From Bifidobacterium sp. ESL0769 (GTDB lineage: Bacteria > Actinomycetota > Actinomycetes > Actinomycetales > Bifidobacteriaceae), in NCBI RefSeq assembly GCF_029395495.1, contig NZ_CP113918.1, positions 2,418,001-2,482,000 of the forward strand: DNA of 64,000 bases, read 5' to 3'. The notes under the pieces were generated by a model. It made no database searches and was not told where the DNA came from. It saw nothing but the letters and a program-made list of their open reading frames with translations. The translations under genes and the position numbers were made by a program. Of this stretch, positions 1-64,000 are shown in pieces (the first letter of the stretch is position 1; every line of letters begins with the position of its first letter).

Positions 1-2174
1 TCCGGATCTGCCGTACCGCCTGAAGCATTTTGCCAATGAATGGTGACCGTAGCGCCTACAAGCTTCGTGCGATTAGACTGGGCTACAGCGTCGCCGGAAG
101 TATAAAGCGTACCAGAAAGCGTACCATTGGAACCGGTTTCCTCAGGAGTCTGGTAATCCAGTTTCTCCGAGCCCACGCCGAACGCCGGAGCCACGATATC
201 GAGAGTGTTGCCATGCTTGAAGGCATAGTTCGTTTCCTGCGTATCGTCATGGTTCACTCGACGAACACGGAACGAATAATCTGTGCCCGTGCCGACATCG
301 TCGAGAGTGAACGCCGAAGTCGGGAACGTGGCCGTCCACTTGCCATCCATATCAAGCGAAACACTCGTTGCGGCGACACCGTCACCTGGAGCGGTGGAAG
401 TGCTCCCGGCGGTGTTCATGAGGTCAACCTCAATCTTATCGCGGTTGCTATCGGTGACCGACGTACCCAAAGTCGCATCAGGAGCCGTGCCCGAAACGGT
501 AACCGTGCTCGAAGTGAGACCCGCATCGCCGTTCACATGAGGCTTCTGCGTGATGCCGGTGATAGTCGGTTCGGTATTGGTGAAACTCAGCGGTGTCCAC
601 TGCGCCACCAAAGTGCCATGAGTATCTGGATCCGCAGGATGGTTTCCATCGTTATGACTGCTCATGATGTCATACCAATTGTTCCACCGCTCCCAGTCGA
701 AGCTGAACGTATCACCTCCGTGGTAAAGCTTCGGGGGGTTCACACCCACATTGGCACCGTCCTCCGTATCTTTCCAACCAGCAAAGGTGAAGTTGTTGCG
801 ATGCGGTTCGGCAGTCGGCAACGTGACATCACAGGTATGGGTACTTGGCCAGCAACCGTTATGCGAAGCAGCCGTAAAACTAGGCATGCCGGTAGGCTGG
901 TCCGGGTCACCCGGTCCCACACCCGACGTCATCGAATCAAGCGACATATTCGGCGCACTGCCATACCATTTGGCTGTGGGCGTTGGCGCTGCTATGCCGT
1001 TATCGGGAATAATGTTGGTGACGACACTGTCCTCGGAACTCCAATATCCTGTCCCTAGATCGTGCCAGTGCCAAACTACTGGCGACGACGAAATTAAATC
1101 CATCGTATACGGGCCACGGTGTAGTCCATTGCCACTTGGTAGCCTCGTGTGCGGCCCAAGCTTCAACATTTTGATTGGTGAATCCTGGAACATGAGTGTC
1201 GCGTTGAACCCCGGCGAATCAGTAGAGAAATTCGAAATATCAAGCCTTTGGAGACCACCACAACCGGCAAACATATATGAGGTATTAGTCAGCGCCGGTG
1301 TGTTCAAGTTCGAAAGATTCAGCTCCGAAGCATTCGTGTTTTGGAACATGAACGACATGTTCGTCACCGACTCCGTATGCCATCCATTGCTCGCTGTGAA
1401 CATATCTCGGGGGTATCGCATCATCTCTGTTCCCGCAAACATGCCCTCCATGCTGGTCACGCCGCTCGTCGACCAGTTACTGCCGAAGTTGATGGATTCC
1501 AACCTCTCGCAAGTCTCAAACATACTCTTCATACTGTTGCTGGGGATGCTTGTGAAATCAATCTTGCTTACATCGGCGCTCTCCAAATGCCGGTCGTCAT
1601 AAAACAGCATTTGAGTATTAGTAATGTCTTCAAAGGTCGCATTTGTCAAATCGATTTTCCATAAATTCGGCAAGCCACCAAACAATCCGCCAATATCTCC
1701 GCTCATAACAATGGGATCGGTGAATTCGATTTTCTGTATAGCCTGTTCATCCTCATAATTAAGCCACCTTATCCAGGGATGGTGTTCATCTCCTTTTCCA
1801 GGTGTCGGATCGAACGGATTTGCTATGCCAGATATCAACTTCCACTTGTTCTTTGTGGTCCAATCAGGACGCTTAAGACCTATCTGTAATACGCAAATCC
1901 CAGGCGAACTAGGAGAGCTAGTCGTGTATCGGAAAGAAACATTCGGTTTAGAAGCTGCGTCAGTATTGAAAGGCCCCATTGACCTCCAGTTAGTAAGAGA
2001 CGACACGGTCGGACACGAATGACCCGGCACCTCAGTGGTCGGCGGATCTCCCTGCGTACCCACGTGAGGTTCACCTGCCTGCGCCGCCTGAGGCGTGATG
2101 ACCATGGCAAGTGACGCCAACAATGCCGTCACCAGTGCCAAGATCCTCCGGATTGCGGTACCAGATTCCTTCAT
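1..2174 (-). CDS. Partial BspA-like (DUF285) secreted surface protein, C-terminus beyond window edge
   Basis: The frame is open from the ATG at 2174 to the left window edge, giving about 724 visible residues and no C-terminus. The ATG follows a strong GAGGAGAG ribosome binding site. Residues 1-34 form a good Sec signal peptide (basic n-region, hydrophobic core, AQA cleavage site). Residues about 150-330 hold DUF285-type repeats with recurring MFxxx / LDISNFST-like units. Further on come Trp-rich Listeria-Bacteroides repeat sequence (FAGWKDTEDG) and Ig-like modules. Family knowledge suggests an extracellular adhesin or matrix-binding protein. A wall anchor probably lies outside the window. It is divergent from the pilus genes at 2436, so it could be co-regulated with them, but nothing shows that it is a pilus tip. 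It has no C tract, unlike the array at 23-64 kb. Confidence 0.85.
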   Translation of the reverse strand, partial: MKESGTAIRRILALVTALLASLAMVITPQAAQAGEPHVGTQGDPPTTEVPGHSCPTVSSLTNWRSMGPFNTDAASKPNVSFRYTTSSPSSPGICVLQIGLKRPDWTTKNKWKLISGIANPFDPTPGKGDEHHPWIRWLNYEDEQAIQKIEFTDPIVMSGDIGGLFGGLPNLWKIDLTNATFEDITNTQMLFYDDRHLESADVSKIDFTSIPSNSMKSMFETCERLESINFGSNWSTSGVTSMEGMFAGTEMMRYPRDMFTASNGWHTESVTNMSFMFQNTNASELNLSNLNTPALTNTSYMFAGCGGLQRLDISNFSTDSPGFNATLMFQDSPIKMLKLGPHTRLPSGNGLHRGPYTMDLISSSPVVWHWHDLGTGYWSSEDSVVTNIIPDNGIAAPTPTAKWYGSAPNMSLDSMTSGVGPGDPDQPTGMPSFTAASHNGCWPSTHTCDVTLPTAEPHRNNFTFAGWKDTEDGANVGVNPPKLYHGGDTFSFDWERWNNWYDIMSSHNDGNHPADPDTHGTLVAQWTPLSFTNTEPTITGITQKPHVNGDAGLTSSTVTVSGTAPDATLGTSVTDSNRDKIEVDLMNTAGSTSTAPGDGVAATSVSLDMDGKWTATFPTSAFTLDDVGTGTDYSFRVRRVNHDDTQETNYAFKHGNTLDIVAPAFGVGSEKLDYQTPEETGSNGTLSGTLYTSGDAVAQSNRTKLVGATVTIHWQNASGGTADP

Positions 2175-2435
2175 TAATCTCTCCTCTCACAAAAAAGCAA
2201 TACGTATGTAATTCATAGTATTCAGACGTTGTGACATGCATCACCACAATTATTCAGACTGAAATTACAACGATGCCATATTAAAAATGTGAGAAAACCA
2301 ACAATTAGTCCGGTGGTGTTGTATGATAATGTCTGACAAACGTTTATTCTCTCTGTGTTACGTCTTCAGGGCAGGGTGGACGTTTCGAGAAGTATCGAAA
2401 ATATACAATGTCAAGAAGAGTACAAGGATGCAGAT
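2175..2435. promoter_or_regulatory. Divergent intergenic region between surface protein and pilin genes
   Basis: This AT-rich 261-bp gap must carry both promoters. It has a TGATAAT -10-like element near 2320 for the plus strand, and ATTCAGAC occurs twice (about 2220 and 2261) in direct orientation. I see no convincing -35 box, so exact promoters are not assigned. The pilin 5' leader would be about 100 nt. Confidence 0.35.
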
Positions 2436-4502
2436 ATGAAACTAAAACAATCATTACGTTCCGTTGTGGGCATTACATTGTCCGCAGCGACGATGCTGGC
2501 CTTCGGGCTAGTTGGAGTCACTTCGGCAAACGCCGATGATTCCATTGTCACTAGTGCTTCAGATGGCAATCTCACTATCAAATCTGAATCAGGCCATGCT
2601 TTGGGCGGTACTGGATCATCCATCAAAGCTCTTCGTATTGGCGCCTATGGCCATGCGGCTTCAACAGGCACAGGCTCAAACGAAACCATCGACGGTGTGG
2701 AAATCAAAGAGACTGGCAAAACAGCAGTAAATGATTATGAAACCGGTTCCGGCACGTTCAACTTGGACAGCGCCTTGGCGGATGCAGTTCAGGCCGTTCT
2801 GGGCTCGGCTCCCGCTCATCAACTGACCGATGCTGAAAAAGCCAACCCACTGGGTTATGTTTCCCGTCACTGGCTGGGCTATTCCGATACCTCGGATGCA
2901 GATAACACCGATACCACGTCGAAAGACATGTATAAGAATGCCGAGCTTCGTAAGTTCGCCACAAAAGTGCAAAGCAACGCCAAAATCAAAGCGTTGTTCT
3001 CAAGTGGTGCGGACGCTGATGGAATCTACACTAAAGATGTTGCAGACGGAGACACCGAAGAGGCCTTCACCGGTCTTCCCGAAGGCATTTATCTTGTCCA
3101 GTCTGTAGCAGATGGCGTCGACGGTGCCGGCAGCATCCCGATGATCGTCGGTACGACTCTTGGGCCGAATCACCTCGCCAAATTCACCAACGGCAACACA
3201 TATCTGGGCTCTGCAGTCATTAAGTCTGAAACGCCATTCATCAGCAAGGCATTCACTGAAAAGAACGGCAACGCTATTGTAGGCCATGCAGTTCCCGCAG
3301 TCAGTAAGAATGATATCATTACTTACAAAGTAGTTGCGGTTGTGCCCAATATGGTAGGGTTTGCACCGGATAGTTTCGTTTACAAGCTTGAAGATGTACC
3401 GTCAAACATGTCGTTGAACACCACTCCGACGTTCACGGTAAAACAGCCGACTGACCCGGTCCCTGTCTCAATTACCCCTGATACCGTCCCTGATGTCGAC
3501 ACGGCCACAATGGCAACTGCCCCCTCTGGCTACGCCTATCAGACCACTGCCGTTCATGGGTTCAAGCTCAACGTCCTCAAGGTCATGCAGCTTGCGCAAG
3601 GCACGCAAATCACCATCAGCTATAAGATGAAAGTTACCGGCGGCAATTCGAAGAACTCGATACAAGTTTCCTGGTCGAACGATGTGAATCATCCGGATTC
3701 ATTCGGAACCAAAACAAGCGAAGCAGTAAACGTTAATGACGCCCCGCATCCTCCGGCTCCGGGTGAAACTCCGGAACCGCCTGCTCCAGCTAGCAACCAT
3801 CAGTACACTGATTCCTTTAACGTCAGCGTGAAGAACGTCATGCGTTCCTTCACAGGCGTGACTACTCCGGAACAGCTCAAGGGTGCTACCTTCACCGTGG
3901 AGAAGGAGAGCACCACTCCTGGTACTTTTGCGGCGTTCAATATGTCGCTTTCCGACAGCACCGATTCTAGCAAGGATGGCGAATGGACGCCAGATTCGGC
4001 AGGAACAAGCAACGTAGTCAAGGGCGGAACAAACGAAGCTGGCGTGTTGCTTCTCCTAGGTATGCCTAGCGGCACTTACCGTATCAGCCAGACCGGAGCA
4101 GCTGAAGGGCACCATATGGCTGCAGGGAAGCCGAGCTTCACTATCAAACTCGCCAACCAGCGTTACACTGCAGGGGACACCGGCACCGAAGGTAGTCCAA
4201 ACTTTGTGCCCGATACATCTAAGGATAACTGGGTTTCGGCCCAGGTCACAGCTTCTGATTTCTGGGGCTTGGTTAATCCGGGTGTCAGCGGTTCTCCTGT
4301 TGACATCAGCCCTGACTCCGCTGCGTCAGACTTGGCTACGACCAAGGACATCAGTGTGAAGGATGTCGATTCCGTCGCTCAGCTGCCGTTGACTGGTGGC
4401 GCCGGCGTCATCCTCATCGCAGCTTTGGTGGTGCTGTGTGGTTCCATCGCCGCTGCCACCTCGGTGATGCGTCGCAAGAACATGGAAAACCAAGTGAAGT
4501 AG
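2436..4502 (+). CDS. Sortase-dependent pilus shaft protein (isopeptide-forming pilin)
   Basis: This is the major pilin, built into covalent fimbriae by the class C sortase that follows. The start chosen is ATG 2436, preceded by AAGGA at 2424-2428; the frame is open further upstream but lacks a ribosome binding site. It encodes 688 residues. Residues 1-33 are a signal peptide ending SANA. Residues about 265-430 resemble the fimbrial D2-type isopeptide domain (FISKAF, YKLEDVP). Residues about 460-610 resemble a SpaA/prealbumin-like domain. LPLTG lies at 650-654, followed by a membrane helix and the tail RRKN. I do not see an unambiguous YPKN pilin motif. Function is assigned from architecture and the neighbouring sortase. 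Confidence 0.87.
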   Translation: MKLKQSLRSVVGITLSAATMLAFGLVGVTSANADDSIVTSASDGNLTIKSESGHALGGTGSSIKALRIGAYGHAASTGTGSNETIDGVEIKETGKTAVNDYETGSGTFNLDSALADAVQAVLGSAPAHQLTDAEKANPLGYVSRHWLGYSDTSDADNTDTTSKDMYKNAELRKFATKVQSNAKIKALFSSGADADGIYTKDVADGDTEEAFTGLPEGIYLVQSVADGVDGAGSIPMIVGTTLGPNHLAKFTNGNTYLGSAVIKSETPFISKAFTEKNGNAIVGHAVPAVSKNDIITYKVVAVVPNMVGFAPDSFVYKLEDVPSNMSLNTTPTFTVKQPTDPVPVSITPDTVPDVDTATMATAPSGYAYQTTAVHGFKLNVLKVMQLAQGTQITISYKMKVTGGNSKNSIQVSWSNDVNHPDSFGTKTSEAVNVNDAPHPPAPGETPEPPAPASNHQYTDSFNVSVKNVMRSFTGVTTPEQLKGATFTVEKESTTPGTFAAFNMSLSDSTDSSKDGEWTPDSAGTSNVVKGGTNEAGVLLLLGMPSGTYRISQTGAAEGHHMAAGKPSFTIKLANQRYTAGDTGTEGSPNFVPDTSKDNWVSAQVTASDFWGLVNPGVSGSPVDISPDSAASDLATTKDISVKDVDSVAQLPLTGGAGVILIAALVVLCGSIAAATSVMRRKNMENQVK

Positions 4503-4574
4503 GCTTTGCAATGTTCCCTCATCCATTCATTTAATTCGATGTTTGATTTTGAATAAAAGAATGGATGAACATTA

Positions 4575-4615
4575 AAAGGGGTCCGTTTGGATTTCACATC
4601 CAAATGGACCCCTTT
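4575..4615 (+). terminator. Stem-loop between pilin and sortase genes
   Basis: Arms at 4575-4592 and 4598-4615 form an 18-bp stem with one G-T wobble and a 5-nt loop. There is no clear U run after it (TTTGTG). It lies 72 nt after the pilin stop and 74 nt before the sortase start. It may be a leaky terminator or a 3'-end stabiliser that lowers sortase expression relative to pilin. Confidence 0.75.
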
Positions 4616-4688
4616 GTGTTTCTAACTCAATTTTTCATCAACGCATCAGCTATTCTTTACATACATCCATTTCGTGGAGGTGAACGGA

Positions 4689-5804
4689 TTGTCGAAGCGT
4701 ATTTTCTCACAAAAGACGCATGGCAAGCGAACTCGCAACACAGTTGCCGAGAAGCCTGGAGAACAAAGCTTCGCTGAGCTTATCAAGCCAGTGCACCATA
4801 CCAGGCAGTTCATCATCAGCCTCATCATCGAGGGTGTTCACGACCTTTTCGTTCTCCTCACGGTCGCCTTGATTCTTTGGGTTCCGCTGAACCGCGCGGT
4901 AAATGCCCGACAGGAATCCATCGCCTCTATCAAAGCCGCGCAGGAAATGGCCAAATGGCCGCGTGGACGTGTAATCAAGGAATACCACGACGCCCTCGGC
5001 TATAACCAAAAAATTTCCACTTCTGGCCAATTCTCCTTAGGAGAACTCGTCGATCCCTTCCAGAACGACATCAATGATGATTCGTCGTCAGCCGGCGATA
5101 AGGAATATCAATCAATGCTCAACTCCGCAAACGGAGTGATGGGCACCATCCGCATCCCTAAGATTTCATTGCGTTTACCCATCTACCATGGCACGGCAGC
5201 AGGTACACTATCCTCAGGCGTCGGGCATTTGCACGGCAGCAGCCTGCCAGTCGGCGGCAAATCAAGCAACGCCGTGCTCACAGGCCATCGCGGCTTGCCC
5301 GAAGCCACACTTTTCACCCGGCTTGATGAGCTCAAAACCGGCGATGACCTTTATATACAGACTCTCAACCGCACGATGGGCTACCGAGTGACAGCCATTC
5401 ACGTTGTCAACCCCGATGACACTCACCTTTACACTGTTGTCCCTAACAAAGATCTGGTCACACTCATGACCTGCACTCCGTACGGCGTCAACACACAACG
5501 TCTGGTCATCACTGCTACACGCGGCAATATACCCAAAGAAGTGCCTGAACTGGATGACAAGCCTGACCCGAAGCTCGTCGCCGGTTTCGCTTTCGCAGGC
5601 GTCCTGCTTGTCGGCCTTGCATTTGTACTTATGCGCAACTACCGCGTACTCGTACCGCCGCCATGGCATTATGATGGCACCCCGATTCCGCGTTGGCGCC
5701 TAATGCCACGTCGCCCCGACCAGCGAGGACTACCGCCTATGGGTCAAGTCCCTGCCCACTCCAAAAAGCGTCATCGGCAACGTACTACCCACAAACCCAA
5801 GTAA
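4689..5804 (+). CDS. Class C (pilus-assembly) sortase
   Basis: Membrane transpeptidase that links pilin subunits by cutting LPxTG and joining it to a pilin lysine. The start chosen is TTG 4689, because GGAGG at 4676-4680 sits 8 nt before it; GTG 4674 and 4680 overlap this Shine-Dalgarno sequence. The protein is 371 residues. There is an N-terminal membrane helix at about 45-65 (VLLTVALILWVPL) and the sortase fold at about 140-290. The visible catalytic residues are His in LTGHRG, Cys in TLMTCTPYG, and Arg in QRLVITATR. A second C-terminal membrane helix (LVAGFAFAGVLLVGLAFVLM) is followed by a proline/arginine-rich basic tail, as in class C enzymes. Its natural substrate is probably the pilin at 2436. 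Confidence 0.92.
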   Translation: MSKRIFSQKTHGKRTRNTVAEKPGEQSFAELIKPVHHTRQFIISLIIEGVHDLFVLLTVALILWVPLNRAVNARQESIASIKAAQEMAKWPRGRVIKEYHDALGYNQKISTSGQFSLGELVDPFQNDINDDSSSAGDKEYQSMLNSANGVMGTIRIPKISLRLPIYHGTAAGTLSSGVGHLHGSSLPVGGKSSNAVLTGHRGLPEATLFTRLDELKTGDDLYIQTLNRTMGYRVTAIHVVNPDDTHLYTVVPNKDLVTLMTCTPYGVNTQRLVITATRGNIPKEVPELDDKPDPKLVAGFAFAGVLLVGLAFVLMRNYRVLVPPPWHYDGTPIPRWRLMPRRPDQRGLPPMGQVPAHSKKRHRQRTTHKPK

Positions 5805-5822
5805 TTTCCTTAAACGCAGATA

Positions 5823-5876
5823 GAGGGGAAGAAGCCAAACATGAGCTACTTTCTTCAAACACGGCTTCTTCCCCTC
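5823..5876 (+). terminator. Terminator-like hairpin after the sortase gene
   Basis: GAGGGGAAGAAGCC (5823-5836) and its perfect complement (5863-5876) form a 14-bp stem with a 26-nt loop, 18 nt after the sortase stop. The U run is weak. Confidence 0.7.
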
Positions 5877-5998
5877 CCCTCCCTATTGCCTTAATCTGGT
5901 TCATGTATGCGCTCTTGTTTGACTATTTGGTAGAGAGCCAAGAGTTGCTGGAAATTACAAACCACACCGCTGTAGTTTTCCACCGATGTGGAAAAGAT

Positions 5999-6200
5999 TG
6001 TGGACAACTTGGGCGTTACTTGAGGAAAACCCACGCACTTATCCACGAGCACCTTTACAATCCCTGATTTTTCAACCATTCGTCACTGTGGAATATGTGA
6101 ACAACAGTTATGCACATAACTCTAAAACTGCTAAAACACACTAAATATACTGCCGGTTATCCACACTTATCTACAGTACTTATTCACATTTTGTGGATAA
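5999..6200. other. DnaA-box cluster, candidate oriC
   Basis: The gene-free, AT-rich stretch between the sortase terminator and crgA contains four perfect TTATNCACA boxes: 6108-6116, 6157-6165, 6180-6188, and 6192-6200 on the minus strand. Three sites with one mismatch lie at 5999-6007, 6039-6047 and 6167-6175. Closely spaced boxes in both orientations within 200 bp of AT-rich DNA, with parS sites 6-10 kb away, fit an origin of replication. No dnaA gene adjoins it, so this is an inference. Confidence 0.6.
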
Positions 6201-6379
6201 CTTTGGTGACAAATATTGCTTGGGTGCTCCCCTAAACGGACACTTCAATCATCTCAATAGCACTTGGACGAGCCTCTTTGCTAGCCAAATCGCCATCGAA
6301 ACCAGATTCTCAAACCAAAGCTTCTGGCCTATAACTACGAAACCAAGAGCAGCCCGCCACAACCCATAGAACATACAAA

Positions 6380-6412
6380 AAGCGTGTCTCCCGATAATCA
6401 GGAGACACGCTT
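6380..6412 (-). terminator. Rho-independent terminator of crgA
   Basis: A perfect 12-bp stem, AAGCGTGTCTCC (6380-6391) with GGAGACACGCTT (6401-6412), has a 9-nt loop. On the minus strand it is followed by TTTTGT, matching a crgA terminator 77 nt after the stop codon. Confidence 0.85.
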
Positions 6413-6488
6413 ACAGTTTTCCTCGACGCTAGCCAGCCTCAACCGTCAGCCGCCAACGCGCGGGACTTACCCGCTATGGGAAAAGCGA

Positions 6489-7103
6489 TTAACGCCACCA
6501 CATGGTCATGATGAAACCAACCATCACGATGCAGAAGGCGATGAGCAGATTCCAAGCGCCGATGCCAGGAATCGGGTACTTGCTGGTGAGGTAATAGACC
6601 ACAGCCCACGCAAGCCCGAGAATCATGAGGAAGCAGAACAGCGGCACGAACCAGCTCGGGTTCGCCTTGGTGCCCTTGATGGTCTCCTCAACGCGCTTGC
6701 TGTTCTCCGCCTGGCGCTGGGCGACGCGGCGCATCTGTGGAGTCATCGACTTCTTATCGGTGCTCGTGGCACTCAGCAACGCATCAATCTTGTCCATCGG
6801 CAGATCGAGATCGTCGTCATCATCATCCTCCTGCCCGCTTTCGTCAGAGTCAGAGGAATCGTCGCTATCCGACTTGGTGTCGGTGTCCTTCTTGCCGGCG
6901 GCATCGGCAACGTCGTCAGAATCCTTGTCGGACGGTTTTGCCTCGTCTTCGTCGGCATCCTTTTTATCCGTCACCTTGACGTCACTCTCAACAGCTCCAG
7001 CAGCATCGTCATCGGCCTGCGTTTCCGGCTCATCCCATGCCTTCTGCGCCTCATCCTTCTTAGCGGCGGCATCGGTGCCCTTGTCCAGCTCTTCGTCAGC
7101 CAT
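6489..7103 (-). CDS. crgA: Cell division protein CrgA
   Basis: CrgA is an actinobacterial septum-site membrane protein that interacts with FtsZ and peptidoglycan synthesis partners. The start chosen is ATG 7103 (MADEELDKG), which has GGAGA upstream; the ATG at 7118 overlaps that site. The 204-residue product has an unusually long, very acidic Asp/Ser/Lys-rich cytoplasmic N-terminus (about 1-130). The family core comes next: NPSWFVPLF, a first helix at about 151-172, the PIPGIGAWN link, and a second helix at about 182-202 ending TMWWR. Many CrgA proteins are under 100 residues, so the extension is the odd feature. It is divergent from the DUF881 gene at 7186, the usual actinobacterial neighbour. 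Confidence 0.93.
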   Translation of the reverse strand: MADEELDKGTDAAAKKDEAQKAWDEPETQADDDAAGAVESDVKVTDKKDADEDEAKPSDKDSDDVADAAGKKDTDTKSDSDDSSDSDESGQEDDDDDDLDLPMDKIDALLSATSTDKKSMTPQMRRVAQRQAENSKRVEETIKGTKANPSWFVPLFCFLMILGLAWAVVYYLTSKYPIPGIGAWNLLIAFCIVMVGFIMTMWWR

Positions 7104-7185
7104 AAGCGTAGTCTCCATTCAATAGCCTAAACATACATTAGTGTACACTCGAAGCAAGAGATTGTAAGTCAAGGAATCTGGAACA

Positions 7186-7998
7186 ATGAAGGAAAATCCG
7201 GGCAGGCACAAAGCGAAACATTCGCGGCTTGGTGGGATAGCCGTATTTCTGGTGGTGGCGCTTACCGGGTACCTTCTGATGACCAATATTCGCGTCAACA
7301 AAACCAGCGTCGTTTCTTCCGATACCGCGCAACTGGTGGAGCAACGCGTCGGCCAGGTCGACAAACTGCAGAAACAGGTCAAATCGCTGGGCTCGCAAGT
7401 CAATACTCTCAACAAATACGCGGGCAAAGACAGTACAAAGACCGGCAATTCCAGCGAAGATCCAGGGGCCGGGACCATGCTTCCGGCCGTCACCGGGCCC
7501 GGCTTAACCGTGACGCTCAACGATTCGCCGCTTTGGCAGCATATGGTCTCGGATTCCGCGACCGGGACGGCCACGAATATCAACGATTACGTCATCCACC
7601 AGCAAGACATCGAATCCGTGGTCAACGCGCTTTGGCGGGGCGGCGCCGAAGCGATGATGATTCAAGACCAACGCGTGCTATACAACTCGGCGATCATTTG
7701 CAAGGGCAACATCCTGATGCTGCAGGGTAAGCAGTATTCGCCGCCTTACACCATTTCCGCCATCGGGCCGAGCGGAGCCATGCGCGATGCGCTCAACGAT
7801 TCGAAGGCAATCCAGACCTATCAGGAATACGTCAGCGCGTTCGGGCTGGGCTGGAAGGTCGAAGACAAAGACAACCTGAAGTTCCCCGAGGCGCCGGTGC
7901 TGCAGACGCTGAAGTATGCCACCGTGATGAAAAACGACGACAAAGCCGGGGATGCGAAGGCCGGCGACGGCAAAACAGGCGCTACCAATAATAAATAA
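7186..7998 (+). CDS. DUF881 family membrane-anchored protein
   Basis: This 270-residue protein has one N-terminal membrane helix (about 15-32, LGGIAVFLVVALTGYLLM), a short coiled-coil-like segment (about 45-85, LVEQRVGQVDKLQKQVKSL) and the DUF881 domain. The domain carries GPGLTVTLNDSP, an INDYVIHQQDIESVVNALWRGGAEA-like block, and ISAIGP. The family occurs beside crgA in many actinobacteria and is thought to act in the cell envelope, but its biochemical role is not established. The start ATG 7186 follows AAGGA. The C-terminal 25 residues are Lys/Asp/Gly-rich and probably disordered. Confidence 0.85.
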   Translation: MKENPGRHKAKHSRLGGIAVFLVVALTGYLLMTNIRVNKTSVVSSDTAQLVEQRVGQVDKLQKQVKSLGSQVNTLNKYAGKDSTKTGNSSEDPGAGTMLPAVTGPGLTVTLNDSPLWQHMVSDSATGTATNINDYVIHQQDIESVVNALWRGGAEAMMIQDQRVLYNSAIICKGNILMLQGKQYSPPYTISAIGPSGAMRDALNDSKAIQTYQEYVSAFGLGWKVEDKDNLKFPEAPVLQTLKYATVMKNDDKAGDAKAGDGKTGATNNK

Positions 7999-8140
7999 GG
8001 ACTAATAAGGACTAAGAGCGCAAAGGGCACACAGACGGATACAATTGTGCATATTGGCCGATAAAGTAATGCGGCAATTCAAACCCGCAACTATTGCACG
8101 GCAATGACGGATTGATGTGGTGAGTTACAAGGAACGAGAG

Positions 8141-9778
8141 ATGGATTTCATGGCTGATAACGGCGGGTTTAACGGCGGCGGGCGGCGCAAGGATGCCGTT
8201 GAACCGACAGACTTGGACAAGGCCTTCGAAGATTTCGGCGTTCCGGATCCGCCGTCGGGCGCGGGTTCGGCTTCTGATGCAAGTTCCGTCGCGGGCTCAA
8301 TTCCACTCCCGAATGCCGCTGCGAGCGCAGCCACGAGTGCGATTCCGCTTCCTGATTCCTCTTCAGCTCCGACCCAGAATTGGGCTTCGGCTGGCGGGCA
8401 GATACCTTTCCCTCGGACCGCAGTGAACCCGAGTGGTGCAACCGACCAAGCTCAAACGGAAGTGTTCCAGCCTATCCAGGCTGTGCAAACCGCAGCGCAA
8501 GGCGGCTTTGCGGGGCAGGAGAACTTTGCAGGGCAAGCCGGATATATGGCACAAAGCATCGGCGGCAACGGCAACGCAGGTAATGCAGGGAATATCGGCA
8601 ACGCGGGCCATGGTCGGCATAACGGCCGCAGCACGGGCAATAACGGCAGTAACGGCGGAAATGGCCGAAATGGCAATGCCAAGACGCCGCGCTCGAAATC
8701 GAGACGCCTGTGGACCGTGCTGGGAATCTTCGCTGAAATCCTCTTTACGGTAGCCGCGATTTGTGCACTATACATCGTTTGGCAGATGTGGTGGACCGGT
8801 GTGCAATCCGAACATACGCAATACAATCAACGCCAATCGGTGTCATGGAGCGACCCGAGCAAATCCGCGGGCTCGTCCAAGGGCGTCAGCATCGCGAAAG
8901 CACAGAACGGCACTCCCCCGGTCCAGCCGAAATCCGCCGATACCGGCGATATCGTCGCGCAGATTTATATCCCGCGCTTCGGCGACCAATGGCAACGCAA
9001 CATCGTGCAGGGCACCGATATGACCTCGCTCAACAAACATGGCATGGGGCATTATACCGATTCCCAAATGCCTGGGCAGATCGGCAATTTCGCTGCTGCG
9101 GGCCATCGCAACGGTTACGGGCAGCCGCTTGGCGACGTCGACAAGCTCAAGACTGGCGACCCGATTGTGCTGCGCACGAAGGATTACTGGTACGTCTATA
9201 CCTACACCAGCTATAAAATCGTGACGCCAGACCATGTGGAAGTCGTCGCGCCGAATCCCGACGATCCCACGGCTCCGGCAACGCAACGCATGATCACGCT
9301 GACGACCTGCGAGCCGAAATACTCCACCCCAACGCACCGCTGGATCACCTATGGCAAGTTCAAGTATTGGGCGAAGGTCTCAGACGGTGTGCCGCAGGAG
9401 CTCACTCACCTTGGGCAGAACGGCAAAGTTCAGTTCATCAACAACCAGCGGGAGTCTGTGTTCGCCAAACTTCCCTCGCTGGTTCCGATTATCACCGCGC
9501 TGCTCGTAATCTATGTCGTGTTGTTCATCGCCGCCGCGCTCGCCTGGCGCTGGCCCCTTCGCCGCGCCATTCGCAACGGTGAAGTCAAGAAGCCGGACCC
9601 GAGCATTTATGGCGGTCTGATGAGGCTTCAGCCCGGCATCAAGGGAATCCGCATACTGCTGGTGCTGCTGTTGCTGGTTGCGGTGGCGCTTGCCATCATG
9701 CAATGGGCTTGCCCGTGGGCAGCGAGCAACATACCGATTCTGCACCAGATGTCGAACTACGTTGCGGTGAACAACTGA
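8141..9778 (+). CDS. Class E-like sortase with three membrane segments
   Basis: Transpeptidase located beside crgA and DUF881, as in many actinobacteria; it may be the housekeeping anchor for the LPLTG surface proteins in this window. The start chosen is ATG 8141, with AAGGA at 8129-8133. The product is 545 residues. Residues about 1-180 are disordered, ending in an Asn/Gly-rich tract (GNAGNAGNIGNAGHGRHNG). A helix at about 190-215 is followed by the sortase domain at about 260-430. The catalytic residues visible are His in AAGHRNGYG, Cys in TLTTCEPKYSTP, and Arg in THRWITYG. Two C-terminal helices (LVPIITALLVIYVVLFIAAAL; ILLVLLLLVAVALAIM) are extra to the simplest members. The substrate assignment is inference. 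Confidence 0.88.
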   Translation: MDFMADNGGFNGGGRRKDAVEPTDLDKAFEDFGVPDPPSGAGSASDASSVAGSIPLPNAAASAATSAIPLPDSSSAPTQNWASAGGQIPFPRTAVNPSGATDQAQTEVFQPIQAVQTAAQGGFAGQENFAGQAGYMAQSIGGNGNAGNAGNIGNAGHGRHNGRSTGNNGSNGGNGRNGNAKTPRSKSRRLWTVLGIFAEILFTVAAICALYIVWQMWWTGVQSEHTQYNQRQSVSWSDPSKSAGSSKGVSIAKAQNGTPPVQPKSADTGDIVAQIYIPRFGDQWQRNIVQGTDMTSLNKHGMGHYTDSQMPGQIGNFAAAGHRNGYGQPLGDVDKLKTGDPIVLRTKDYWYVYTYTSYKIVTPDHVEVVAPNPDDPTAPATQRMITLTTCEPKYSTPTHRWITYGKFKYWAKVSDGVPQELTHLGQNGKVQFINNQRESVFAKLPSLVPIITALLVIYVVLFIAAALAWRWPLRRAIRNGEVKKPDPSIYGGLMRLQPGIKGIRILLVLLLLVAVALAIMQWACPWAASNIPILHQMSNYVAVNN

Positions 9779-9819
9779 CGGCAACTAACGGCAACTAACG
9801 GCAACTAACGGCAATTTGC
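9778..9819 (+). repeat. Short tandem repeat after the sortase gene
   Basis: The 10-bp unit ACGGCAACTA occurs three times head to tail, then once diverged (ACGGCAATTT), directly after the stop codon. The function is unknown. Confidence 0.75.
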
Positions 9820-9924
9820 GGTTGCTGACCGGTTGATTGCGGCTCGTAGTGCGATTTTCCGCCCTAGAATCAATGCACGCGGCGTGAGGTTCCCATTACC
9901 TCCGTGCAATGTTAAAGTGATTTT

Positions 9925-11040
9925 ATGACTCAAGAAAACGCACAGCAGATCAACCTTTTGAATTTCAAGGCAGGCAACGCCATAAATCTCTCCGGCGACA
10001 GCGCGCAGAATACCGGAAACGGCATTCAAGGCGATACCGGAAACAGCCTGCAGAATGATACTCAGGGCAGCAATAACCAAAACACACAGAACAGCGTACG
10101 AGACGTCATCATCGTCGGTTCCGGGCCTGCGGGTTACACCGCAGCCATCTATCTCGGTCGCGCGGGCTACAAGCCGCTGGTGATTGCCGGAGCTTTGACG
10201 CCCGGAGGCCAGCTCGTCAACACCACCGAAGTTGAGAACTACCCCGGCTTCCCCGACGGCGTGATGGGCCCAGACCTTATGGACAGCATGCAGAAGCAGG
10301 CCGAAAAGTTCGGCGCTGAAATCGTCTTCGACGATGTGGTGTCGGTTGACTTCGGCGACGGCTCGGACGCTGGTGCGCTTAAAAGCGTGACCTGCGACCA
10401 GGGCGACGTCTTTAAGGCTCCGGCCATCGTGGTGACCACCGGTTCCAACGTGCGCAAGCTCGGCGTGCCCGGCGAGAAGGAATACTCCGGCAAGGGTGTT
10501 TCCTACTGCGCCACCTGCGACGGTTTCTTCTTCCGTGACAAGCCGATCGTTGTGGTCGGCGGTGGTGACAGCGCCTTCACCGACGCTGAGTTCCTGACCC
10601 GCTTCGGTTCTTCAGTAACGCTGATCCACCGTCGTGACGAATTCCGCGCAGCCAAGATTCTTGTGAACCGCGCCAAAGCCAACGACAAGATGTCGTTCAT
10701 CCTCGATTCGGTGGTCGACAAGGTCAACGGCGAAGACGGCAGCGCCAAGTCTGTCACCGTGCGCAATGTCAAAACCGGAGAAACCACCGAGGTGCCGGCT
10801 TCCGGCGTCTTTGTAGCCATCGGCAACACCCCTGCCACCGGATTTCTTGGCGGGGCCCTGAAGCTCGACGAGAAGGGCTATATCAGCGTCGACGGTGCCT
10901 CCACCCGCACTTCCCTGCCAGGTGTCTTCGCCGCAGGAGACGTGGTCGACAGCGTTTACCGCCAGGCCGTTTCTGCCGCAGGCATGGGCTGCCGCGCTGC
11001 CCTCGACGCTCAGGATTATCTGGACAGTCTAGACAACTAA
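9925..11040 (+). CDS. trxB: Thioredoxin reductase with Asn/Gln-rich N-terminal extension
   Basis: NADPH-dependent flavoenzyme that reduces thioredoxin in the cytoplasm. The 371-residue product shows the FAD motif GSGPAGYTAA, the redox-active Cys195 and Cys198 in CATCDGFFF, the NADPH motif GGGDSAFTDAEFL, and the C-terminal FAD motif GVFAAGDV. The first 55 or so residues (AGNAINLSGDSAQNTGNG) precede the normal start of the family and are polar and probably disordered, making the protein longer than the usual 310-320. An internal start near the FAD motif is not excluded. The gene precedes parB convergently, a common order near bifidobacterial origins. Confidence 0.95.
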   Translation: MTQENAQQINLLNFKAGNAINLSGDSAQNTGNGIQGDTGNSLQNDTQGSNNQNTQNSVRDVIIVGSGPAGYTAAIYLGRAGYKPLVIAGALTPGGQLVNTTEVENYPGFPDGVMGPDLMDSMQKQAEKFGAEIVFDDVVSVDFGDGSDAGALKSVTCDQGDVFKAPAIVVTTGSNVRKLGVPGEKEYSGKGVSYCATCDGFFFRDKPIVVVGGGDSAFTDAEFLTRFGSSVTLIHRRDEFRAAKILVNRAKANDKMSFILDSVVDKVNGEDGSAKSVTVRNVKTGETTEVPASGVFVAIGNTPATGFLGGALKLDEKGYISVDGASTRTSLPGVFAAGDVVDSVYRQAVSAAGMGCRAALDAQDYLDSLDN

Positions 11041-11096
11041 GACAGCCTCAAGTAAATTAGCTTTTTGTCTTGAATGTGACCAGAACATTCTAAACG

Positions 11097-11135
11097 AAGC
11101 CTTCCGATTTCGATTTCAAACGAATCGGGAGGCTT
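11097..11135 (+). terminator. trxB terminator
   Basis: The arms 11097-11112 (AAGCCTTCCGATTTCG) and 11121-11135 (CGAATCGGGAGGCTT) pair with one bulge and one mismatch, starting 57 nt after the trxB stop. Confidence 0.7.
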
Positions 11136-11290
11136 TAACTTTGAACTTTCGCAATCGCGAAATCAACTTTCAAAATCATTGGGGTTATCAGGTCAAAAAG
11201 TGTTGAAAGGCTTTAACTTTTCAATGTTCACAACGGAGAAATCAACTTTCAGAAGAATCGAAAGGCTTTAATTTTAAATGTCCTCGATTT
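11130..11290 (+). repeat. Three imperfect tandem repeats between trxB and parB
   Basis: AGGCTTTAACTTT begins copies at 11130 and 11208, and AGGCTTTAATTTT begins a third at 11263. In the first two copies a second shared block, AAATCAACTTTC, follows. The sequence is AT-rich and has no credible ORF. Confidence 0.6.
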
Positions 11291-11419
11291 GATGACTTAA
11301 CTTCTGAATAAATTAACTTTCCCAAAATTGTGTAATACTGTTATTTTTGTATAATTTAAATTTGGCAACTCACCACTTCTTAGCTGAACTTGCCGATAAG
11401 AATCTAGCCAAAATAAACG

Positions 11420-11475
11420 AAATCCTGCTGAATAATTTGGCCATCGCGTCAAATTGTTACTCAGCAGGATTTTTG
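11420..11475. terminator. Bidirectional hairpin between trxB and parB
   Basis: The AAATCCTGCTGA...AATTTG arm (from 11420) pairs with CAAATT...CTCAGCAGGATTT (11450-11473). T runs lie on the plus-strand side (ATTTTTG). It lies 30 nt past the parB stop. Confidence 0.7.
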
Positions 11476-11505
11476 TTACGTTACTTTATATTTTACAAGT
11501 CGGCT

Positions 11506-13044
11506 TTATACCCAGCCGTTTTGTTTCTTCTCGCTTTGCGGCGGGACCAACAGTTTCATGATGCGATCCATGTCTTCCTGCGACGAGAAGACGATTTCGA
11601 TACGTCCACGGTCTTTACTGCCTTTGATCGCAACCTTGGTGTCGAAATGGTTCTCCAATGTGTGCTGGATTGGCGACTGCGCCCAGGGATTGTTTTGCTG
11701 GGACTTTTGCTTTTTACCGCCGTCTTTGCCGTTGGTTTTCATCGCCACGATTTCCTCAGTGCTACGCACCGAAAGACCCTCGGCGATAATACGGTTCGCC
11801 AGCTTCTCCATTTCCTCCTCGTTGGGAAGGCCGAGCAGAGCCCTGGCATGGCCAGCGGAAAGCACACCAGCCGCGACCTTCTTCTGTACGGAAGGGGGAA
11901 GATTAAGCAGGCGAAGAGTGTTGGCAATCTGTGAGCGTGACTTCGAAACGGACTTCGAAAGCTGCTCCTGAGTAAGACCGAAGTCCTCCATCATCTGCTG
12001 ATAGGCAGCAGACTCTTCCAAAGGATTTAATGCCACACGATGTAGATTCTCAAGCAAGGCATCGCGAAGCATCTGGTTATCGCTGGTCGTCTTTACGATT
12101 GCAGGAATTGATTTCAACCCCGCAAGGTGGGCAGCACGCCAGCGCCTCTCCCCCATGATCAGCTCATACTCACTGTCCATGTTTTGTTGCGGGTGCCTGT
12201 TAATAACGCTGCTATCGGACTCGGCAGTATTTGCGACTTTCTGATTCGCCGGACGCTTGCGAACTACAACTGGCTGTAGAACCCCAACTTCCTTCAATGA
12301 AGCCGCAAGTTCTTTCAACTCGTCCTCATCAAAGATTGTTCTTGGCTGATTGGCGTTAGGCCCTATCTTGTCGAGGTCAAGCTCGACGAGGTACCCACCT
12401 TCGACCGGCTTCAAGTTCTTCGTATCAGGCTGATTTGTTTCCTTTTCTTCAGGGACTTCCTTGACCGAAGGCTTGACTTCTTTGTTCTCGCCTTTCGCCA
12501 CCTTGATCCGATTCGGTTTGTCCTCGATAACTGATTTATCTGCCGTATTGGTTTTTTTATTTCCTACAGTACTGCCAAAGAACAAATCACTGGGATGCGC
12601 TACCCCTTCTTTCAAAGACGGCATAGCCAAGCGTCTTCTCGAAGAAGGTGACGATGTTTCACGTGAAACATTCTTTTTCTCTGTTTTGTTTCGCTGACCG
12701 CCACTTTTAGCCGGTGATGTTGTTGTGGATGCAGCCTTGGTAGACTTTGCTGTCTTTTCCAGCCTTACCGTTCCAGCAGCTTTCTTTGTCGATGTTTCAC
12801 GTGAAACATTTTTCGTTTCATTACCAGCTACTTTTTTGGATGCAGCATTCGTGGTTTTACCTACTGATGGTTTTTGATTGTTCGCAGGTGTTTCACGTGA
12901 AACATTTTGCGCCGATTTCGTATTCGCTGGCTTCTTAGAAATTGCAGATCCGTCAGACGTGTCCTCATCTGTCTTTTCAGACTCTCCGGGCAAAGCAGGG
13001 AATAGGGCACCAAGGCCTTTTCCTAATCGTGACTTAGATGCCAT
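11506..13044 (-). CDS. parB: Chromosome partitioning protein ParB with a parS-encoded NVSRET-containing tail
   Basis: CTP-dependent clamp that loads at parS and spreads to organise the origin region; partner of ParA. The 512-residue product is long for the family (about 300) because residues about 20-220 are a disordered Lys/Ser/Thr-rich region. The conserved core begins at about 228 (LDLDKIGPNANQPR). It includes GERRWRAAHLAGLKSIPAIV at about 308 and the helix-turn-helix LTQEQLSKSVSKSRSQIANTL at about 375. The C-terminal dimerisation domain ends with a GRIEIVFSS strand. Three parS sites lie inside the gene and are read as the peptide NVSRET at about residues 47, 79 and 125. The start ATG 13044 is one base after the parA stop, with AGGAG inside parA: an operon with coupled translation. 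Confidence 0.96.
   Translation of the reverse strand: MASKSRLGKGLGALFPALPGESEKTDEDTSDGSAISKKPANTKSAQNVSRETPANNQKPSVGKTTNAASKKVAGNETKNVSRETSTKKAAGTVRLEKTAKSTKAASTTTSPAKSGGQRNKTEKKNVSRETSSPSSRRRLAMPSLKEGVAHPSDLFFGSTVGNKKTNTADKSVIEDKPNRIKVAKGENKEVKPSVKEVPEEKETNQPDTKNLKPVEGGYLVELDLDKIGPNANQPRTIFDEDELKELAASLKEVGVLQPVVVRKRPANQKVANTAESDSSVINRHPQQNMDSEYELIMGERRWRAAHLAGLKSIPAIVKTTSDNQMLRDALLENLHRVALNPLEESAAYQQMMEDFGLTQEQLSKSVSKSRSQIANTLRLLNLPPSVQKKVAAGVLSAGHARALLGLPNEEEMEKLANRIIAEGLSVRSTEEIVAMKTNGKDGGKKQKSQQNNPWAQSPIQHTLENHFDTKVAIKGSKDRGRIEIVFSSQEDMDRIMKLLVPPQSEKKQNGWV
12655..12670. other. parS site inside parB
   Basis: Perfect TGTTTCACGTGAAACA, the centromere-like ParB binding site. In the parB frame it encodes NVSRET. 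Confidence 0.95.
12793..12808. other. parS site inside parB
   Basis: Perfect 16-bp parS palindrome, again read as NVSRET in the parB frame. Confidence 0.95.
12889..12904. other. parS site inside parB
   Basis: Perfect 16-bp parS palindrome near the 5' end of parB, read as NVSRET. Confidence 0.95.
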
Positions 13045-13045
13045 A

Positions 13046-13993
13046 TCAGTTACTCCTCTGCTTTCTTTCTTCTAACGTCTTCAATACTTGAGGCGACCTT
13101 CTGGTTATTTCCAACGCAGCTTCTCGGTACGACACCGCACCTGTTCCACGAGGGTCATACTCGATAACGGTCTTACCAAAACTCGGAGCCTCTGAAATCT
13201 TCACCGACCTCGGAATTGTTGTCTGCAAAACAATATTGGGATAATGCCCTTTTACCTGATCAAAGACTTCTTTGCTCAGCAACGTACGTCTGTCGAACAT
13301 GGTAACCAACATCGTGGAAACCAATAGTGAGGGATTATAGTGTTCCTGAACCAGGCCGATTGTCTGAATGAGCTGGCCTAAACCTTCAAGAGCATAATAT
13401 TCCGCTTGAATCGGAATCAACACCTCATTGACCGCGCACATCGCATTGATCACCAAAAGACCAAGGCTGGGAGGGCAGTCAATAATCACGAAATCATAAT
13501 GTTTTCGCGACGTCAGCGCGAAACGTTCCAACGCTTCTTTCAACAGATCATTTCTGTTAGTCAAATCCGCAACTTCGAGTTCTGCACCGCTCAGGTCTAT
13601 CGAAGAAGGAATAACGTCCAACGTCGGGAATGAAGCGGAAGTCTTCTTCACATCATCGATGGACTTACGAGCTTCGAGAACATCATATATAGAAGGTTCA
13701 CCAGTATTGTGTTTCACACCTAGAGCAGTCGAAGCATTCCCCTGTGGATCCATGTCGATAACAAGTACTTGTTCCTTGGCCTGTGCCAATGCAGCAGAAA
13801 GATTCACCGTTGTGGTCGTCTTCCCTACTCCACCTTTTTGATTGGCTACTGCAATGTAGCGAGTTTTTTTAGGCTTCGGAAAACGAACTTTATTCAATGC
13901 CTCATATCGTGACGAAACTTCAGCCATCTCTGAGCCTAGAGAATTGCTTTTACCGCCGAAGATACGTCTGATTGTTTCCGAGGCAGATTCCAT
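13046..13993 (-). CDS. parA: Chromosome partitioning ATPase ParA
   Basis: Walker-type ATPase that moves ParB-parS complexes to segregate origins. The start chosen is ATG 13993 (MESASETIRR), with GGGAG upstream; a TTG at 14002 is the only earlier alternative. The 315-residue product has a deviant Walker A motif, KGGVGKTTT, at residues 53-61, the switch VIDMDPQGNAS, and IIDCPPSLG. An N-terminal tail of about 45 residues precedes the ATPase core, as in other actinobacterial chromosomal ParA proteins. It is cotranscribed with parB. The 890-bp region upstream holds DnaA boxes and five parS sites, so expression and segregation may be linked to origin state. Confidence 0.96.
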   Translation of the reverse strand: MESASETIRRIFGGKSNSLGSEMAEVSSRYEALNKVRFPKPKKTRYIAVANQKGGVGKTTTTVNLSAALAQAKEQVLVIDMDPQGNASTALGVKHNTGEPSIYDVLEARKSIDDVKKTSASFPTLDVIPSSIDLSGAELEVADLTNRNDLLKEALERFALTSRKHYDFVIIDCPPSLGLLVINAMCAVNEVLIPIQAEYYALEGLGQLIQTIGLVQEHYNPSLLVSTMLVTMFDRRTLLSKEVFDQVKGHYPNIVLQTTIPRSVKISEAPSFGKTVIEYDPRGTGAVSYREAALEITRRSPQVLKTLEERKQRSN

Positions 13994-14113
13994 ATCAATC
14001 AACTCCCTACGACGATCCGCCGTGAATCACAGACTGTGGGATCAGCACAGTATATTATTGTTCTATTTCTTCTAGTTTCGTCATTCGTATGGACAGATTT
14101 TGAGTTGACCGAC

Positions 14114-14274
14114 TTATCCACAACCTTGTGGATAAGTGTGCGTAACTTTTGTGGACAAGTTCAAAGACATCAAAAAATAGTCGGCTAATCGTTGGAATTC
14201 GAGGCTTTATGAGAACCCTGTGAAATACAACTAAAAATGTGGATAACTTTCCGCGTTGTGGAAAATGTGGATAA
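14114..14274. other. DnaA-box cluster upstream of parA
   Basis: Four perfect TTATCCACA boxes lie at 14114-14122 (plus strand), 14127-14135, 14238-14246 and 14266-14274 (minus strand); 14150-14158 has one mismatch. The first two are an inverted pair 4 bp apart. The cluster lies in the parA promoter region and could be a DnaA-dependent regulatory site or a second origin element. Confidence 0.7.
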
Positions 14275-14394
14275 CTCGGTTCAATGCTACTACTTACGTT
14301 GCATAATCTGCATATAGAAATCACAGAAGCGAAAGGTCAAATAGGTTGAAGAAGGAATATTTTTATCAATCAAGATTAGGTTTAAGTGTCAAAA

Positions 14395-14410
14395 TGTTTC
14401 ACTTGAAACA
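14395..14410. other. parS site, one mismatch
   Basis: TGTTTCACTTGAAACA differs from the consensus at one position. It is the first of five evenly spaced sites (about 105-122 bp apart) in the gene-free stretch between parA and rsmG. Confidence 0.85.
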
Positions 14411-14501
14411 ATCGACGAGGAGAAATAAATCGAAGTCTTCAACAATGAAAACATTAACACTCAATATCAGCAACGAATTTTAGAAGGCATAACCCAAAAA
14501 T

Positions 14502-14517
14502 TGTTTCACGTGAAACA
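14502..14517. other. Intergenic parS site
   Basis: Perfect TGTTTCACGTGAAACA. Confidence 0.95.
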
Positions 14518-14608
14518 ATTGGGCTCCATCTTATTAATTCAAAGTCTGATCTATTGAAAATGAATAGAAGAAGTATTAAAGACTTATTTTTACCAAAACT
14601 TGAAGGAT

Positions 14609-14624
14609 TGTTTCACGTGAAACA
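14609..14624. other. Intergenic parS site
   Basis: Perfect parS palindrome; AATGCTAGAA follows it, as at the next site, suggesting duplication of a unit of about 118 bp. Confidence 0.95.
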
Positions 14625-14726
14625 ATGCTAGAAGAACGAATTATACCGTTGCTATCATTGTGACCGAATTTAAGAAAATCAAACAATGGCTTAAACATAT
14701 GTCCCACAACAAATACAATTCGAAAA

Positions 14727-14742
14727 TGTTTCACGTGAAACA
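14727..14742. other. Intergenic parS site
   Basis: Perfect parS palindrome, followed by AATGCTAGAA as at the site at 14609. Confidence 0.95.
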
Positions 14743-14848
14743 ATGCTAGAACAACAAATTGTGCTATTGACTGTGTAATGTAACCGAACGAAAAATATAC
14801 AAGCAACTAGTTGAACAATAAATCCCGTATTGAAAACAAATTGGGGAA

Positions 14849-14864
14849 TGTTTCACGTGAAACA
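14849..14864. other. parS site embedded in an rsmG terminator-like hairpin
   Basis: A perfect parS lies inside a longer palindrome (14843-14870) with GGGGAA/TTCCCC arms, 20 nt after the rsmG stop. The same DNA could be a ParB site and a transcript stem-loop. Confidence 0.92.
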
Positions 14865-14890
14865 TTCCCCAAGGGATCGAACGGTTAAGA

Positions 14891-15577
14891 CTATTTCTTG
14901 TCGACAATGACTACATGAGTTGGTTCGAAACCGTCCGCTATGGGAGCTTCGAGGACCTGAGGATTACGACCACCGTTCTTTTGAATCTCTTTAGCAGCCT
15001 TGCGAACTTCTGCAGGCGCAGAACGTCCTTTCAGCGCAATCAGTTGGCCACCATGCTTAAGCAAAGGGAGCGTCCACCCGCTAAGCTTTGTCATCGGTGC
15101 AACAGCTCGGCAAGTAACCACAGCAAAGGGATGCATACTCTTATCGTGCTTCAGAGATTTACCATACTCCTCTGCTCTGGCGCGAATAACGTGAACATTC
15201 CCAAGCTCAAGCTCGTCAACACACTCGTCGAGCCATTCTACTCGTCGCTCCATTGGCTCGATAAGTGTGACTTCGTGGTCTGGCAAGCAAGCCGCTACTA
15301 CAATTCCAGGGAAACCGCCACCACTGCCAACGTCAGCAACTGTCTTGAACCGCTCACCCTCAGTCGAAGACTCAATAAACGGAACAATGGCAGCGGAATT
15401 GAGGATATGCCGCTCCCAGATAATGTCTACATCGCGAGGACCGATAATACCGCGCTCTTCGCCTTCCTTGGCAAGCTTTTCTTTAAAGACCTTCATCTTC
15501 GCAAATACGTCACCAAATACATCTTGCAAAAGCATCGACTTCTCGAGCTCTTCGTCAGTATGAATCTCTGTGTCCAT
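14891..15577 (-). CDS. rsmG: 16S rRNA (guanine-N7) methyltransferase RsmG (GidB)
   Basis: Methylates G527 of 16S rRNA using S-adenosylmethionine. The start chosen is ATG 15577 ([10 protein letters not shown]), with AGGGTAGAG upstream; an in-frame TTG at 15601 is less likely. The 228-residue product has the SAM-binding motif [14 protein letters not shown] at about residue 83 and the [14 protein letters not shown] and [11 protein letters not shown] blocks of the family. It lies between parA and khpB as in many bacteria. Confidence 0.95.
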
Positions 15578-15734
15578 CTCTACCCTATCTATTAAGAACA
15601 ACTACCCAATCTACCAGAGACTTTGCACATATAACATTAAAACCCAAAAGTGCATATTAACGCATTGACAAAAGAAACAGTACGAATGACAGGAAATATT
15701 CTAATTTGGCTTCGTAAAGTTTGAAACAAACAAA

Positions 15735-15774
15735 AATGAAGAGACCACAGCAATAAAACCGTGGCCTCTTCATT
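15735..15774 (-). terminator. khpB operon terminator
   Basis: AATGAAGAGACCACA pairs with the GTGGCCTCTTCATT arm with one mismatch. On the minus strand the stem is followed by TTTTTG, 40 nt past the khpB stop. Confidence 0.8.
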
Positions 15775-15816
15775 GCACAACATCAAAAGCGTTGTGCTAA
15801 AACAACAAAAACGGAA

Positions 15817-16446
15817 TCAGCGCTCTTCGTCCGAATCGGCTTCGTCGCCATCATCAGAATCACGAACATCATCATCTTCGATTGTTTCACGTGAAACATT
15901 CTGAGGAATGTCCTCATCCAAATCCTCATCGTCTTCAAGGTCGTCATCAGCGGTACGAGCCTTCAAATAGATGGTAACGTAACGATGTGGTTCCTCACCA
16001 TGCGAACGGGACTTAAGCCCTTCCTCGCGCACCAGATCATGAACGACCTTGCGCTCGAAGGAATTCATCGGGTCGAGATTAGCCGGTTCTCCGGTCTCAC
16101 GCACCTCATCAATGACGTCCAACGCCAAGTCGCGCAGGTGCTGACGACGCTTCTTCAAGTAACCGTCAACGTCAAGAATCAGCCGGGAACGGTCCCCTGT
16201 CTTCTGCTGCACAGCCAAGCGGGTCAGTAATTGTAGTGCATCAACGACTTCGCCCTTGTGCCCAATCAGGTTCTTGATGTCCTCGTCGTCATCAGCGACA
16301 ATCTGAACGGTGGGTCGCCCGTTGCGCACACCCATCTCGATATCACCCTCATAATCGGCGATATCCAATAGCCCTTCAAGATAGTCGGCGGCAATGTCAG
16401 CTTCGTCATTGAGCTGCTCAACCGTCTTTTCTTCATCACGTGACAT
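15817..16446 (-). CDS. khpB: KhpB/Jag RNA-binding protein (KH + R3H) with a parS-encoded tail
   Basis: RNA-binding protein of the yidC operon (also called Jag or EloR) that acts in cell division and elongation control in other bacteria. The start chosen is ATG 16446 (MSRDEEKTVEQ), with AGGAG 7 nt upstream; the longer open frame lacks a ribosome binding site. The 209-residue product has a KH domain (VQIVADDDEDIKNLIGHKG, about 47-110) and an R3H domain (DPMNSFERKVVHDLV and RYVTI, about 125-165). A very acidic C-terminal tail contains NVSRET, which is the translated parS site at 15883-15898. Confidence 0.94.
   Translation of the reverse strand: MSRDEEKTVEQLNDEADIAADYLEGLLDIADYEGDIEMGVRNGRPTVQIVADDDEDIKNLIGHKGEVVDALQLLTRLAVQQKTGDRSRLILDVDGYLKKRRQHLRDLALDVIDEVRETGEPANLDPMNSFERKVVHDLVREEGLKSRSHGEEPHRYVTIYLKARTADDDLEDDEDLDEDIPQNVSRETIEDDDVRDSDDGDEADSDEER
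15883..15898. other. parS site inside khpB
   Basis: Perfect TGTTTCACGTGAAACA, read as NVSRET in the acidic tail of KhpB. Confidence 0.95.
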
Positions 16447-16544
16447 ATTCAACTCCTTAACCCGATTTATTGTCCTTAAGTTTAAACCATACCCGACCCC
16501 ATACGGTAAATGTAATACATTACCGAACAGGGCCAAGCAAAGCC

Positions 16545-17567
16545 TTACTTCTTTTTCTTGCGCTTGCGCTTCGGCTGCTCACGCTGGAAACCGTGCTCCT
16601 CACGGAATTTCGCTTCCTCTTGGGCCTTCTGCAAAGCCTCTTCCTCGAGCGATATCTGGCCGGTCTTCTCACGACGCTTGTTCTCGTTGATATGGTCGCG
16701 CTTCTTCTTCTCGTCGTCCGCGCGGGAACCCGGCGTCGGGAACTCACGGACCTGCCAGAGCGAACGCAGCATGTTGCAGATGTTGTTGGTCAACCAGTAA
16801 ACGAGCACAGCGAACGGCATGGAAATGGCGGAGAAGATGTACATCAGCGGGAAGACCCAGGTCATCGCCTGCTGCATCTTGTACTGCGATCCCTCCATCT
16901 GGGCCGGCGGCAGGTTCTTACGCATGTTGTTGAACTGCATATACCACATCGCCAGGCACATCAGCACGGTAAAGATGCCGATAACGACCTTGCCGGAAGC
17001 GTTGGCCATGCCAAAAGTGTTCGAAATCTTGAGCCCGAAGAGGTAGGTGTCGGCAAATTCCGAGGCCGTCGCTTTGTCGAAGGCGCCGAGCGTTCCGCGC
17101 GAACCGTGCGCGATATACGGTATAGCAGAAAGCATATAGAACATACACATGAAAACGGGGCCCTGAATGACCATAGGCAGGCAGGAACCCATTGGGTTGA
17201 CCTTATTATCTTGGTAAAGCTTCATGGTCTCGCGGCTCATGGCCTCTTTGCTGGCCTGGTCCGTTTTGCCCTTGTACTTCTTCTGGATGTGCATCATCTT
17301 GGGCTGCAGCGCCTGCATCCTGGCCATGGCCTTCATCTGCTTGATGTACATCGGCAGGATGATGGCGTGGACGACGAGCACAAGGAAGACGATGGCGAGA
17401 ATCCACGAAAGCCCACGCGACGGCAGGCCGATTAGGGTCATGAGCTTGTGGAACCAGTACATGATCTCGCTCATGAGCCATTCGATAGGCGTCAGGATCT
17501 TGTAGACCCAGCCGAATACGCCATTATCCAAAAGGAAGTGGTTGTAATCAGGATTGGTAAAGTTCAT
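16545..17567 (-). CDS. yidC: Membrane protein insertase YidC
   Basis: Inserts and folds membrane proteins with or without SecYEG. The 340-residue product begins with a membrane-proximal segment (about 15-35). It has the conserved helices LSWILAIVFLVLVVHAIILPMY, PMVIQGPVFMCMFYMLSAIP and VVIGIFTVLMCLAMWYM, then VFPLMYIFSAISMPFAVLVYWLTNN. The Lys/Arg-rich, basic C-terminal tail (about 285-340, ending KRKRKKKK) can bind ribosomes. It overlaps the yidD stop by one base (TAATG), so translation is coupled. Confidence 0.96.
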   Translation of the reverse strand: MNFTNPDYNHFLLDNGVFGWVYKILTPIEWLMSEIMYWFHKLMTLIGLPSRGLSWILAIVFLVLVVHAIILPMYIKQMKAMARMQALQPKMMHIQKKYKGKTDQASKEAMSRETMKLYQDNKVNPMGSCLPMVIQGPVFMCMFYMLSAIPYIAHGSRGTLGAFDKATASEFADTYLFGLKISNTFGMANASGKVVIGIFTVLMCLAMWYMQFNNMRKNLPPAQMEGSQYKMQQAMTWVFPLMYIFSAISMPFAVLVYWLTNNICNMLRSLWQVREFPTPGSRADDEKKKRDHINENKRREKTGQISLEEEALQKAQEEAKFREEHGFQREQPKRKRKKKK

Positions 17568-17980
17568 TAGGCCGTCTCCTTCACGTCTGAGGCCAATGGG
17601 GTCAGTCGCGGCTCTTCGTGAGCTTTGGACCAGGAAAATCTATAGAAAATCGAATAATGCTGGGGCACGTCGTCGATGCCGCCGTTGCTCCATGGCCGGC
17701 AGCGCAGCAGCCGCAGCAGCGCAAGCAATCCCCCGCGTGCGGCGCCGTAACGGCTTACCGCCTGAATCGCGTAGTTGGAGCAGGACGGATAATACTTGCA
17801 GCAAGGCGGGTTTCCGGCGGAAATATGGACTTGATACCAGCGTACGGCGGCAAGCATCGCGCGCGCGAAAACGGAACGAGAAGACTTAGAACGTAAGGAC
17901 TTACCGGATTGAGAAACCGGCATCCTCGTTCCCGCGACAACAGCGATATTCGTCGCTTCCGATACGCTTTCGGCAGTCAT
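17567..17980 (-). CDS. yidD: Membrane protein insertion efficiency factor YidD
   Basis: Small membrane-associated protein that aids YidC-dependent insertion. It has 137 residues. The family core is at about 40-105, with the cysteine-rich [20 protein letters not shown] and the C-terminal [14 protein letters not shown]. The core is flanked by 40 extra N-terminal residues and a C-terminal extension of about 30, longer than the roughly 85-residue norm. Its start overlaps the rnpA stop (ATGA). Confidence 0.93.
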
Positions 17981-18525
17981 GATCGGTCACCTTGGCGGCT
18001 GCTGGTTTGGAGGTTTATACCATCACGATTTGCGCGGCTCTTACGCCCCTGAGTCTGCGCCTGACCTGCCGCCTTTCGGCTTACCGCAGCGAACAGCTCC
18101 CCTACTTGGGTATCCAAGGACGAGAAATCTGCGCGTGCGGCGCTCGGCTTGGCGCGCATGACAATATCGCAATGCTCCGGCAAACGGTCTTCATATACGC
18201 GGGCCAAAACGCGAAAACGGCGCTTGACGTGATTGCGTGCAACGGCGTTACCGACGTTTTTTGACACAGCAAGCCCAAGGCGTCGCTCCGACATCTTCTG
18301 CCGGATCGCGTCTGCGGATACGGAACCACTCGTAGCTTCCTTAGCCATTGCTTCCATAGCCTTGCCGGTCGATTCTGCCTGTGCTGCGGCGGCGTGACGG
18401 CCATCGGCGTCAATGCAAGAAGAATCGTCGTACACCAAGAAATGCACGACGATATCCTTTTCAGTGACTTTTCTGCGACGCTTCAGCACCCGGACAAAAT
18501 CACGATGGCTTTTCAGCCGATCCAT
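17977..18525 (-). CDS. rnpA: Ribonuclease P protein component
   Basis: Protein subunit that helps the RNase P RNA trim tRNA 5' ends. It has 182 residues against about 120 for the family. The excess is an Ala-rich insert at about 35-75 ([20 protein letters not shown]) and a basic C-terminal tail. Family features are [17 protein letters not shown] at the start and the RNR-type block [14 protein letters not shown] with [10 protein letters not shown] before it. It is 18 nt downstream of rpmH, the classic pairing. Confidence 0.94.
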
Positions 18526-18543
18526 GCCCTTGCCGCCGATTAA

Positions 18544-18678
18544 TCAGACAGCCAGGTTCTTGCGGCCCTTGGCGCGACGGCGGTTGAGCACCGCGCGACC
18601 GGCGCGGGTGCGCATGCGAGCGCGGAATCCGTGCTTCATGTGGCGACGGCGGTTATTCGGTTGGAATGTCCTCTTCAT
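18544..18678 (-). CDS. rpmH: 50S ribosomal protein L34
   Basis: A 44-residue basic protein, [20 protein letters not shown], ending GRKNLAV. Length and sequence are those of L34. It is the first gene of the rpmH-rnpA-yidD-yidC-khpB block. In most bacteria, dnaA lies divergently just beyond it; here the next genes are unrelated. Confidence 0.97.
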
Positions 18679-19203
18679 AATATGCTCCCGGTTTTCTTTT
18701 CAGCCATGCAAAAGCACGGCTCCTCATGAGTCAAGCTCTACCAAGTTACTCCTACCCCTAGTCTCAAGTCAAAACGACCGCCGAAACTCACGCGAAACCG
18801 TGTACAAGGTATCCACATTGATTGCGGTGAATTTTCGCGACACGCCCGGAATGTGGATAACTATAAGCGTACGACCAAAGTACTCAGTTTCCCCTCGCTG
18901 ACTGCACTCGTGTTCACTGGACAGCAAAGGCGAGGTTCGGGAGCCATTGCAAATCAAAGGCAAACAACGTTATCCTGAAGGCTTTATCAAAAGGGGCTAC
19001 ACGAGTTTTAGTTTCCCGTCACACGATTCTACTTATCATCGGAAAGATTACACCGGTAAATAGGTTTATGACTTAATTGTCTTTGGGAATATCTTATAGT
19101 CTGTCTTGTTATTATTTACACTACAGTTTCTGGTAGGCGGACTATTGGAATCTGTAGTGTAATACATAGAACGAATATCACAAATTCGCGGAGAAGAGAG
19201 CAA
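18679..19203. other. rpmH upstream region with DnaA box, dnaA absent
   Basis: This 525-bp gap has a perfect DnaA box at 18852-18860 (minus orientation) and a one-mismatch site at 18809-18817, next to the 10-mer GCGACACGCC (18837-18846). On the minus strand a TTGACT element near 18772 could be part of the rpmH promoter. I see no ORF worth calling. Confidence 0.6.
18811..18970 (+). repeat. Diverged duplicate of DnaA-box DNA, left copy
   Basis: This stretch resembles 21761-21945. Shared blocks are ATCCACATT, GCGACACGCCCGG followed by ATGTGGATAAC or ATGTGCATAAC, and GTGTTCACTGGA. Confidence 0.7.
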
Positions 19204-19386
19204 ATGCCGAACAGACTGATGTTGGACAGGAGCGAAACTGGTCTCAATGACCCCCGCTTCAAAAATAAATCCGCTAGTATTAATGATCTTGTACGTTTTA
19301 TAGATGGGAAAATTGCGGATCTGCAAGATCCAAAGCATGGACCACGTGTTTTTGACCCGATGAATTCAGGTTCAGGTCGCAACTGA
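19204..19386 (+). CDS. Small hypothetical protein
   Basis: A 60-residue frame starts with ATG after GGAGAAGAGAG, a good ribosome binding site, and stops just before a strong hairpin. The product is polar (MPNRLMLDRSETGLNDPR) and not recognised. The start signal plus terminator-like hairpin support a real gene; the short length leaves doubt. Confidence 0.45.
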   Translation: MPNRLMLDRSETGLNDPRFKNKSASINDLVRFIDGKIADLQDPKHGPRVFDPMNSGSGRN

Positions 19387-19393
19387 CGGCATC

Positions 19394-19448
19394 GCACAGA
19401 TTTTGCGAATGGTCATGCCAATCGCTTGGCCATTTGCAAAATCTGTGC
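19394..19448 (+). terminator. Large hairpin after the small ORF
   Basis: A 19-bp stem with one mismatch, GCACAGATTTTGCGAATGG (19394-19412) with its complement at 19430-19448, has a 17-nt loop. There is no U run. It separates the small ORF from the next gene and rules against a start at 19426 inside the loop. Confidence 0.75.
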
Positions 19449-19563
19449 CAGCGAACCTATTGAGCAAGTACAGCAAATACAAAAGAGAACAAGGTCGAAT
19501 GGAAACTCGCCGTCAACACGGTTTATACGGAGAGCCCTAAGAACACGGAGAAAGCACATACCC

Positions 19564-21342
19564 GTGAAGAATGTCAGCAAAGCAGCAGAATTTAATGGGT
19601 TAGACTCCTCTGACGATGATGCGGAGGAATATCAAAACAGTCGGATTTGTAAATATTCTCAAGAGCACAGTCCTGAAGTAGATTTTTTATGGAGCCTAGC
19701 CATCGGCGAACCAGAATCTTGGATATGCCAAGAGCATCGTAAAGTAGACCTTTCTGAATCAGACCATCAGAAAGAAACGTGGACTTTCGAAATCAGCTGG
19801 ACAACACTACATGAAATAGCAAAAGCCCATGGTTTAACGCTCACACCGGGTAGTTTCATACCGTTACCGATACTCGGATTCCGCCGTTTTGTCCCGACCA
19901 AATATGAATGCACCAGTCACCCAGAAGCGTACATGACGCACCGCCACACCAATGACCGTTTCGCGACTCTGATGACTATCAGAGCTATTTTCGGTAAAAC
20001 TCCAGATCTTTCGGATCCCCTCTTGCAGCAATGTTATGAAAACGCATGCGCGGCATTCAACTACGGATGCAGCCTCAGTGAAGAAGCTCTCGACAGTTCT
20101 GTAGCGCGACAAAGAAAAGATATCGCCGACCTTTGGAAAACATACAAGCAATGTCTTACGGAACACAACTCCGAGAACGTCTCTCCGATAGAGCTTGACC
20201 ATTTCGTATCAGCGACAAAAATCATAGATTCATATACCAAGGAATATCCTGTTCTGCTTTACACAAAGGTAAAAGAATCAGGGCATGAAATCTTTACAAT
20301 CCGAGTCGAACGACACGCTCCTGCCTGGAAACGCTCACGCATGTTGCGCTATGTAAAGGAAGATTGGGAAGACGATCAAACCGATATCAAGGCAAAATGG
20401 AAAAATGAAGAGGAGCAAGAAAAGTATCTGCCTTTCTACCGCCATCGATTTTGGGCCCGGTATCTTTTCACGCTTTGCCGATTTCGGCAAGTTGGTCTGA
20501 GACGACAGTGGTTACGTCAGTCATCATTTCTCGAGGTGGTCTTTCCCAGAGACTGTCGCCCGGCATTAATCTTTGATCGAGGCCTGATCAACCAACGTAG
20601 CCTGTTCAGTGGAAATACGCTATTTTCGCCCATGAGCATACGCAGTGAAGGAAAGAAGAACGAAAGCGACTCGGCAACTCCTGCAACTGCAGGCAAGAAA
20701 ACGCTCGAGGACAATCCTGAAACGCATACTCATGACCGTCTGATAGCCGTTGTGATTCCAAGACTACGAGTCGTAGCTCCGATTCTGGTGTTCTTTGCCG
20801 TGGAATTCATGCTACTCATTGGCTTCTGTTTTATCCTATTAAACAATGAATGCACGGAAACCGCAGTGCCTATATTCGGCAACGCAATATTGGCACAATT
20901 CATCTTGACTTGGCTTATCGCAGACCGTAAAGAAAGCTCGATGGCAACCAGCATCCTCATAACGCCCCGCGTGTTGGTGCCCGTACAGGCAGTGATAGTC
21001 AACGCTGTGATGCTATTCCTTTCCATAGGTAAACGGTGCAACAGCAGCAATTGGCAATCAGCACAAATCTCAATAGGGCAAATCACGATAACCTGGGCTT
21101 CCATAGCATGGACGATATTCGTCATTGGCGCATTGTTATGGCTTGTTTTAGGTATATGGCTCGGTGTCTATCTCTATGTTCGTCACGATACATACATTCA
21201 TTCGCCCGAAAAATCCGAAAAAATGTGGGACATATCGGGAGTCAGGTCGTACAAAGATTCGTATGATCAAATATTTTCAAGTCATCCCAATGACAATAGT
21301 GCCGTTCGCGGAGCACTAGACGTTCACCGTGACGACGAGTGA
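19564..21342 (+). CDS. Unrecognised protein with four C-terminal membrane helices
   Basis: I do not recognise the family. The frame is open from about 19426, but that TTG lies in a hairpin; GTG 19564 (VKNVSKAAEF) is the first later start, giving 592 residues. Residues 1-390 are soluble, mixed charged, with Trp/Tyr-rich stretches (WKRSRMLRYVKEDWEDD; YRHRFWARYLFTLCRFRQ). Hydrophobic segments lie at about 397-420, 433-452, 470-490 and 510-540, followed by a cytoplasmic-type tail. It could be an envelope sensor or an enzyme with a membrane anchor. It is flanked by diverged copies of DnaA-box DNA, so it may have arrived as an insert at the rpmH junction. Confidence 0.6.
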   Translation: MKNVSKAAEFNGLDSSDDDAEEYQNSRICKYSQEHSPEVDFLWSLAIGEPESWICQEHRKVDLSESDHQKETWTFEISWTTLHEIAKAHGLTLTPGSFIPLPILGFRRFVPTKYECTSHPEAYMTHRHTNDRFATLMTIRAIFGKTPDLSDPLLQQCYENACAAFNYGCSLSEEALDSSVARQRKDIADLWKTYKQCLTEHNSENVSPIELDHFVSATKIIDSYTKEYPVLLYTKVKESGHEIFTIRVERHAPAWKRSRMLRYVKEDWEDDQTDIKAKWKNEEEQEKYLPFYRHRFWARYLFTLCRFRQVGLRRQWLRQSSFLEVVFPRDCRPALIFDRGLINQRSLFSGNTLFSPMSIRSEGKKNESDSATPATAGKKTLEDNPETHTHDRLIAVVIPRLRVVAPILVFFAVEFMLLIGFCFILLNNECTETAVPIFGNAILAQFILTWLIADRKESSMATSILITPRVLVPVQAVIVNAVMLFLSIGKRCNSSNWQSAQISIGQITITWASIAWTIFVIGALLWLVLGIWLGVYLYVRHDTYIHSPEKSEKMWDISGVRSYKDSYDQIFSSHPNDNSAVRGALDVHRDDE

Positions 21343-21429
21343 AATGGGCCCAAACCATCCCGGCACTACAGGCACACGAATAGCGACGATTTAAGACACG
21401 CACCTACACACCCACCCTGCAACCAGAGC

Positions 21430-21770
21430 GCGACACGCCGATGAAGTGACGAATTTACTGGGGTTTGAGGACACGTCAAATCCTTCCAAATGGTCATGAA
21501 ATGTAAGGCAAAGTAGGACGGCAAACGTTCCACACGACTTCCGGCAACGCCGCCGGGAAGCAAGCCCAAAGCAGCGTCAATGCACAGACATCCAACAAGC
21601 CAGCAGTAGGCCTCACCCGCACCAACGCCGCCGGCACCCTACAGCGAAGCGTAAGACCCTCGCCACATTCCTGCAACGACTGAAGCAACCGGGCCACCAA
21701 ACGACAACCAGCCGCCAGATCTCACCGGCTGGCACCATCGAATCTAAGTCATCTGCAACCATCCACATTT
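21430..21770 (+). pseudogene. Remnant of a phase-variable adhesin gene
   Basis: 21430-21556 matches the distal half of the shared upstream region found before the four C-tract genes. It then jumps, at CGGCAACGCCGCCGG, into sequence matching the N-terminal stalk of those genes: QSSVNAQ, SNKPAVGLTRTNAAGT, KTLATFLQRLKQPG in broken frames, as in the gene at 23553. The promoter, leader and C tract are deleted, as is everything after the stalk. The junction uses a short repeat present in both the upstream region and the gene body, so a recombination deletion is likely. Confidence 0.75.
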
Positions 21771-21945
21771 ATTGTGGATAACTTTTGCGACACGCCCGGG
21801 ATGTGCATAACCCTGAGCATTCGACCACAGTGCCCTGTTTTCCCGCGCTAATCGCGCTTTTTCGTGTTCACTGGATAGCAACGGATACCAACAGACATCA
21901 ACAGCGAAGTTCAGGAGCGATTTGGAATCGAGGTCAAATGGTGTT
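21761..21945 (+). repeat. Diverged duplicate of DnaA-box DNA, right copy
   Basis: The partner of 18811-18970. It contains perfect TTATNCACA boxes at 21773-21781 and 21802-21810 (minus orientation) and GCGACACGCC at 21787-21796. Its presence suggests that 19.0-21.7 kb was inserted into, or duplicated with, the sequence upstream of rpmH. Confidence 0.7.
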
Positions 21946-22010
21946 ACCTTGGAACGTTCGGCCGAAACGAGTAATACTCACCGATTCGGCCAAAAAGCAC
22001 GGATTACACG

Positions 22011-22217
22011 TTGAAAGATGTGGCATATGCATATGGCCATGTAACGGGAAACCTAATATTCCAGCGTAATGGTGAACTATATATTAAGTTCACCGGCGCA
22101 CATAGCGGCGATCCTCTCGTCACATCCATCGAAGTTGTAATGAAAGTGAATGACGATAGACAATTAGTGATATTCCATATCAACGCAGAACAAGGCAATT
22201 TTTGGGACAAAGACTGA
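22011..22217 (+). CDS. Possible small hypothetical protein
   Basis: A 68-residue frame (TTG start; internal GTG at 22020) ends 10 nt before the first of three tandem paralogs. The middle looks like beta strands (GNLIFQRNGELYIKFTG, TSIEVVMKVND). There is no good ribosome binding site and no recognised family. Confidence 0.35.
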   Translation: MKDVAYAYGHVTGNLIFQRNGELYIKFTGAHSGDPLVTSIEVVMKVNDDRQLVIFHINAEQGNFWDKD

Positions 22218-22227
22218 AAGAAGAAAA

Positions 22228-22500
22228 ATGTTCGAACGAATCAAGAAATACAAAAAAGACCGAGAATGGCACTGGGACGACAGCAAAGCCGTCATGTACA
22301 CCGGCGAAGAAGCACAAAAGCAAGCCAACGCAGTGCTGATGTACATCACCGGTGCTCCTGACGCGGACACTGCGGTACAGATGCTGTTGGAAGAGGATGG
22401 CAAAAAGTCCAGCAAACGCTCCAAAAATGTACGCCATACACAATTTAAGCTACCGACTTGGCTACGCACACGCCTTGCCAAACCGAATCCTTCGGCATAG
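22228..22500 (+). CDS. Small tandem paralog 1 (WHWDDSKAVMYTGEEAQ family)
   Basis: A 90-residue protein not recognised as any known family. It begins MFERIKKYKKDREWHWDDSK, continues with a predicted helical segment ending in TGAPDADTAVQMLL, and has a basic tail. AGAAGAAA precedes the ATG. Two more copies follow at 22 and 5 nt spacing, so this is a three-gene tandem duplication, probably one transcript. Tandem small paralogs beside large surface proteins can be immunity or accessory proteins, but nothing here shows that. Confidence 0.6.
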   Translation: MFERIKKYKKDREWHWDDSKAVMYTGEEAQKQANAVLMYITGAPDADTAVQMLLEEDGKKSSKRSKNVRHTQFKLPTWLRTRLAKPNPSA

Positions 22501-22522
22501 AACCCCGGACTGAGAAGAAACG

Positions 22523-22809
22523 ATGTTCAAGCGAATTAGACAATACAAAAAAACCACGAATGGCATTGGGACGACAGCAAAGCCGTCGAATACACCGGCG
22601 AAGAAGGGCAGCAACATGTCAACCAATTATTAATGGACCTTACTGGCGCACCCGATGTAGATACCGCCGAAAAAATACTATTGTCGAACGTGACGTACGA
22701 AGGACGCTTCCCATGGCAAACCAAACGCCCCAAAAATGCACGCCGCACACGGGTCAAGATGCCGGCCTGGCTCCGCGCACACCTTGCCAAATCGAATCCC
22801 TCGGCATAG
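22523..22809 (+). pseudogene. Small tandem paralog 2, frameshifted at an A7 run
   Basis: The ATG and MFKRIRQYKK match paralog 1, but a one-base deletion at an A7 run (A6-G in copies 1 and 3) shifts the frame. Sequence after the shift still matches (WHWDDSKAVEYTGEEGQ, LTGAPDVDTAEKILL, ending HLAKSNPSA) in the other frame to TAG 22807. As written, the product stops after about 36 residues. The homopolymer could make this reversible, or it may be decay or a base-calling error. Confidence 0.7.
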
Positions 22810-22814
22810 AAACG

Positions 22815-23024
22815 ATGTTCGAACAAATCAAGAAATACAAAAAAGACCGGGAATGGCACTGGGACGACAGCAAAGCCGTCATGTACACCGGCGAAGAAGC
22901 ACAACGACAGGCCAACGCTGACCTATTACGTTTCACCGGCGCAACCAGCATGGAAGCTGCCATGCGGACGCTTTCAAACCCAGCTCACCGCAACCAGTCT
23001 CGGATAAGCCAACGCGACCGATAG
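22815..23024 (+). CDS. Small tandem paralog 3, shorter C-terminus
   Basis: 69 residues, MFEQIKKYKKDREWHWDDSK then TGEEAQRQANADLLRFTGA, with a different, shorter end (NQSRISQRDR). The start is 5 nt after the stop of copy 2. The final codons are part of the GCGACCGATA repeat array that follows, suggesting the 3' end was replaced by that element. Confidence 0.6.
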   Translation: MFEQIKKYKKDREWHWDDSKAVMYTGEEAQRQANADLLRFTGATSMEAAMRTLSNPAHRNQSRISQRDR

Positions 23025-23138
23025 CACGACCGATACGAGCATTATCGGTCGCGCGTGACCGGTAAAAGCCTTGTTTATTCCATATATCGGTCGCGTTATC
23101 GGTCGCTTGACCCGAGTGCGACCGATACGCGACCGATA
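23014..23138. repeat. Seven copies of GCGACCGATA in both orientations
   Basis: The 10-mer lies at 23014, 23026 (one mismatch), 23118 and 23129 in plus orientation, and at 23043, 23085 and 23097 inverted, giving the order + + - - - + +. The array can fold into several alternative hairpins. It starts in the stop codon of small paralog 3. It could be a terminator, a regulator array or a REP-like element. Confidence 0.8.
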
Positions 23139-23274
23139 GCAAGGGCGACACCATGCGGCGTATATAAAGGTACAAGCCAAAATTGGGCAGGATGTGAAAT
23201 GCTAAATCAAACCATCAGCACAAAACCGACGACAATCTGAGCCACAACTAACATATCCGCCCTGCAGCTGGAGC

Positions 23275-23552
23275 GCGACACGCCGATGAAGTGACGAATT
23301 CACTGGGTTTTGAGGACGCGTCAAATCCTTCCAAACGGTCATGAAATGTAAGGCAAAGTAGGACGGCAAACGTTCCACACGGCTTCCGGCAACGGTGCCA
23401 GAAAGCTCGTACCCGTCATGGTCTTGGGTTGAATTTGGGCGTAAGACACCCTAATGTTTAATCAATAGTTTAGGTGTTGTGTGAAATCGCGGCGTAATAC
23501 GAAGTCGCGTCTAGAAGAGTTTGAAGTTTTGAAGTAAAAGGGTGGGTTCCTT
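23275..23552 (+). promoter_or_regulatory. Shared upstream region with promoter, copy 1
   Basis: This 278-bp block is shared with 43295, 50511 and 59666. It starts with GCGACACGCC and includes AAATGTAAGGCAAAGTA. The likely promoter is TTGAAT (23429-23434), a 17-bp spacer and TAATGT (23452-23457); this spacing is kept in all four copies. The leader mRNA would be about 90 nt and ends in an AAGGGTGGG ribosome binding site 5-6 nt before the ATG. Confidence 0.7.
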
Positions 23553-26500
23553 ATGAGTGTCATTCACAGTCTCGTTGCACTGACATTGTGCATAGCCACG
23601 GGAATCGTACCCCCCCCCCGCAAAATGAACCGTCATTAAACAATCCGAACAATTCCAACCCGGCCGCCTCCAGCCAAGTTGTCACGGCCCCGTCTGCTTC
23701 TTCAGCCTCGGCCACCATCCCGGCCAACGGCCCCTCAACATCTTCCACTACTACTTCTTCGATCTCAGCCGCCTCTGCAGGCACTACGGCATCTTCCACT
23801 TCCGCTGCTGCCACCCAAAACAGCAAAAGCCAAACCGGCAACGCCGCCGGTAATCCTGCCGCCAATCAGGTCCAAAGCAGCGTCAACGCGCAAGCATCCA
23901 ACAAGTCCGCAGCCGGTCTCACCCACACCAACGCCGCCGGCACCCCCACAGCCAAACCCAAAACCCTAAGCACCATCGCAGCAGAAGACTTCTCCAACGC
24001 GTCCAAGACCCTCGCCGCATTCCTGCAAAGAATGAAATCGGCATCACACACCACCGGCGCCAATCACCAGACCACACCGGCCGCCACCATCAAATCCCAG
24101 TCATCGGCATCCGGCACCCTGCCACACGCCACAGCCGCTATGCCCGCCGACCAGAGCCCCATCGGCACCAAGACCGCATCCCCACTGACACGAAGCACGC
24201 CAACAGCCGGCCCGCAGGACGAGCCGGGATGGGGGCCACGCTATACCAACCCACAAGTCGAGAACGTATCGGTAGACCCATACGATGACGGGGCCATCAA
24301 TATCAGCGGTCACGCCGACGAAGTCCACGGCATGAACACATGGGTGGCGCTCAGGGTCTGCCCCGCAGGGACGCCCCATTCCGCAGCATCGCAACTGGCC
24401 GACAACCCGCGATGCTCCGGACCCGAATTGCTCACCGACGGCATGATGGGCGGGAATCATAACAGCCCGCACTTCACCTGGGGACCCGGCACCCTGAGCT
24501 CGAGAGCAACGACCGTCGTCGACAGCGACTTCAAGGCCGGCCCCGGCTACTACGACATCTGGGTCTGGGCCCAGAACAGCGCCGGCGCCAACAGCACCAC
24601 ACCAGTTTCAGTCCGCTCCTATTACTACTGCAGCCACGCGCCAACCACGAAGGTCACACTCACCTACAACATGTCAGGCATGCCGGGCGCATCCACGCCA
24701 AGCTACACGACAGCAAACACAAGCGCGGGACAGGCTAGCATCCAACTCGCCTACGAGCCCAGCCACCCCTCAAACGAGATATTCGACGGATGGTATCTCA
24801 ACTACTCCAACTACAACGCCGGCCAGACCGTGACCTTCGGCTGGCGCACCAACGCCACGTACACCGTCACGCCCCGCTGGCACTGGTCCACCACCGTGAC
24901 GTTCAACTATAATCTCAACGGCATGTCCGGCAGCACACCGGGTTCCCTGCAGTTCAACACCAGCTACTCCGGCGGCTCGTTCACCCTCCCGAATCCACCC
25001 TCGCACCCAGACTGGCAGATCTTCGAAGGATGGAGCATCGACGGCTCCAGCACCATGAACCCCGGCCAGACCTACACCTACGCCGCCCACGACAACGGGA
25101 CCCACACCATCACCGCACGCTGGCACACCCGCTACGACACCGTCACCATCCACTACGACATGGGCGCCACCGGCTGCAACAAGCCGCCAGACCAGTCCGT
25201 GGACAGCACCTACTACACCAACACCACCCTCGCAGGAACCCCCGCCACCTGCCCCGCACACACCGCCTTCGACGGCTGGACCATCAACGGCAACAACTAC
25301 AACCCCAGCGGCACCTTCAGCTTCGCCCAACACGTCACCGCCACCTACACCGCCACCGCACGAACACACGCCGTCCAGGCGCCCACCGGACTGACCGCCG
25401 CCTACCACATCGCCGGCACCGTCACCCTGTCCGGCACCAGCAACGTGGTCTCCGGCGACAAGGTCACCGCCTGCATGACCGAAGGCACCGGCGACACCGC
25501 CTGCCAACCAGCCATCACCGCCACCAGCACCAACAGCGCATGGCAATGGACCGCCACCTTCCCCGCCACCGACTACACCACACGCTACGGCATCGGACAC
25601 TCTCACCACTTCACCGCCAAACTCACCAGCAAAAACGTCGACAGCACCCAAGCCGACCTCAAGGGCATCCTGCCCTGGACCACTCTCAGCTTCGACAAAG
25701 GGACCAGCGGCGGCACCGCACCCGCCAGCAAGGACGCCCTGACCGACACCACCTCCAACAAGGCCACATTCACCCTGCCAGGCCAAGGAAGCATGACCGC
25801 ACCCGCCAACGCATGGCCCGACTTCACCGGCTGGAGCGACGGCACCACCCTCTGGCAGCCCGGCAGCAGGGACATCCCCACCACCATTGACGGCGCATCG
25901 ACAGATGCGAGCGGGCACACCACTCTCACCCTCACCGCCCAATGGCACGTTGTCACCGCCCCCAGCGGCGTCACCGCCACATGGTCACACACCACAGATC
26001 AAGTCTCGTTCAAGGCGTCAGGCCTGCCGACGGGGACGACCAGCTGGCAGATACGATACAAGACCAATAGCGATCAGTCCTGGTGGACCTCGCCCAACGA
26101 CACGATGACACCCACCGACACCTACCATACGTATTACTCTGATTTCACAATCGGCGACACGTGGACCGCACAGGTGCGCGCCACCGCCGACGACGGCTCC
26201 GGCCACACCGTCACCAGCGACTGGAGCCAGGAGGTCACCGGCATCCTGCCCTACATGGACATCACCCTCAAACCCGGCGAAGGCACCGGGCCGGTCACCG
26301 ACCCCCACGTGAAAAGCCTGGTCGACCCGGACGACCACAACGCCCACCTGGCCCTGCCCACCGCGGCCGACAAGGGCATGAGCGGGCCCGACGGCAGGAT
26401 CTTCGCCAACCAATGGAACACCAGCAGCGACGGGTCCGGCACCAGCCACGCCTCAGGAGGCTACGGCGTAACCATCCCCGCCAGCGAGGGCACACCCGAC

Positions 26501-29107
26501 GGGCAGGCCATCAGGCTCACCCTCTACGCCCAATGGAAACCCCAATCGCCCGCCCCAGCGGCCGGCCACTGCACCGACGGGCAGGCCGGCGCAGGCGGCT
26601 GGGCGCAATGGGGCACACCCGCCGGCCCCGTCGCCGGACTGGCCGGGCAGAACACTGCGGCCGCCTGCTGGGTCATCGACGGCACCGTCCTGCGCCTATC
26701 CGGAGGCACCAGCCCCGACTACCAATCCAGCTCGGACATCCCCTGGGCCAGCCAGGCCGGCAGCATCACCAAGGTCTCCATCGAGGGCGACCTCACCCTC
26801 AACAAGACCAACAACAGCTTCAGCGGCCTGTTCGGCTACGGCAACTACTACCACAAATTCACCACGCTCACCACCCGCGACGGCGGCAAGCTGCGCATCG
26901 CCAACCAGGCCGGCAGAAACCTCTTCGACTACGCCTACAAGCTGGCGGACATCGACCCGTCCGGCTGGGACGTCAGCCAGGCCACCGACCTCAGCTACAT
27001 GTTCCACACCACAGCCACCTCCTTGGACCTGTCCGGATGGAAGACCGGCAACGTGACCACCATGGAAAGCATGTTCGAGGGGGCCAGCAACCTGACCAGC
27101 CTCGACCTGTCCGGCTGGGACACCCGCAAACTCAACAACACCTCCAACATGTTCAGGTCGGGACATCTCGCCGACATCGACCTCGACGGCTGGATTACCA
27201 CCCAGCTCTGGTACGCCAACACCATTGGCATGTTCCCCGCCAGCCTGCAACGCCTCCGCCTCGGACCCCAAACACGCCTGCCCGACCCCGTCGCCGTCGG
27301 CGGCAGCAACTTCTACGACCCCTTCAAGTACGTGGTGCGCGCCGGCCACACCTGGCACGAATGGGACTGGCCCAAAGGCCACCACCCCGCCGACAGCGGG
27401 CCCGTCGGCACCACGCCACTCACCGCCGGCGACGGCACGGCCGACACCCTCAGAAAACGCTGCGAATCAACCACACCCCAAGGCGTCTACATCCGCGACG
27501 ACCTCACCCCCACCTGGACCGACCTCACCTACAACCTCAACGGCGGCACCGGCGACACCAGCCTGCCCACACAAGTCGGCGCGGCCGCCACCAGCTCCAC
27601 ACCGAAGCGCGACGGGCTCGCCATCGACACCACCTTCAAAGACGGAACCTACACCATCCCCGACGGCACTGGCGACACCGGCAACGCCACCCACCACATC
27701 ACCACCAACAAACCCCACAGCCTCTTCAACGGCTGGACCATCGACACCGGCAACGTCACAGCAAACGCGTCCGGAGGCACGGCCACCGTCAGCAACCACA
27801 CCATCACCGCGGCAAAGGGCGCCGGCGGCACAGCCGCCGTCACCGCGCAATGGGCCCCGACACCCGAGGCCATGCCCGGCACACCGCAGGTGGGCGTCAC
27901 CCCGCACACCACGGACCAAGGAGGTGTCAGCGTCAGCGTCAGCGCCACGCTCGACCAGGCCATGCCCGCCATCGACGCCACCGGCGGCGACCCGGCCAAG
28001 CCGGCCGTAAATGCCGGCGGCACGGTCAAGGTCTGCGCCAAACCCAGCAGCCAGAACGACGACTTCTACCCGGTGCAGTGCAGCCCCAAGACCAGCACCA
28101 CCGCCGGCAGCCAAACCATCACCCCCGAGGCGCTGCAACTGCCCGGCAGCTCCGCCATCTCCGGCAACGCGCCAGCCTTCCCCGACCCCGGCGAACAGTA
28201 CACGCTAGCGGCCATGTACACGCTCACCGACCCCCAGACCCGCAACCAGATCGACTCCACCGCCACCCAAGCCGGCGGCGGCCTCACCACCGGCACCCTG
28301 CCCTGGGCCGACACCACCTTCGACACCAACGACTCCCACGGCGGAACCGGCACCGCACCAACCAGCCTCAAGTCGTTCGTCGACACCGCCAGCGGCAAGG
28401 CCTGGGCCACCCTGCCCAACGCCACCACCACCATGAAACCCGGCCACTTCGTGTTCGCCGGATGGTCCGCCACCGCGAGCGCCGCCAACCCCGACCAAGG
28501 CATGGGCGACCCCGCCAGCCGAGTCATCCAGCTCGACGCCGACGGCGCCACAGAGACCCAGACCACCCTCTACGCGGTCTGGCACAAGCTCGGCGTGCCC
28601 ACCGTCACCGGCATCACACGCGACCATATGAACAACACGGTCACCATCACCGGCACCAGCACACCCTGGACCAGCGAGGACGACATCACCCTCGACCTCA
28701 CACCACTCGACGGGCAAACAGGCCTCACACCCGCCGGCGCGCGGCACGTCGTTATCAGCCCCACCGACCAGCACGGAACCATGCTCGCCTACGACGGGCA
28801 CACCGCACACCCCTGGACCCTGACCCTCACCGCAGACGAACTGCCCAAGGGCGGCCGATACCGCACCGTGGCCAAGCTCGAGGCCCACGACCGCGCCTGG
28901 CGCGACACCAACGCCGACCTCCACGTCTACAGCGAACCCGACCAGCAGAACCAACCCGCCATCGACGGCTACTTCCACCACGCCCTGCCCCTGACCGGCG
29001 GGCAACGCACCATGCTAATCATCACCCTCACCTTGCTGGGAGTGTTCCTCATCGGCATGAGCCAGCTCGCCCGCAACCGCCGACGCTGGCACCACCAATA
29101 CCAATAG
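23553..29107 (+). CDS. Phase-variable giant LPLTG surface protein 1 (assembled OFF, C10)
   Basis: ATG 23553 starts a hydrophobic leader (MSVIHSLVALTLCIATGIV) that runs into ten C residues. As written it stops at 23639, while the adhesin body lies in another frame, open to 29107 (about 1,839 residues from GTG 23588). Eleven or eight C would fuse them. The body has a Ser/Thr/Ala-rich stalk, then the segment LTHTNAAGTPTAKPKTL shared with its paralogs. A unique domain follows (about 24250-24640), then Listeria-Bacteroides repeats ending in TARWH and Ig/FN3-like modules. A DUF285 block with LDLSGWDT units (26910-27230) and further Ig-like modules complete it. LPLTG is at 28985-28999, before a membrane helix and RNRRRWHHQ. 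An adhesin role is inferred. GTG 23588 alone would give no signal peptide. Confidence 0.85.
23610..23619 (+). repeat. Poly-C tract, 10 C, in leader of giant 1
   Basis: Ten C at leader codons 20-23. C10 reads CGC AAA ATG AAC CGT CAT TAA; C11 and C8 read CCG CAA AAT GAA into the body; C9 reads GCA AAA TGA. Confidence 0.9.
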
Positions 29108-29253
29108 AAAGCACAGGCAAACCAATGAACAGCCACGAACAAGGACGAAAACACACGTGCGCGGGCCAGCACCAACAGCACGGCCCACACGAACAATAAA
29201 AGACTTCCCGCCCTCGGCCGCATCCAACCAACCGGCCAGGACGGGAACCAACA

Positions 29254-29304
29254 GGGTGCCGGCACGGGACCAACACACCAACAACCAACCCCGCGCCGGC
29301 ACCC
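29254..29304 (+). terminator. Conserved 3' hairpin, copy after giant 1
   Basis: GGGTGCCGGCACGG (29254-29267) pairs with CCGCGCCGGCACCC (29291-29304) with one mismatch. It lies about 150 nt past the stop. The same structure follows giants 3, 4 and 5. Before it lies a weaker CCCGCCC/GGACGGG pair. 29108-29253 has no gene. Confidence 0.75.
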
Positions 29305-29399
29305 ACACCCACCCAACCAAGCAACCAACAAGCAAAACAATCGCAGCCAATCACGTCACAAGCCACGCCAAGCGATTATCCCAATCCCCCGCTCCGGCA

Positions 29400-30707
29400 T
29401 CATTGCCGCAGCAACGCCGAGTTCTCCACAATGCCTTCCACCGTCCGAGTGATGATACCGTCCCGGTCCATGGCCGAATACCGCTCGGCCACCTGTGGCA
29501 GCGCGCCCCGCAACCCGTCAACAACGCCGTTGACGATGCCCTCGCCGCGTTGAGCCGGGATGCCCAGCCGAACCCCTTCCCGCACCAGCGTCTCAGGAAA
29601 CATCTGCCTCATGTCATAGGTCTTGCCGATTTTCATGGAGAACAGCGGCGGCGCTCCCTCATCCAGAAACGGTGCTATCGAAAGCACATCGTACAAAGGC
29701 GCCAGACGCACCGAATCACCCTGCAAAAGCAACGAATAATTCTTGGCATGCGCGTCCGTATTCAACAACGCCACATTCACGCTCAGCGCCCGGAGGAAAT
29801 CGTCAGCCACCTGCAGCCCGTACTTTGGCGCCATACCGGTACGTAGCAGACGCGCGACCTGACCCACACCGGGGCCTCCGTCGTTACGCTGATACTTCTT
29901 GACGGGCGGAACGGACATCGCCTGACACAGGTCCTCCTGATGCAGACGAGACCAAGATCCGTCTGCGTTGCGCCGTCGGTCGTACCTAGTGGAGACCAGC
30001 GCGCGTACGCTGCCGTCAGCCGACTGCCACAAATCGGTTTTCGCCGCAGGGACGCCGGCCGCCTCGACAACCTTCTGGCAAAAGAACTCCACGATATCCA
30101 TGTCTGGCAACAGCATGTCGCCGGAAAGCAGAGGCTTAAAGATATGGGTAGTAGGCACGCCCCTATCAGGCACGCACCATCCTCCGCCATCCACGCGGGT
30201 GACAGCGACCTTGGCCTGCGCACCAGCCAGGCTCATCCTCTGCCGGTTATGTGCCTGCTCACCGTGTTCGTACATGGCAACAGTGTCTTTCAGTAACCGC
30301 GCCAGCTGTGCGTCGTCCATCGGCTCGGCGGCACGGAAGCGATCGGCCCGTGCATCCTCTGAAATCTCGCCCGGCCTTACTATTTGCAAAGCCCCAGCCA
30401 CCTCGTGCCCGACATAGCGTAAAAGTGAAAATGGCGATGCGGCCGATACCTGGTACGTCGAAGCCATAGATTCCAACGCCACCGGGTTGTCGGGAAGCAG
30501 CCCCTGCAGGAAAGGCAGAACCGTCCTATTCTCAAAATGCGTCTTCGACAGCGGCATCGAAAGCGAAAGCGGCGTCGCTCCTGGCAAAACGCGGTATCGC
30601 TCATCATAATCGAACGTCAGACGCCCTTCGACGGACATGGCCAGCAAACCAACGAAGACACCATCCATATAGACATCCAATGTGCGTTCAACATCCAAAG
30701 CCATCAT
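29400..30707 (-). CDS. hipA: HipA-type serine/threonine kinase toxin
   Basis: Toxin of a type II toxin-antitoxin pair; HipA kinases phosphorylate a tRNA synthetase and cause growth arrest. The 435-residue product has the N-terminal HipA domain (LPFLQGLLPDNP, about 63-74), the MSLAGAQAKVAV nucleotide-site loop, the catalytic motif NTDAHAKN (about 314-321) and APLYDVLS. All key residues appear intact. GGAGG lies 4 nt before ATG 30707 and 7 nt before ATG 30704; either may be used. The hipB stop overlaps the start, so translation is coupled. It sits between adhesin genes on the opposite strand and could help keep the array stable. That is inference. Confidence 0.92.
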   Translation of the reverse strand: MMALDVERTLDVYMDGVFVGLLAMSVEGRLTFDYDERYRVLPGATPLSLSMPLSKTHFENRTVLPFLQGLLPDNPVALESMASTYQVSAASPFSLLRYVGHEVAGALQIVRPGEISEDARADRFRAAEPMDDAQLARLLKDTVAMYEHGEQAHNRQRMSLAGAQAKVAVTRVDGGGWCVPDRGVPTTHIFKPLLSGDMLLPDMDIVEFFCQKVVEAAGVPAAKTDLWQSADGSVRALVSTRYDRRRNADGSWSRLHQEDLCQAMSVPPVKKYQRNDGGPGVGQVARLLRTGMAPKYGLQVADDFLRALSVNVALLNTDAHAKNYSLLLQGDSVRLAPLYDVLSIAPFLDEGAPPLFSMKIGKTYDMRQMFPETLVREGVRLGIPAQRGEGIVNGVVDGLRGALPQVAERYSAMDRDGIITRTVEGIVENSALLRQ

Positions 30708-30964
30708 CCGACCTCCTTGGCACTGCGGGCGAACCGGCGAGGCTCCACCGTTCGCGGCTCACGTTCCGCGTCCAGCCGCAGCCCCAGCGCCGAGAAAACC
30801 TGCAGCACCTTATACATGTCAAAGGAGGGCTTGCCCGTCTCGACCTGGGCTATCCAGCTGCGCGAGACCGCCGAGCGATTCGCGAGCTGCTGCTGGGTGA
30901 GCCCCAGGTCCTCGCGCCCCTCCTTAATCGCCATACCTACGTCAAACATTGTCCGGATTTGCAT
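30704..30964 (-). CDS. hipB: HipB-type antitoxin and repressor
   Basis: DNA-binding antitoxin that neutralises HipA and represses the operon. The start chosen is ATG 30964 (MQIRTMFDVG), with AGGTGG upstream; the longer frame would begin inside the operator. The 86-residue product has the Xre-type helix-turn-helix LTQQQLANRSAVSRSWIAQVE at about 20-41, then DMYKVLQVFSALGL and a basic tail. Confidence 0.9.
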   Translation of the reverse strand: MQIRTMFDVGMAIKEGREDLGLTQQQLANRSAVSRSWIAQVETGKPSFDMYKVLQVFSALGLRLDAEREPRTVEPRRFARSAKEVG

Positions 30965-30985
30965 GCTTTCAGCCACCTTTTGTCC

Positions 30986-31019
30986 ACGAACGTAAACAAT
31001 ACGCATTGTACACGTTCGT
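30986..31019 (-). promoter_or_regulatory. hipBA operator dyad
   Basis: ACGAACGT (30986-30993) and ACGTTCGT (31012-31019) are perfect inverted arms, with inner ACAAT/ATTGT also inverted. A possible promoter overlaps: TTGACG (31022-31017) and TATTGT (31001-30996) on the minus strand, with a 15-bp spacer. Position and symmetry fit HipB autorepression. Confidence 0.7.
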
Positions 31020-31352
31020 CAACAAGTAGGCAATCTGGAAGCAGGGCAAACCGGGCGAACTCCACCGATCGAGCACGATGCAGACAAAGACCACGAAACA
31101 ACCATTGCAAGAACACGACTCGGGATGGCCAGCCCCAAACCCATGCCCGCGCCAGCACCTACACACCACCCCTACCTAATCCGCGACACGCCGAAGCAAG
31201 ACACAGAAAAAGCGGGTTTTCATACCTTTTAAATCATCCCGAAACTCTCCAAGAAACCAACAAAACGCAGTACAAAAGCAATGACAAAACTTTGACCTGT
31301 GTCGTATTTATCAGTCAATAGAATTCATCCATTCCGAACAAACAAGAAGAAT
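31020..31352. other. Gap between hipBA and giant 2
   Basis: I see no gene here. One copy of GCGACACGCC (31183-31192) occurs, followed by a sequence with only weak resemblance to the shared upstream region, perhaps a decayed copy. Confidence 0.4.
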
Positions 31353-31380
31353 TTGTACAACAAATTGCATATAGTAATAC
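31353..31380 (+). promoter_or_regulatory. Possible promoter of giant 2
   Basis: TTGTAC (31353-31358) and TAATAC (31375-31380) with a 16-bp spacer in AT-rich DNA. It is unlike the promoter of the C-tract genes. Confidence 0.35.
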
Positions 31381-31396
31381 TTGGTGTGTTGGTTAG

Positions 31397-31435
31397 ATCA
31401 CAGTTCTGTGATGTGTTGGATCACGGAGTTGTGAT
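31397..31435 (+). promoter_or_regulatory. Paired inverted-repeat operators upstream of giant 2
   Basis: Two palindromes with identical half-sites, ATCAC-N6-GTGAT, lie at 31397-31412 and 31420-31435, 23 bp apart, about two helical turns. They end 27 bp before the start of giant 2 and are not found at the other giants. They could bind a dimeric regulator or act in the mRNA leader. Confidence 0.65.
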
Positions 31436-31462
31436 CAGAGAAATAGAAAAGTTGGTTGGGAA

Positions 31463-34400
31463 ATGGGTGTTATTGACGGTTTTGTCGCTTCATTGCTATG
31501 TTTAGCCATGACAATCATGGCTCCGATGTCTTCTGGAGCGTCCAATGACCCGGTGGGGCCGTCCACCCAGACGACATCGAGCCAGGCCGCGACTAGTCAG
31601 ACCGCATCGGCCACTTCCGCCTCTGTGTCTTCCACGATTCAGACTTCTGCGTCTTCGGCGTCTTCCGCCACCACTTCTTCGATCTCCGCTTCCTCGACCG
31701 TCACCACGACGGCACCTTCCGCTTCTGCTAGCACTACCTCCGCTGGCACCGCCCAGGCCAGCAACGGTCAAACCGGCAACGTCGCCGCTGATCAAACCCA
31801 AAACACTGTCAATGCACAGGCATCCAACCAGCCTGCGCAACCATCGCACACAAACCAAACCCAAAACTCCAACCAAACCATCAATACCAAAGAAGGCAAG
31901 CGCGCCAAAGGCAAAAACACCACTCATACCAACTCTACCGGCCTCACCCACACCAACGCCGCCGGCACTTCCATAACCAAACCCAGAACCCTAAGCACCT
32001 TCGCAAGAAAAGATTTTGCCGATGCTCCCAAGACCCTCGGCAACTTCCTCCAACGCCTGAAACAACCGAGCCGCCACAGCATCAACAAGCGCCAAGCCAA
32101 GTCGGCCGGTAGCACAGGTTTCCAGTCATCGACGGCCAGAACCCTGCGAATCGCCACGGCGACCCTGCCAGTCGGCCCTGGTCCCGTCGGAGGTAGAGCC
32201 GTTTCTCCGCTGGCGCGAAGCGGCTCGTCGGTGGGTGTGCAAGACGACCCGGACATGGTGGTTGGCCCGCAGGGTTATGGGCAAATCAGTGTCTCTTCGT
32301 GGAGTGTAGGGGCGAATGGAGTAGTGACGGCTTCGGGCGTCGCTTCGGATTATTACGGCCAGGCCATCTTTCCGCATATCCGCGTCTGCCCCGTGGGTGT
32401 GAGTCCCGGTACCTCGGGTACGAACAATGTTCCCTCCCAATGCTCGGATTCGGAAATGATGACGGAGGGGCATGTCGGCGGAGCAACGGGTGACAACATC
32501 CACTGGTCGGGCGTGTATACAAGTTTCGGCGGCCATGGTCCGAACGGTTCAGACTTCGTGAATGATGCCGGTTACTATAACTTCTATGCATACACGCAGA
32601 CCTGGGGCGATAGTCATACGAGCGATATGGTCAATTTCGAGTCGTACTACTATTATGTGGGCGCACGCAGGGTGACCTATGCGTATGTGTCAATCAATGC
32701 CAACGGTGGTTCGGCGGCTTACCCGTCGAGTCTGTCGACGGACACGACCGATGGAAGTGGCTCGTTCGACCTGACCGCCTCAACGCGCCTTTCAGCCAAC
32801 AAACCGGGCTGTGTGTTCACCGGTTGGGCCACCACGTCCAGCGGCTCCGGCTCCACATGGAGCCCCGGATCTGGCACTGCCTACGTACCCCAGCATGACA
32901 CCAGGAGCGTGACCCTCTACGCCCAATGGCGAGCCGTGCCCGCCGCAACAGTGAACGCGCCGTCAGTCAGTGTGAGCGCGCCGCAATCGTCCTCGCCAAC
33001 GGTGTCGGTGAGCGTATCAACGTCTGGGTTGGGCGGCTACTCCGGGTCGACTGTGCTGTCGACCGCCTACGGGTCGCGATCCTGCTCTAGTCCCTCCTCC
33101 TGCTGGGTATCGGGCTGGCCGGTGTCCACATTCCAGCCGACGATGGGCGCCACATACTCGCTGAGCGTTTCCGTGACCGTCCAAGACCCGTACACCGGCC
33201 ACGGCGTGTCAGTCACCACCTCGTGGGCTTCTGGCGCGTCCGGCACGGGCACACTGCCCTGGATGAGCGTGAGCTACGACAAAAACGGGGCCACCGGTTC
33301 AGCGCCCGCTAGCTCGTCCGCGCTGGTCGACGCCGCGAGCGGCAAGGCCTACTTCACTCTGCCCGACGGCACGGGCATGACAGCGCCCGCCCGCAAGTTC
33401 TTTCATAATTGGACCACCGCACCGGACGGCACCGGCAGCGCGTTCCCGTCCGGTGCGCAGGCCGTCCCCACCTCCGCCGGCACGACCACGGACGCCCACA
33501 CCACCGTCACCCTGTACGCGGTGTGGGGCGACCCGCCCGCGCCGACCGGCGTGTCCGCCTGGTACAGCCATGCGGACAGCCGAATCTACCTGGACGTGAC
33601 CGGCTTGGATCCGAACGCCACCGGCTGGGTCATACAGGTCAAGCCCACCGGCACCGAATACTGGGAGTACACGCAGTCCCTGCCCACGCGCGGACGGTCT
33701 TACTGCTCCACGCTCTCTTACTTCACGGTGGGCGCCACGTGGCAGGCGCGGGCCCAGGCACTATACGGGGATGGAATATCGAGCGTGTGGAGCGACACGT
33801 CGTCGGGCGTCCTGCCCTACATGGACGTCACTCTTCTGCCAGGCGGCCAGCAGCCCGGCGACACTGCTGTCGCCCACGCCAAGGGTCTGGTCGACCAGAC
33901 CGAACGCAAGGGGTATGTGACCGTGCCCGAGGGCGTGGGCGCGACGCCTGCGGGCACGGTGTTCCAATCCATAGGCGGGTGGACGACCCGTGCGGACGGA
34001 TCCGGCGTCGCCTACAATTCTGGCGATATCGCCATCCCCACCAACGTGGGCACGGCAAACGGCAACGCAGTCCTGCTGACCCTGTACGCGCGGTGGCAGA
34101 TGAGCACGTCGGCGCCCGCGCGCGGGCGGGCGTGCACGAGCGTGTCCGGCTGGCAGCAGTGGGGCACATCGGCCGGGGCAATAGCGGGTGTGGGAGACAC
34201 GGCCCACCCGCAGGATACGGGCGCAGTGTGCTGGGCCATCGAGGGCTCGACCTTGCGACTGACCGGCGGCACCGGGCCCCTCGACTTTAGCTATAGCAAC
34301 AGCAGAATCCCCTGGTGGGGGCGTCGTGCCTCCATCGCCCACGTCAGCATCGAGGGCGACCTCACCCTCATCAGCCGGAGCACCAACTATGGCGCCTTCC

Positions 34401-36574
34401 AGGGCATGACGGCCCTGACCTCGCTCGACAACGGCAACCATGCCATCCACCTTGCCAAGCAAGCCGGTGGAAGGATGTTCAGCGATGACACGTCCCTGGC
34501 CGGCCTCGACCTGTCCAATTGGAGGACCGACACCGCCACCAGCTTGTCGCAGATGTTCTACAACTGCGACAAGCTGGGCGAGCTGAAAGGCATAAGCGGC
34601 TGGCAGACCGGCCAGGTCACCGAACTCGACTACATGTTCTACGAAAACAAGCGCCTCACCATGCTAGACCTCTCCCGGTGGGACACCAGCAACGTCGAAC
34701 GCATGGATAGTGTTTTCTTGTGGTGTGACCGCCTCGTGGACCTCGACATCAGCGGCTGGGACACCAGCGGCGTCTACCAGGCCGACTACTCGAACTTGGC
34801 CAGCATGCTTCCCAACAACCTCAAACGCCTCCGGCTGGGCCCCAAGACCATCCTTTTCAACCGTTACATCGTCGGTCAGAGCGGCAACCCCTTCATGGGC
34901 TTCGACAGCACCCACACCTGGCACCAATGGGACTGGCCGGCGGGCCACCACCCCATCGACAACGGTGCCGTCACCGACCCCACGGGCACGGCCACCGCCG
35001 GCACCCTCGACGCCCTCGAGGCACGAGCCGCCTCAGCCACCCCGGCCGGCACCTACATCCGTGACGACGTCAACCCCACCTGGACCGACCTCAAATACGA
35101 CTTGAACGGCGCCACCGGAGACACCAGCCTGCCCACCGCCGTCAGCACCACCGATAGCGCTGGCCTCGCCATCGATACCACCTTCGCCGACGGGTCGTAC
35201 ACCATTCCCGATGATGCCGCCACCCACATCACCGCCAACAAGATTCACAGCCTGTTCCAAGGCTGGAGATACGACACCAGCGGCGTCGCCAGTGGCACGC
35301 CCGTGGTCAGCAACCACACAATCACCGCGCCCAAGGGGACCGGCGGTGTCGCCACCGTCGACGCGTCTTGGAACGCGTTGGAGGGCGAGGCCTCGGCTAC
35401 GGTCGGCAAGGTGAGTGTGGCCACGAACACCGCCGACAAGGGCACAGTGACGGTGAATGTGGCCGCGGTCCTTCCTGTGAGTAGTGGCAATCTCAAGGCT
35501 TGCGTGAAACCCGGCAACCAGACCGACGACTATGCCAGCAACCAATGCCAGAGCGTGGCGAGCAGTGCCAGCGGCCAACAGATCGCGAGTGTGCCTGCGT
35601 TCACACTGCCCGGATCACTCGCGGCCAACCAATCCACGACCTTCCCTGCACCTGGCTCGGCCTACACGATGGCGGCCATGTACACGGTCAAAGACCCTGC
35701 GACCGACAACGATGTCGATAGTGAGGCGACCGAGGCCGGCGGCGGCATCACCGCAGGCGTCCTGCCCTACGTGAGAACGCTGTTCGATGTGGACGCGGCG
35801 CACGGCGGGCAAGGCACACCTCCGGCAAATATGCTGGCCCTGGTGGATTCGACGTCGGGCAAGGCGTGGCCCACGCTGCCCCTGCCCACCGCCACAATGA
35901 CTCCCGACCACGCGGCTTTCAGGGGCTGGGCCACCAGTAAAGGAGCCACAGGCCCCGACACGGGTATGGGCGACCCCGCCAACCGCGCCATCACGGTCAA
36001 CCAGCACGACGACGACACCGAAACCGATCTCAGCCTCTACGCGGTGTGGAGGAGACCCGCTACGCCCGTAGTGGACTCCGTGGAGCGTCATGTGGACAAT
36101 ACCGTCACGCTGAGTGGCACTGTCGTTCCACAGAGCGACACGGACACGATGCTGGTCCGTCTCGCCGCCTTGGACGGGCAAGAAGGTCCGGCGCTCGGCG
36201 TCCCGTTCCTGGCCGCCATTAGCCCGACGGATGCATCATCGGGCGCGACCCTGCCCTACGACGGGGCCGCTGCCCACCCGTGGACGCTTACCATGCAGGC
36301 CACAGACCTACCCCAGGGCGGCCGCTACCAGGTGGTGGCCGTGCTCAATATGGGCGAGGACGGCGCCTGGCACGGAGTGACCACGCCTCGCGTGGTCACC
36401 AGTCCAGATCCGGATCCCGTGCCCGCAGTTCACTTGCAGGAGCCCTACGCGCACGCACTTCCCCTCACCGGCGGGCAACGCACCATGCTCATCATCGCCC
36501 TCGCCCTGCTGGGAGTATTCCTCATCGGCATGAGCCAGCTCGCCCGCAACCGCAGACGCTGGCACCACCAATAG
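31463..36574 (+). CDS. Giant LPLTG surface protein 2 (no C tract, in frame)
   Basis: 1,703 residues in one uninterrupted frame from ATG 31463. The leader MGVIDGFVASLLCLAMTIMA is related to that of the switching paralogs but continues APMSSGASND with no C tract. After it come a Ser/Thr/Ala-rich stalk to about residue 110, the shared LTHTNAAGTSITKPRTL segment and a unique domain (about 32260-32670). Listeria-Bacteroides repeats, FN3/Ig-like modules and a DUF285 block (about 34470-34800, LDLSRWDTSNVERM) follow. LPLTG is at 36458-36472 before the helix and RNRRRWHHQ. It should be made constitutively or under regulator control through the paired operators. An adhesin role is inferred. Confidence 0.85.
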   Translation: MGVIDGFVASLLCLAMTIMAPMSSGASNDPVGPSTQTTSSQAATSQTASATSASVSSTIQTSASSASSATTSSISASSTVTTTAPSASASTTSAGTAQASNGQTGNVAADQTQNTVNAQASNQPAQPSHTNQTQNSNQTINTKEGKRAKGKNTTHTNSTGLTHTNAAGTSITKPRTLSTFARKDFADAPKTLGNFLQRLKQPSRHSINKRQAKSAGSTGFQSSTARTLRIATATLPVGPGPVGGRAVSPLARSGSSVGVQDDPDMVVGPQGYGQISVSSWSVGANGVVTASGVASDYYGQAIFPHIRVCPVGVSPGTSGTNNVPSQCSDSEMMTEGHVGGATGDNIHWSGVYTSFGGHGPNGSDFVNDAGYYNFYAYTQTWGDSHTSDMVNFESYYYYVGARRVTYAYVSINANGGSAAYPSSLSTDTTDGSGSFDLTASTRLSANKPGCVFTGWATTSSGSGSTWSPGSGTAYVPQHDTRSVTLYAQWRAVPAATVNAPSVSVSAPQSSSPTVSVSVSTSGLGGYSGSTVLSTAYGSRSCSSPSSCWVSGWPVSTFQPTMGATYSLSVSVTVQDPYTGHGVSVTTSWASGASGTGTLPWMSVSYDKNGATGSAPASSSALVDAASGKAYFTLPDGTGMTAPARKFFHNWTTAPDGTGSAFPSGAQAVPTSAGTTTDAHTTVTLYAVWGDPPAPTGVSAWYSHADSRIYLDVTGLDPNATGWVIQVKPTGTEYWEYTQSLPTRGRSYCSTLSYFTVGATWQARAQALYGDGISSVWSDTSSGVLPYMDVTLLPGGQQPGDTAVAHAKGLVDQTERKGYVTVPEGVGATPAGTVFQSIGGWTTRADGSGVAYNSGDIAIPTNVGTANGNAVLLTLYARWQMSTSAPARGRACTSVSGWQQWGTSAGAIAGVGDTAHPQDTGAVCWAIEGSTLRLTGGTGPLDFSYSNSRIPWWGRRASIAHVSIEGDLTLISRSTNYGAFQGMTALTSLDNGNHAIHLAKQAGGRMFSDDTSLAGLDLSNWRTDTATSLSQMFYNCDKLGELKGISGWQTGQVTELDYMFYENKRLTMLDLSRWDTSNVERMDSVFLWCDRLVDLDISGWDTSGVYQADYSNLASMLPNNLKRLRLGPKTILFNRYIVGQSGNPFMGFDSTHTWHQWDWPAGHHPIDNGAVTDPTGTATAGTLDALEARAASATPAGTYIRDDVNPTWTDLKYDLNGATGDTSLPTAVSTTDSAGLAIDTTFADGSYTIPDDAATHITANKIHSLFQGWRYDTSGVASGTPVVSNHTITAPKGTGGVATVDASWNALEGEASATVGKVSVATNTADKGTVTVNVAAVLPVSSGNLKACVKPGNQTDDYASNQCQSVASSASGQQIASVPAFTLPGSLAANQSTTFPAPGSAYTMAAMYTVKDPATDNDVDSEATEAGGGITAGVLPYVRTLFDVDAAHGGQGTPPANMLALVDSTSGKAWPTLPLPTATMTPDHAAFRGWATSKGATGPDTGMGDPANRAITVNQHDDDTETDLSLYAVWRRPATPVVDSVERHVDNTVTLSGTVVPQSDTDTMLVRLAALDGQEGPALGVPFLAAISPTDASSGATLPYDGAAAHPWTLTMQATDLPQGGRYQVVAVLNMGEDGAWHGVTTPRVVTSPDPDPVPAVHLQEPYAHALPLTGGQRTMLIIALALLGVFLIGMSQLARNRRRWHHQ

Positions 36575-36594
36575 GCGATAATTAAATAGCAACA

Positions 36595-36642
36595 ACTGTG
36601 TCCTGTGACGCCGTATCAACACGGTGCGCCACAGGACACAGT
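36595..36642 (+). terminator. Hairpin after giant 2
   Basis: A perfect 13-bp stem, ACTGTGTCCTGTG (36595-36607) with its complement (36630-36642), 20 nt past the stop. It is different from the conserved 3' hairpin of giants 1, 3, 4 and 5. Confidence 0.75.
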
Positions 36643-36757
36643 GCTATAAAACGCTATAAAATTGGCGGCGCTGCCAACATATTTCCGGATTGTCGCCAAC
36701 AGAACGACAAACCCAGCAAACCCGACACCCCAACGGACCAGCACACCTAACAAATCA

Positions 36758-36801
36758 CGGGTTATTGGCCAGAAAGCATTTCAATTCTGGCCAATAACCC
36801 G
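36758..36801. terminator. 17-bp perfect hairpin between giants 2 and 3
   Basis: CGGGTTATTGGCCAGAA (36758-36774) and its complement (36785-36801) enclose a 10-nt loop. Without a U run, it may be an insulator, a transcript-stabilising stem or a regulator site. Confidence 0.65.
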
Positions 36802-36854
36802 AAATCACAATCAACCAGTCGCATGAAACCCACCAGAAACGCGCAACAAGTAAT

Positions 36855-36882
36855 TTGCGCAAAATGTAATATATTGTATAAT
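36855..36882 (+). promoter_or_regulatory. Promoter of giant 3
   Basis: TTGCGC (36855-36860), a 16-bp spacer and a consensus TATAAT (36877-36882). A leader of about 75 nt follows, with a CCCATG/CATGGG pairing near 36905-36930. Confidence 0.55.
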
Positions 36883-36965
36883 TACTTCGTCATTTGACTG
36901 GTGGCCCCATGTCACAGCATGCCATGGGTTTTGGGGGAAATAGTCTATAAAAGGTCCGTTGGGGA

Positions 36966-39900
36966 ATGAGTGTCATTAATGTTCTTGTCTCATTTACATT
37001 ATGTATTACTTTATCGTTCATTGCCCCTGCAGGCACAGCACGTGAAAAATCGTCTGCCCCAACCGACACCGCAACCGCTAGCAGCCTCCCAATCCCGACA
37101 ATCCGTTCAGCAAACCTGCCGGGAAAAGCCTCGCCAACACAAGCCATACCAACCACGCCATCGCAAATTACAACGGCAAAAGTAAACGCTGCCAAGGCTA
37201 CCAACACCAGCCTATCCCATGCCAGCACGCTTAGTACACCCAAGCTTGGCACCCGCACCAACACCAGGGCCGCCAAGCCAGGCCTCACCCATACCAACGC
37301 CGCTGGCACACCCACGGCCATGCCAGAAACGCTCAGCGACTTCATTCGAAGGATAAAGTCGCCCAGCCACGGAAACCATAGAAGCCATAGATCAGCCAAC
37401 AAACGCCATGGCACACATCGCATGCTTAGGACGGTTGGTGGCATCACAACTGATGCTCCACAAACTACGCAGTCCACACGGTCTCTAAAAGCCGAGAAAT
37501 CTCCAAAATACAGGCAACCTCGGCAATCCGCACGATCCACGCAATCCAAGCACCCCTTGCTATCAACCACCACCCCCACGTTGCTCGCCAAAGCCGCTCT
37601 GCCCGCCAGCCCAAGTCCAATCGGCCCCGCCCCCAACCTCAACAAACGCAACTCCCCGCAGACCCGCAAAACACCCGCACCCGCAGTGGCCCAGCAACCA
37701 GTAGCCCAGCAACCAGTAGCCCAGCAACCAGTAGGCCCGCAGTCAACCAACCCGCAGCCCGAGTACGTACACATCTTCAGCCCCGAGGTCATCGACGTCG
37801 CCGGCCACGCCGACACCATATACGGCCAAGCCACCTGGGTCGCCCTAGTGACCTGCCCCGCGGGCACCCCGCACACCTCCGCCAACCAGCTAGGAAGCAA
37901 CAGCGCCTGCCGGAAAACCGAAATGCTCACCGAAAACCACGGCGGCGGAAACAGCTCCCCGTCCCACTTCATCTGGGGCACCGGCTACGAATTCGGCGGC
38001 GGCAACGGCCACACGCTGGGCCCTAACGACTTCTCGCAGGGCATCGGCTACTACGACATCTGGGCCTGGGCCCAGAACAGCTCTGGCTACAATAGCACCG
38101 CGCCCGTGCCCGTGCTCACCAGCTATTACAGCGGCGGCACCTACGGCTCCTACGGCACCCCGCTGCCCAGCACCTCCACCGGCTACGTCCCGCCGCCTGC
38201 CCCTTCGGCCACCAGCGTCAGGTTCAACTACGACCTGAACGGCATGTCCGGCAGCTGGAACGGCTACCAGCAGATCGACACCACCTATACCGGCGGCTCG
38301 ATCACCCTGGTCGACCCGCCTTCGCACCCGGACTGGCAGGTCTTCGACGGCTGGACCTTCGACGGCTGGGATAACGTGAGCCCCGGCAAGACCTATACAT
38401 ACGGTGCGCGTGCCAACGAAACCCACACCGTCAGGGCCCGCTGGCACGTCCGGCCCGACACAGTCACCATCAAATACCAGGACAATACCGGCTCCGGCTG
38501 CGGCATGCCCGGCAACCAGACCGTCGACAGCGCTAACTACAGCAGCACCACCCTCTCCGGCCCGTACTCCTGCCCGGCGTACATTCGCTTCGACGGCTGG
38601 ACCATTAACTACACCGACTACAGCACCTACGGCACGTTCAACTTCCCCCAGCACACCACTGGAACGTACACCGCCACCGCGCGCACCCACATCAACTACA
38701 CGACAACCTACGTGGTCTATCACCTCAACGGCCTGCCGGCCAACCAACCCGCCACCCAGTCCGTCAACACCACCTATTCTTCCGGCATCGTCCATACCGC
38801 CGGCGCCCCGACCGGCATGCCCTCCTGGGTCGCGTTCGACGGCTGGTACTTCAACGCCCCAGGCAGCGGTTCCAACGAAGCGGACAGCGACCTCTCTTTC
38901 GTCCAGCAGAACGACGGCACCTGCCACCTGTACGCCGAATGGCACGTCATCACCACCAATGTCACCGTCACTTACAACATGGGCACCACCGGCTGCGCCA
39001 CACCCGCCGACCAGCACCTCGACAGCACCACCCACACCAGCGGCACGTTGGCCGGCACCCCGCCTGGCACCTGCGCCGCCCATACCGCCTTCGTGGGCTG
39101 GACCATCAACGGCACCGACTACGCCCCCGGCGGCACGTTCACGTTCCCCCAGCATTCCACCGATACCTACACCGCCACCGCGCGAACCCGCACAGTCAAC
39201 ACGCCCACAGGCCTTACGGCCACCTACCACATAGCCGGCGACACCGTAACCCTGTCCGGCAGCGCAAACGCCCAAGCCGGCGACAAAATCACCGCCTGCA
39301 TGACCGACACCAACGACGGCACCACCCCCTGCCTGCCCGCCATCACCGCACCATCCGCCAACAGCGCCTGGCAATGGACCGCCACCTTCACCGCCAGCGA
39401 CTACGCCACTAGATACGGCTACGGCCACCAGCACCACTTCACCGCCAAACTCACCAGCGGCACCGCCGACAGCGCCATCGCCGACCTCAAGGGCACGCTT
39501 CCCTGGATGACCGTCACCTACGACAAAGGCACCGCCACCGGCACCACCCCCCACAACACCAACGCCCTTGTCGACACCGCCGCCGGCAAAGCCACAATCG
39601 CCGTCCCTGCCCAGAGCGGCATGACCGCCCCCACCGGCGCATGGTTCGAAGGCTGGAAGAACCCGGACGGCACCCTCACCTGGCAGGCCGGCACCGCCTC
39701 CATCCCCACCAACACCAGCGGCGCCACCACCGGACCCGACGGGCACACCACCCTCACCCTCACCGCCCAATGGCACGTTGTCCCCGCACCCACCGGCGTC
39801 ACCGCACGCTACAGCCACACGGATGGCTACGTCTACCTGACCGCCACCGGCCTGCAAGCCGGCGTCACCGGCTGGCAAATACAGGTCAAACCCACCCCAG

Positions 39901-42900
39901 CCAACTACTATTACCAGTCTGCGTATAACACGTCCACGACCGGCCAGTCCTACTATTACAGTTCATATTTCACACCTGGCACCACATGGACGGCCCAGGC
40001 CAGAGCCACCTACACCGACCCTAGCGGCAACAGCGTGACCAGCGACTGGAGCACCGAGTCCACCGGCATCCTGCCCTATATGAACGTCATCCTCAAACCC
40101 GGCAGCCAACAGGCACCCGGCGGCGACACCACAGCCAAGGCCCTCATCGGCACCGGTGACTCCAACGCCTACGTAAACCTGCCCTCGGGCACCGGCACCA
40201 AGCCCACAGGCATGGACTTCGCCAAATGGGCCACCCACGCCGACGGCACCGGCGACACCTATCAGGCCAACCCCGGCACCGCCATACCCGTCGCCTCCGG
40301 CACCCCCGGAGCGAACGGCGAGACCCGGCTGACCCTCTACGCCCAATGGATCTACATCGGACGCCCGCCGGCACCCGGCCACTGCAGCGATTCCACCGGC
40401 TGGAGCCAATGGGGCACCAGCGCCACCCAGCCCGCCATACCCGGCATCGACCATCAGAATACGGGCGCCGTGTGCTACACCATCGTCGACGAAGGCACCA
40501 CCCTGCGCCTGACCGGAGGCACCAGCCCCGACTGGCAATCCGCGGCCGACATCCCCTGGAACGCCCAGAAACGAAACATCACCAAAATCTCGATCGAAGG
40601 CGACCTCACCCTCACCAGCAGCAATTACGACCCCAGGCAAAACCCTTTCAACGAAATGTCTGCACTGACCGCCCTCGACAGCGGCGGCCACCGGGTCACC
40701 ATCGACGGCAACGGCGGCTACTGGGCGTTCTCCGACGATACCAGCCTGACCAGCCTCGACCTGACCGGCTGGCAGATCAACGACAGCGCCAACCGTTATG
40801 TCAGTCTGAGGAACATGTTCATGTATTGCACGCGCCTGGCCAGTCTGAAAGGCCTCGACGACTGGGACACCGGCTACGTCACGTCCACCGAGGGCATGTT
40901 CAGCAACTGTTCCGCCCTGACCGGCCTCGACCTCTCCGGCTGGAAAACCGCGCGGCTCAGTGACGTCGGCGACATGTTCTATGGCACCGGCATCACCGAC
41001 CTCGACCTCTCCGGCTGGGACACAACCCACATCTGCTATGCCTATTTCTACCACATCCAGGACATGCTGCCCTCGGGCCTGAAACGCCTCCGCCTCGGGC
41101 CCCACGCCAGGCTGCCCGAACACGATGCCGGCGGATCTTCCTCCCAGATATTCGCCATGGTGGACGCCACCCACACCTGGCACGAATGGGACTGGCCTAA
41201 AGGCCACCACCCCAGTGACCTCGGGCTTCTCGGCCTGAATAGCCAGACACGCGGCGACGGAACACTAGCCACCCTCGAGGCCCGCGCCGACAGCAACCCC
41301 ACCGGCGTCTATATTCGCGATGACGTCACCCCCACCTGGACCGACCTCACCTACAACCTCAACGGCGGCACAGGCGACGCCAGCCTGTTCACCCAGCCCG
41401 GCGCGGCGGCCACAGGCTCGACACCCAAGCGCGACGGGCTCGCCATCGACACCACCTTCAAGGACGGCGAATACACGATCCCCGACGGCACGGCAGACAC
41501 TGGCAACGCCGCCCACCACATCACCGGCAACAAGCCACAGAACCTCTTCCAAGGCTGGACCATCGACACCGGCAACGTCACCGCCAACGCGTCCGGCGGC
41601 ACCGCCACGGTCAGCAACCACACCATCACCGCGGCCAAGGGCGCCGGCGGCACGGCCACCATCACCGCCCAATGGACCCCGGCCCCACAGGCCATGCCCG
41701 GCACCCCGGCCGTGTCCGTCACCCCGGACACCACCGACCAGGGCGGCGTCAGCGTCAGCGTCAGTGCCACACTCGACCAAGCCATGCCGGCCATCGACGC
41801 GGTCAACGGCGACCCGGCCAAACCCGCCGTATCCGCCGGCGGCACCGTCAAGATCTGCGCCAAACCCGCCAGCCAGAACGACGACTACTACGGCGTGCAA
41901 TGCCAGGCCAAAGCCAGCACCACCGCCGGCAGCCAGACCATCACCCCCGACGCTTTGGAGCTGCCCGGCAGCGCCCGACAGCACTCCAACACGGCCTCCT
42001 TCCCGACTTTCGGCCAGCAGTACACGATGGCCGCCACCTACACGCTCACCGACCCCGTCACCCGCAACCAGATCGAAGCCCCGGCCACGCAGTCCGGCGG
42101 CGGGTCCGTTTCCGGCACTTTGGCCTGGCTCAACGCCTCGTTCGACACCAACGACGCCCACGGCGGCAACGGCACCGCGCCCGCAAGCCTCAGCTCCTTC
42201 GTCGACACCGCCAGCGGCAAGGCGTGGATCGCCCTGCCCAACGCCACCGCCACCATGAAACCCAACCACTTCGTCTTCGCCGGATGGACCGCCACCGCGA
42301 GCGCCACCAACCCCGATACCGGCATGGGCGACCCCGCCAACCGCAACGTCCAGCTGCCCGCCACCACCGGCGCCATCGAGACCCAGACCGTCCTCTACGC
42401 CGTCTGGCACAAACTCACCGTCCCCACCGTCACCAGCTTGAAACGCGACGTCTTCCACAACAGGGTCATCATCACCGGCACCGCCGCCCCCTGGACCAGG
42501 GATGATGACATATACGTCGAAATCAACCCTCTCGACGGACAGGCCGGGTTCACCCTGGGCTCCTTAAACGCCCGCATCAGCGCCGCGGACGGGCAAGGCC
42601 ACGGGCTGCCCTACGACGGGCACACCGCACACCCGTGGAAAGCCGAAATCCCCGAAGATCAGATGCCCGCAGGCGGCAGATTCCGCACCCGCACCATGCT
42701 CGAGGCCTACGACCACGCCTGGCGAGACGTCAACGACGCCACCTACATCTACAGCGAGTCGGAACTGCGCGCCAATCCGCCCATCGCCGGCCACTACCAG
42801 CACGCCCTGCCACTCACCGGCGGGCAACGCACGCAGCTGATCGTCGCCCTCGTTCTGGTCGGCGTCCTGCTCATCGCCGGCAGCCAGTTCGTCCGCAACC

Positions 42901-42923
42901 GCAGACGCTGGCACCACCAGTAG
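36966..42923 (+). CDS. Giant LPLTG surface protein 3 (no C tract, in frame)
   Basis: 1,985 residues from ATG 36966, preceded by GTTGGGG. The leader MSVINVLVSFTLCITLSFIA runs in frame to APAGTA, a plausible signal cleavage site. The N-terminal stalk is basic, with many Ser/Thr/Lys, then LTHTNAAGTPTAMPETL and a VAQQP x3 repeat. A unique domain (about 37750-38150) is followed by at least four Listeria-Bacteroides repeats. Ig/FN3-like modules come next, then a DUF285 block (about 40730-41060) and more Ig-like modules. The C-terminus is LPLTGGQRTQLIVALVLVG with RNRRRWHHQ. It is translatable as assembled. An adhesin role is inferred from architecture. Confidence 0.85.
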   Translation: MSVINVLVSFTLCITLSFIAPAGTAREKSSAPTDTATASSLPIPTIRSANLPGKASPTQAIPTTPSQITTAKVNAAKATNTSLSHASTLSTPKLGTRTNTRAAKPGLTHTNAAGTPTAMPETLSDFIRRIKSPSHGNHRSHRSANKRHGTHRMLRTVGGITTDAPQTTQSTRSLKAEKSPKYRQPRQSARSTQSKHPLLSTTTPTLLAKAALPASPSPIGPAPNLNKRNSPQTRKTPAPAVAQQPVAQQPVAQQPVGPQSTNPQPEYVHIFSPEVIDVAGHADTIYGQATWVALVTCPAGTPHTSANQLGSNSACRKTEMLTENHGGGNSSPSHFIWGTGYEFGGGNGHTLGPNDFSQGIGYYDIWAWAQNSSGYNSTAPVPVLTSYYSGGTYGSYGTPLPSTSTGYVPPPAPSATSVRFNYDLNGMSGSWNGYQQIDTTYTGGSITLVDPPSHPDWQVFDGWTFDGWDNVSPGKTYTYGARANETHTVRARWHVRPDTVTIKYQDNTGSGCGMPGNQTVDSANYSSTTLSGPYSCPAYIRFDGWTINYTDYSTYGTFNFPQHTTGTYTATARTHINYTTTYVVYHLNGLPANQPATQSVNTTYSSGIVHTAGAPTGMPSWVAFDGWYFNAPGSGSNEADSDLSFVQQNDGTCHLYAEWHVITTNVTVTYNMGTTGCATPADQHLDSTTHTSGTLAGTPPGTCAAHTAFVGWTINGTDYAPGGTFTFPQHSTDTYTATARTRTVNTPTGLTATYHIAGDTVTLSGSANAQAGDKITACMTDTNDGTTPCLPAITAPSANSAWQWTATFTASDYATRYGYGHQHHFTAKLTSGTADSAIADLKGTLPWMTVTYDKGTATGTTPHNTNALVDTAAGKATIAVPAQSGMTAPTGAWFEGWKNPDGTLTWQAGTASIPTNTSGATTGPDGHTTLTLTAQWHVVPAPTGVTARYSHTDGYVYLTATGLQAGVTGWQIQVKPTPANYYYQSAYNTSTTGQSYYYSSYFTPGTTWTAQARATYTDPSGNSVTSDWSTESTGILPYMNVILKPGSQQAPGGDTTAKALIGTGDSNAYVNLPSGTGTKPTGMDFAKWATHADGTGDTYQANPGTAIPVASGTPGANGETRLTLYAQWIYIGRPPAPGHCSDSTGWSQWGTSATQPAIPGIDHQNTGAVCYTIVDEGTTLRLTGGTSPDWQSAADIPWNAQKRNITKISIEGDLTLTSSNYDPRQNPFNEMSALTALDSGGHRVTIDGNGGYWAFSDDTSLTSLDLTGWQINDSANRYVSLRNMFMYCTRLASLKGLDDWDTGYVTSTEGMFSNCSALTGLDLSGWKTARLSDVGDMFYGTGITDLDLSGWDTTHICYAYFYHIQDMLPSGLKRLRLGPHARLPEHDAGGSSSQIFAMVDATHTWHEWDWPKGHHPSDLGLLGLNSQTRGDGTLATLEARADSNPTGVYIRDDVTPTWTDLTYNLNGGTGDASLFTQPGAAATGSTPKRDGLAIDTTFKDGEYTIPDGTADTGNAAHHITGNKPQNLFQGWTIDTGNVTANASGGTATVSNHTITAAKGAGGTATITAQWTPAPQAMPGTPAVSVTPDTTDQGGVSVSVSATLDQAMPAIDAVNGDPAKPAVSAGGTVKICAKPASQNDDYYGVQCQAKASTTAGSQTITPDALELPGSARQHSNTASFPTFGQQYTMAATYTLTDPVTRNQIEAPATQSGGGSVSGTLAWLNASFDTNDAHGGNGTAPASLSSFVDTASGKAWIALPNATATMKPNHFVFAGWTATASATNPDTGMGDPANRNVQLPATTGAIETQTVLYAVWHKLTVPTVTSLKRDVFHNRVIITGTAAPWTRDDDIYVEINPLDGQAGFTLGSLNARISAADGQGHGLPYDGHTAHPWKAEIPEDQMPAGGRFRTRTMLEAYDHAWRDVNDATYIYSESELRANPPIAGHYQHALPLTGGQRTQLIVALVLVGVLLIAGSQFVRNRRRWHHQ
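37690..37734 (+). repeat. Three perfect 15-bp repeats in giant 3
   Basis: CCCAGCAACCAGTAG occurs three times in tandem, encoding AQQPV units. The repeat is in frame, so copy-number change would alter stalk length and not the frame. Confidence 0.9.
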
Positions 42924-42967
42924 AGACTTCCTGCCCTGCGCCCCACCCGGCCGGGCAGGAAACAATC

Positions 42968-43018
42968 GGATGCCGGTACGGACTCAAACAACACCAAACC
43001 AACCCCGCGCCGGCATCC
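42968..43018 (+). terminator. Conserved 3' hairpin, copy after giant 3
   Basis: GGATGCCGGTACGG (42968-42981) pairs with CCGCGCCGGCATCC (43005-43018). Compared with the other copies, G-C at position 3 of the stem has become A-T through changes on both arms, a compensatory change. Confidence 0.75.
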
Positions 43019-43294
43019 ACCACACAACCAACTGCGCAATGTCGCGCACCGATCGCCAACCAACACCTGGCTGAAAGGGGACACCAGACAGCACTACTCC
43101 CTTGCAACTCAGCCTCTTACGCCCGGTAACCATCACAACCACACCACGCGCGCAAGCCGGTGAGCCACGACACCGAACCGACGGCACCATCAAGACACCA
43201 CCAACCTAGCGGACAGAGGCGAAGTTGCATCAACAATCCGGCCATTGATTACCAGCTTCATCAGACCGGTGCACAGAGGCCCCGAGTACAAACC
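43019..43294. other. Gene-free spacer before shared upstream region
   Basis: I see no supported gene or repeat in these 276 bp. Confidence 0.4.
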
Positions 43295-43578
43295 GCGACA
43301 CGCCGATAGATGGTGCGGTTTCGCTACGTTTTTGATCCGCGTCAAATCCTTCCACCGCCCTACAAAATGTAAGGCAAAGTAAGACGGCAAACGTTCCACG
43401 CGATTCACGACAGCGACGCCGGGAACCCCGATCCGCCATACAATACCGGGTTGAGTTTGGGCGGAAGGGCCCCTAATGTTTAATAGATAGTTGCGGTGTT
43501 GTATAGAAATCGTGATGCATTACACGACGTCGCGTTTTGAAGTTTAGAAGAGTCTGAAGTAAAAAGGGTGGGTTCCTT
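43295..43578 (+). promoter_or_regulatory. Shared upstream region with promoter, copy 2
   Basis: It starts with GCGACACGCC. The promoter is TTGAGT (43451-43456), 17 bp, TAATGT (43474-43479). An AAGGGTGGG ribosome binding site precedes ATG 43579. It is somewhat diverged from copies 1, 3 and 4. Confidence 0.7.
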
Positions 43579-46500
43579 ATGAGTGTCATCAACAGTCTCA
43601 TTGCACTGACATTGTGCATAGCCACGGGAATCGTACCCCCCCCCCGCAAAATGAACCGTCACTAAATCAGTCAAACAATTCAAATTCGGTTGCGACCTCC
43701 AGCCAGACCGTCACCTCCAATTCGGCTACCGCAGCCACTTCCACTTCCGTCTCCGCATCATCGACGATCCAGACCCAAGCTTCTTTAACATCTTCATCTT
43801 CTTCCGCCACCTCTTCAACTACCGCCGGCCTCACCCACACCAACGCGGCCGCCACCCCCACAGCCAAACCCAAAACCCTAGGCACCCTCGCAACAAAAGA
43901 CTTCACCAACGCATCCAAAACCCTCGCCACATTCCTACAAAGAATGAAGCAACCAGCCCGTCAAACCACTGATAGCCACCAGATCAAGCCAATCGGTATC
44001 ACAGAATCTAAGTCATCTACAACCAGCATCCTTCGGGCCACAACACCCCTGCCCGCCAAGCAGAGCCCGGTCGGTCCCAAAACCGCTTCCCCGCTGACAC
44101 GAGAAGCGTCTGAAGCAGGTATTCAAGTCGGTCGTACTGTGGGCCCGCAATCCTCATGCACTCCACAAAACGGCGGATGGTACTCGGTGGATTGGAACCT
44201 GGGATCGGACTGTACCCTCACCCTCGCCGCACATACGTACAAATCCCAATATGATCCTTCTGAGCATAATAGACCTAATAGACCCGTGTTCGGCGACCCT
44301 TCCACACCCGGCACTGTTGCACACGACACCACCTCTATAAACTTCCAACGTGGCTACCATCCCTTCCATGATACAATCGGTACCACGCTTATCAGTATGC
44401 TCATTTTTGAGAACATGGATAGGATGTTCAGTGGCTGGCCTTCATTGCAACGTGTTTACAGTTCAGGCCCCAAATCCCCTCATAATGACAGTGATACTGA
44501 TTTTGATAATATGTATAATCGTATAGAATGGGATTCGGCTGCTTCCTTGTTCGCGAATGACCATGCCCTCACATCAGTCAGCCTGCAAGATGTTTTCAAC
44601 TACGGCGGAGACGTATCGAACATGTTCGCGGGATGTGAGAACCTCACCTCTATCGATTTCAGTGATCTAAGTGGTAATCAGTACAACAAATCTACTTATG
44701 GCATGCTGCCTCCTAATCTCAAGACCCTTAACTTGACACGATCCGCTTACAACCACGATACGGTTCCAGCACTGCACACCGATATGTTCGCGAACATGCC
44801 TTCAGGGACCCGGTGGAACGGCACCATAGCCCACCCAGGAAACAACCAATGCGCCTACGCTACCGGCGGCATGACAAGCAGCCAGCTGGCCGACCTCAGC
44901 GCACAGCACTACCCGTGGGAGGGTGGAACATTCACCAACACCAACGGTCAGATATCGTGCGCGACGGTCAACATCTACGCGAATGGGGGCACAGCCAACC
45001 ACCCCTCCGTGCTCCACGTGGACACAGCCAACCAGTCCGGGTACATGGACCTCTACGCCTCCAACCGCCTCTCCTCCAACAGATACGGCGGCCTCTTCCG
45101 ATACTGGAGCAGAAGCAGCAACGGCCCGCAGGCCTACGGGTCAGGCGGCTACTATCTGAACTCCGGCGACAACAGCACATACTCGCTCTACGCCATATGG
45201 GGCGACGTGCCCACACCCGGTGGCGTGACCGCCGCCTGGTCGCACGCCACCGGCAAAGTCACACTCTCCGGAACAGGCCTGCCCGCCTACACCCAAAAAA
45301 TCAATTTCCGCTACTGGCCCGACAGCAACGCAGGCACGGCCTTCGACACCGGATGGATATCCGGCGCATCCGCCCAAGTCAGCGACACCGGATGGACACC
45401 CGGCAAACAATGGCAGGCACGGGTACAGGCACAAGTCCAAGACCCCATCACCGGCAACTACACCTACAGCCCCGAAAGCAGCACCGACAACGGCAAAGGC
45501 ATCCTGCCCTGGATGACCGTCAGCTACGACAAAAACGGTGCAACCGGCTCGTCACCAGGCACCCAGTCCATGTTCGTCGACACATCCTACAACACCGGCC
45601 ATCTCACCATGCCCCATCTCGCCGGCATGACACCACCGGCAGGCAAGATGCTCGACGGATGGCAGACCGCCGCGGATGGCGGCACCCAATACGCCGGCAC
45701 CACCGACGTCTCCACCTCCACTGGTACCACCGACGCCAACAACCACACTGCACTCACCCTCTACGCCCGCTGGATCGTGGCTCCCGTCCCCACCGGTGTC
45801 ACCGCACGATACAGCCACACCGACAACCGCATATACCTCACCACCACCGGACTCGACTACCGCGCCACCAGCTGGAACATCCGTTACAAACCCGACCCAA
45901 CCAGCTCCTGGCTCGGGACCACCAACACCTCCACACGGGGAGAGACCTACAGCACCAACCCTACCGACCCCGGCACAGCATGGACTGTCCAAGCCCAAGC
46001 CATCTACCCCGACGGCACCAGCTCATGGAGCAGTGACTTTACCGGCACCCTGCCATGGATGACCGTCAGCTTCGACAAAGGCACCGCCACCGGTACAGCC
46101 CCTAGCGACAAAAACGCCCTGGTCGACACATCCACCAACAAGGCCACACTCACCATCCCCGGCCAAGGAAGCATGACTGCACCCAACCATGCCTGGCCTG
46201 ACTTCACCGGCTGGAAGAACAAAACAGGCACCCTCACCTGGCAGCCCGGCCCCACCGACATCCCCACCAACGTTGACGGCGCCACCACCGGACCCGACGG
46301 GCACACCACCCTCACCCTCACCGCCCAATGGCACACCGTCACCGCGCCCACCGGCCTCACGGCCGTCTACCGGCACACCGACGACAAGATCGTCCTCACC
46401 GGCACATCCGACGTCGCCTCCGGCGACAAGATCACCGCCTGCATGACCGAAGGCACCGGCGACACCGCCTGCCAGCCAGCCATCACTGCACCCGGCACCA

Positions 46501-49500
46501 ACAGCGCATGGCAGTGGACCGTCACCTTCCCGTCCAACGAGTACACCGACAGGTACGGCTACGGCCACCAACACCACTTCACCGCCAAACTCACCGAAAA
46601 CAACGCCGACAGCGCCACCACCGATCTGCAAGGCACTCTGCCCTGGATGACCATCAGCTACCAGCATGGCGAAGGTGCCACTGGCACCACACCCGACACC
46701 AACGCCCTGACCGACACGGCCACCGGCAAAGCCACCATCACCATCCCCGGCCCCGACGGACTCACCCACCCCCACATGTGGCTCACCGGCTGGCAGAACA
46801 CCACCGGCGGCCCCGTCTGGCAGCCCGGCAGCAGGGACATCCCCACCAACACCGACGGCGCCACCACAGGACCCGACGAGCACACCACCCTCACCCTCAC
46901 CGCCCAATGGCGCACCGTCACCGCACCCACTGGCATCACCGCACGCTACAGCCACGCGGACTACAACCGCGTCTATCTGACCGCCACCGGCCTCCAAGCC
47001 GGCATCACCGACTGGGATATCCAGGTCAAACCCACCGCCACCAGCTACTACCGGTCCGCGTGGAACACGTCCACGACCGGCCAGTCCTACTATGACGGTT
47101 CAGATTTCACGCCCGGCGACACATGGATGGCCCGAGCCCGCGCCATCTACACCGATTCCTCCGGCCATACCGTCAGCAGCGACTGGAGCACCGAATACAC
47201 CGGTGTCCTGCCCTACATGGACGTCACGCTGAAACCCGGCGACGGCACCGGCGCCGACGCGCACACCAAAGGCCTCGTCGACTCAAGCGACCACAACGCC
47301 TACCTCACCCTGCCCAAGGCCACCGACCAGGGCATCAGCCCGCCGGCGGCCATGAACTTCGACCGTTGGGACACCCGCGCCGACGGCACCGGCACCGCCT
47401 ACCCCATGGGGCAGGCCGCCATCCCCACCAGCCTCGGCACCCCAAACGGACAAGCCACCAACGTGACACTCTACGCCCAGTGGAAACAAAGCACCCCCAC
47501 CGCCACACCAGGCAACTGCACCGCCGGCGGATGGAACACCTGGGGCGCACCCGGCACCCCAACACCGGGACTGACCCCGGCCGACTCGCGTGCCGTGTGC
47601 TGGACCATCGACAACGGCGACACCCTCCGCCTCTCCGGCGGCACCAGCCCCCAATACACCAGCAGAACCTTCCCCTGGACCACACAGAAGGACACCATCG
47701 CCAAGATCTCCATTGAAGGCGACCTCACCCTCATCAGCAACAACTACGGCAACGACGGACCCTTCGAACTGATGGGCAACCTCACCAGCCTCACCGACAA
47801 CCACCACACCGTCACCCTCGACAAAACAGCCGCCGGAAGCCTCTTCTGGAACGACTCACGGCTCACCAGCCTCTACCTGTCCGGCTGGAAGACCGGCACC
47901 GCCACCACCATGGCCAACATGTTCTCGGGCTGCTCCGGCCTCAAGACCCTGACCGGCCTTGACCACTGGGACACCAGCCACGTCACCAGCACATGGAACA
48001 TGTTCGACTACGACGGCCGGCTCACGGACCTGGATCTCAGCGGCTGGGACACCAGCCACGTCACCGAGATGAGCTACATGTTCGAAGGCTGCGACTCCAT
48101 GGCGGACATCGACCTGACCGGCTGGAACACCCAAACGCTCCACGACTCCTACTATGGCGGCATGGGCGGCCTGCTGCCCCGCAACGTCAAACGCCTCCGC
48201 CTCGGCCCCAACGCCAGGCTCTTCACCAAAGACTCCGACGACCCCTTCACAAACGTGGACGCCACCCACACCTGGCGCGAATGGGACTGGGCTAAAGGCC
48301 ACCACCCCAGCGACCTCGGACCCGTCGGCCCAACGTCAGGGACACCCGGCGACGGCACTCTGGCCACCCTCAAGACACGAGCCGACAACCACCCCGAAGG
48401 CGTCTACATCCGCGACGACGTCAACCCCACCTGGACCGACCTCACCTACAACCTCAACGGCGGCACCGGCGACACCAGCCTGCCCGCCCAGATAGGCCAG
48501 GCCGCCAACAGCGGACAGCCCAAGCGCGACGGGCTCGCCATCGACACCACCTTCAAAGACGGTGCTTACACCACCGCCGCCCCCACCCACATCACGGGCA
48601 ACAAGCCCTACCAGCTGTTCAACGGATGGACCATCGACACCAGCGGCATGACCGGCGGCACAGCCACCATCAGCAACCACACCATCACCGCATCCAAGGG
48701 CGCCGGCGGCACCGCCACCGTCACCGCGCAATGGACCCCCGTCCCGGAAGCCACACCCGGCACACCCCAAGTGACGGTCACCCCGCGCACCACGGACCAG
48801 GGTTCCGCCGGCGTAGGCGCCACCGCCACGTTCAACACGGCCATGGACGCGATCACCGACCCGGCCAAGCCCGCCATAGCGGCCGGAGGCACCATGAACG
48901 TATGCGTCAAACCCAGCAGCCAGACCGCCGACTACACGCCCGGCCAATGCCAGGCCAAGACAAGCACCACCGCCGGCAGCCAGACCATCACCCCCGACCC
49001 GTTCACACTGCCCGGTTCCCTGACCGGAGGACAAGACACCACCTTCCCCGCACCCGGCGAGGAGTACACACTGGCCGCCACCTACACCACCCACGACCCA
49101 CAGACCCGCAACCAGATCGAATCCCTGGCCTCCCAGAACGGCGGCGGGATCGCCACCGGCACCCTGCCATGGCTCAACCTGACCTTCGACACCAACGACA
49201 CCCACGGCGGCAACGGCACCCCACCCACAGCGCTCCAGTCGTTCGTCGACACCGCCACCGGCAAGGCCTGGGCCTCCCTGCCCAACGCCACCGGCACCAT
49301 GAAACCCGGCAACGCCGTCTTCGCCGGCTGGGCCACCACCGCGAGCGCCACCGACCCCGACGCCGGCATGGGCGACCACGCCAATCGCAACGTCCAGCTG
49401 CCCGCCACCACGGGAGCCACCGAGACCCGGACCACCCTCTACGCCGTCTGGCACAAGCTAGGCGCGCCCACCGTCACCGGCATCAAACGCAGCGCCCTGG

Positions 49501-49973
49501 CCAACACCGTCACCATCACCGGCACCGCAATCCCCTGGACCGGCGAGGACGACATCACCGTCGACCTCACACCCCTCGACGGGCAAACAGGCCTCACACC
49601 CGCAGGCACACGCCACGCGACCATCAGCACCACCGACGGCCAAGGACACGCGCTCGCCTACGACGGGCACACCGAACACCCATGGACGCTCACCCTGCCG
49701 GAGAACGAGCTGCCCACACGAGGCCGATACCGCACCGACGCCAAGCTCGAGGCCCACGATTACCAATGGCGCGACACCAACGCCGACCTCCACCCGCACA
49801 GCGCCGTCGCCAGTACACAATCCAACCTCCCCGGACACCACCAGCACGCCCTGCCCCTCACCGGCGGGCAACGCACCATGCTCATTATCGCTCTGGCCCT
49901 CCTAGGCGTACTGTTCACCGCAGGAAGCCAGGTCGCCCGCAACCGCAGACGCTGGCACCACCAATACCAATAG
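43579..49973 (+). CDS. Phase-variable giant LPLTG surface protein 4 (assembled OFF, C10)
   Basis: The leader MSVINSLIALTLCIATGIV starts at ATG 43579 and meets ten C; as written it ends RKMNRH then stop. The body, 2,119 residues from GTG 43614, is in the frame reached with 8 or 11 C. It is the largest of the set. It has a short Ser/Thr-rich stalk with LTHTNAAATPTAKPKTL and, unlike its paralogs, an N-terminal DUF285-like block at about 44400-44720 (MFAGCENLTSIDF). Listeria-Bacteroides and FN3-like modules follow, then a second DUF285 block at about 47840-48160 (LDLSGWDTSHVTEMSYMFEGC) and Ig-like modules. LPLTGGQRT and RNRRRWHHQYQ end it. An adhesin role is inferred. Confidence 0.85.
43636..43645 (+). 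repeat. Poly-C tract, 10 C, in leader of giant 4
   Basis: Ten C between GTA and GCAAAATGAACC, the same site and length as in giants 1 and 6. Confidence 0.9.
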
Positions 49974-50122
49974 AAAGCACAGGCAAACCAATGAACAGCA
50001 ACAAACAAACACACACGTAACAACCCGCACGGGCCAGCGGCGACAGCACTGCCCACGCCAACCAATAAGACTTCCCGCCCATGCCGTACCCAACCAACCG
50101 GCCAGGGCGGGAACAACAAACC

Positions 50123-50173
50123 GGGTGCCGGCACGGGACCAACACACCAACAACCAACCCCGCGCCGGCACCC
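50123..50173 (+). terminator. Conserved 3' hairpin, copy after giant 4
   Basis: GGGTGCCGGCACGG (50123-50136) pairs with CCGCGCCGGCACCC (50160-50173). The flank from the stop codon on closely matches that of giant 1 (AGAAAGCACAGGCAAACC). Confidence 0.75.
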
Positions 50174-50510
50174 ACACCCACCAACACAACCAACGAGCAA
50201 AACAACCACTTCATTAAAGGAGACGCCAGAAAAGCAAAAGACCACCAAACAACTCACAACCAACACCAACCACCCCATGAAAGGAACCGCCAGACAGCAA
50301 ACCCCACAACTCCGCGAAGGCCGGCCGCACCAGCCGTCACCACAGCCCATGTCATCGGACGAACGGACAGCGGCACCCACCCGACCGCCGGCATCACAAA
50401 CCCGGCCACACCCAGCCAGCGAACGCCGCTACTCATCCCGATCGACCGGGCCACACGCAAATCCAAACCCCTAATACAGGCACAAGGGGCCAAGCTTTTA
50501 TGCCCAAATC
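50174..50510. other. Gene-free spacer before shared upstream region
   Basis: I see only low-complexity CA-rich sequence with no supported gene. A possible ATGAAAGGAACC start near 50277 has no convincing coding frame. Confidence 0.4.
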
Positions 50511-50794
50511 GCGACACGCCGAAAGACACCGCGGTTTCACTACGTTTTAAAGCAGCGTCAAATCCCTCCACAAGCCCACGAATTGTAAGGCAAAAGAGGA
50601 CGGCAAACGTTCCACACGACCCCCGGCAACGACGCCGAGAAGCATGATTCGCCATACAGCCCCGTGTTGAATTTGGGCGTAAGACACCCTAATGTTTAAT
50701 CAATAGTTTAGGTGTTGTGTGGAAACGCGACGTATTACACGGCGTTGCGTTTTGAAATTTAGAAGAGTCTGAAGTAATAAAGGGTGGGTACCTT
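50511..50794 (+). promoter_or_regulatory. Shared upstream region with promoter, copy 3
   Basis: It starts with GCGACACGCC. The promoter is TTGAAT (50667-50672), 17 bp, TAATGT (50690-50695); a GGGTGGG ribosome binding site precedes ATG 50795. Confidence 0.7.
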
Positions 50795-53700
50795 ATGAGC
50801 GTCATCAACAGTCTCGCTGCACTTGTGTTGTGCATAGCCACGGGAATCGTACCCCCCCGCAAAATGAACCTTCAGTAAACCAGTCAAACAATCTCAACCC
50901 GGCCGCCTCCAGCCAGACCGTATCGGCCACCTCCGCCGCCGTCTCCGCATCATCGACGATCCAGACCCACGGCTCCTCCGCATCCTCGTCCACAACATTT
51001 TCCACTTCCGCTCCCACCGGCAACGTCGCCGGCACCTCCAACACAAACGCAAATCAACACAAAAACACCCAAAACAGTAAACGCACCACAGGCAAAGACG
51101 CCAAAACCACGCACGCGACCGGCCTCACCCACACTAACGCCGCCGCCACCCCCACAGCCAAACCCAAAACCCTCAGTGCCCTCGCGACAAAAGACTTCTC
51201 CGACGCGTCCAAGACCCTCGCCACGTTCCTGCAACGGATGAAAAAATCGACATCCCATACCGCAAATAGCCGTCAGACTACACCGGCCGACACCATTGAC
51301 TCCCAATCATCGGCAATCGGCACACTGCCACATGACGCCGCCACACTGACCGTCAAGCAGAGCCCGGTCGGCCCCCAAACCCCATCCCCACTGACACGCG
51401 AAGCACCATCAGTGAGCACACAGGACGAACCCATGGTCGGCCCGCAGTCCAACAACCCGCGACTCACCCGCCTCTACGCCGACCCAAACGACGACGGACA
51501 CCTCCAAATCAGCGGCGAAGCCGACCAGGTCTATTCCGACAACTGGGTCCACGTGGAAATCTGCCCCGTCAACGTATCCGTCCCCGTCACCGGCTCCGGC
51601 AACTATGATGGCTATTTCGACAACCGGTGCACCAATATCGAGACTTACACCAACGGAGACATTGGCGGCTACAGAGACGGAGGCACGTTCCACTGGGACG
51701 GCAACGAAAGTCGCAACGACCACACCTGGACCACCCAAGACAGCGACTTCAAGACCGGGCCCGGCTACTACAACATCTGGGCCTACAACAGAAGCTATGG
51801 CTGGGCCCAATACCAAGGCAACATCATCCGCTCCTACTACTACTGCAGCCACGCGCCCTCCACGCAAGCGACAATATCGTACAACATGCCTGCGGGCTGG
51901 TCCACACCCGCTTCTTCACGCGTGGACACAAGCGCCAGCGACACGTCGGTAATCCTGGCCGGCACACCCAGCGGCCCCTCATGGGCCATGTTCGACGGAT
52001 GGACCTTCAACGGCAGGAACTACAACGCGGGCGCGACCGCTCAGCTACCCTGGCGAGCCACGGGCACATACACCGTCACGCCCCGCTACCACGCCCTGCC
52101 CACCAGCGTGTCGATGGCCTACAACATGAACGGCATGGACGGCACGGCGCCGGCCACACAGACCATCGACACGACCAACTACGCCGGGACATTCACCCTC
52201 GCCTCGCCCCCATCCCACCCCTCCTGGCAGGTGTTCGACGGGTGGAGCGTCGACGGCGGCGGCACACAGGCCCCCGGCAGCAGCTACGCGGTCGCGATCC
52301 ACGCGTCGGGCTCGCACACCGCCACCGCACGATGGCACGTGGGCAACACATACTCGACAGTCACCTACAACCTCAACGGCGGGACGGGCACGGCGCCAGG
52401 TTCGCGGAGTGTGGATACGACATACGGCGCCGCGTCGGTCACCCTGTCGGACGGCACGGGCGTGACACCGCCGACAGGCAAGGTGCTCATCGGCTGGGAC
52501 ACCAGCGCATCCGGCACCGGCGACCGCCGCGCGCTCGGCGCCACGGTCACGTTCGTACAGGGCCAGCACACCACATTCGCCCTGTACGCCGTCTACAAGG
52601 ACACCGTCGCGCCGACCGGCGTGACCGCCTGGTACAGCCATGCGGACAGCCGAATCTACCTGGACGTGACCGGCCTGGACCCCAACGCCACCGGCTGGAG
52701 CGTACAGGTCAAACCCGCCGGAACAGGAGACTGGCAATACACGTCAAGCACGTCGACGCGCGGCCGCTCCTACTATTACACGGTCTCAGACTTCACACCG
52801 GGCGCCACATGGCAGGCCCGCGCCTACGCCATCTACCCAGGCCACCTGTCGAGCGAGTGGAGCGCCAGCTCGTCCGGCATCCTGCCGTACATGGACATCA
52901 CCCTCAAACCAGGCGACCAACAGCCCGGCGACACCGCATCGGCACAAGCCAAGGGCTTGGTCGACCAGGCCGAACGCAAAGGGTATGTGAGCCTGCCCGC
53001 CGGTGTGGGCACCGCGCCCGCAGGCATGGCCTTCCAGTCATCGGGCGGGTGGACCGTCCGCGCGGATGGTTCGGGCAACTCCTACAACTCCGGCGACACC
53101 GCCATCCCCACCAGCATGGGCGTGGTCGGAAGCGACGGCACCATCCTGCTGACCCTGTACGCCCGCTGGAAGCCGACCACTCAGGCGCCGGCCCGCGGGC
53201 AGCCGTGCGCGAGCGTAACCGGCTGGGCCCAGTGGGGCACCAGCGCCGGCGCGCTCAGCGGCGTCACAGGCCAAGACACCGGGGCAGTGTGCTGGGCCGT
53301 CGAGGGCTCGACCCTGCGCCTGACCGGCGGCACCAGCCCCGTCTACCAAAACAACTTCCCCTGGAACGCCAGCAAGAGCGCCATCACCGACATCCACATC
53401 GAGGGCAACCTCACCCTCGCCATCGCCAACTACAGCAGCACACCTTTCAACTACATGCCCCATCTCGGACACGTCGACATCGCCCCGGAGGGAAAGCTCC
53501 GCCCCGCCTACAACACCGCCGGAGACCTGTTCAGCAACAACCCGTCGCTGGAACGCCTCGACGCCAGCCGCTTCGACATGACCGCCGCCACCACCATCAG
53601 CAGCATGTTCAGCTACGACACCGGCCTCAAGGAGGTCACCGGACTGGAACACTGGGACACCAGCCAAATCGACGACATGTCCCGCATCTTCCAAGGCGAC

Positions 53701-55545
53701 ACCAGCCTGGAAAACGCCGCCGGCACGGAGAACTGGGACACCGGCCACGCGAACAACATGATCTACGTGTTCAAGAACTGCGACAGCCTGGTCGACCTTG
53801 ACCTCAGCCATTGGAAGACCAGCCAGCTCAACAACTACGGCATAGCCCAGATCATCCCAGCCAACCTCAAACGCCTCCGCCTGGGCCCCGACACCAAACT
53901 CGCCTCCGGCAGCGGCTACGACGACCCCTTCGTCAATCTCGACGCCACCCACACCTGGCACGAATGGGACTGGCCCAAAGGCCAACACCCCAGCAACCTC
54001 GGCCTCGTCGGCCCGAACACCACAACACGCGGCGACGGCACCCCCGCCACGCTAAGGGCACGAGCCGCCAACAACCCGGCGGGCGTGTACATTCGCTCGG
54101 ACGTCACCCCCACATGGGTCGACGTCGCCTACGATCTTGCCGGCGGTTCCGGGCCCGCCGCCACGTTCCCCACCGGCATCGGGCCCGGGACCACACCCAA
54201 CGCGGCCATCGACACCACCTTTACCGACGGCACCCTGACAGCCGACCCCAAGGCCATCACCGCCAACAAAGCCCACAGCCTGTTCAACGGCTGGGCCCTC
54301 GACACCACCGAAGTGACCTCCGCCGGCAAACCCACCCTGAACGCGGGACTAGTCGACGCTCCCAAAGGCGCCGCCGGCGCCATCAAGCTCACCGCCAAGT
54401 GGGCCGCCCTCGACTCGCCCGCGCCGACGCTTTCCGCGCCCGTCGTGCATGCCGCAGCCGGGGCCACGCCCACCGTGGATCTCAAGGTCGGCAACCCCGC
54501 CACGTACAAGACCGGCGGCAAGCTCGCCATCACCACCAACCGGTGGACCGCCCCTGTCCACACTTACACGTCCGACGGCACCGGAGGCGACGCATCCCTC
54601 ACCGGGCAACCAGTCACGGTCCTGCAGGCCTCCTGCGGCCAGGCATACACCATCGACGCCGCCTACACCGACCCCGACGCCGCCGACACCGCCACCGGCA
54701 ACACCGTCACTCCCAACCCCGGCCACGCCACACAACTGGCCGGCACCCTGCCCTACGCGACCCTCACCTTCGACGCCAACAACGCGTACGGCGGAGACGG
54801 CACCCCGCCCGCCGAAATCAAACGGCTCATCGACACCACGGACGGCAAGGCGCACACCACCCTGCCCCTGCCCGGGAACACGATGAAACCCGCGCACGCC
54901 GCGTTCACCGGATGGGCCTCCACCGCCATGGCCACCAGCCCGGACACCGGCATGGGCGACCCCGCCAGCCGCGCCATCACGGTCACCCAGCACGGCACCG
55001 ACACCGAGACCCCCCTCACCCTGTACGCCGTATGGAAACAGCCGGCCGCGCCCACGGTCACCGGCATGACGCGCGCCGCGACCGACAACACCGTCACCAT
55101 CACCGGCACCACGGTCCCACAGACGGCCACGGACACCCTCAGCGTCGCCGTCACCGCCCTCGACGGGCAGGCCGGCACCTCCCTGGGCACACCCCTGACG
55201 GCCACAATCGGCGACACATCCAACAGCTGGGACGGCCTGACCGCCCACCACTGGACGCTCACCATACCCGCCGCCGGACTGCCCCAAGGCGGACGCTACC
55301 AGATCGTGGCCACGCTCGCCACCGGCGAGGACGGCGCCTGGCGCGGATCCCCATCGCCCCGCACGGTCACCAGCCCCGACACGGACCCGGGCCCCGGGCT
55401 ACGCGTCCCCGGCCACCACCAGCACGCCCTGCCGCTGACCGGCGGGCAACGCACCATGCTGATCATCGCCCTCGCCCTGCTCGGCGTCATCCTCACCGCA
55501 GGAAGCCAGCTCGCACGCAACCGCAGACGCTGGCACCATCAATAA
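50795..55545 (+). CDS. Phase-variable giant LPLTG surface protein 5 (assembled OFF, C7)
   Basis: The leader MSVINSLAALVLCIATGIV begins at ATG 50795 and reaches a shorter tract of seven C; as written it ends RKMNLQ then stop. The body, 1,571 residues from GTG 50830, needs 8 C (one more) or 5 C. It has a Ser/Thr-rich stalk with LTHTNAAATPTAKPKTL, then a unique domain (about 51440-51840). Listeria-Bacteroides repeats follow (FDGWSVDGGG, TARWH), with an FN3-like module very similar to that in giant 2 (WYSHADSRIYLDVTGLDPNA). A DUF285 block (about 53525-53850) and Ig-like modules lead to LPLTGGQRTMLIIALALLG and RNRRRWHHQ. Module sharing with giant 2 suggests past recombination. An adhesin role is inferred. 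Confidence 0.85.
50852..50858 (+). repeat. Poly-C tract, 7 C, in leader of giant 5
   Basis: Seven C at the same leader position, three fewer than in the other copies and therefore in the same (OFF) frame class. A shorter tract should slip less often. Confidence 0.9.
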
Positions 55546-55601
55546 ACAAAGACTTCCCGCCCGGCCGCATCCAACCAACCGGCCAAGGACGGGAACCAAC
55601 A

Positions 55602-55652
55602 GGGTGCCGGCACGGGACCAACACACCAACAACCAACCCCGCGCCGGCACCC
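55602..55652 (+). terminator. Conserved 3' hairpin, copy after giant 5
   Basis: GGGTGCCGGCACGG (55602-55615) pairs with CCGCGCCGGCACCC (55639-55652), about 55 nt past the stop. Confidence 0.75.
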
Positions 55653-55718
55653 ACACCCCACCAACAACCAAAATATGAGAACGGGCACCATAGCCCGATT
55701 CCAAAACTTCGGTATGAA

Positions 55719-55777
55719 GAACTTCGGTATACCGAAGTTCGGTATGAGTAAGCTTGGTATATCAAAGTTGCTATAAT
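55719..55777 (+). promoter_or_regulatory. 22-bp perfect palindrome and extended -10 promoter
   Basis: A perfect 22-bp palindrome at 55719-55740 has half-sites of GAACTTCGGTA. A third AACTTCGGTAT lies just upstream (55705-55715), and a looser palindrome, AGCTTGGTATATCAAAGTT, lies just downstream (55751-55769). An extended -10 (TGCTATAAT, ending 55777) adjoins. This looks like an operator controlling the downstream ATPase gene. Confidence 0.65.
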
Positions 55778-56038
55778 CAAGATGGAAACTCGTCCGTCAC
55801 CGAACGCTTGTCACTGAACGCACGTCGCCGAACGCTCGGAATCCCGAACGCACGGAACCAAACGCCCGGAACTGCGGCACAGAACGGCAACACGGAACCG
55901 GCGGCCCCAAAAATGCAGCCCAGAACCGCAGCGCAGAAGCAACAAAACCGCAGAACGGCGACGCCGACCCCAAAAGCGCAACCGGAACCGCAAAAAGGCG
56001 ACGCCAACCCAAAAACGCAACCCAAAAGGAGGCACGCG
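55778..56038 (+). other. Low-complexity leader upstream of the ATPase
   Basis: CGAACGC-, GGAACC- and CGACGCC-type short repeats fill this stretch. The frame of the ATPase is open through it, but the Shine-Dalgarno sequence at 56026 argues it is untranslated. Confidence 0.5.
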
Positions 56039-57484
56039 ATGTTCGTAGGACGCACAGAAGAACTCGAGGCCCTGGAAGACATGTACAGCAGCGGCCGGTT
56101 CGAGATGATGGTGCTCTACGGCCGTCGCCGCGTGGGCAAGACGTCACTGATCGACGAGTTCTCCAAAGACAAGCGGACCTTCTATTTCACCGCCTCGCAA
56201 AAGAGCACCAAGCTGAACCTCGAGGTCTTCTCGAGGCAGATGTCCAGCTTTTTCAACATGCCGGAATTGCCCGCGTTCACAGACTGGCGGAACGCATTTG
56301 AATTTTTCGTCGGCCTGACGCGCAACAGCCAAAGCACCGGCAACGGGCATTTCGTGTTCGTCTTCGATGAATTCCCGTACGCCGCCCAGGCCGACCCGAC
56401 GCTGCCCTCGACCCTGCAGACGGCCATCGACCACGGCTTCAAAGACACCAGCGTCATGATGATCCTGTCCGGCAGCAATCAGGGGTTCATGGAAAGCGAG
56501 GTGCTGGGCGGCAAAAGCCCGCTGTACGGAAGGAGGACCGGGCAGATCAGGCTCGAGCCGTTCGATTACTACGACGCCGCGAAATTCCTCCCGGACGTCT
56601 CCGACGAGGAACGCGTGCAATATTACGCGACGTTCGGCGGGACGCCGTACTATCTGGCGCGGTTGCGGCCCTCACGGGGGTTCAAGCGCAACGTGGCGGA
56701 CCTGATGTTCCGCAAGTCCGGACTGCTGTACGAGGAACCGATGATGCTCCTGCGCGAGGAGACGCGCGAGCCGGCCTCGTACTTTTCCGTGTTGCAGGCC
56801 GTGGCGAACGGCAGCTCCACGCCGAAGCGCATCGCCGAACACGCGGGCGTCGAGGCCTCGAGCGTCGCCAGATACCTCAACTCGCTCGTCGACCTGGGGC
56901 TGGTGGAGCGCAAGCTTCCGTTCGGCGACAACCCGCAGAAATCACATAAGGGCATGTACGTCATCGCGGACCCCTTCTTCGCCTTCTGGTTCCGCTTCGT
57001 GGGCACGAACGTGGACGTGATCGAAAACGGAAAGGGCCTCGAAACGGCGGAGGAGACGACTTCCGGCGAAGCGTTCTCGACGTATGTGGGCCAGCAGTTC
57101 GAAAACATCTGCCTGCAGTGGGTGGCGAGGCACAGCGGGGCCCTCGACCTGCCGTTCCCCGTGACGAGATTCGGCAAATGGTGGGGCAACAACCCCGTCG
57201 CGCACGAGCAAACCGACATCGACGTGGTGGCGGCCAACGGGCGCGGGCAGCTTCTGATCGGCGAATGCAAATGGCGCAACACCTTCGACGTCACCGAGGC
57301 GATCGACAAACTGCAGGGACGGGTCGGCCTGGTGCCCGGGTTCAAGCCCGCATCGACACGTCTGGCGCTGTTCAGCAAGAGGCCCGTCGCGAAAACCGTC
57401 CGCACGAAAATCGGAAGGGACGCCCCCGGCCTGCTGTTCTTCTCGACCGATGATTTATATCGCAAATTACAGGGCTGGGAATAA
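56039..57484 (+). CDS. AAA-type ATPase with DUF234 nuclease-like C-terminus
   Basis: 481 residues from ATG 56039, with AAGGAGG 6 nt upstream. The N-terminal part is the archaeal-ATPase-like family (PF01637 type): FVGRTEELEALE, Walker A YGRRRVGKTSLI at about 27-38, Walker B FVFVFDEFPY and the sensor MMILSGSN. A winged-helix segment follows (TPKRIAEHAGVEASSVARYLNSLVDLGLVERK). The C-terminal DUF234-like part has DIDVVA and GECKW at about 408, as in PD-(D/E)XK nucleases. The family is widespread and its cellular role is not settled; it occurs in mobile or defence-type contexts. Its own operator-like palindromes suggest autoregulation. Confidence 0.85.
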   Translation: MFVGRTEELEALEDMYSSGRFEMMVLYGRRRVGKTSLIDEFSKDKRTFYFTASQKSTKLNLEVFSRQMSSFFNMPELPAFTDWRNAFEFFVGLTRNSQSTGNGHFVFVFDEFPYAAQADPTLPSTLQTAIDHGFKDTSVMMILSGSNQGFMESEVLGGKSPLYGRRTGQIRLEPFDYYDAAKFLPDVSDEERVQYYATFGGTPYYLARLRPSRGFKRNVADLMFRKSGLLYEEPMMLLREETREPASYFSVLQAVANGSSTPKRIAEHAGVEASSVARYLNSLVDLGLVERKLPFGDNPQKSHKGMYVIADPFFAFWFRFVGTNVDVIENGKGLETAEETTSGEAFSTYVGQQFENICLQWVARHSGALDLPFPVTRFGKWWGNNPVAHEQTDIDVVAANGRGQLLIGECKWRNTFDVTEAIDKLQGRVGLVPGFKPASTRLALFSKRPVAKTVRTKIGRDAPGLLFFSTDDLYRKLQGWE

Positions 57485-57570
57485 CAGATACCGTTTAGAT
57501 TGACGCGGCGGCAAAGTGGCGGGAAACCGTGCCCCACATCAAGTTCCCCGCTTCGCCTTCACTATCCCAA

Positions 57571-57690
57571 TATGTGAAGGTTCCATGAAGCTTAGTCATT
57601 TACTTGTGCAATTACTCGGCAACTTAGTCGTTTACTTGTGCAACTTGTGCAAAGTACTTGCCAACTTGGCAATTTATGCGACTACTTGTG
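57571..57690 (+). repeat. 120-bp direct repeat, left copy, flanking the AlbA_2 gene
   Basis: TATGTGAAGGTT, then ATGAAGCTTAGTCATTTACTT, then a series of ACTTGTGCAA / ACTTGGCAA units. It includes the inverted repeat TTGCCAA-C-TTGGCAA (57658-57672). The right copy is at 59391-59510. Confidence 0.8.
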
Positions 57691-57704
57691 CAAATATGGC
57701 ATGA
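57585..57704 (+). CDS. Possible small hydrophobic peptide in the repeat
   Basis: ATG 57585 after GAAGG opens a 39-residue, Leu/Cys-rich peptide (MKLSHLLVQLLGNLVVYLCN). The right repeat copy keeps only the first seven residues before diverging, so coding selection is doubtful. It could be a membrane peptide or leader peptide. Confidence 0.3.
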   Translation: MKLSHLLVQLLGNLVVYLCNLCKVLANLAIYATTCANMA

Positions 57705-57838
57705 ACTGTTACACTAACAATACTTATCCGCAACCTGGCAAAGGCCTAGCACACACGTATTCACGTATCTCGAGGGGCGGTGACTGATCCCGCAACTGCC
57801 GGAGCCGGCACGGAAATCAGGAAATAGGAGGGACTGCA

Positions 57839-59338
57839 ATGGCCGAAAGCATCACCACCGATCAAGAACTTGCAGACGCCATCGCTCTCATGCGAGAGGC
57901 CGGCACCGACCTGAAGGATTACGAGCTTAAGGAAGCCAAAGGCGGTTTCCCGTCATCGGCGGTCGAGTCAATCGCCGCCTTTGCCAACACCAACGGTGGC
58001 GTCGTCATACTCGGCATCAATGAAAAAACGTTTGCCCCGGTGACGGACCTCGATGTGAGAAAACTGCAATCGCAGCTGGCCCAAGCGGCGCGGGAACGCC
58101 TCCAGCCCGCGGTGCAGATCGACATACAAGTGCTGCATTACCGGCAATCACCCGTTCTGGTAGCCAACGTGCCAGAGCTGGACATCATGCAGAAGCCCTG
58201 TTATGTCAAAAAACGAGGCAAGATGGACGGGTCCTATCTGCGTACCGGCGACGGCGACCATCTGCTGACGCTCTACGAGATCGACCGGTTCATGGAGAAC
58301 CAATACCGCGTGGCCCGCAACGATCTCGTGGCCGTGCCCGATGCCACCATCGACGACCTAGACCCCGATCTGCTGCACCAATGGATGCGGATGCAACGCG
58401 CGGGCTCATTTGAACGCTCCACCGCGATGAGCGACGAGCAGATTCTCATCAATCGCAGGGTGTTGGCAGACGACGGCAACGGCACGCCGCGCCCCACCAT
58501 CGCCGGCATCTGCGCACTTGGCAGCTTCCCGCAGAAATTCTTCCCGCGCCTCAATGTGGTCTTCACCTCGTTCCCGACCTCCCGCAAGGGCGACATTCTG
58601 GCGACACAGCGCTATCTCGACGCCGAAAACATCGACGGCCCGATTCCTGCCATGATCTCCGGCGCGCTGCGAGCCGTCTCCCGCAACACCAGAACCGGCG
58701 CCGTGGTGGTGGGCGCGTTGCGCAAAGACATTCCGGATTACCCATTGCCGGCAGTGCGCGAAGCCATCGCGAACGCCCTCATGCACAGGGATTATTCACC
58801 GGAGGCCCAAGGCGCGCCGGTAAGGGTGGAGCTGTATCCGGATCGGCTTGAAATCATCAACCCCGGAGGGCTTTTCGGGCCGCTTACCGTCGAGGCGCTC
58901 GAACGCAAGGAGCGCACCCAATCGCGCAACCAGTTCCTTGCCCGCATCCTCGAAGACACGCCATACACGGACACGGACGGCTCCGAGGGGAAAGTGGTGG
59001 AGAACCGCGGCACCGGCTATCCGATCATCGCCGGTTCGCTGGCCCAGGCCAACATGGCTCCACCGTTCGTCGAAAGCGATTTGGATGAATTCAGAATCGT
59101 ATTTCGAAGGCGGCAAACACAAGACGGGGCAACGGATTCCGCCACCGACATGAAGCATCAGATCCTCACTTTCCTTGCCAACCAATCCAGTGCGGGCACG
59201 GCGGAGGTGGCATCAAGATTCGATATCTCCAGAAGGACGGCAGCGCAGCACCTCAACGACCTGCGCAAGGAAGGGCTTGTAGAAGCGATTGGGGCAAAAA
59301 ACAGTCCGAAACGCGCCTATCGCGTTATCAAAAACTGA
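57839..59338 (+). CDS. AlbA_2 (Schlafen-like) / HATPase regulator protein
   Basis: 499 residues from ATG 57839, after AGGAGGG. The N-terminal AlbA_2 domain (about 15-150) shows LKEAKGGFPSSAVESIAAFANTNGG and VVILGINE. The middle (about 295-420) has the ATPase-like motifs AIANALMHRDYSP and PDRLEIINPGGLFGP, and ENRGTGYPII. A winged helix (about 440-497, GTAEVASRFDISRRTAAQHLND) ends it. Proteins of this design (COG2865 type) are annotated as predicted transcriptional regulators or RNA-binding proteins, and some relatives lie in defence islands. The role here is not known. It is bracketed by a 120-bp direct repeat, as if it moved as a cassette. Confidence 0.87.
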   Translation: MAESITTDQELADAIALMREAGTDLKDYELKEAKGGFPSSAVESIAAFANTNGGVVILGINEKTFAPVTDLDVRKLQSQLAQAARERLQPAVQIDIQVLHYRQSPVLVANVPELDIMQKPCYVKKRGKMDGSYLRTGDGDHLLTLYEIDRFMENQYRVARNDLVAVPDATIDDLDPDLLHQWMRMQRAGSFERSTAMSDEQILINRRVLADDGNGTPRPTIAGICALGSFPQKFFPRLNVVFTSFPTSRKGDILATQRYLDAENIDGPIPAMISGALRAVSRNTRTGAVVVGALRKDIPDYPLPAVREAIANALMHRDYSPEAQGAPVRVELYPDRLEIINPGGLFGPLTVEALERKERTQSRNQFLARILEDTPYTDTDGSEGKVVENRGTGYPIIAGSLAQANMAPPFVESDLDEFRIVFRRRQTQDGATDSATDMKHQILTFLANQSSAGTAEVASRFDISRRTAAQHLNDLRKEGLVEAIGAKNSPKRAYRVIKN

Positions 59339-59390
59339 GTACTGACCCGAAGTACGGTACGATGACTGACCACATAAGCGACTGACACCA

Positions 59391-59510
59391 TATGTGAAGG
59401 TTTAATGAAGCTTAGTCATTTACTTGGCAATTACTTGGCAACTTGGTCACTTACTTGTGCAACTTATGCAAAGTACCTGCCAAGTTCGCAATTCATGCGG
59501 CTACTTGGTC
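59391..59510 (+). repeat. 120-bp direct repeat, right copy
   Basis: Partner of 57571-57690, with the same TATGTGAAGG start and ACTTGGCAA/ACTTGTGCAA units but small indels. Confidence 0.8.
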
Positions 59511-59665
59511 GCTTGCTTGCGTCATCCGCCAGCCGTACAGGACGCTTACGAAACCTTCCGCCGCCAACGTCATCCACCAACCGTCCGCATGGAAGAAAGC
59601 ACCGAGCAAGGGCAAACCTGACACTCACGGATCGGCTCACGCGGACGGAAGACGGTGCACGAACC
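59511..59665. other. Short gene-free spacer before copy 4 of the shared region
   Basis: I see no gene or repeat that I can support. Confidence 0.4.
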
Positions 59666-59946
59666 GCGACACGCCGAAGGATGGTGCGGTTTCGCTGTGT
59701 TTTGAGGCCACGTCAAATCCTTCCAAAGGCCCACAAAATGTAAGGCAAAGTAGGACGGCAAACGTTCCACACGCCCCCGGCAACGACGACGGAAACCCCG
59801 ATTCGCCATACAACCCCGGTTTGAATTTGGTCGGAAGTGCCCCTAATGTTTAATCAATAGTTTAGGTGTTGTGTGAAACTGCGGCGTATTACATAGAGTC
59901 GCGTTTAGAAGAGTCAGAAGTTTTGAAGTAAAAGGGTGGGTACCTT
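59666..59946 (+). promoter_or_regulatory. Shared upstream region with promoter, copy 4
   Basis: It starts with GCGACACGCC. The promoter is TTGAAT (59821-59826), 17 bp, TAATGT (59844-59849). A GGGTGGG ribosome binding site precedes ATG 59947. Confidence 0.7.
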
Positions 59947-62900
59947 ATGAGTGTCGTTCACAGTCTCGTTGCACTCGCGTTGTGCATAGCCACGGGAATC
60001 GTACCCCCCCCCCGCAAAATGAACCGTCATTAAACAATCCGAACAATTCCTCCCCGGCCGCCGCCTCCAGCCAGACCGCACCGGCCGTCCCCGTTTCCGT
60101 ATCGACTCCGTCCACCGTCCAGGCCCACGGTTCCTCCGTATCCAATTCCCCCGCACTTTCCACTTCCGCTACTACCGCTCCCGCCACTTCTTCGCTTTCA
60201 GCTCCCTCGACCGCCGCGCCCAAGGCACTTTCCGCCCCGGCCGCCAACGGCCAAACCGGCAACGCCGCCGGCCACGCCCCAGGCACCCCCAACACAACCG
60301 CAGACCAACTCAAAAACACCCAAAACAGCAAGCGCACCGCAGGCAAAGACGCCAAAACCACGCCCGCGACTGCCCTCACCCACACCAACGCCGCCGCCAC
60401 CCCCACAGCCAAACCAAAGACCCTACGCACCCTCGCAGCAAAAGACTTCACCGACGCGCCTAAGACTCTCGCCGTCTTCCTGCAAAGAATAAAATCGGCA
60501 CCCCACACCAGCGACAATAACCAACAGACCACACCTGCAGGCAGCTTGCCACGCGCCGCAGTCACACTGCCTAACGTCACTGCCACGCTGCCTGCCAAGC
60601 AGAGCACGATCGGCCCCAAAACCAGCTCTCCATTGACACGAAGCAAACCTACGGTCGGTCCACAGTACATTAACAATGAAAACGTAACCCGCTTCTACGT
60701 CGACCCCAACGATGACGGACACATCCAAATCGAAGGCCACAACGAGCAACTCTACCATCCCAAGACCTGGGTCCACATAGTCGTCTGCCCCAGAGAGGTC
60801 AGAGACAAGGCCGTCACAGGCCGCCCAGGCCACGTCGATAGCCGATGCACCGATATCGAGACCTACACCGACGGTCATACTGGTGGTTATGGAGATGGAG
60901 GCACCTTAAATTGGGGTCCTGGCAGCGTAGGTCGCGACCCCATTTGGACCACTCGAGACAGCGATTTCAAAACCACCCCTGACCATTCTCATGCTTATGA
61001 CATCTGGATTTATAACACTGACGCCAACTGGAATCACTATGATTTTGCAGATGCATCTAATGACTACTACTGCTCTCAATCAGGAAGAAAAAGAGTCACA
61101 CTCACCTACGATATGTCAGGTATGCCTAACGCGTCAACACCTGGATCACAGGAAAAGGACACCAGCTACTTCGACTTCAGCACCACTTTTGCTAGCGAAC
61201 CGAGTCACCCTTCATGGCAGATCTTTGACGGTTGGTCCCTCAAAGGCACCAACTACAATGCCGGTCAAGCCATAACCTTCCCTGCTGGCACCGACGGCAT
61301 ATATACGGTTACGCCTCGTTGGCATGTCAAGCCCACCAGCGTCAAATTCAATTACAACCTCAACGGCATGTCCGGCAGCACGCCCGGCTCCCAGCAGGTC
61401 AATACCACCAACAACGGCGGCTCGATCACCCTGGCCTACCCGCCCTCGCATCCTGACTGGCAGATCTTCGACGGATGGACCGTCGACGGTTGGAATAACA
61501 TGACCCCCGGCCAGACCTACAGCGTCGGCATCCACGACGAGAGCACCCACACCGTCACCGCGCGATGGCACGTACGCCCAGACACGGTCACGATACACTA
61601 CCAAGACAACGGCTCCGGCTGCAGCATGCCCGGCAACCAGACCGCCGACAGCGGCAACTACAGCAACACCACCCTCGCCGGCACGCCGTCCTGCCCCGCG
61701 CACACCGTCTTCGACGGGTGGACCATCAACTACAACAACTACAACCCCGGCGGTACCTTCAATTTCGCCCAGCACGTCACCGCCACCTACACCGCCACCG
61801 CCCGCACTCACACCATCAACGCGCCCACAGGGCTCGCCGCCTCCTACCACGCGAACGACAACACCGTCACCCTCACCGGCGCCGGCGACATAGCCGCCGG
61901 CGACACCGTCACCGCCTGCATGACCGACGGCACCGGCAACGACATCTGCCACAGCGCCACACCCGTGGCGCTGCCCGCATCGAGCCACCCCACCGTCAGC
62001 GGATCCAGCAGCCACGGACTCACAGTCACCGGCATTACCAAATCAGGAGGACAGGTCACCCTGTCCGGCCGCGCCAACGGCGGCTGGGGCGGCGGCGTCG
62101 TCAAAGTACGGCTGCGCTCCTGCCCGGCAAGCTACCAGTTCTCCGGCGGCACCGGGTGGGGAGGAACGTCCGCGCCCTCCGGCTGCAATGAGACGGAAGC
62201 CACCGGCAACCCCCACTTCCCCGGCTGGCCGACATGGCTCGGGGAGCAAGGCAACTTCTGGACCGGCAGCATCGCATGGAGCCCGGGCCAGAAACTCTGG
62301 GTCTACATCCAGACACAGGGAGCAAGCATCGACGGCCCACTGCTCGTCAACCCCGACAACACCAACGGCACTCCCACTCACACCAACTGGACCATAAACT
62401 TCCCCGCCGGCGAATACACCGCCAAATACGGCTACGGGCACCAGCACCACTTCACCGCCAAACTCACCAGCAACAACGCCGAAAGCGAACTGGCCAACCT
62501 GCAGGGCACGCTGCCCTGGACCACCGTCAACTTCGACAAAGGCGACGGCACCGGCACCGCACCCGACAGCGTGGACGCCCTGACCGACACCATCGTCAAC
62601 AAGGCCACACCCACCATCCCTGGCCAAGGGTCCATGACCGCACCAGCGCACGCATGGCCGGACTTCACCGGATGGAGCGACGGCACCACCCTCTGGCAGC
62701 CCGGCAGCAGGGACATCCCCACCAACACCAGCGGTGCCACCACAACCGACGGGCACACCACCCTCACTCTCACCGCCCAATGGCACACCGTCCAGGCACC
62801 CACCAACCTCACCGCCGCCTACCACATCACCGGCACCGTCACCCTCACCGGCACCAGCAACGTCCAGTCCGGCGACAAGATCACCGCCTGCATGACCGAA

Positions 62901-64000
62901 GGCACCGGCGACACCACCTGCCAACCAGCCATCACCGCGTCAAACGCCGACAGCGCATGGCAGTGGACCGTCACCTTCCCCGCCACCGACTACACCACCA
63001 AATACGGCTACGGGCACCAACACCACTTCACCGCCAAACTCACCAGCAAAGGCGTAGACAGCACCACCGCCGACCTGCAAGGCACCCTGCCCTGGACCAC
63101 CCTCACCTTCGACAAGGGCGCCAGCGGCGGCACCGCACCCGACGCTAAGGACGCCCTGACCGACACTAGCGCGAACAAGGCCACATTCACCCTGCCGGGA
63201 CAGGGCTCCATGACCACACCAGCCAACGCGTTCCCCGACTTCACCGGATGGAGCGACGGCACCAACCTCTGGCAACCAGGCAGCAGGGACATCCCCACCA
63301 ACGCCAGCGGTGCCACCACCGGACCCGACGGGCACACCACACTGACACTGACCGCCAAGTGGCACATCCCCGACGCTCCCACCGGAGTCACCGTCCGCTA
63401 CAGCCACACAGACAACCTCGTCTATCTGACGGCTACCGGCCTCCAGACCGGCATCACCAACTGGAAGATAGAGGTCAAACCCACCACCACCGACCATTTC
63501 CATGACACGTCGAACACGCTCACGACCGGCGAATCCGCCTACTATGTCAGCATGTTCACGCCCGGCGACACGTGGACGGCCCGAGCGCGCGCCACCTACA
63601 CCGATACTTCCGGTAACAGGGCCACCAGCGACTGGAGCACCGAGATCACCGGCGTCCTGCCCTACATGACCGCGAACCTCAAGCCGGGCAGCCAGCAGAC
63701 CCCTGGCGGCGGCACCGCCGTCAAGGGTCTCGTCGACACCGGTGAGGGCAAGGCGTATCTGACCCTGCCCGTCGGCGTAGGGACCCCACCCGACGGCATG
63801 TCCTTCCAATCCAACGGAGGATGGGCCACCAACCCCAACGGCACCGGCCAAACCTACAACGCCGGAGACACCACCATCCCCACCACCGCAGGCACACCCG
63901 GAGGCACCAGCGAAACTAAAGTCACCCTCTACGCCCAATGGAGGATGCGCACCCAGGCACCCGCACGCGGCCAAGCCTGCACCAGCGTGGCCGGCTGGCA
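59947..64000 (+). CDS. Phase-variable giant surface protein 6 (assembled OFF, C10), cut by window edge
   Basis: The leader MSVVHSLVALALCIATGIV begins at ATG 59947 and runs into ten C, ending RKMNRH then stop. The body frame (GTG 59982 frame) is open to the right window edge, at least 1,339 residues. It has a Ser/Thr/Ala-rich stalk with LTHTNAAATPTAKPKTL, then a unique domain near 60680-61080 (FYVDPNDDGHIQIEG, resembling giant 5). Listeria-Bacteroides repeats follow (YNLNGMSGS, FDGWTVDGW), with an extra Gly/Trp-rich insert near 61980-62390 (VKVRLRSCPASYQFSGG) and FN3/Ig-like modules. The DUF285 block and LPLTG end expected from its paralogs are beyond the edge. Eight or 11 C would put it ON. 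Confidence 0.82.
60004..60013 (+). repeat. Poly-C tract, 10 C, in leader of giant 6
   Basis: Ten C between GTA and GCAAAATGAACC, identical to giants 1 and 4. Confidence 0.9.

Follow-up and report, generated by a model that had tools for sequence, protein, structure and literature searches.

In Campylobacter and Neisseria, poly-G or poly-C tracts occur toward the 5' end of surface genes, and the reading frame behind the tract sets the gene ON or OFF. Gardnerella belongs to the family Bifidobacteriaceae. Homopolymer frame switches are already known in the genus Bifidobacterium: G tracts act as ON/OFF switches of the sortase-pilus genes bbr_0113 and bbr_1889 of Bifidobacterium breve UCC2003, slippage was measured for these pili, the reference tracts were OFF, and the ON length was enriched in mice (PMC9187656). 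Gardnerella carries tracts of at least 8 bases in or near LPXTG/repeat surface-protein genes, and one GA-module gene changed its tract length in vitro (PMC11287997). Listeria inlA, which encodes an anchored surface protein, likewise has a tract close to its 5' end, and an out-of-frame length gives a very short peptide (PMC2831843).

The window, by which we mean the whole 64,000-nucleotide stretch analysed from Bifidobacterium sp. ESL0769, holds an array of giant genes on the + strand. A preliminary description of this DNA placed C7 or C10 runs at 23610, 43636, 50852 and 60004, each interrupting a conserved leader, and C10, C10, C7 and C10 were found at exactly those positions. The first leader (23553..23609) is hydrophobic, opens with ATG (MSVIHSLVALTLCIATGIV) and follows the shared upstream block AAAGGGTGGG, in which a search for inverted repeats returned 0 pairs. 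Its tract (23610..23619, C10) precedes giant body 1 (23620..29107), which carries DUF285, the PARCEL repeat and an LPLTG anchor. Two tract-less paralogs follow (31463..36574 and 36966..42923), both ending in LPLTG and both open from their own ATG, as had been claimed. The second leader (43579..43635, ATG at 43579), tract (43636..43645, C10) and body (43646..49973), the third leader (50795..50851, ATG at 50795), tract (50852..50858, C7) and body (50859..55545), and the fourth leader (59947..60003, ATG at 59947), tract (60004..60013, C10) and body (60014..64000) repeat this arrangement. Bodies 2 and 3 carry DUF285 and LPLTG; body 4 continues beyond the window to a stop at 66470 (window numbering) and also carries LPLTG. 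The earlier count of four gated giants holds for the window, but the array is larger, since a fifth tract-gated giant follows body 4 outside it, with a C10 tract at G000:C1:2485246-2485255 (67246 in window numbering, 3.2 kb beyond the window end).

At each of these loci the assembled tract is a single base too short to put leader and body in frame. Translation from the leader ATG gives a 28-residue peptide (27 at the C7 locus) that ends five codons beyond the tract, whereas the body frames of loci 1 to 4 run 1860, 2136, 1590 and 2197 aa from stop to stop, the fourth ending past the window. Leader and body share one frame at 8 or 11 C, and also at 5, that is, after the gain of one C or the loss of two relative to the assembled lengths. 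Both the choice between an early stop and a giant protein and the ON lengths thus agree with what had been proposed. At locus 1, a TGA (23626..23628) directly past the tract closes the frame reached when the tract is two bases short, and a TAA (23637..23639) closes the assembled, one-short frame.

The leader is a putative export signal, and the array genes consist of this hydrophobic leader and an LPLTG body as two ORFs that a change of tract length would join. No start with a hydrophobic segment was found in the assembled body frame of ten array genes, where the highest 11-residue mean was 1.07 against a cut-off of 1.7. An in-frame GTG at 23588 gives an ORF through the tract, and the public G085 proteins begin at the equivalent codon, but we rejected it as an export start because it has neither a ribosome-site motif nor a hydrophobic segment and because the tract-less paralogs begin with a hydrophobic leader.

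PF03382 (DUF285) scored above its curated cut-off in all five window giants queried, and TIGR02167 (PARCEL repeat) did so in three of three. By this domain criterion the array giants are predicted BspA/PARCEL-repeat surface proteins, and from the anchor and repeat motifs only we infer that they may be adhesins. Seven sortase matches occur genome-wide, none of them within the array or beyond it; the nearest pair lies at about 5148-5522 and 8963-9358 of the window, the closer one about 14 kb upstream of the array.

The array therefore resembles the B. breve pilus genes in several respects. As the source describes them, an export-signal leader in a short ORF and an LPXTG body in a second are joined only by a change in tract length, the reference tracts are OFF, and the body start lacks a ribosome site and a signal (PMC9187656), so that the pilus precedent invoked earlier is borne out. 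It differs in having a coding-strand tract of C rather than G, DUF285/PARCEL giants rather than pilins, an array free of sortase genes (the B. breve type has a pilin gene clustered with its own sortase), five to twenty loci per genome rather than two, and an ON change of one base more rather than one fewer (PMC9187656). Gardnerella tracts, unlike these, lie mostly upstream of ORFs, and a shared-leader giant array is not described in the part of that source available (PMC11287997). Listeria inlA is a single gene with a poly-A tract (PMC2831843). A literature search that took in few subscription journals found no description of poly-C-gated DUF285/PARCEL arrays in bifidobacteria. Campylobacter and Neisseria genes are described as alternating between states, whereas in the four genomes compared here almost every locus is in a single OFF frame.

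The presence of these homopolymers is not due to chance. The whole genome (2,495,776 bases) contains ten C or G runs of at least 8 bases, of which four are array tracts (three in the window and one past it; the C7 at 50852 falls below this count). Of the remaining six, four are likewise found within leaders of long genes of surface type, for a total of 8/10. The 32 bases around the tract are invariant across the ten array loci of two species.

Across 15 flank types, wrong-frame stops follow the tract at means of 4.4 and 9.5 codons, compared with 26.2 and 33.8 inside the bodies. They were also closer than in codon-order and synonymous shuffles, tests run on 14 hand-picked flank types, and than at the N termini of 40 other long ORFs; the fifteenth type, L203 (G9, ON), was added for the means and is a contrary one, with no close stops (11 and 19 codons). 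The one-short-type frame stays open for at least 40 codons in all four tract-less paralogs. The stop in the two-short frame is a weaker signal (p 0.006 relative to shuffled codon order, 0.005 relative to other N termini), and this frame closes early in 3/4 tract-less paralogs as well. Overall, a single class of tract length joins leader and body, and the other two classes end early.

The same relation appears in related species. A sister species labelled Bifidobacterium sp. ESL0690 has five syntenic genes that are likewise one base short. Leaders and tracts of the array are conserved between species; across syntenic pairs the numbers of C differ by 0, 0, 3, 0 and 0 (the C7 at locus 3 has a C10 partner in genome G085), and body identity is 35-74%. 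The array loci of the two genomes (our own and G085), ten in all, share one OFF frame, with only C10 and C7 seen. Among 52 tract-gated loci in four genomes, a hand-chosen list in which identical flanks were left unmerged, 47 are one base short, 3 are two short (the paralogs L288, L295 and L304 are of this type) and 2 are ON; no C-tract locus is ON (0/43). Our own genome has nine gated loci, of which eight share one OFF frame and one is ON, none of the five array loci being ON. In genome G089, the closest C-tract family shares one OFF frame in 6/6 loci. Ungated runs were excluded from the list, as were L193, which starts with TTG and has no leader, and L253, whose G7 is ambiguous. Ten further loci of other genomes were collected by hand rather than as a census; among them L162 is ambiguous, neither L146 nor L240 has a ribosome-site motif, and B. 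commune L235 was dropped for having no leader.

Neighboring lengths do occur among relatives. Homologous C leaders are found one base apart (L131 C11 ON vs. L019 and L106 C10 OFF), as are homologous G leaders (L177 G10 ON vs. L166 G9 OFF) and paralogs within G088 (L154 C9, L304 C8) and G089 (C8, C7). The summed length of leader and tract is 67 in one leader family, 71 for L019, and 66, 69 and 70 in G089; modulo 3 these sums cover every class, and in each family the frame behind the tract is displaced by one base. Apparent compensating indels (58 nt + C9 in G089 vs. 57 nt + C10 in G000; L187 vs. L150 in G088) were dropped, since the two members of each pair add up to the same length (67 and 110 nt) and differ as expected from a substitution next to the tract. 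A pattern scan of genome contigs returned seven stretches, one of them from a Bifidobacterium, namely B. commune, whose C11 is a base too long. One protein search for further strains returned this genome and ESL0690 and another ESL0790 only, both with one sequence per cluster, and a third gave no matches. Side observations from these genomes are that the G089 run L294 (2173114) lies inside the L293 body, that L321 (G000) and L249 (G086) look split further downstream, and that the bodies of L292 and L198 end early, at 257 and 327 aa.

The tracts, frames, open bodies, the lack of another start with a signal-type segment in the assembled body frame of the array genes, the close wrong-frame stops and the shared relation in related species can be read directly from the DNA. 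Since the tract-gated giants are one base out of frame in the assembly, we consider it likely, at a probability of roughly 0.6, that the five neighboring LPLTG giants are slipped-strand switches that rest OFF and would turn ON by gaining one C or losing two. In favor of a switch, too, the MutS domain PF00488 was matched in 0 of 1 for our own genome and in 11 of 14 in the control ring. At C10 or C7 the ribosome would make a 27- to 28-residue peptide and stop, so that the body would not be made. Replication slippage would alter tract length within a population, and a rare C11 (or C8) cell would make the whole protein and present a different surface, provided that the leader serves as a signal peptide and sortase anchors the exported product to the wall. 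The assembled OFF state would then be the true resting state in culture. Against a switch, the near-uniform OFF state (0/43 C-tract loci ON) is unlike a freely switching set, one frame is kept in ten array loci despite 35-74% body identity, and the two-short-frame stop and L203 add little or run contrary, as noted above. Such uniformity could come from a default OFF state, from undercalling of homopolymers whose true state is ON, or, less likely, from programmed reframing.

Undercalling would make the OFF state an assembly artefact, the true tracts being one base longer (C11, C8 and C10) and the genes ON in the sequenced cultures, perhaps still switchable. We regard this as possible but doubtful. 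An offset of one base in 47/52 loci would fit it, as would the run lengths, which pile up at 8-9 in G088 and G089 and at 10 in G000 and G085, with 24/25 G088 runs of at least 9 being exactly 9; for B. breve, too, the tract lengths in a reference genome reportedly were not those that predominated in culture (PMC9187656). However, 7-base runs within matched domains of DnaB (G085) and lipoate ligase (G000) are in frame, as is one ahead of the domain in a G089 GH38 gene, and the C7 at 50852 is therefore probably right. The offset also does not grow over run lengths of 7 to 10, L028 is assembled in frame at G11, and the ESL0690 assembly would have been Illumina polished if it belongs, as its strain number suggests, to the stingless-bee set (PMC10128065).

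It is unlikely that the whole giant surface repertoire is kept one base out of frame across species and yields product by low, steady reframing (at the level of RNA, of the ribosome or of the DNA in a small number of cells) rather than by random ON/OFF switching. The programmed form seems quite improbable; in it, a tract that permanently lacks one base would still give a low, constant output of the body, through a -1 ribosomal shift on C CCC CCC or through an extra C added during transcription. The one-short frame recurs across four genomes and several leader families, and the invariant 32 bases around the tract would suit such a site, but no downstream structure was found (mean z -0.40, 15 flank types) and a ribosome-site-like motif occurs in just 4/15. 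The C7 tract lacks a full in-frame C CCC CCC heptamer, the two-short paralogs and the ON relatives (L131, L177) depart from a fixed length, and the slippage described for B. breve is at the DNA level (PMC9187656).

Free, independent switching of each locus had been proposed as a random mix of 16 states, which the fifth locus would raise to 32. Each locus has its own tract, this genome has one ON locus among its nine gated ones, and two-locus combinations have been proposed for B. breve (PMC9187656), but a single OFF frame holds in 5/5 array loci here, in 5/5 of G085 and in 6/6 of the closest G089 C-tract family. The 16-state idea is not supported because the assembled states are nearly uniform, and we consider it very improbable. 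That the genes are decaying and the tracts simple frameshift lesions is scarcely credible: leader and body are out of frame in the assembly and a gated relative (G000:C1:1284098) seems to be broken up further downstream, but all seven array giants stay open over 4.7-6.6 kb to an LPLTG near the C terminus, and leaders and tracts are kept between species.

A default-OFF slippage switch, if real, would mean that these commensal bifidobacteria each encode nine to twenty giant proteins of surface type under frame gating (four genomes). The near-uniform one-short state poses the question of whether a default-OFF repertoire is released in few cells or tract lengths are misreported across many assemblies. 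Either answer bears on annotation, where the public proteins P0004 and P0006 start within the tract region, without a signal-type segment.

The array consists of seven neighbouring giant surface-type genes, five gated by a tract and two tract-less. The runs that the preliminary description had placed in the window's leaders are confirmed as C10 at 23610, 43636, and 60004 and C7 at 50852, each starting 57 nt past the ATG, where a hydrophobic leader ends, ahead of the giant frame, and a fifth tract gene lies directly beyond the window end. Reading from the leader ATG meets a stop five codons beyond the tract and gives 27 to 28 residues; the body frame is one base off, and, as had been proposed, leader and body are united at 8 or 11 C (ON). 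Tracts lacking one or two bases relative to ON are called one short and two short, and both are OFF. The tract-less giants, at 31463 and 36966, have leaders related to those of the tract genes and open reading frames. All seven giants end in LPLTG followed by a membrane-type stretch and a basic tail, and DUF285 and PARCEL repeats were matched in every giant searched (5/5 and 3/3, respectively). ARAGORN called a tRNA-Leu at 26397-26490 (-), on the opposite strand within a giant body, which is probably a false call.

The exact tract core was found in 2 of the 112 Bifidobacterium genomes searched, the window's own (G000) and G085, whose proteins are labelled Bifidobacterium sp. ESL0690. G085 carries the same seven-gene array with gene order kept and C10 in all five tract genes; DNA identity between the two genomes is 88 and 90% for two conserved neighbour genes, and protein identity is 35-74% for the seven giants. 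In G089, six genes have a related leader with a C9 tract and eight additional gated genes have C8 or C7, while G088 (labelled Bifidobacterium sp. ESL0790) has twenty gated loci, 17 with C tracts and 3 with G tracts, in several leader families. Outside the array, G000 has one C-tract gene, L321 (G000:C1:1284098), and three poly-G genes on the minus strand: L022 (G000:C1:1877620) and L025 (G000:C1:2093111), both G10 and out of frame, and L028 (G000:C1:2331106), G11 and in frame. These poly-G genes form a second gated family, in which the run separates MSRFT(K/E)WLR.. from a hydrophobic segment of giant internalin-like proteins. Both L321 and L249, a locus in the further genome G086, are gated DUF285-type genes whose body frame changes further downstream, reflecting either a pseudogene or an assembly error.

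Runs of C or G of at least 7 were counted in G000, G085, G088, and G089, a non-random choice of genomes whose loci are related to each other, and 14, 18, 47, and 26 loci, respectively, were inspected, plus one run added later. Gated loci numbered 9, 9, 20, and 14; in the same order, 8, 9, 18, and 12 were one short, 0, 0, 1, and 2 were two short (a frame equivalent to one base too long), and 1, 0, 1, and 0 were ON. Among C tracts only, 40/43 were one short, 3/43 two short, and 0/43 ON. The observed states do not support the independent 16-state switching suggested earlier. Ten loci collected by hand from other Bifidobacterium genomes were mixed (4 ON, 2 one short, and 4 one long), so all three frames exist in the genus.

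A one-base undercall in every tract would give the same picture although the genes were ON, and it would sit well with the uniform offset across loci and with the run lengths in G088, where 24 of the 25 runs (C or G) that reach 9 bases measure exactly 9, a pile-up due to either biology or assembly. However, the size of the offset does not rise with run length, L028 was assembled in frame as G11, and 7-base runs within recognised genes sit in frame, whether inside the domain (DnaB in G085 and lipoate ligase in G000) or ahead of it (a GH38 gene in G089). Because of these in-frame runs, C7 is probably the true length both at 50852 and at the two G089 loci assembled with it. According to the available excerpt of PMC10128065, a stingless-bee strain set was sequenced by Nanopore and Illumina with Pilon polishing; neighbouring strain numbers suggest that ESL0690 may belong to this set, and its name was not found in that excerpt. 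As for other routes to the body, no start in the assembled body frame of ten array genes, between the preceding stop and 450 nt beyond the tract, yields a hydrophobic segment; the poly-G genes contain a GTG within the hydrophobic stretch, so a start bypassing the tract could still serve them. Programmed frameshifting would also join leader and body, but its usual helpers are missing, with a mean downstream folding z of -0.40 and a ribosome-site-like motif in 4/15.

These data would best fit slipped-strand switching in which OFF is the resting state. A MutS domain, present in 11/14 control genomes, was not found in G000, an absence that would presumably leave slipped tracts unrepaired. For B. 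breve pili, PMC9187656 reports measured slipped-strand switching, annotated tracts that are OFF, and ON lengths that increased twofold and tenfold in mice; the OFF tracts of that reference resemble the resting OFF state proposed here. Relative to the known switch, the novelty lies in the scale, in a C tract placed at the leader end, in the shared frame, and in the direction, ON here requiring one base more.

The two wrong frames behind the tract close early. Averaged across 14 flank types, a stop came after 3.9 codons (one short) and 8.8 codons (two short), against 26.9 and 35.5 at control positions within the same bodies; including the contrary type L203, the means were 4.4 and 9.5 against 26.2 and 33.8. 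Codon-order shuffles of the first 30 codons gave 17.8 (p 0/2000) and 14.6 (p 0.006), resampling synonymous codons gave 14.3 and 16.7 (0/2000 in both frames), and the N-termini of 40 other long ORFs gave 23.4 (0/20000) and 22.7 (0.005). The one-short frame closed within 7 codons in 51/52 gated loci and the two-short frame within 15 codons in 43/52. Among tract-less paralogs, the one-short-type frame stayed open for at least 40 codons in 4/4 and the other stopped early in 3/4. On these comparisons, the evidence is strong in the one-short frame and moderate in the two-short frame. The pattern suggests that selection favours clean termination in the out-of-frame state, and says nothing on the state of the sequenced cells.

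At ten array loci in two species, 20 bases 5' and 12 bases 3' of the tract (32 in total; window 23590-23631 at the first tract, with nine further copies alike) are identical, against 14/37 variable sites in the 5' leader and 20/36 at bases 13-48 past the tract. Recent conversion among the copies could account for this invariance, as could a constraint acting at the DNA or RNA level. Tract genes are also marked by a common upstream block (window about 23274-23552 and copies) with the invariant words GCGACACGCCGA, GACGGCAAACGTTCCAC, and AAAGGGTGGGT, the last lying upstream of the leader ATG at the window tract genes, and common regulation is possible.

Four genes lie between or after the giants, at 29400-30707 (-), 55754-57484, 57839-59338, and 11670-13403 of the stretch L006 (L006:11670-13403); as listed, they are HipA-like, ATPase_2/DUF234, and two Schlafen AlbA_2/HATPase_c_4 genes with a helix-turn-helix match. 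Window 2355-5804 encodes an LPLTG protein that weakly matches SpaA and, behind it, a sortase, and a second sortase gene lies at 8117-9778; all three genes are at least 14 kb upstream of the array.
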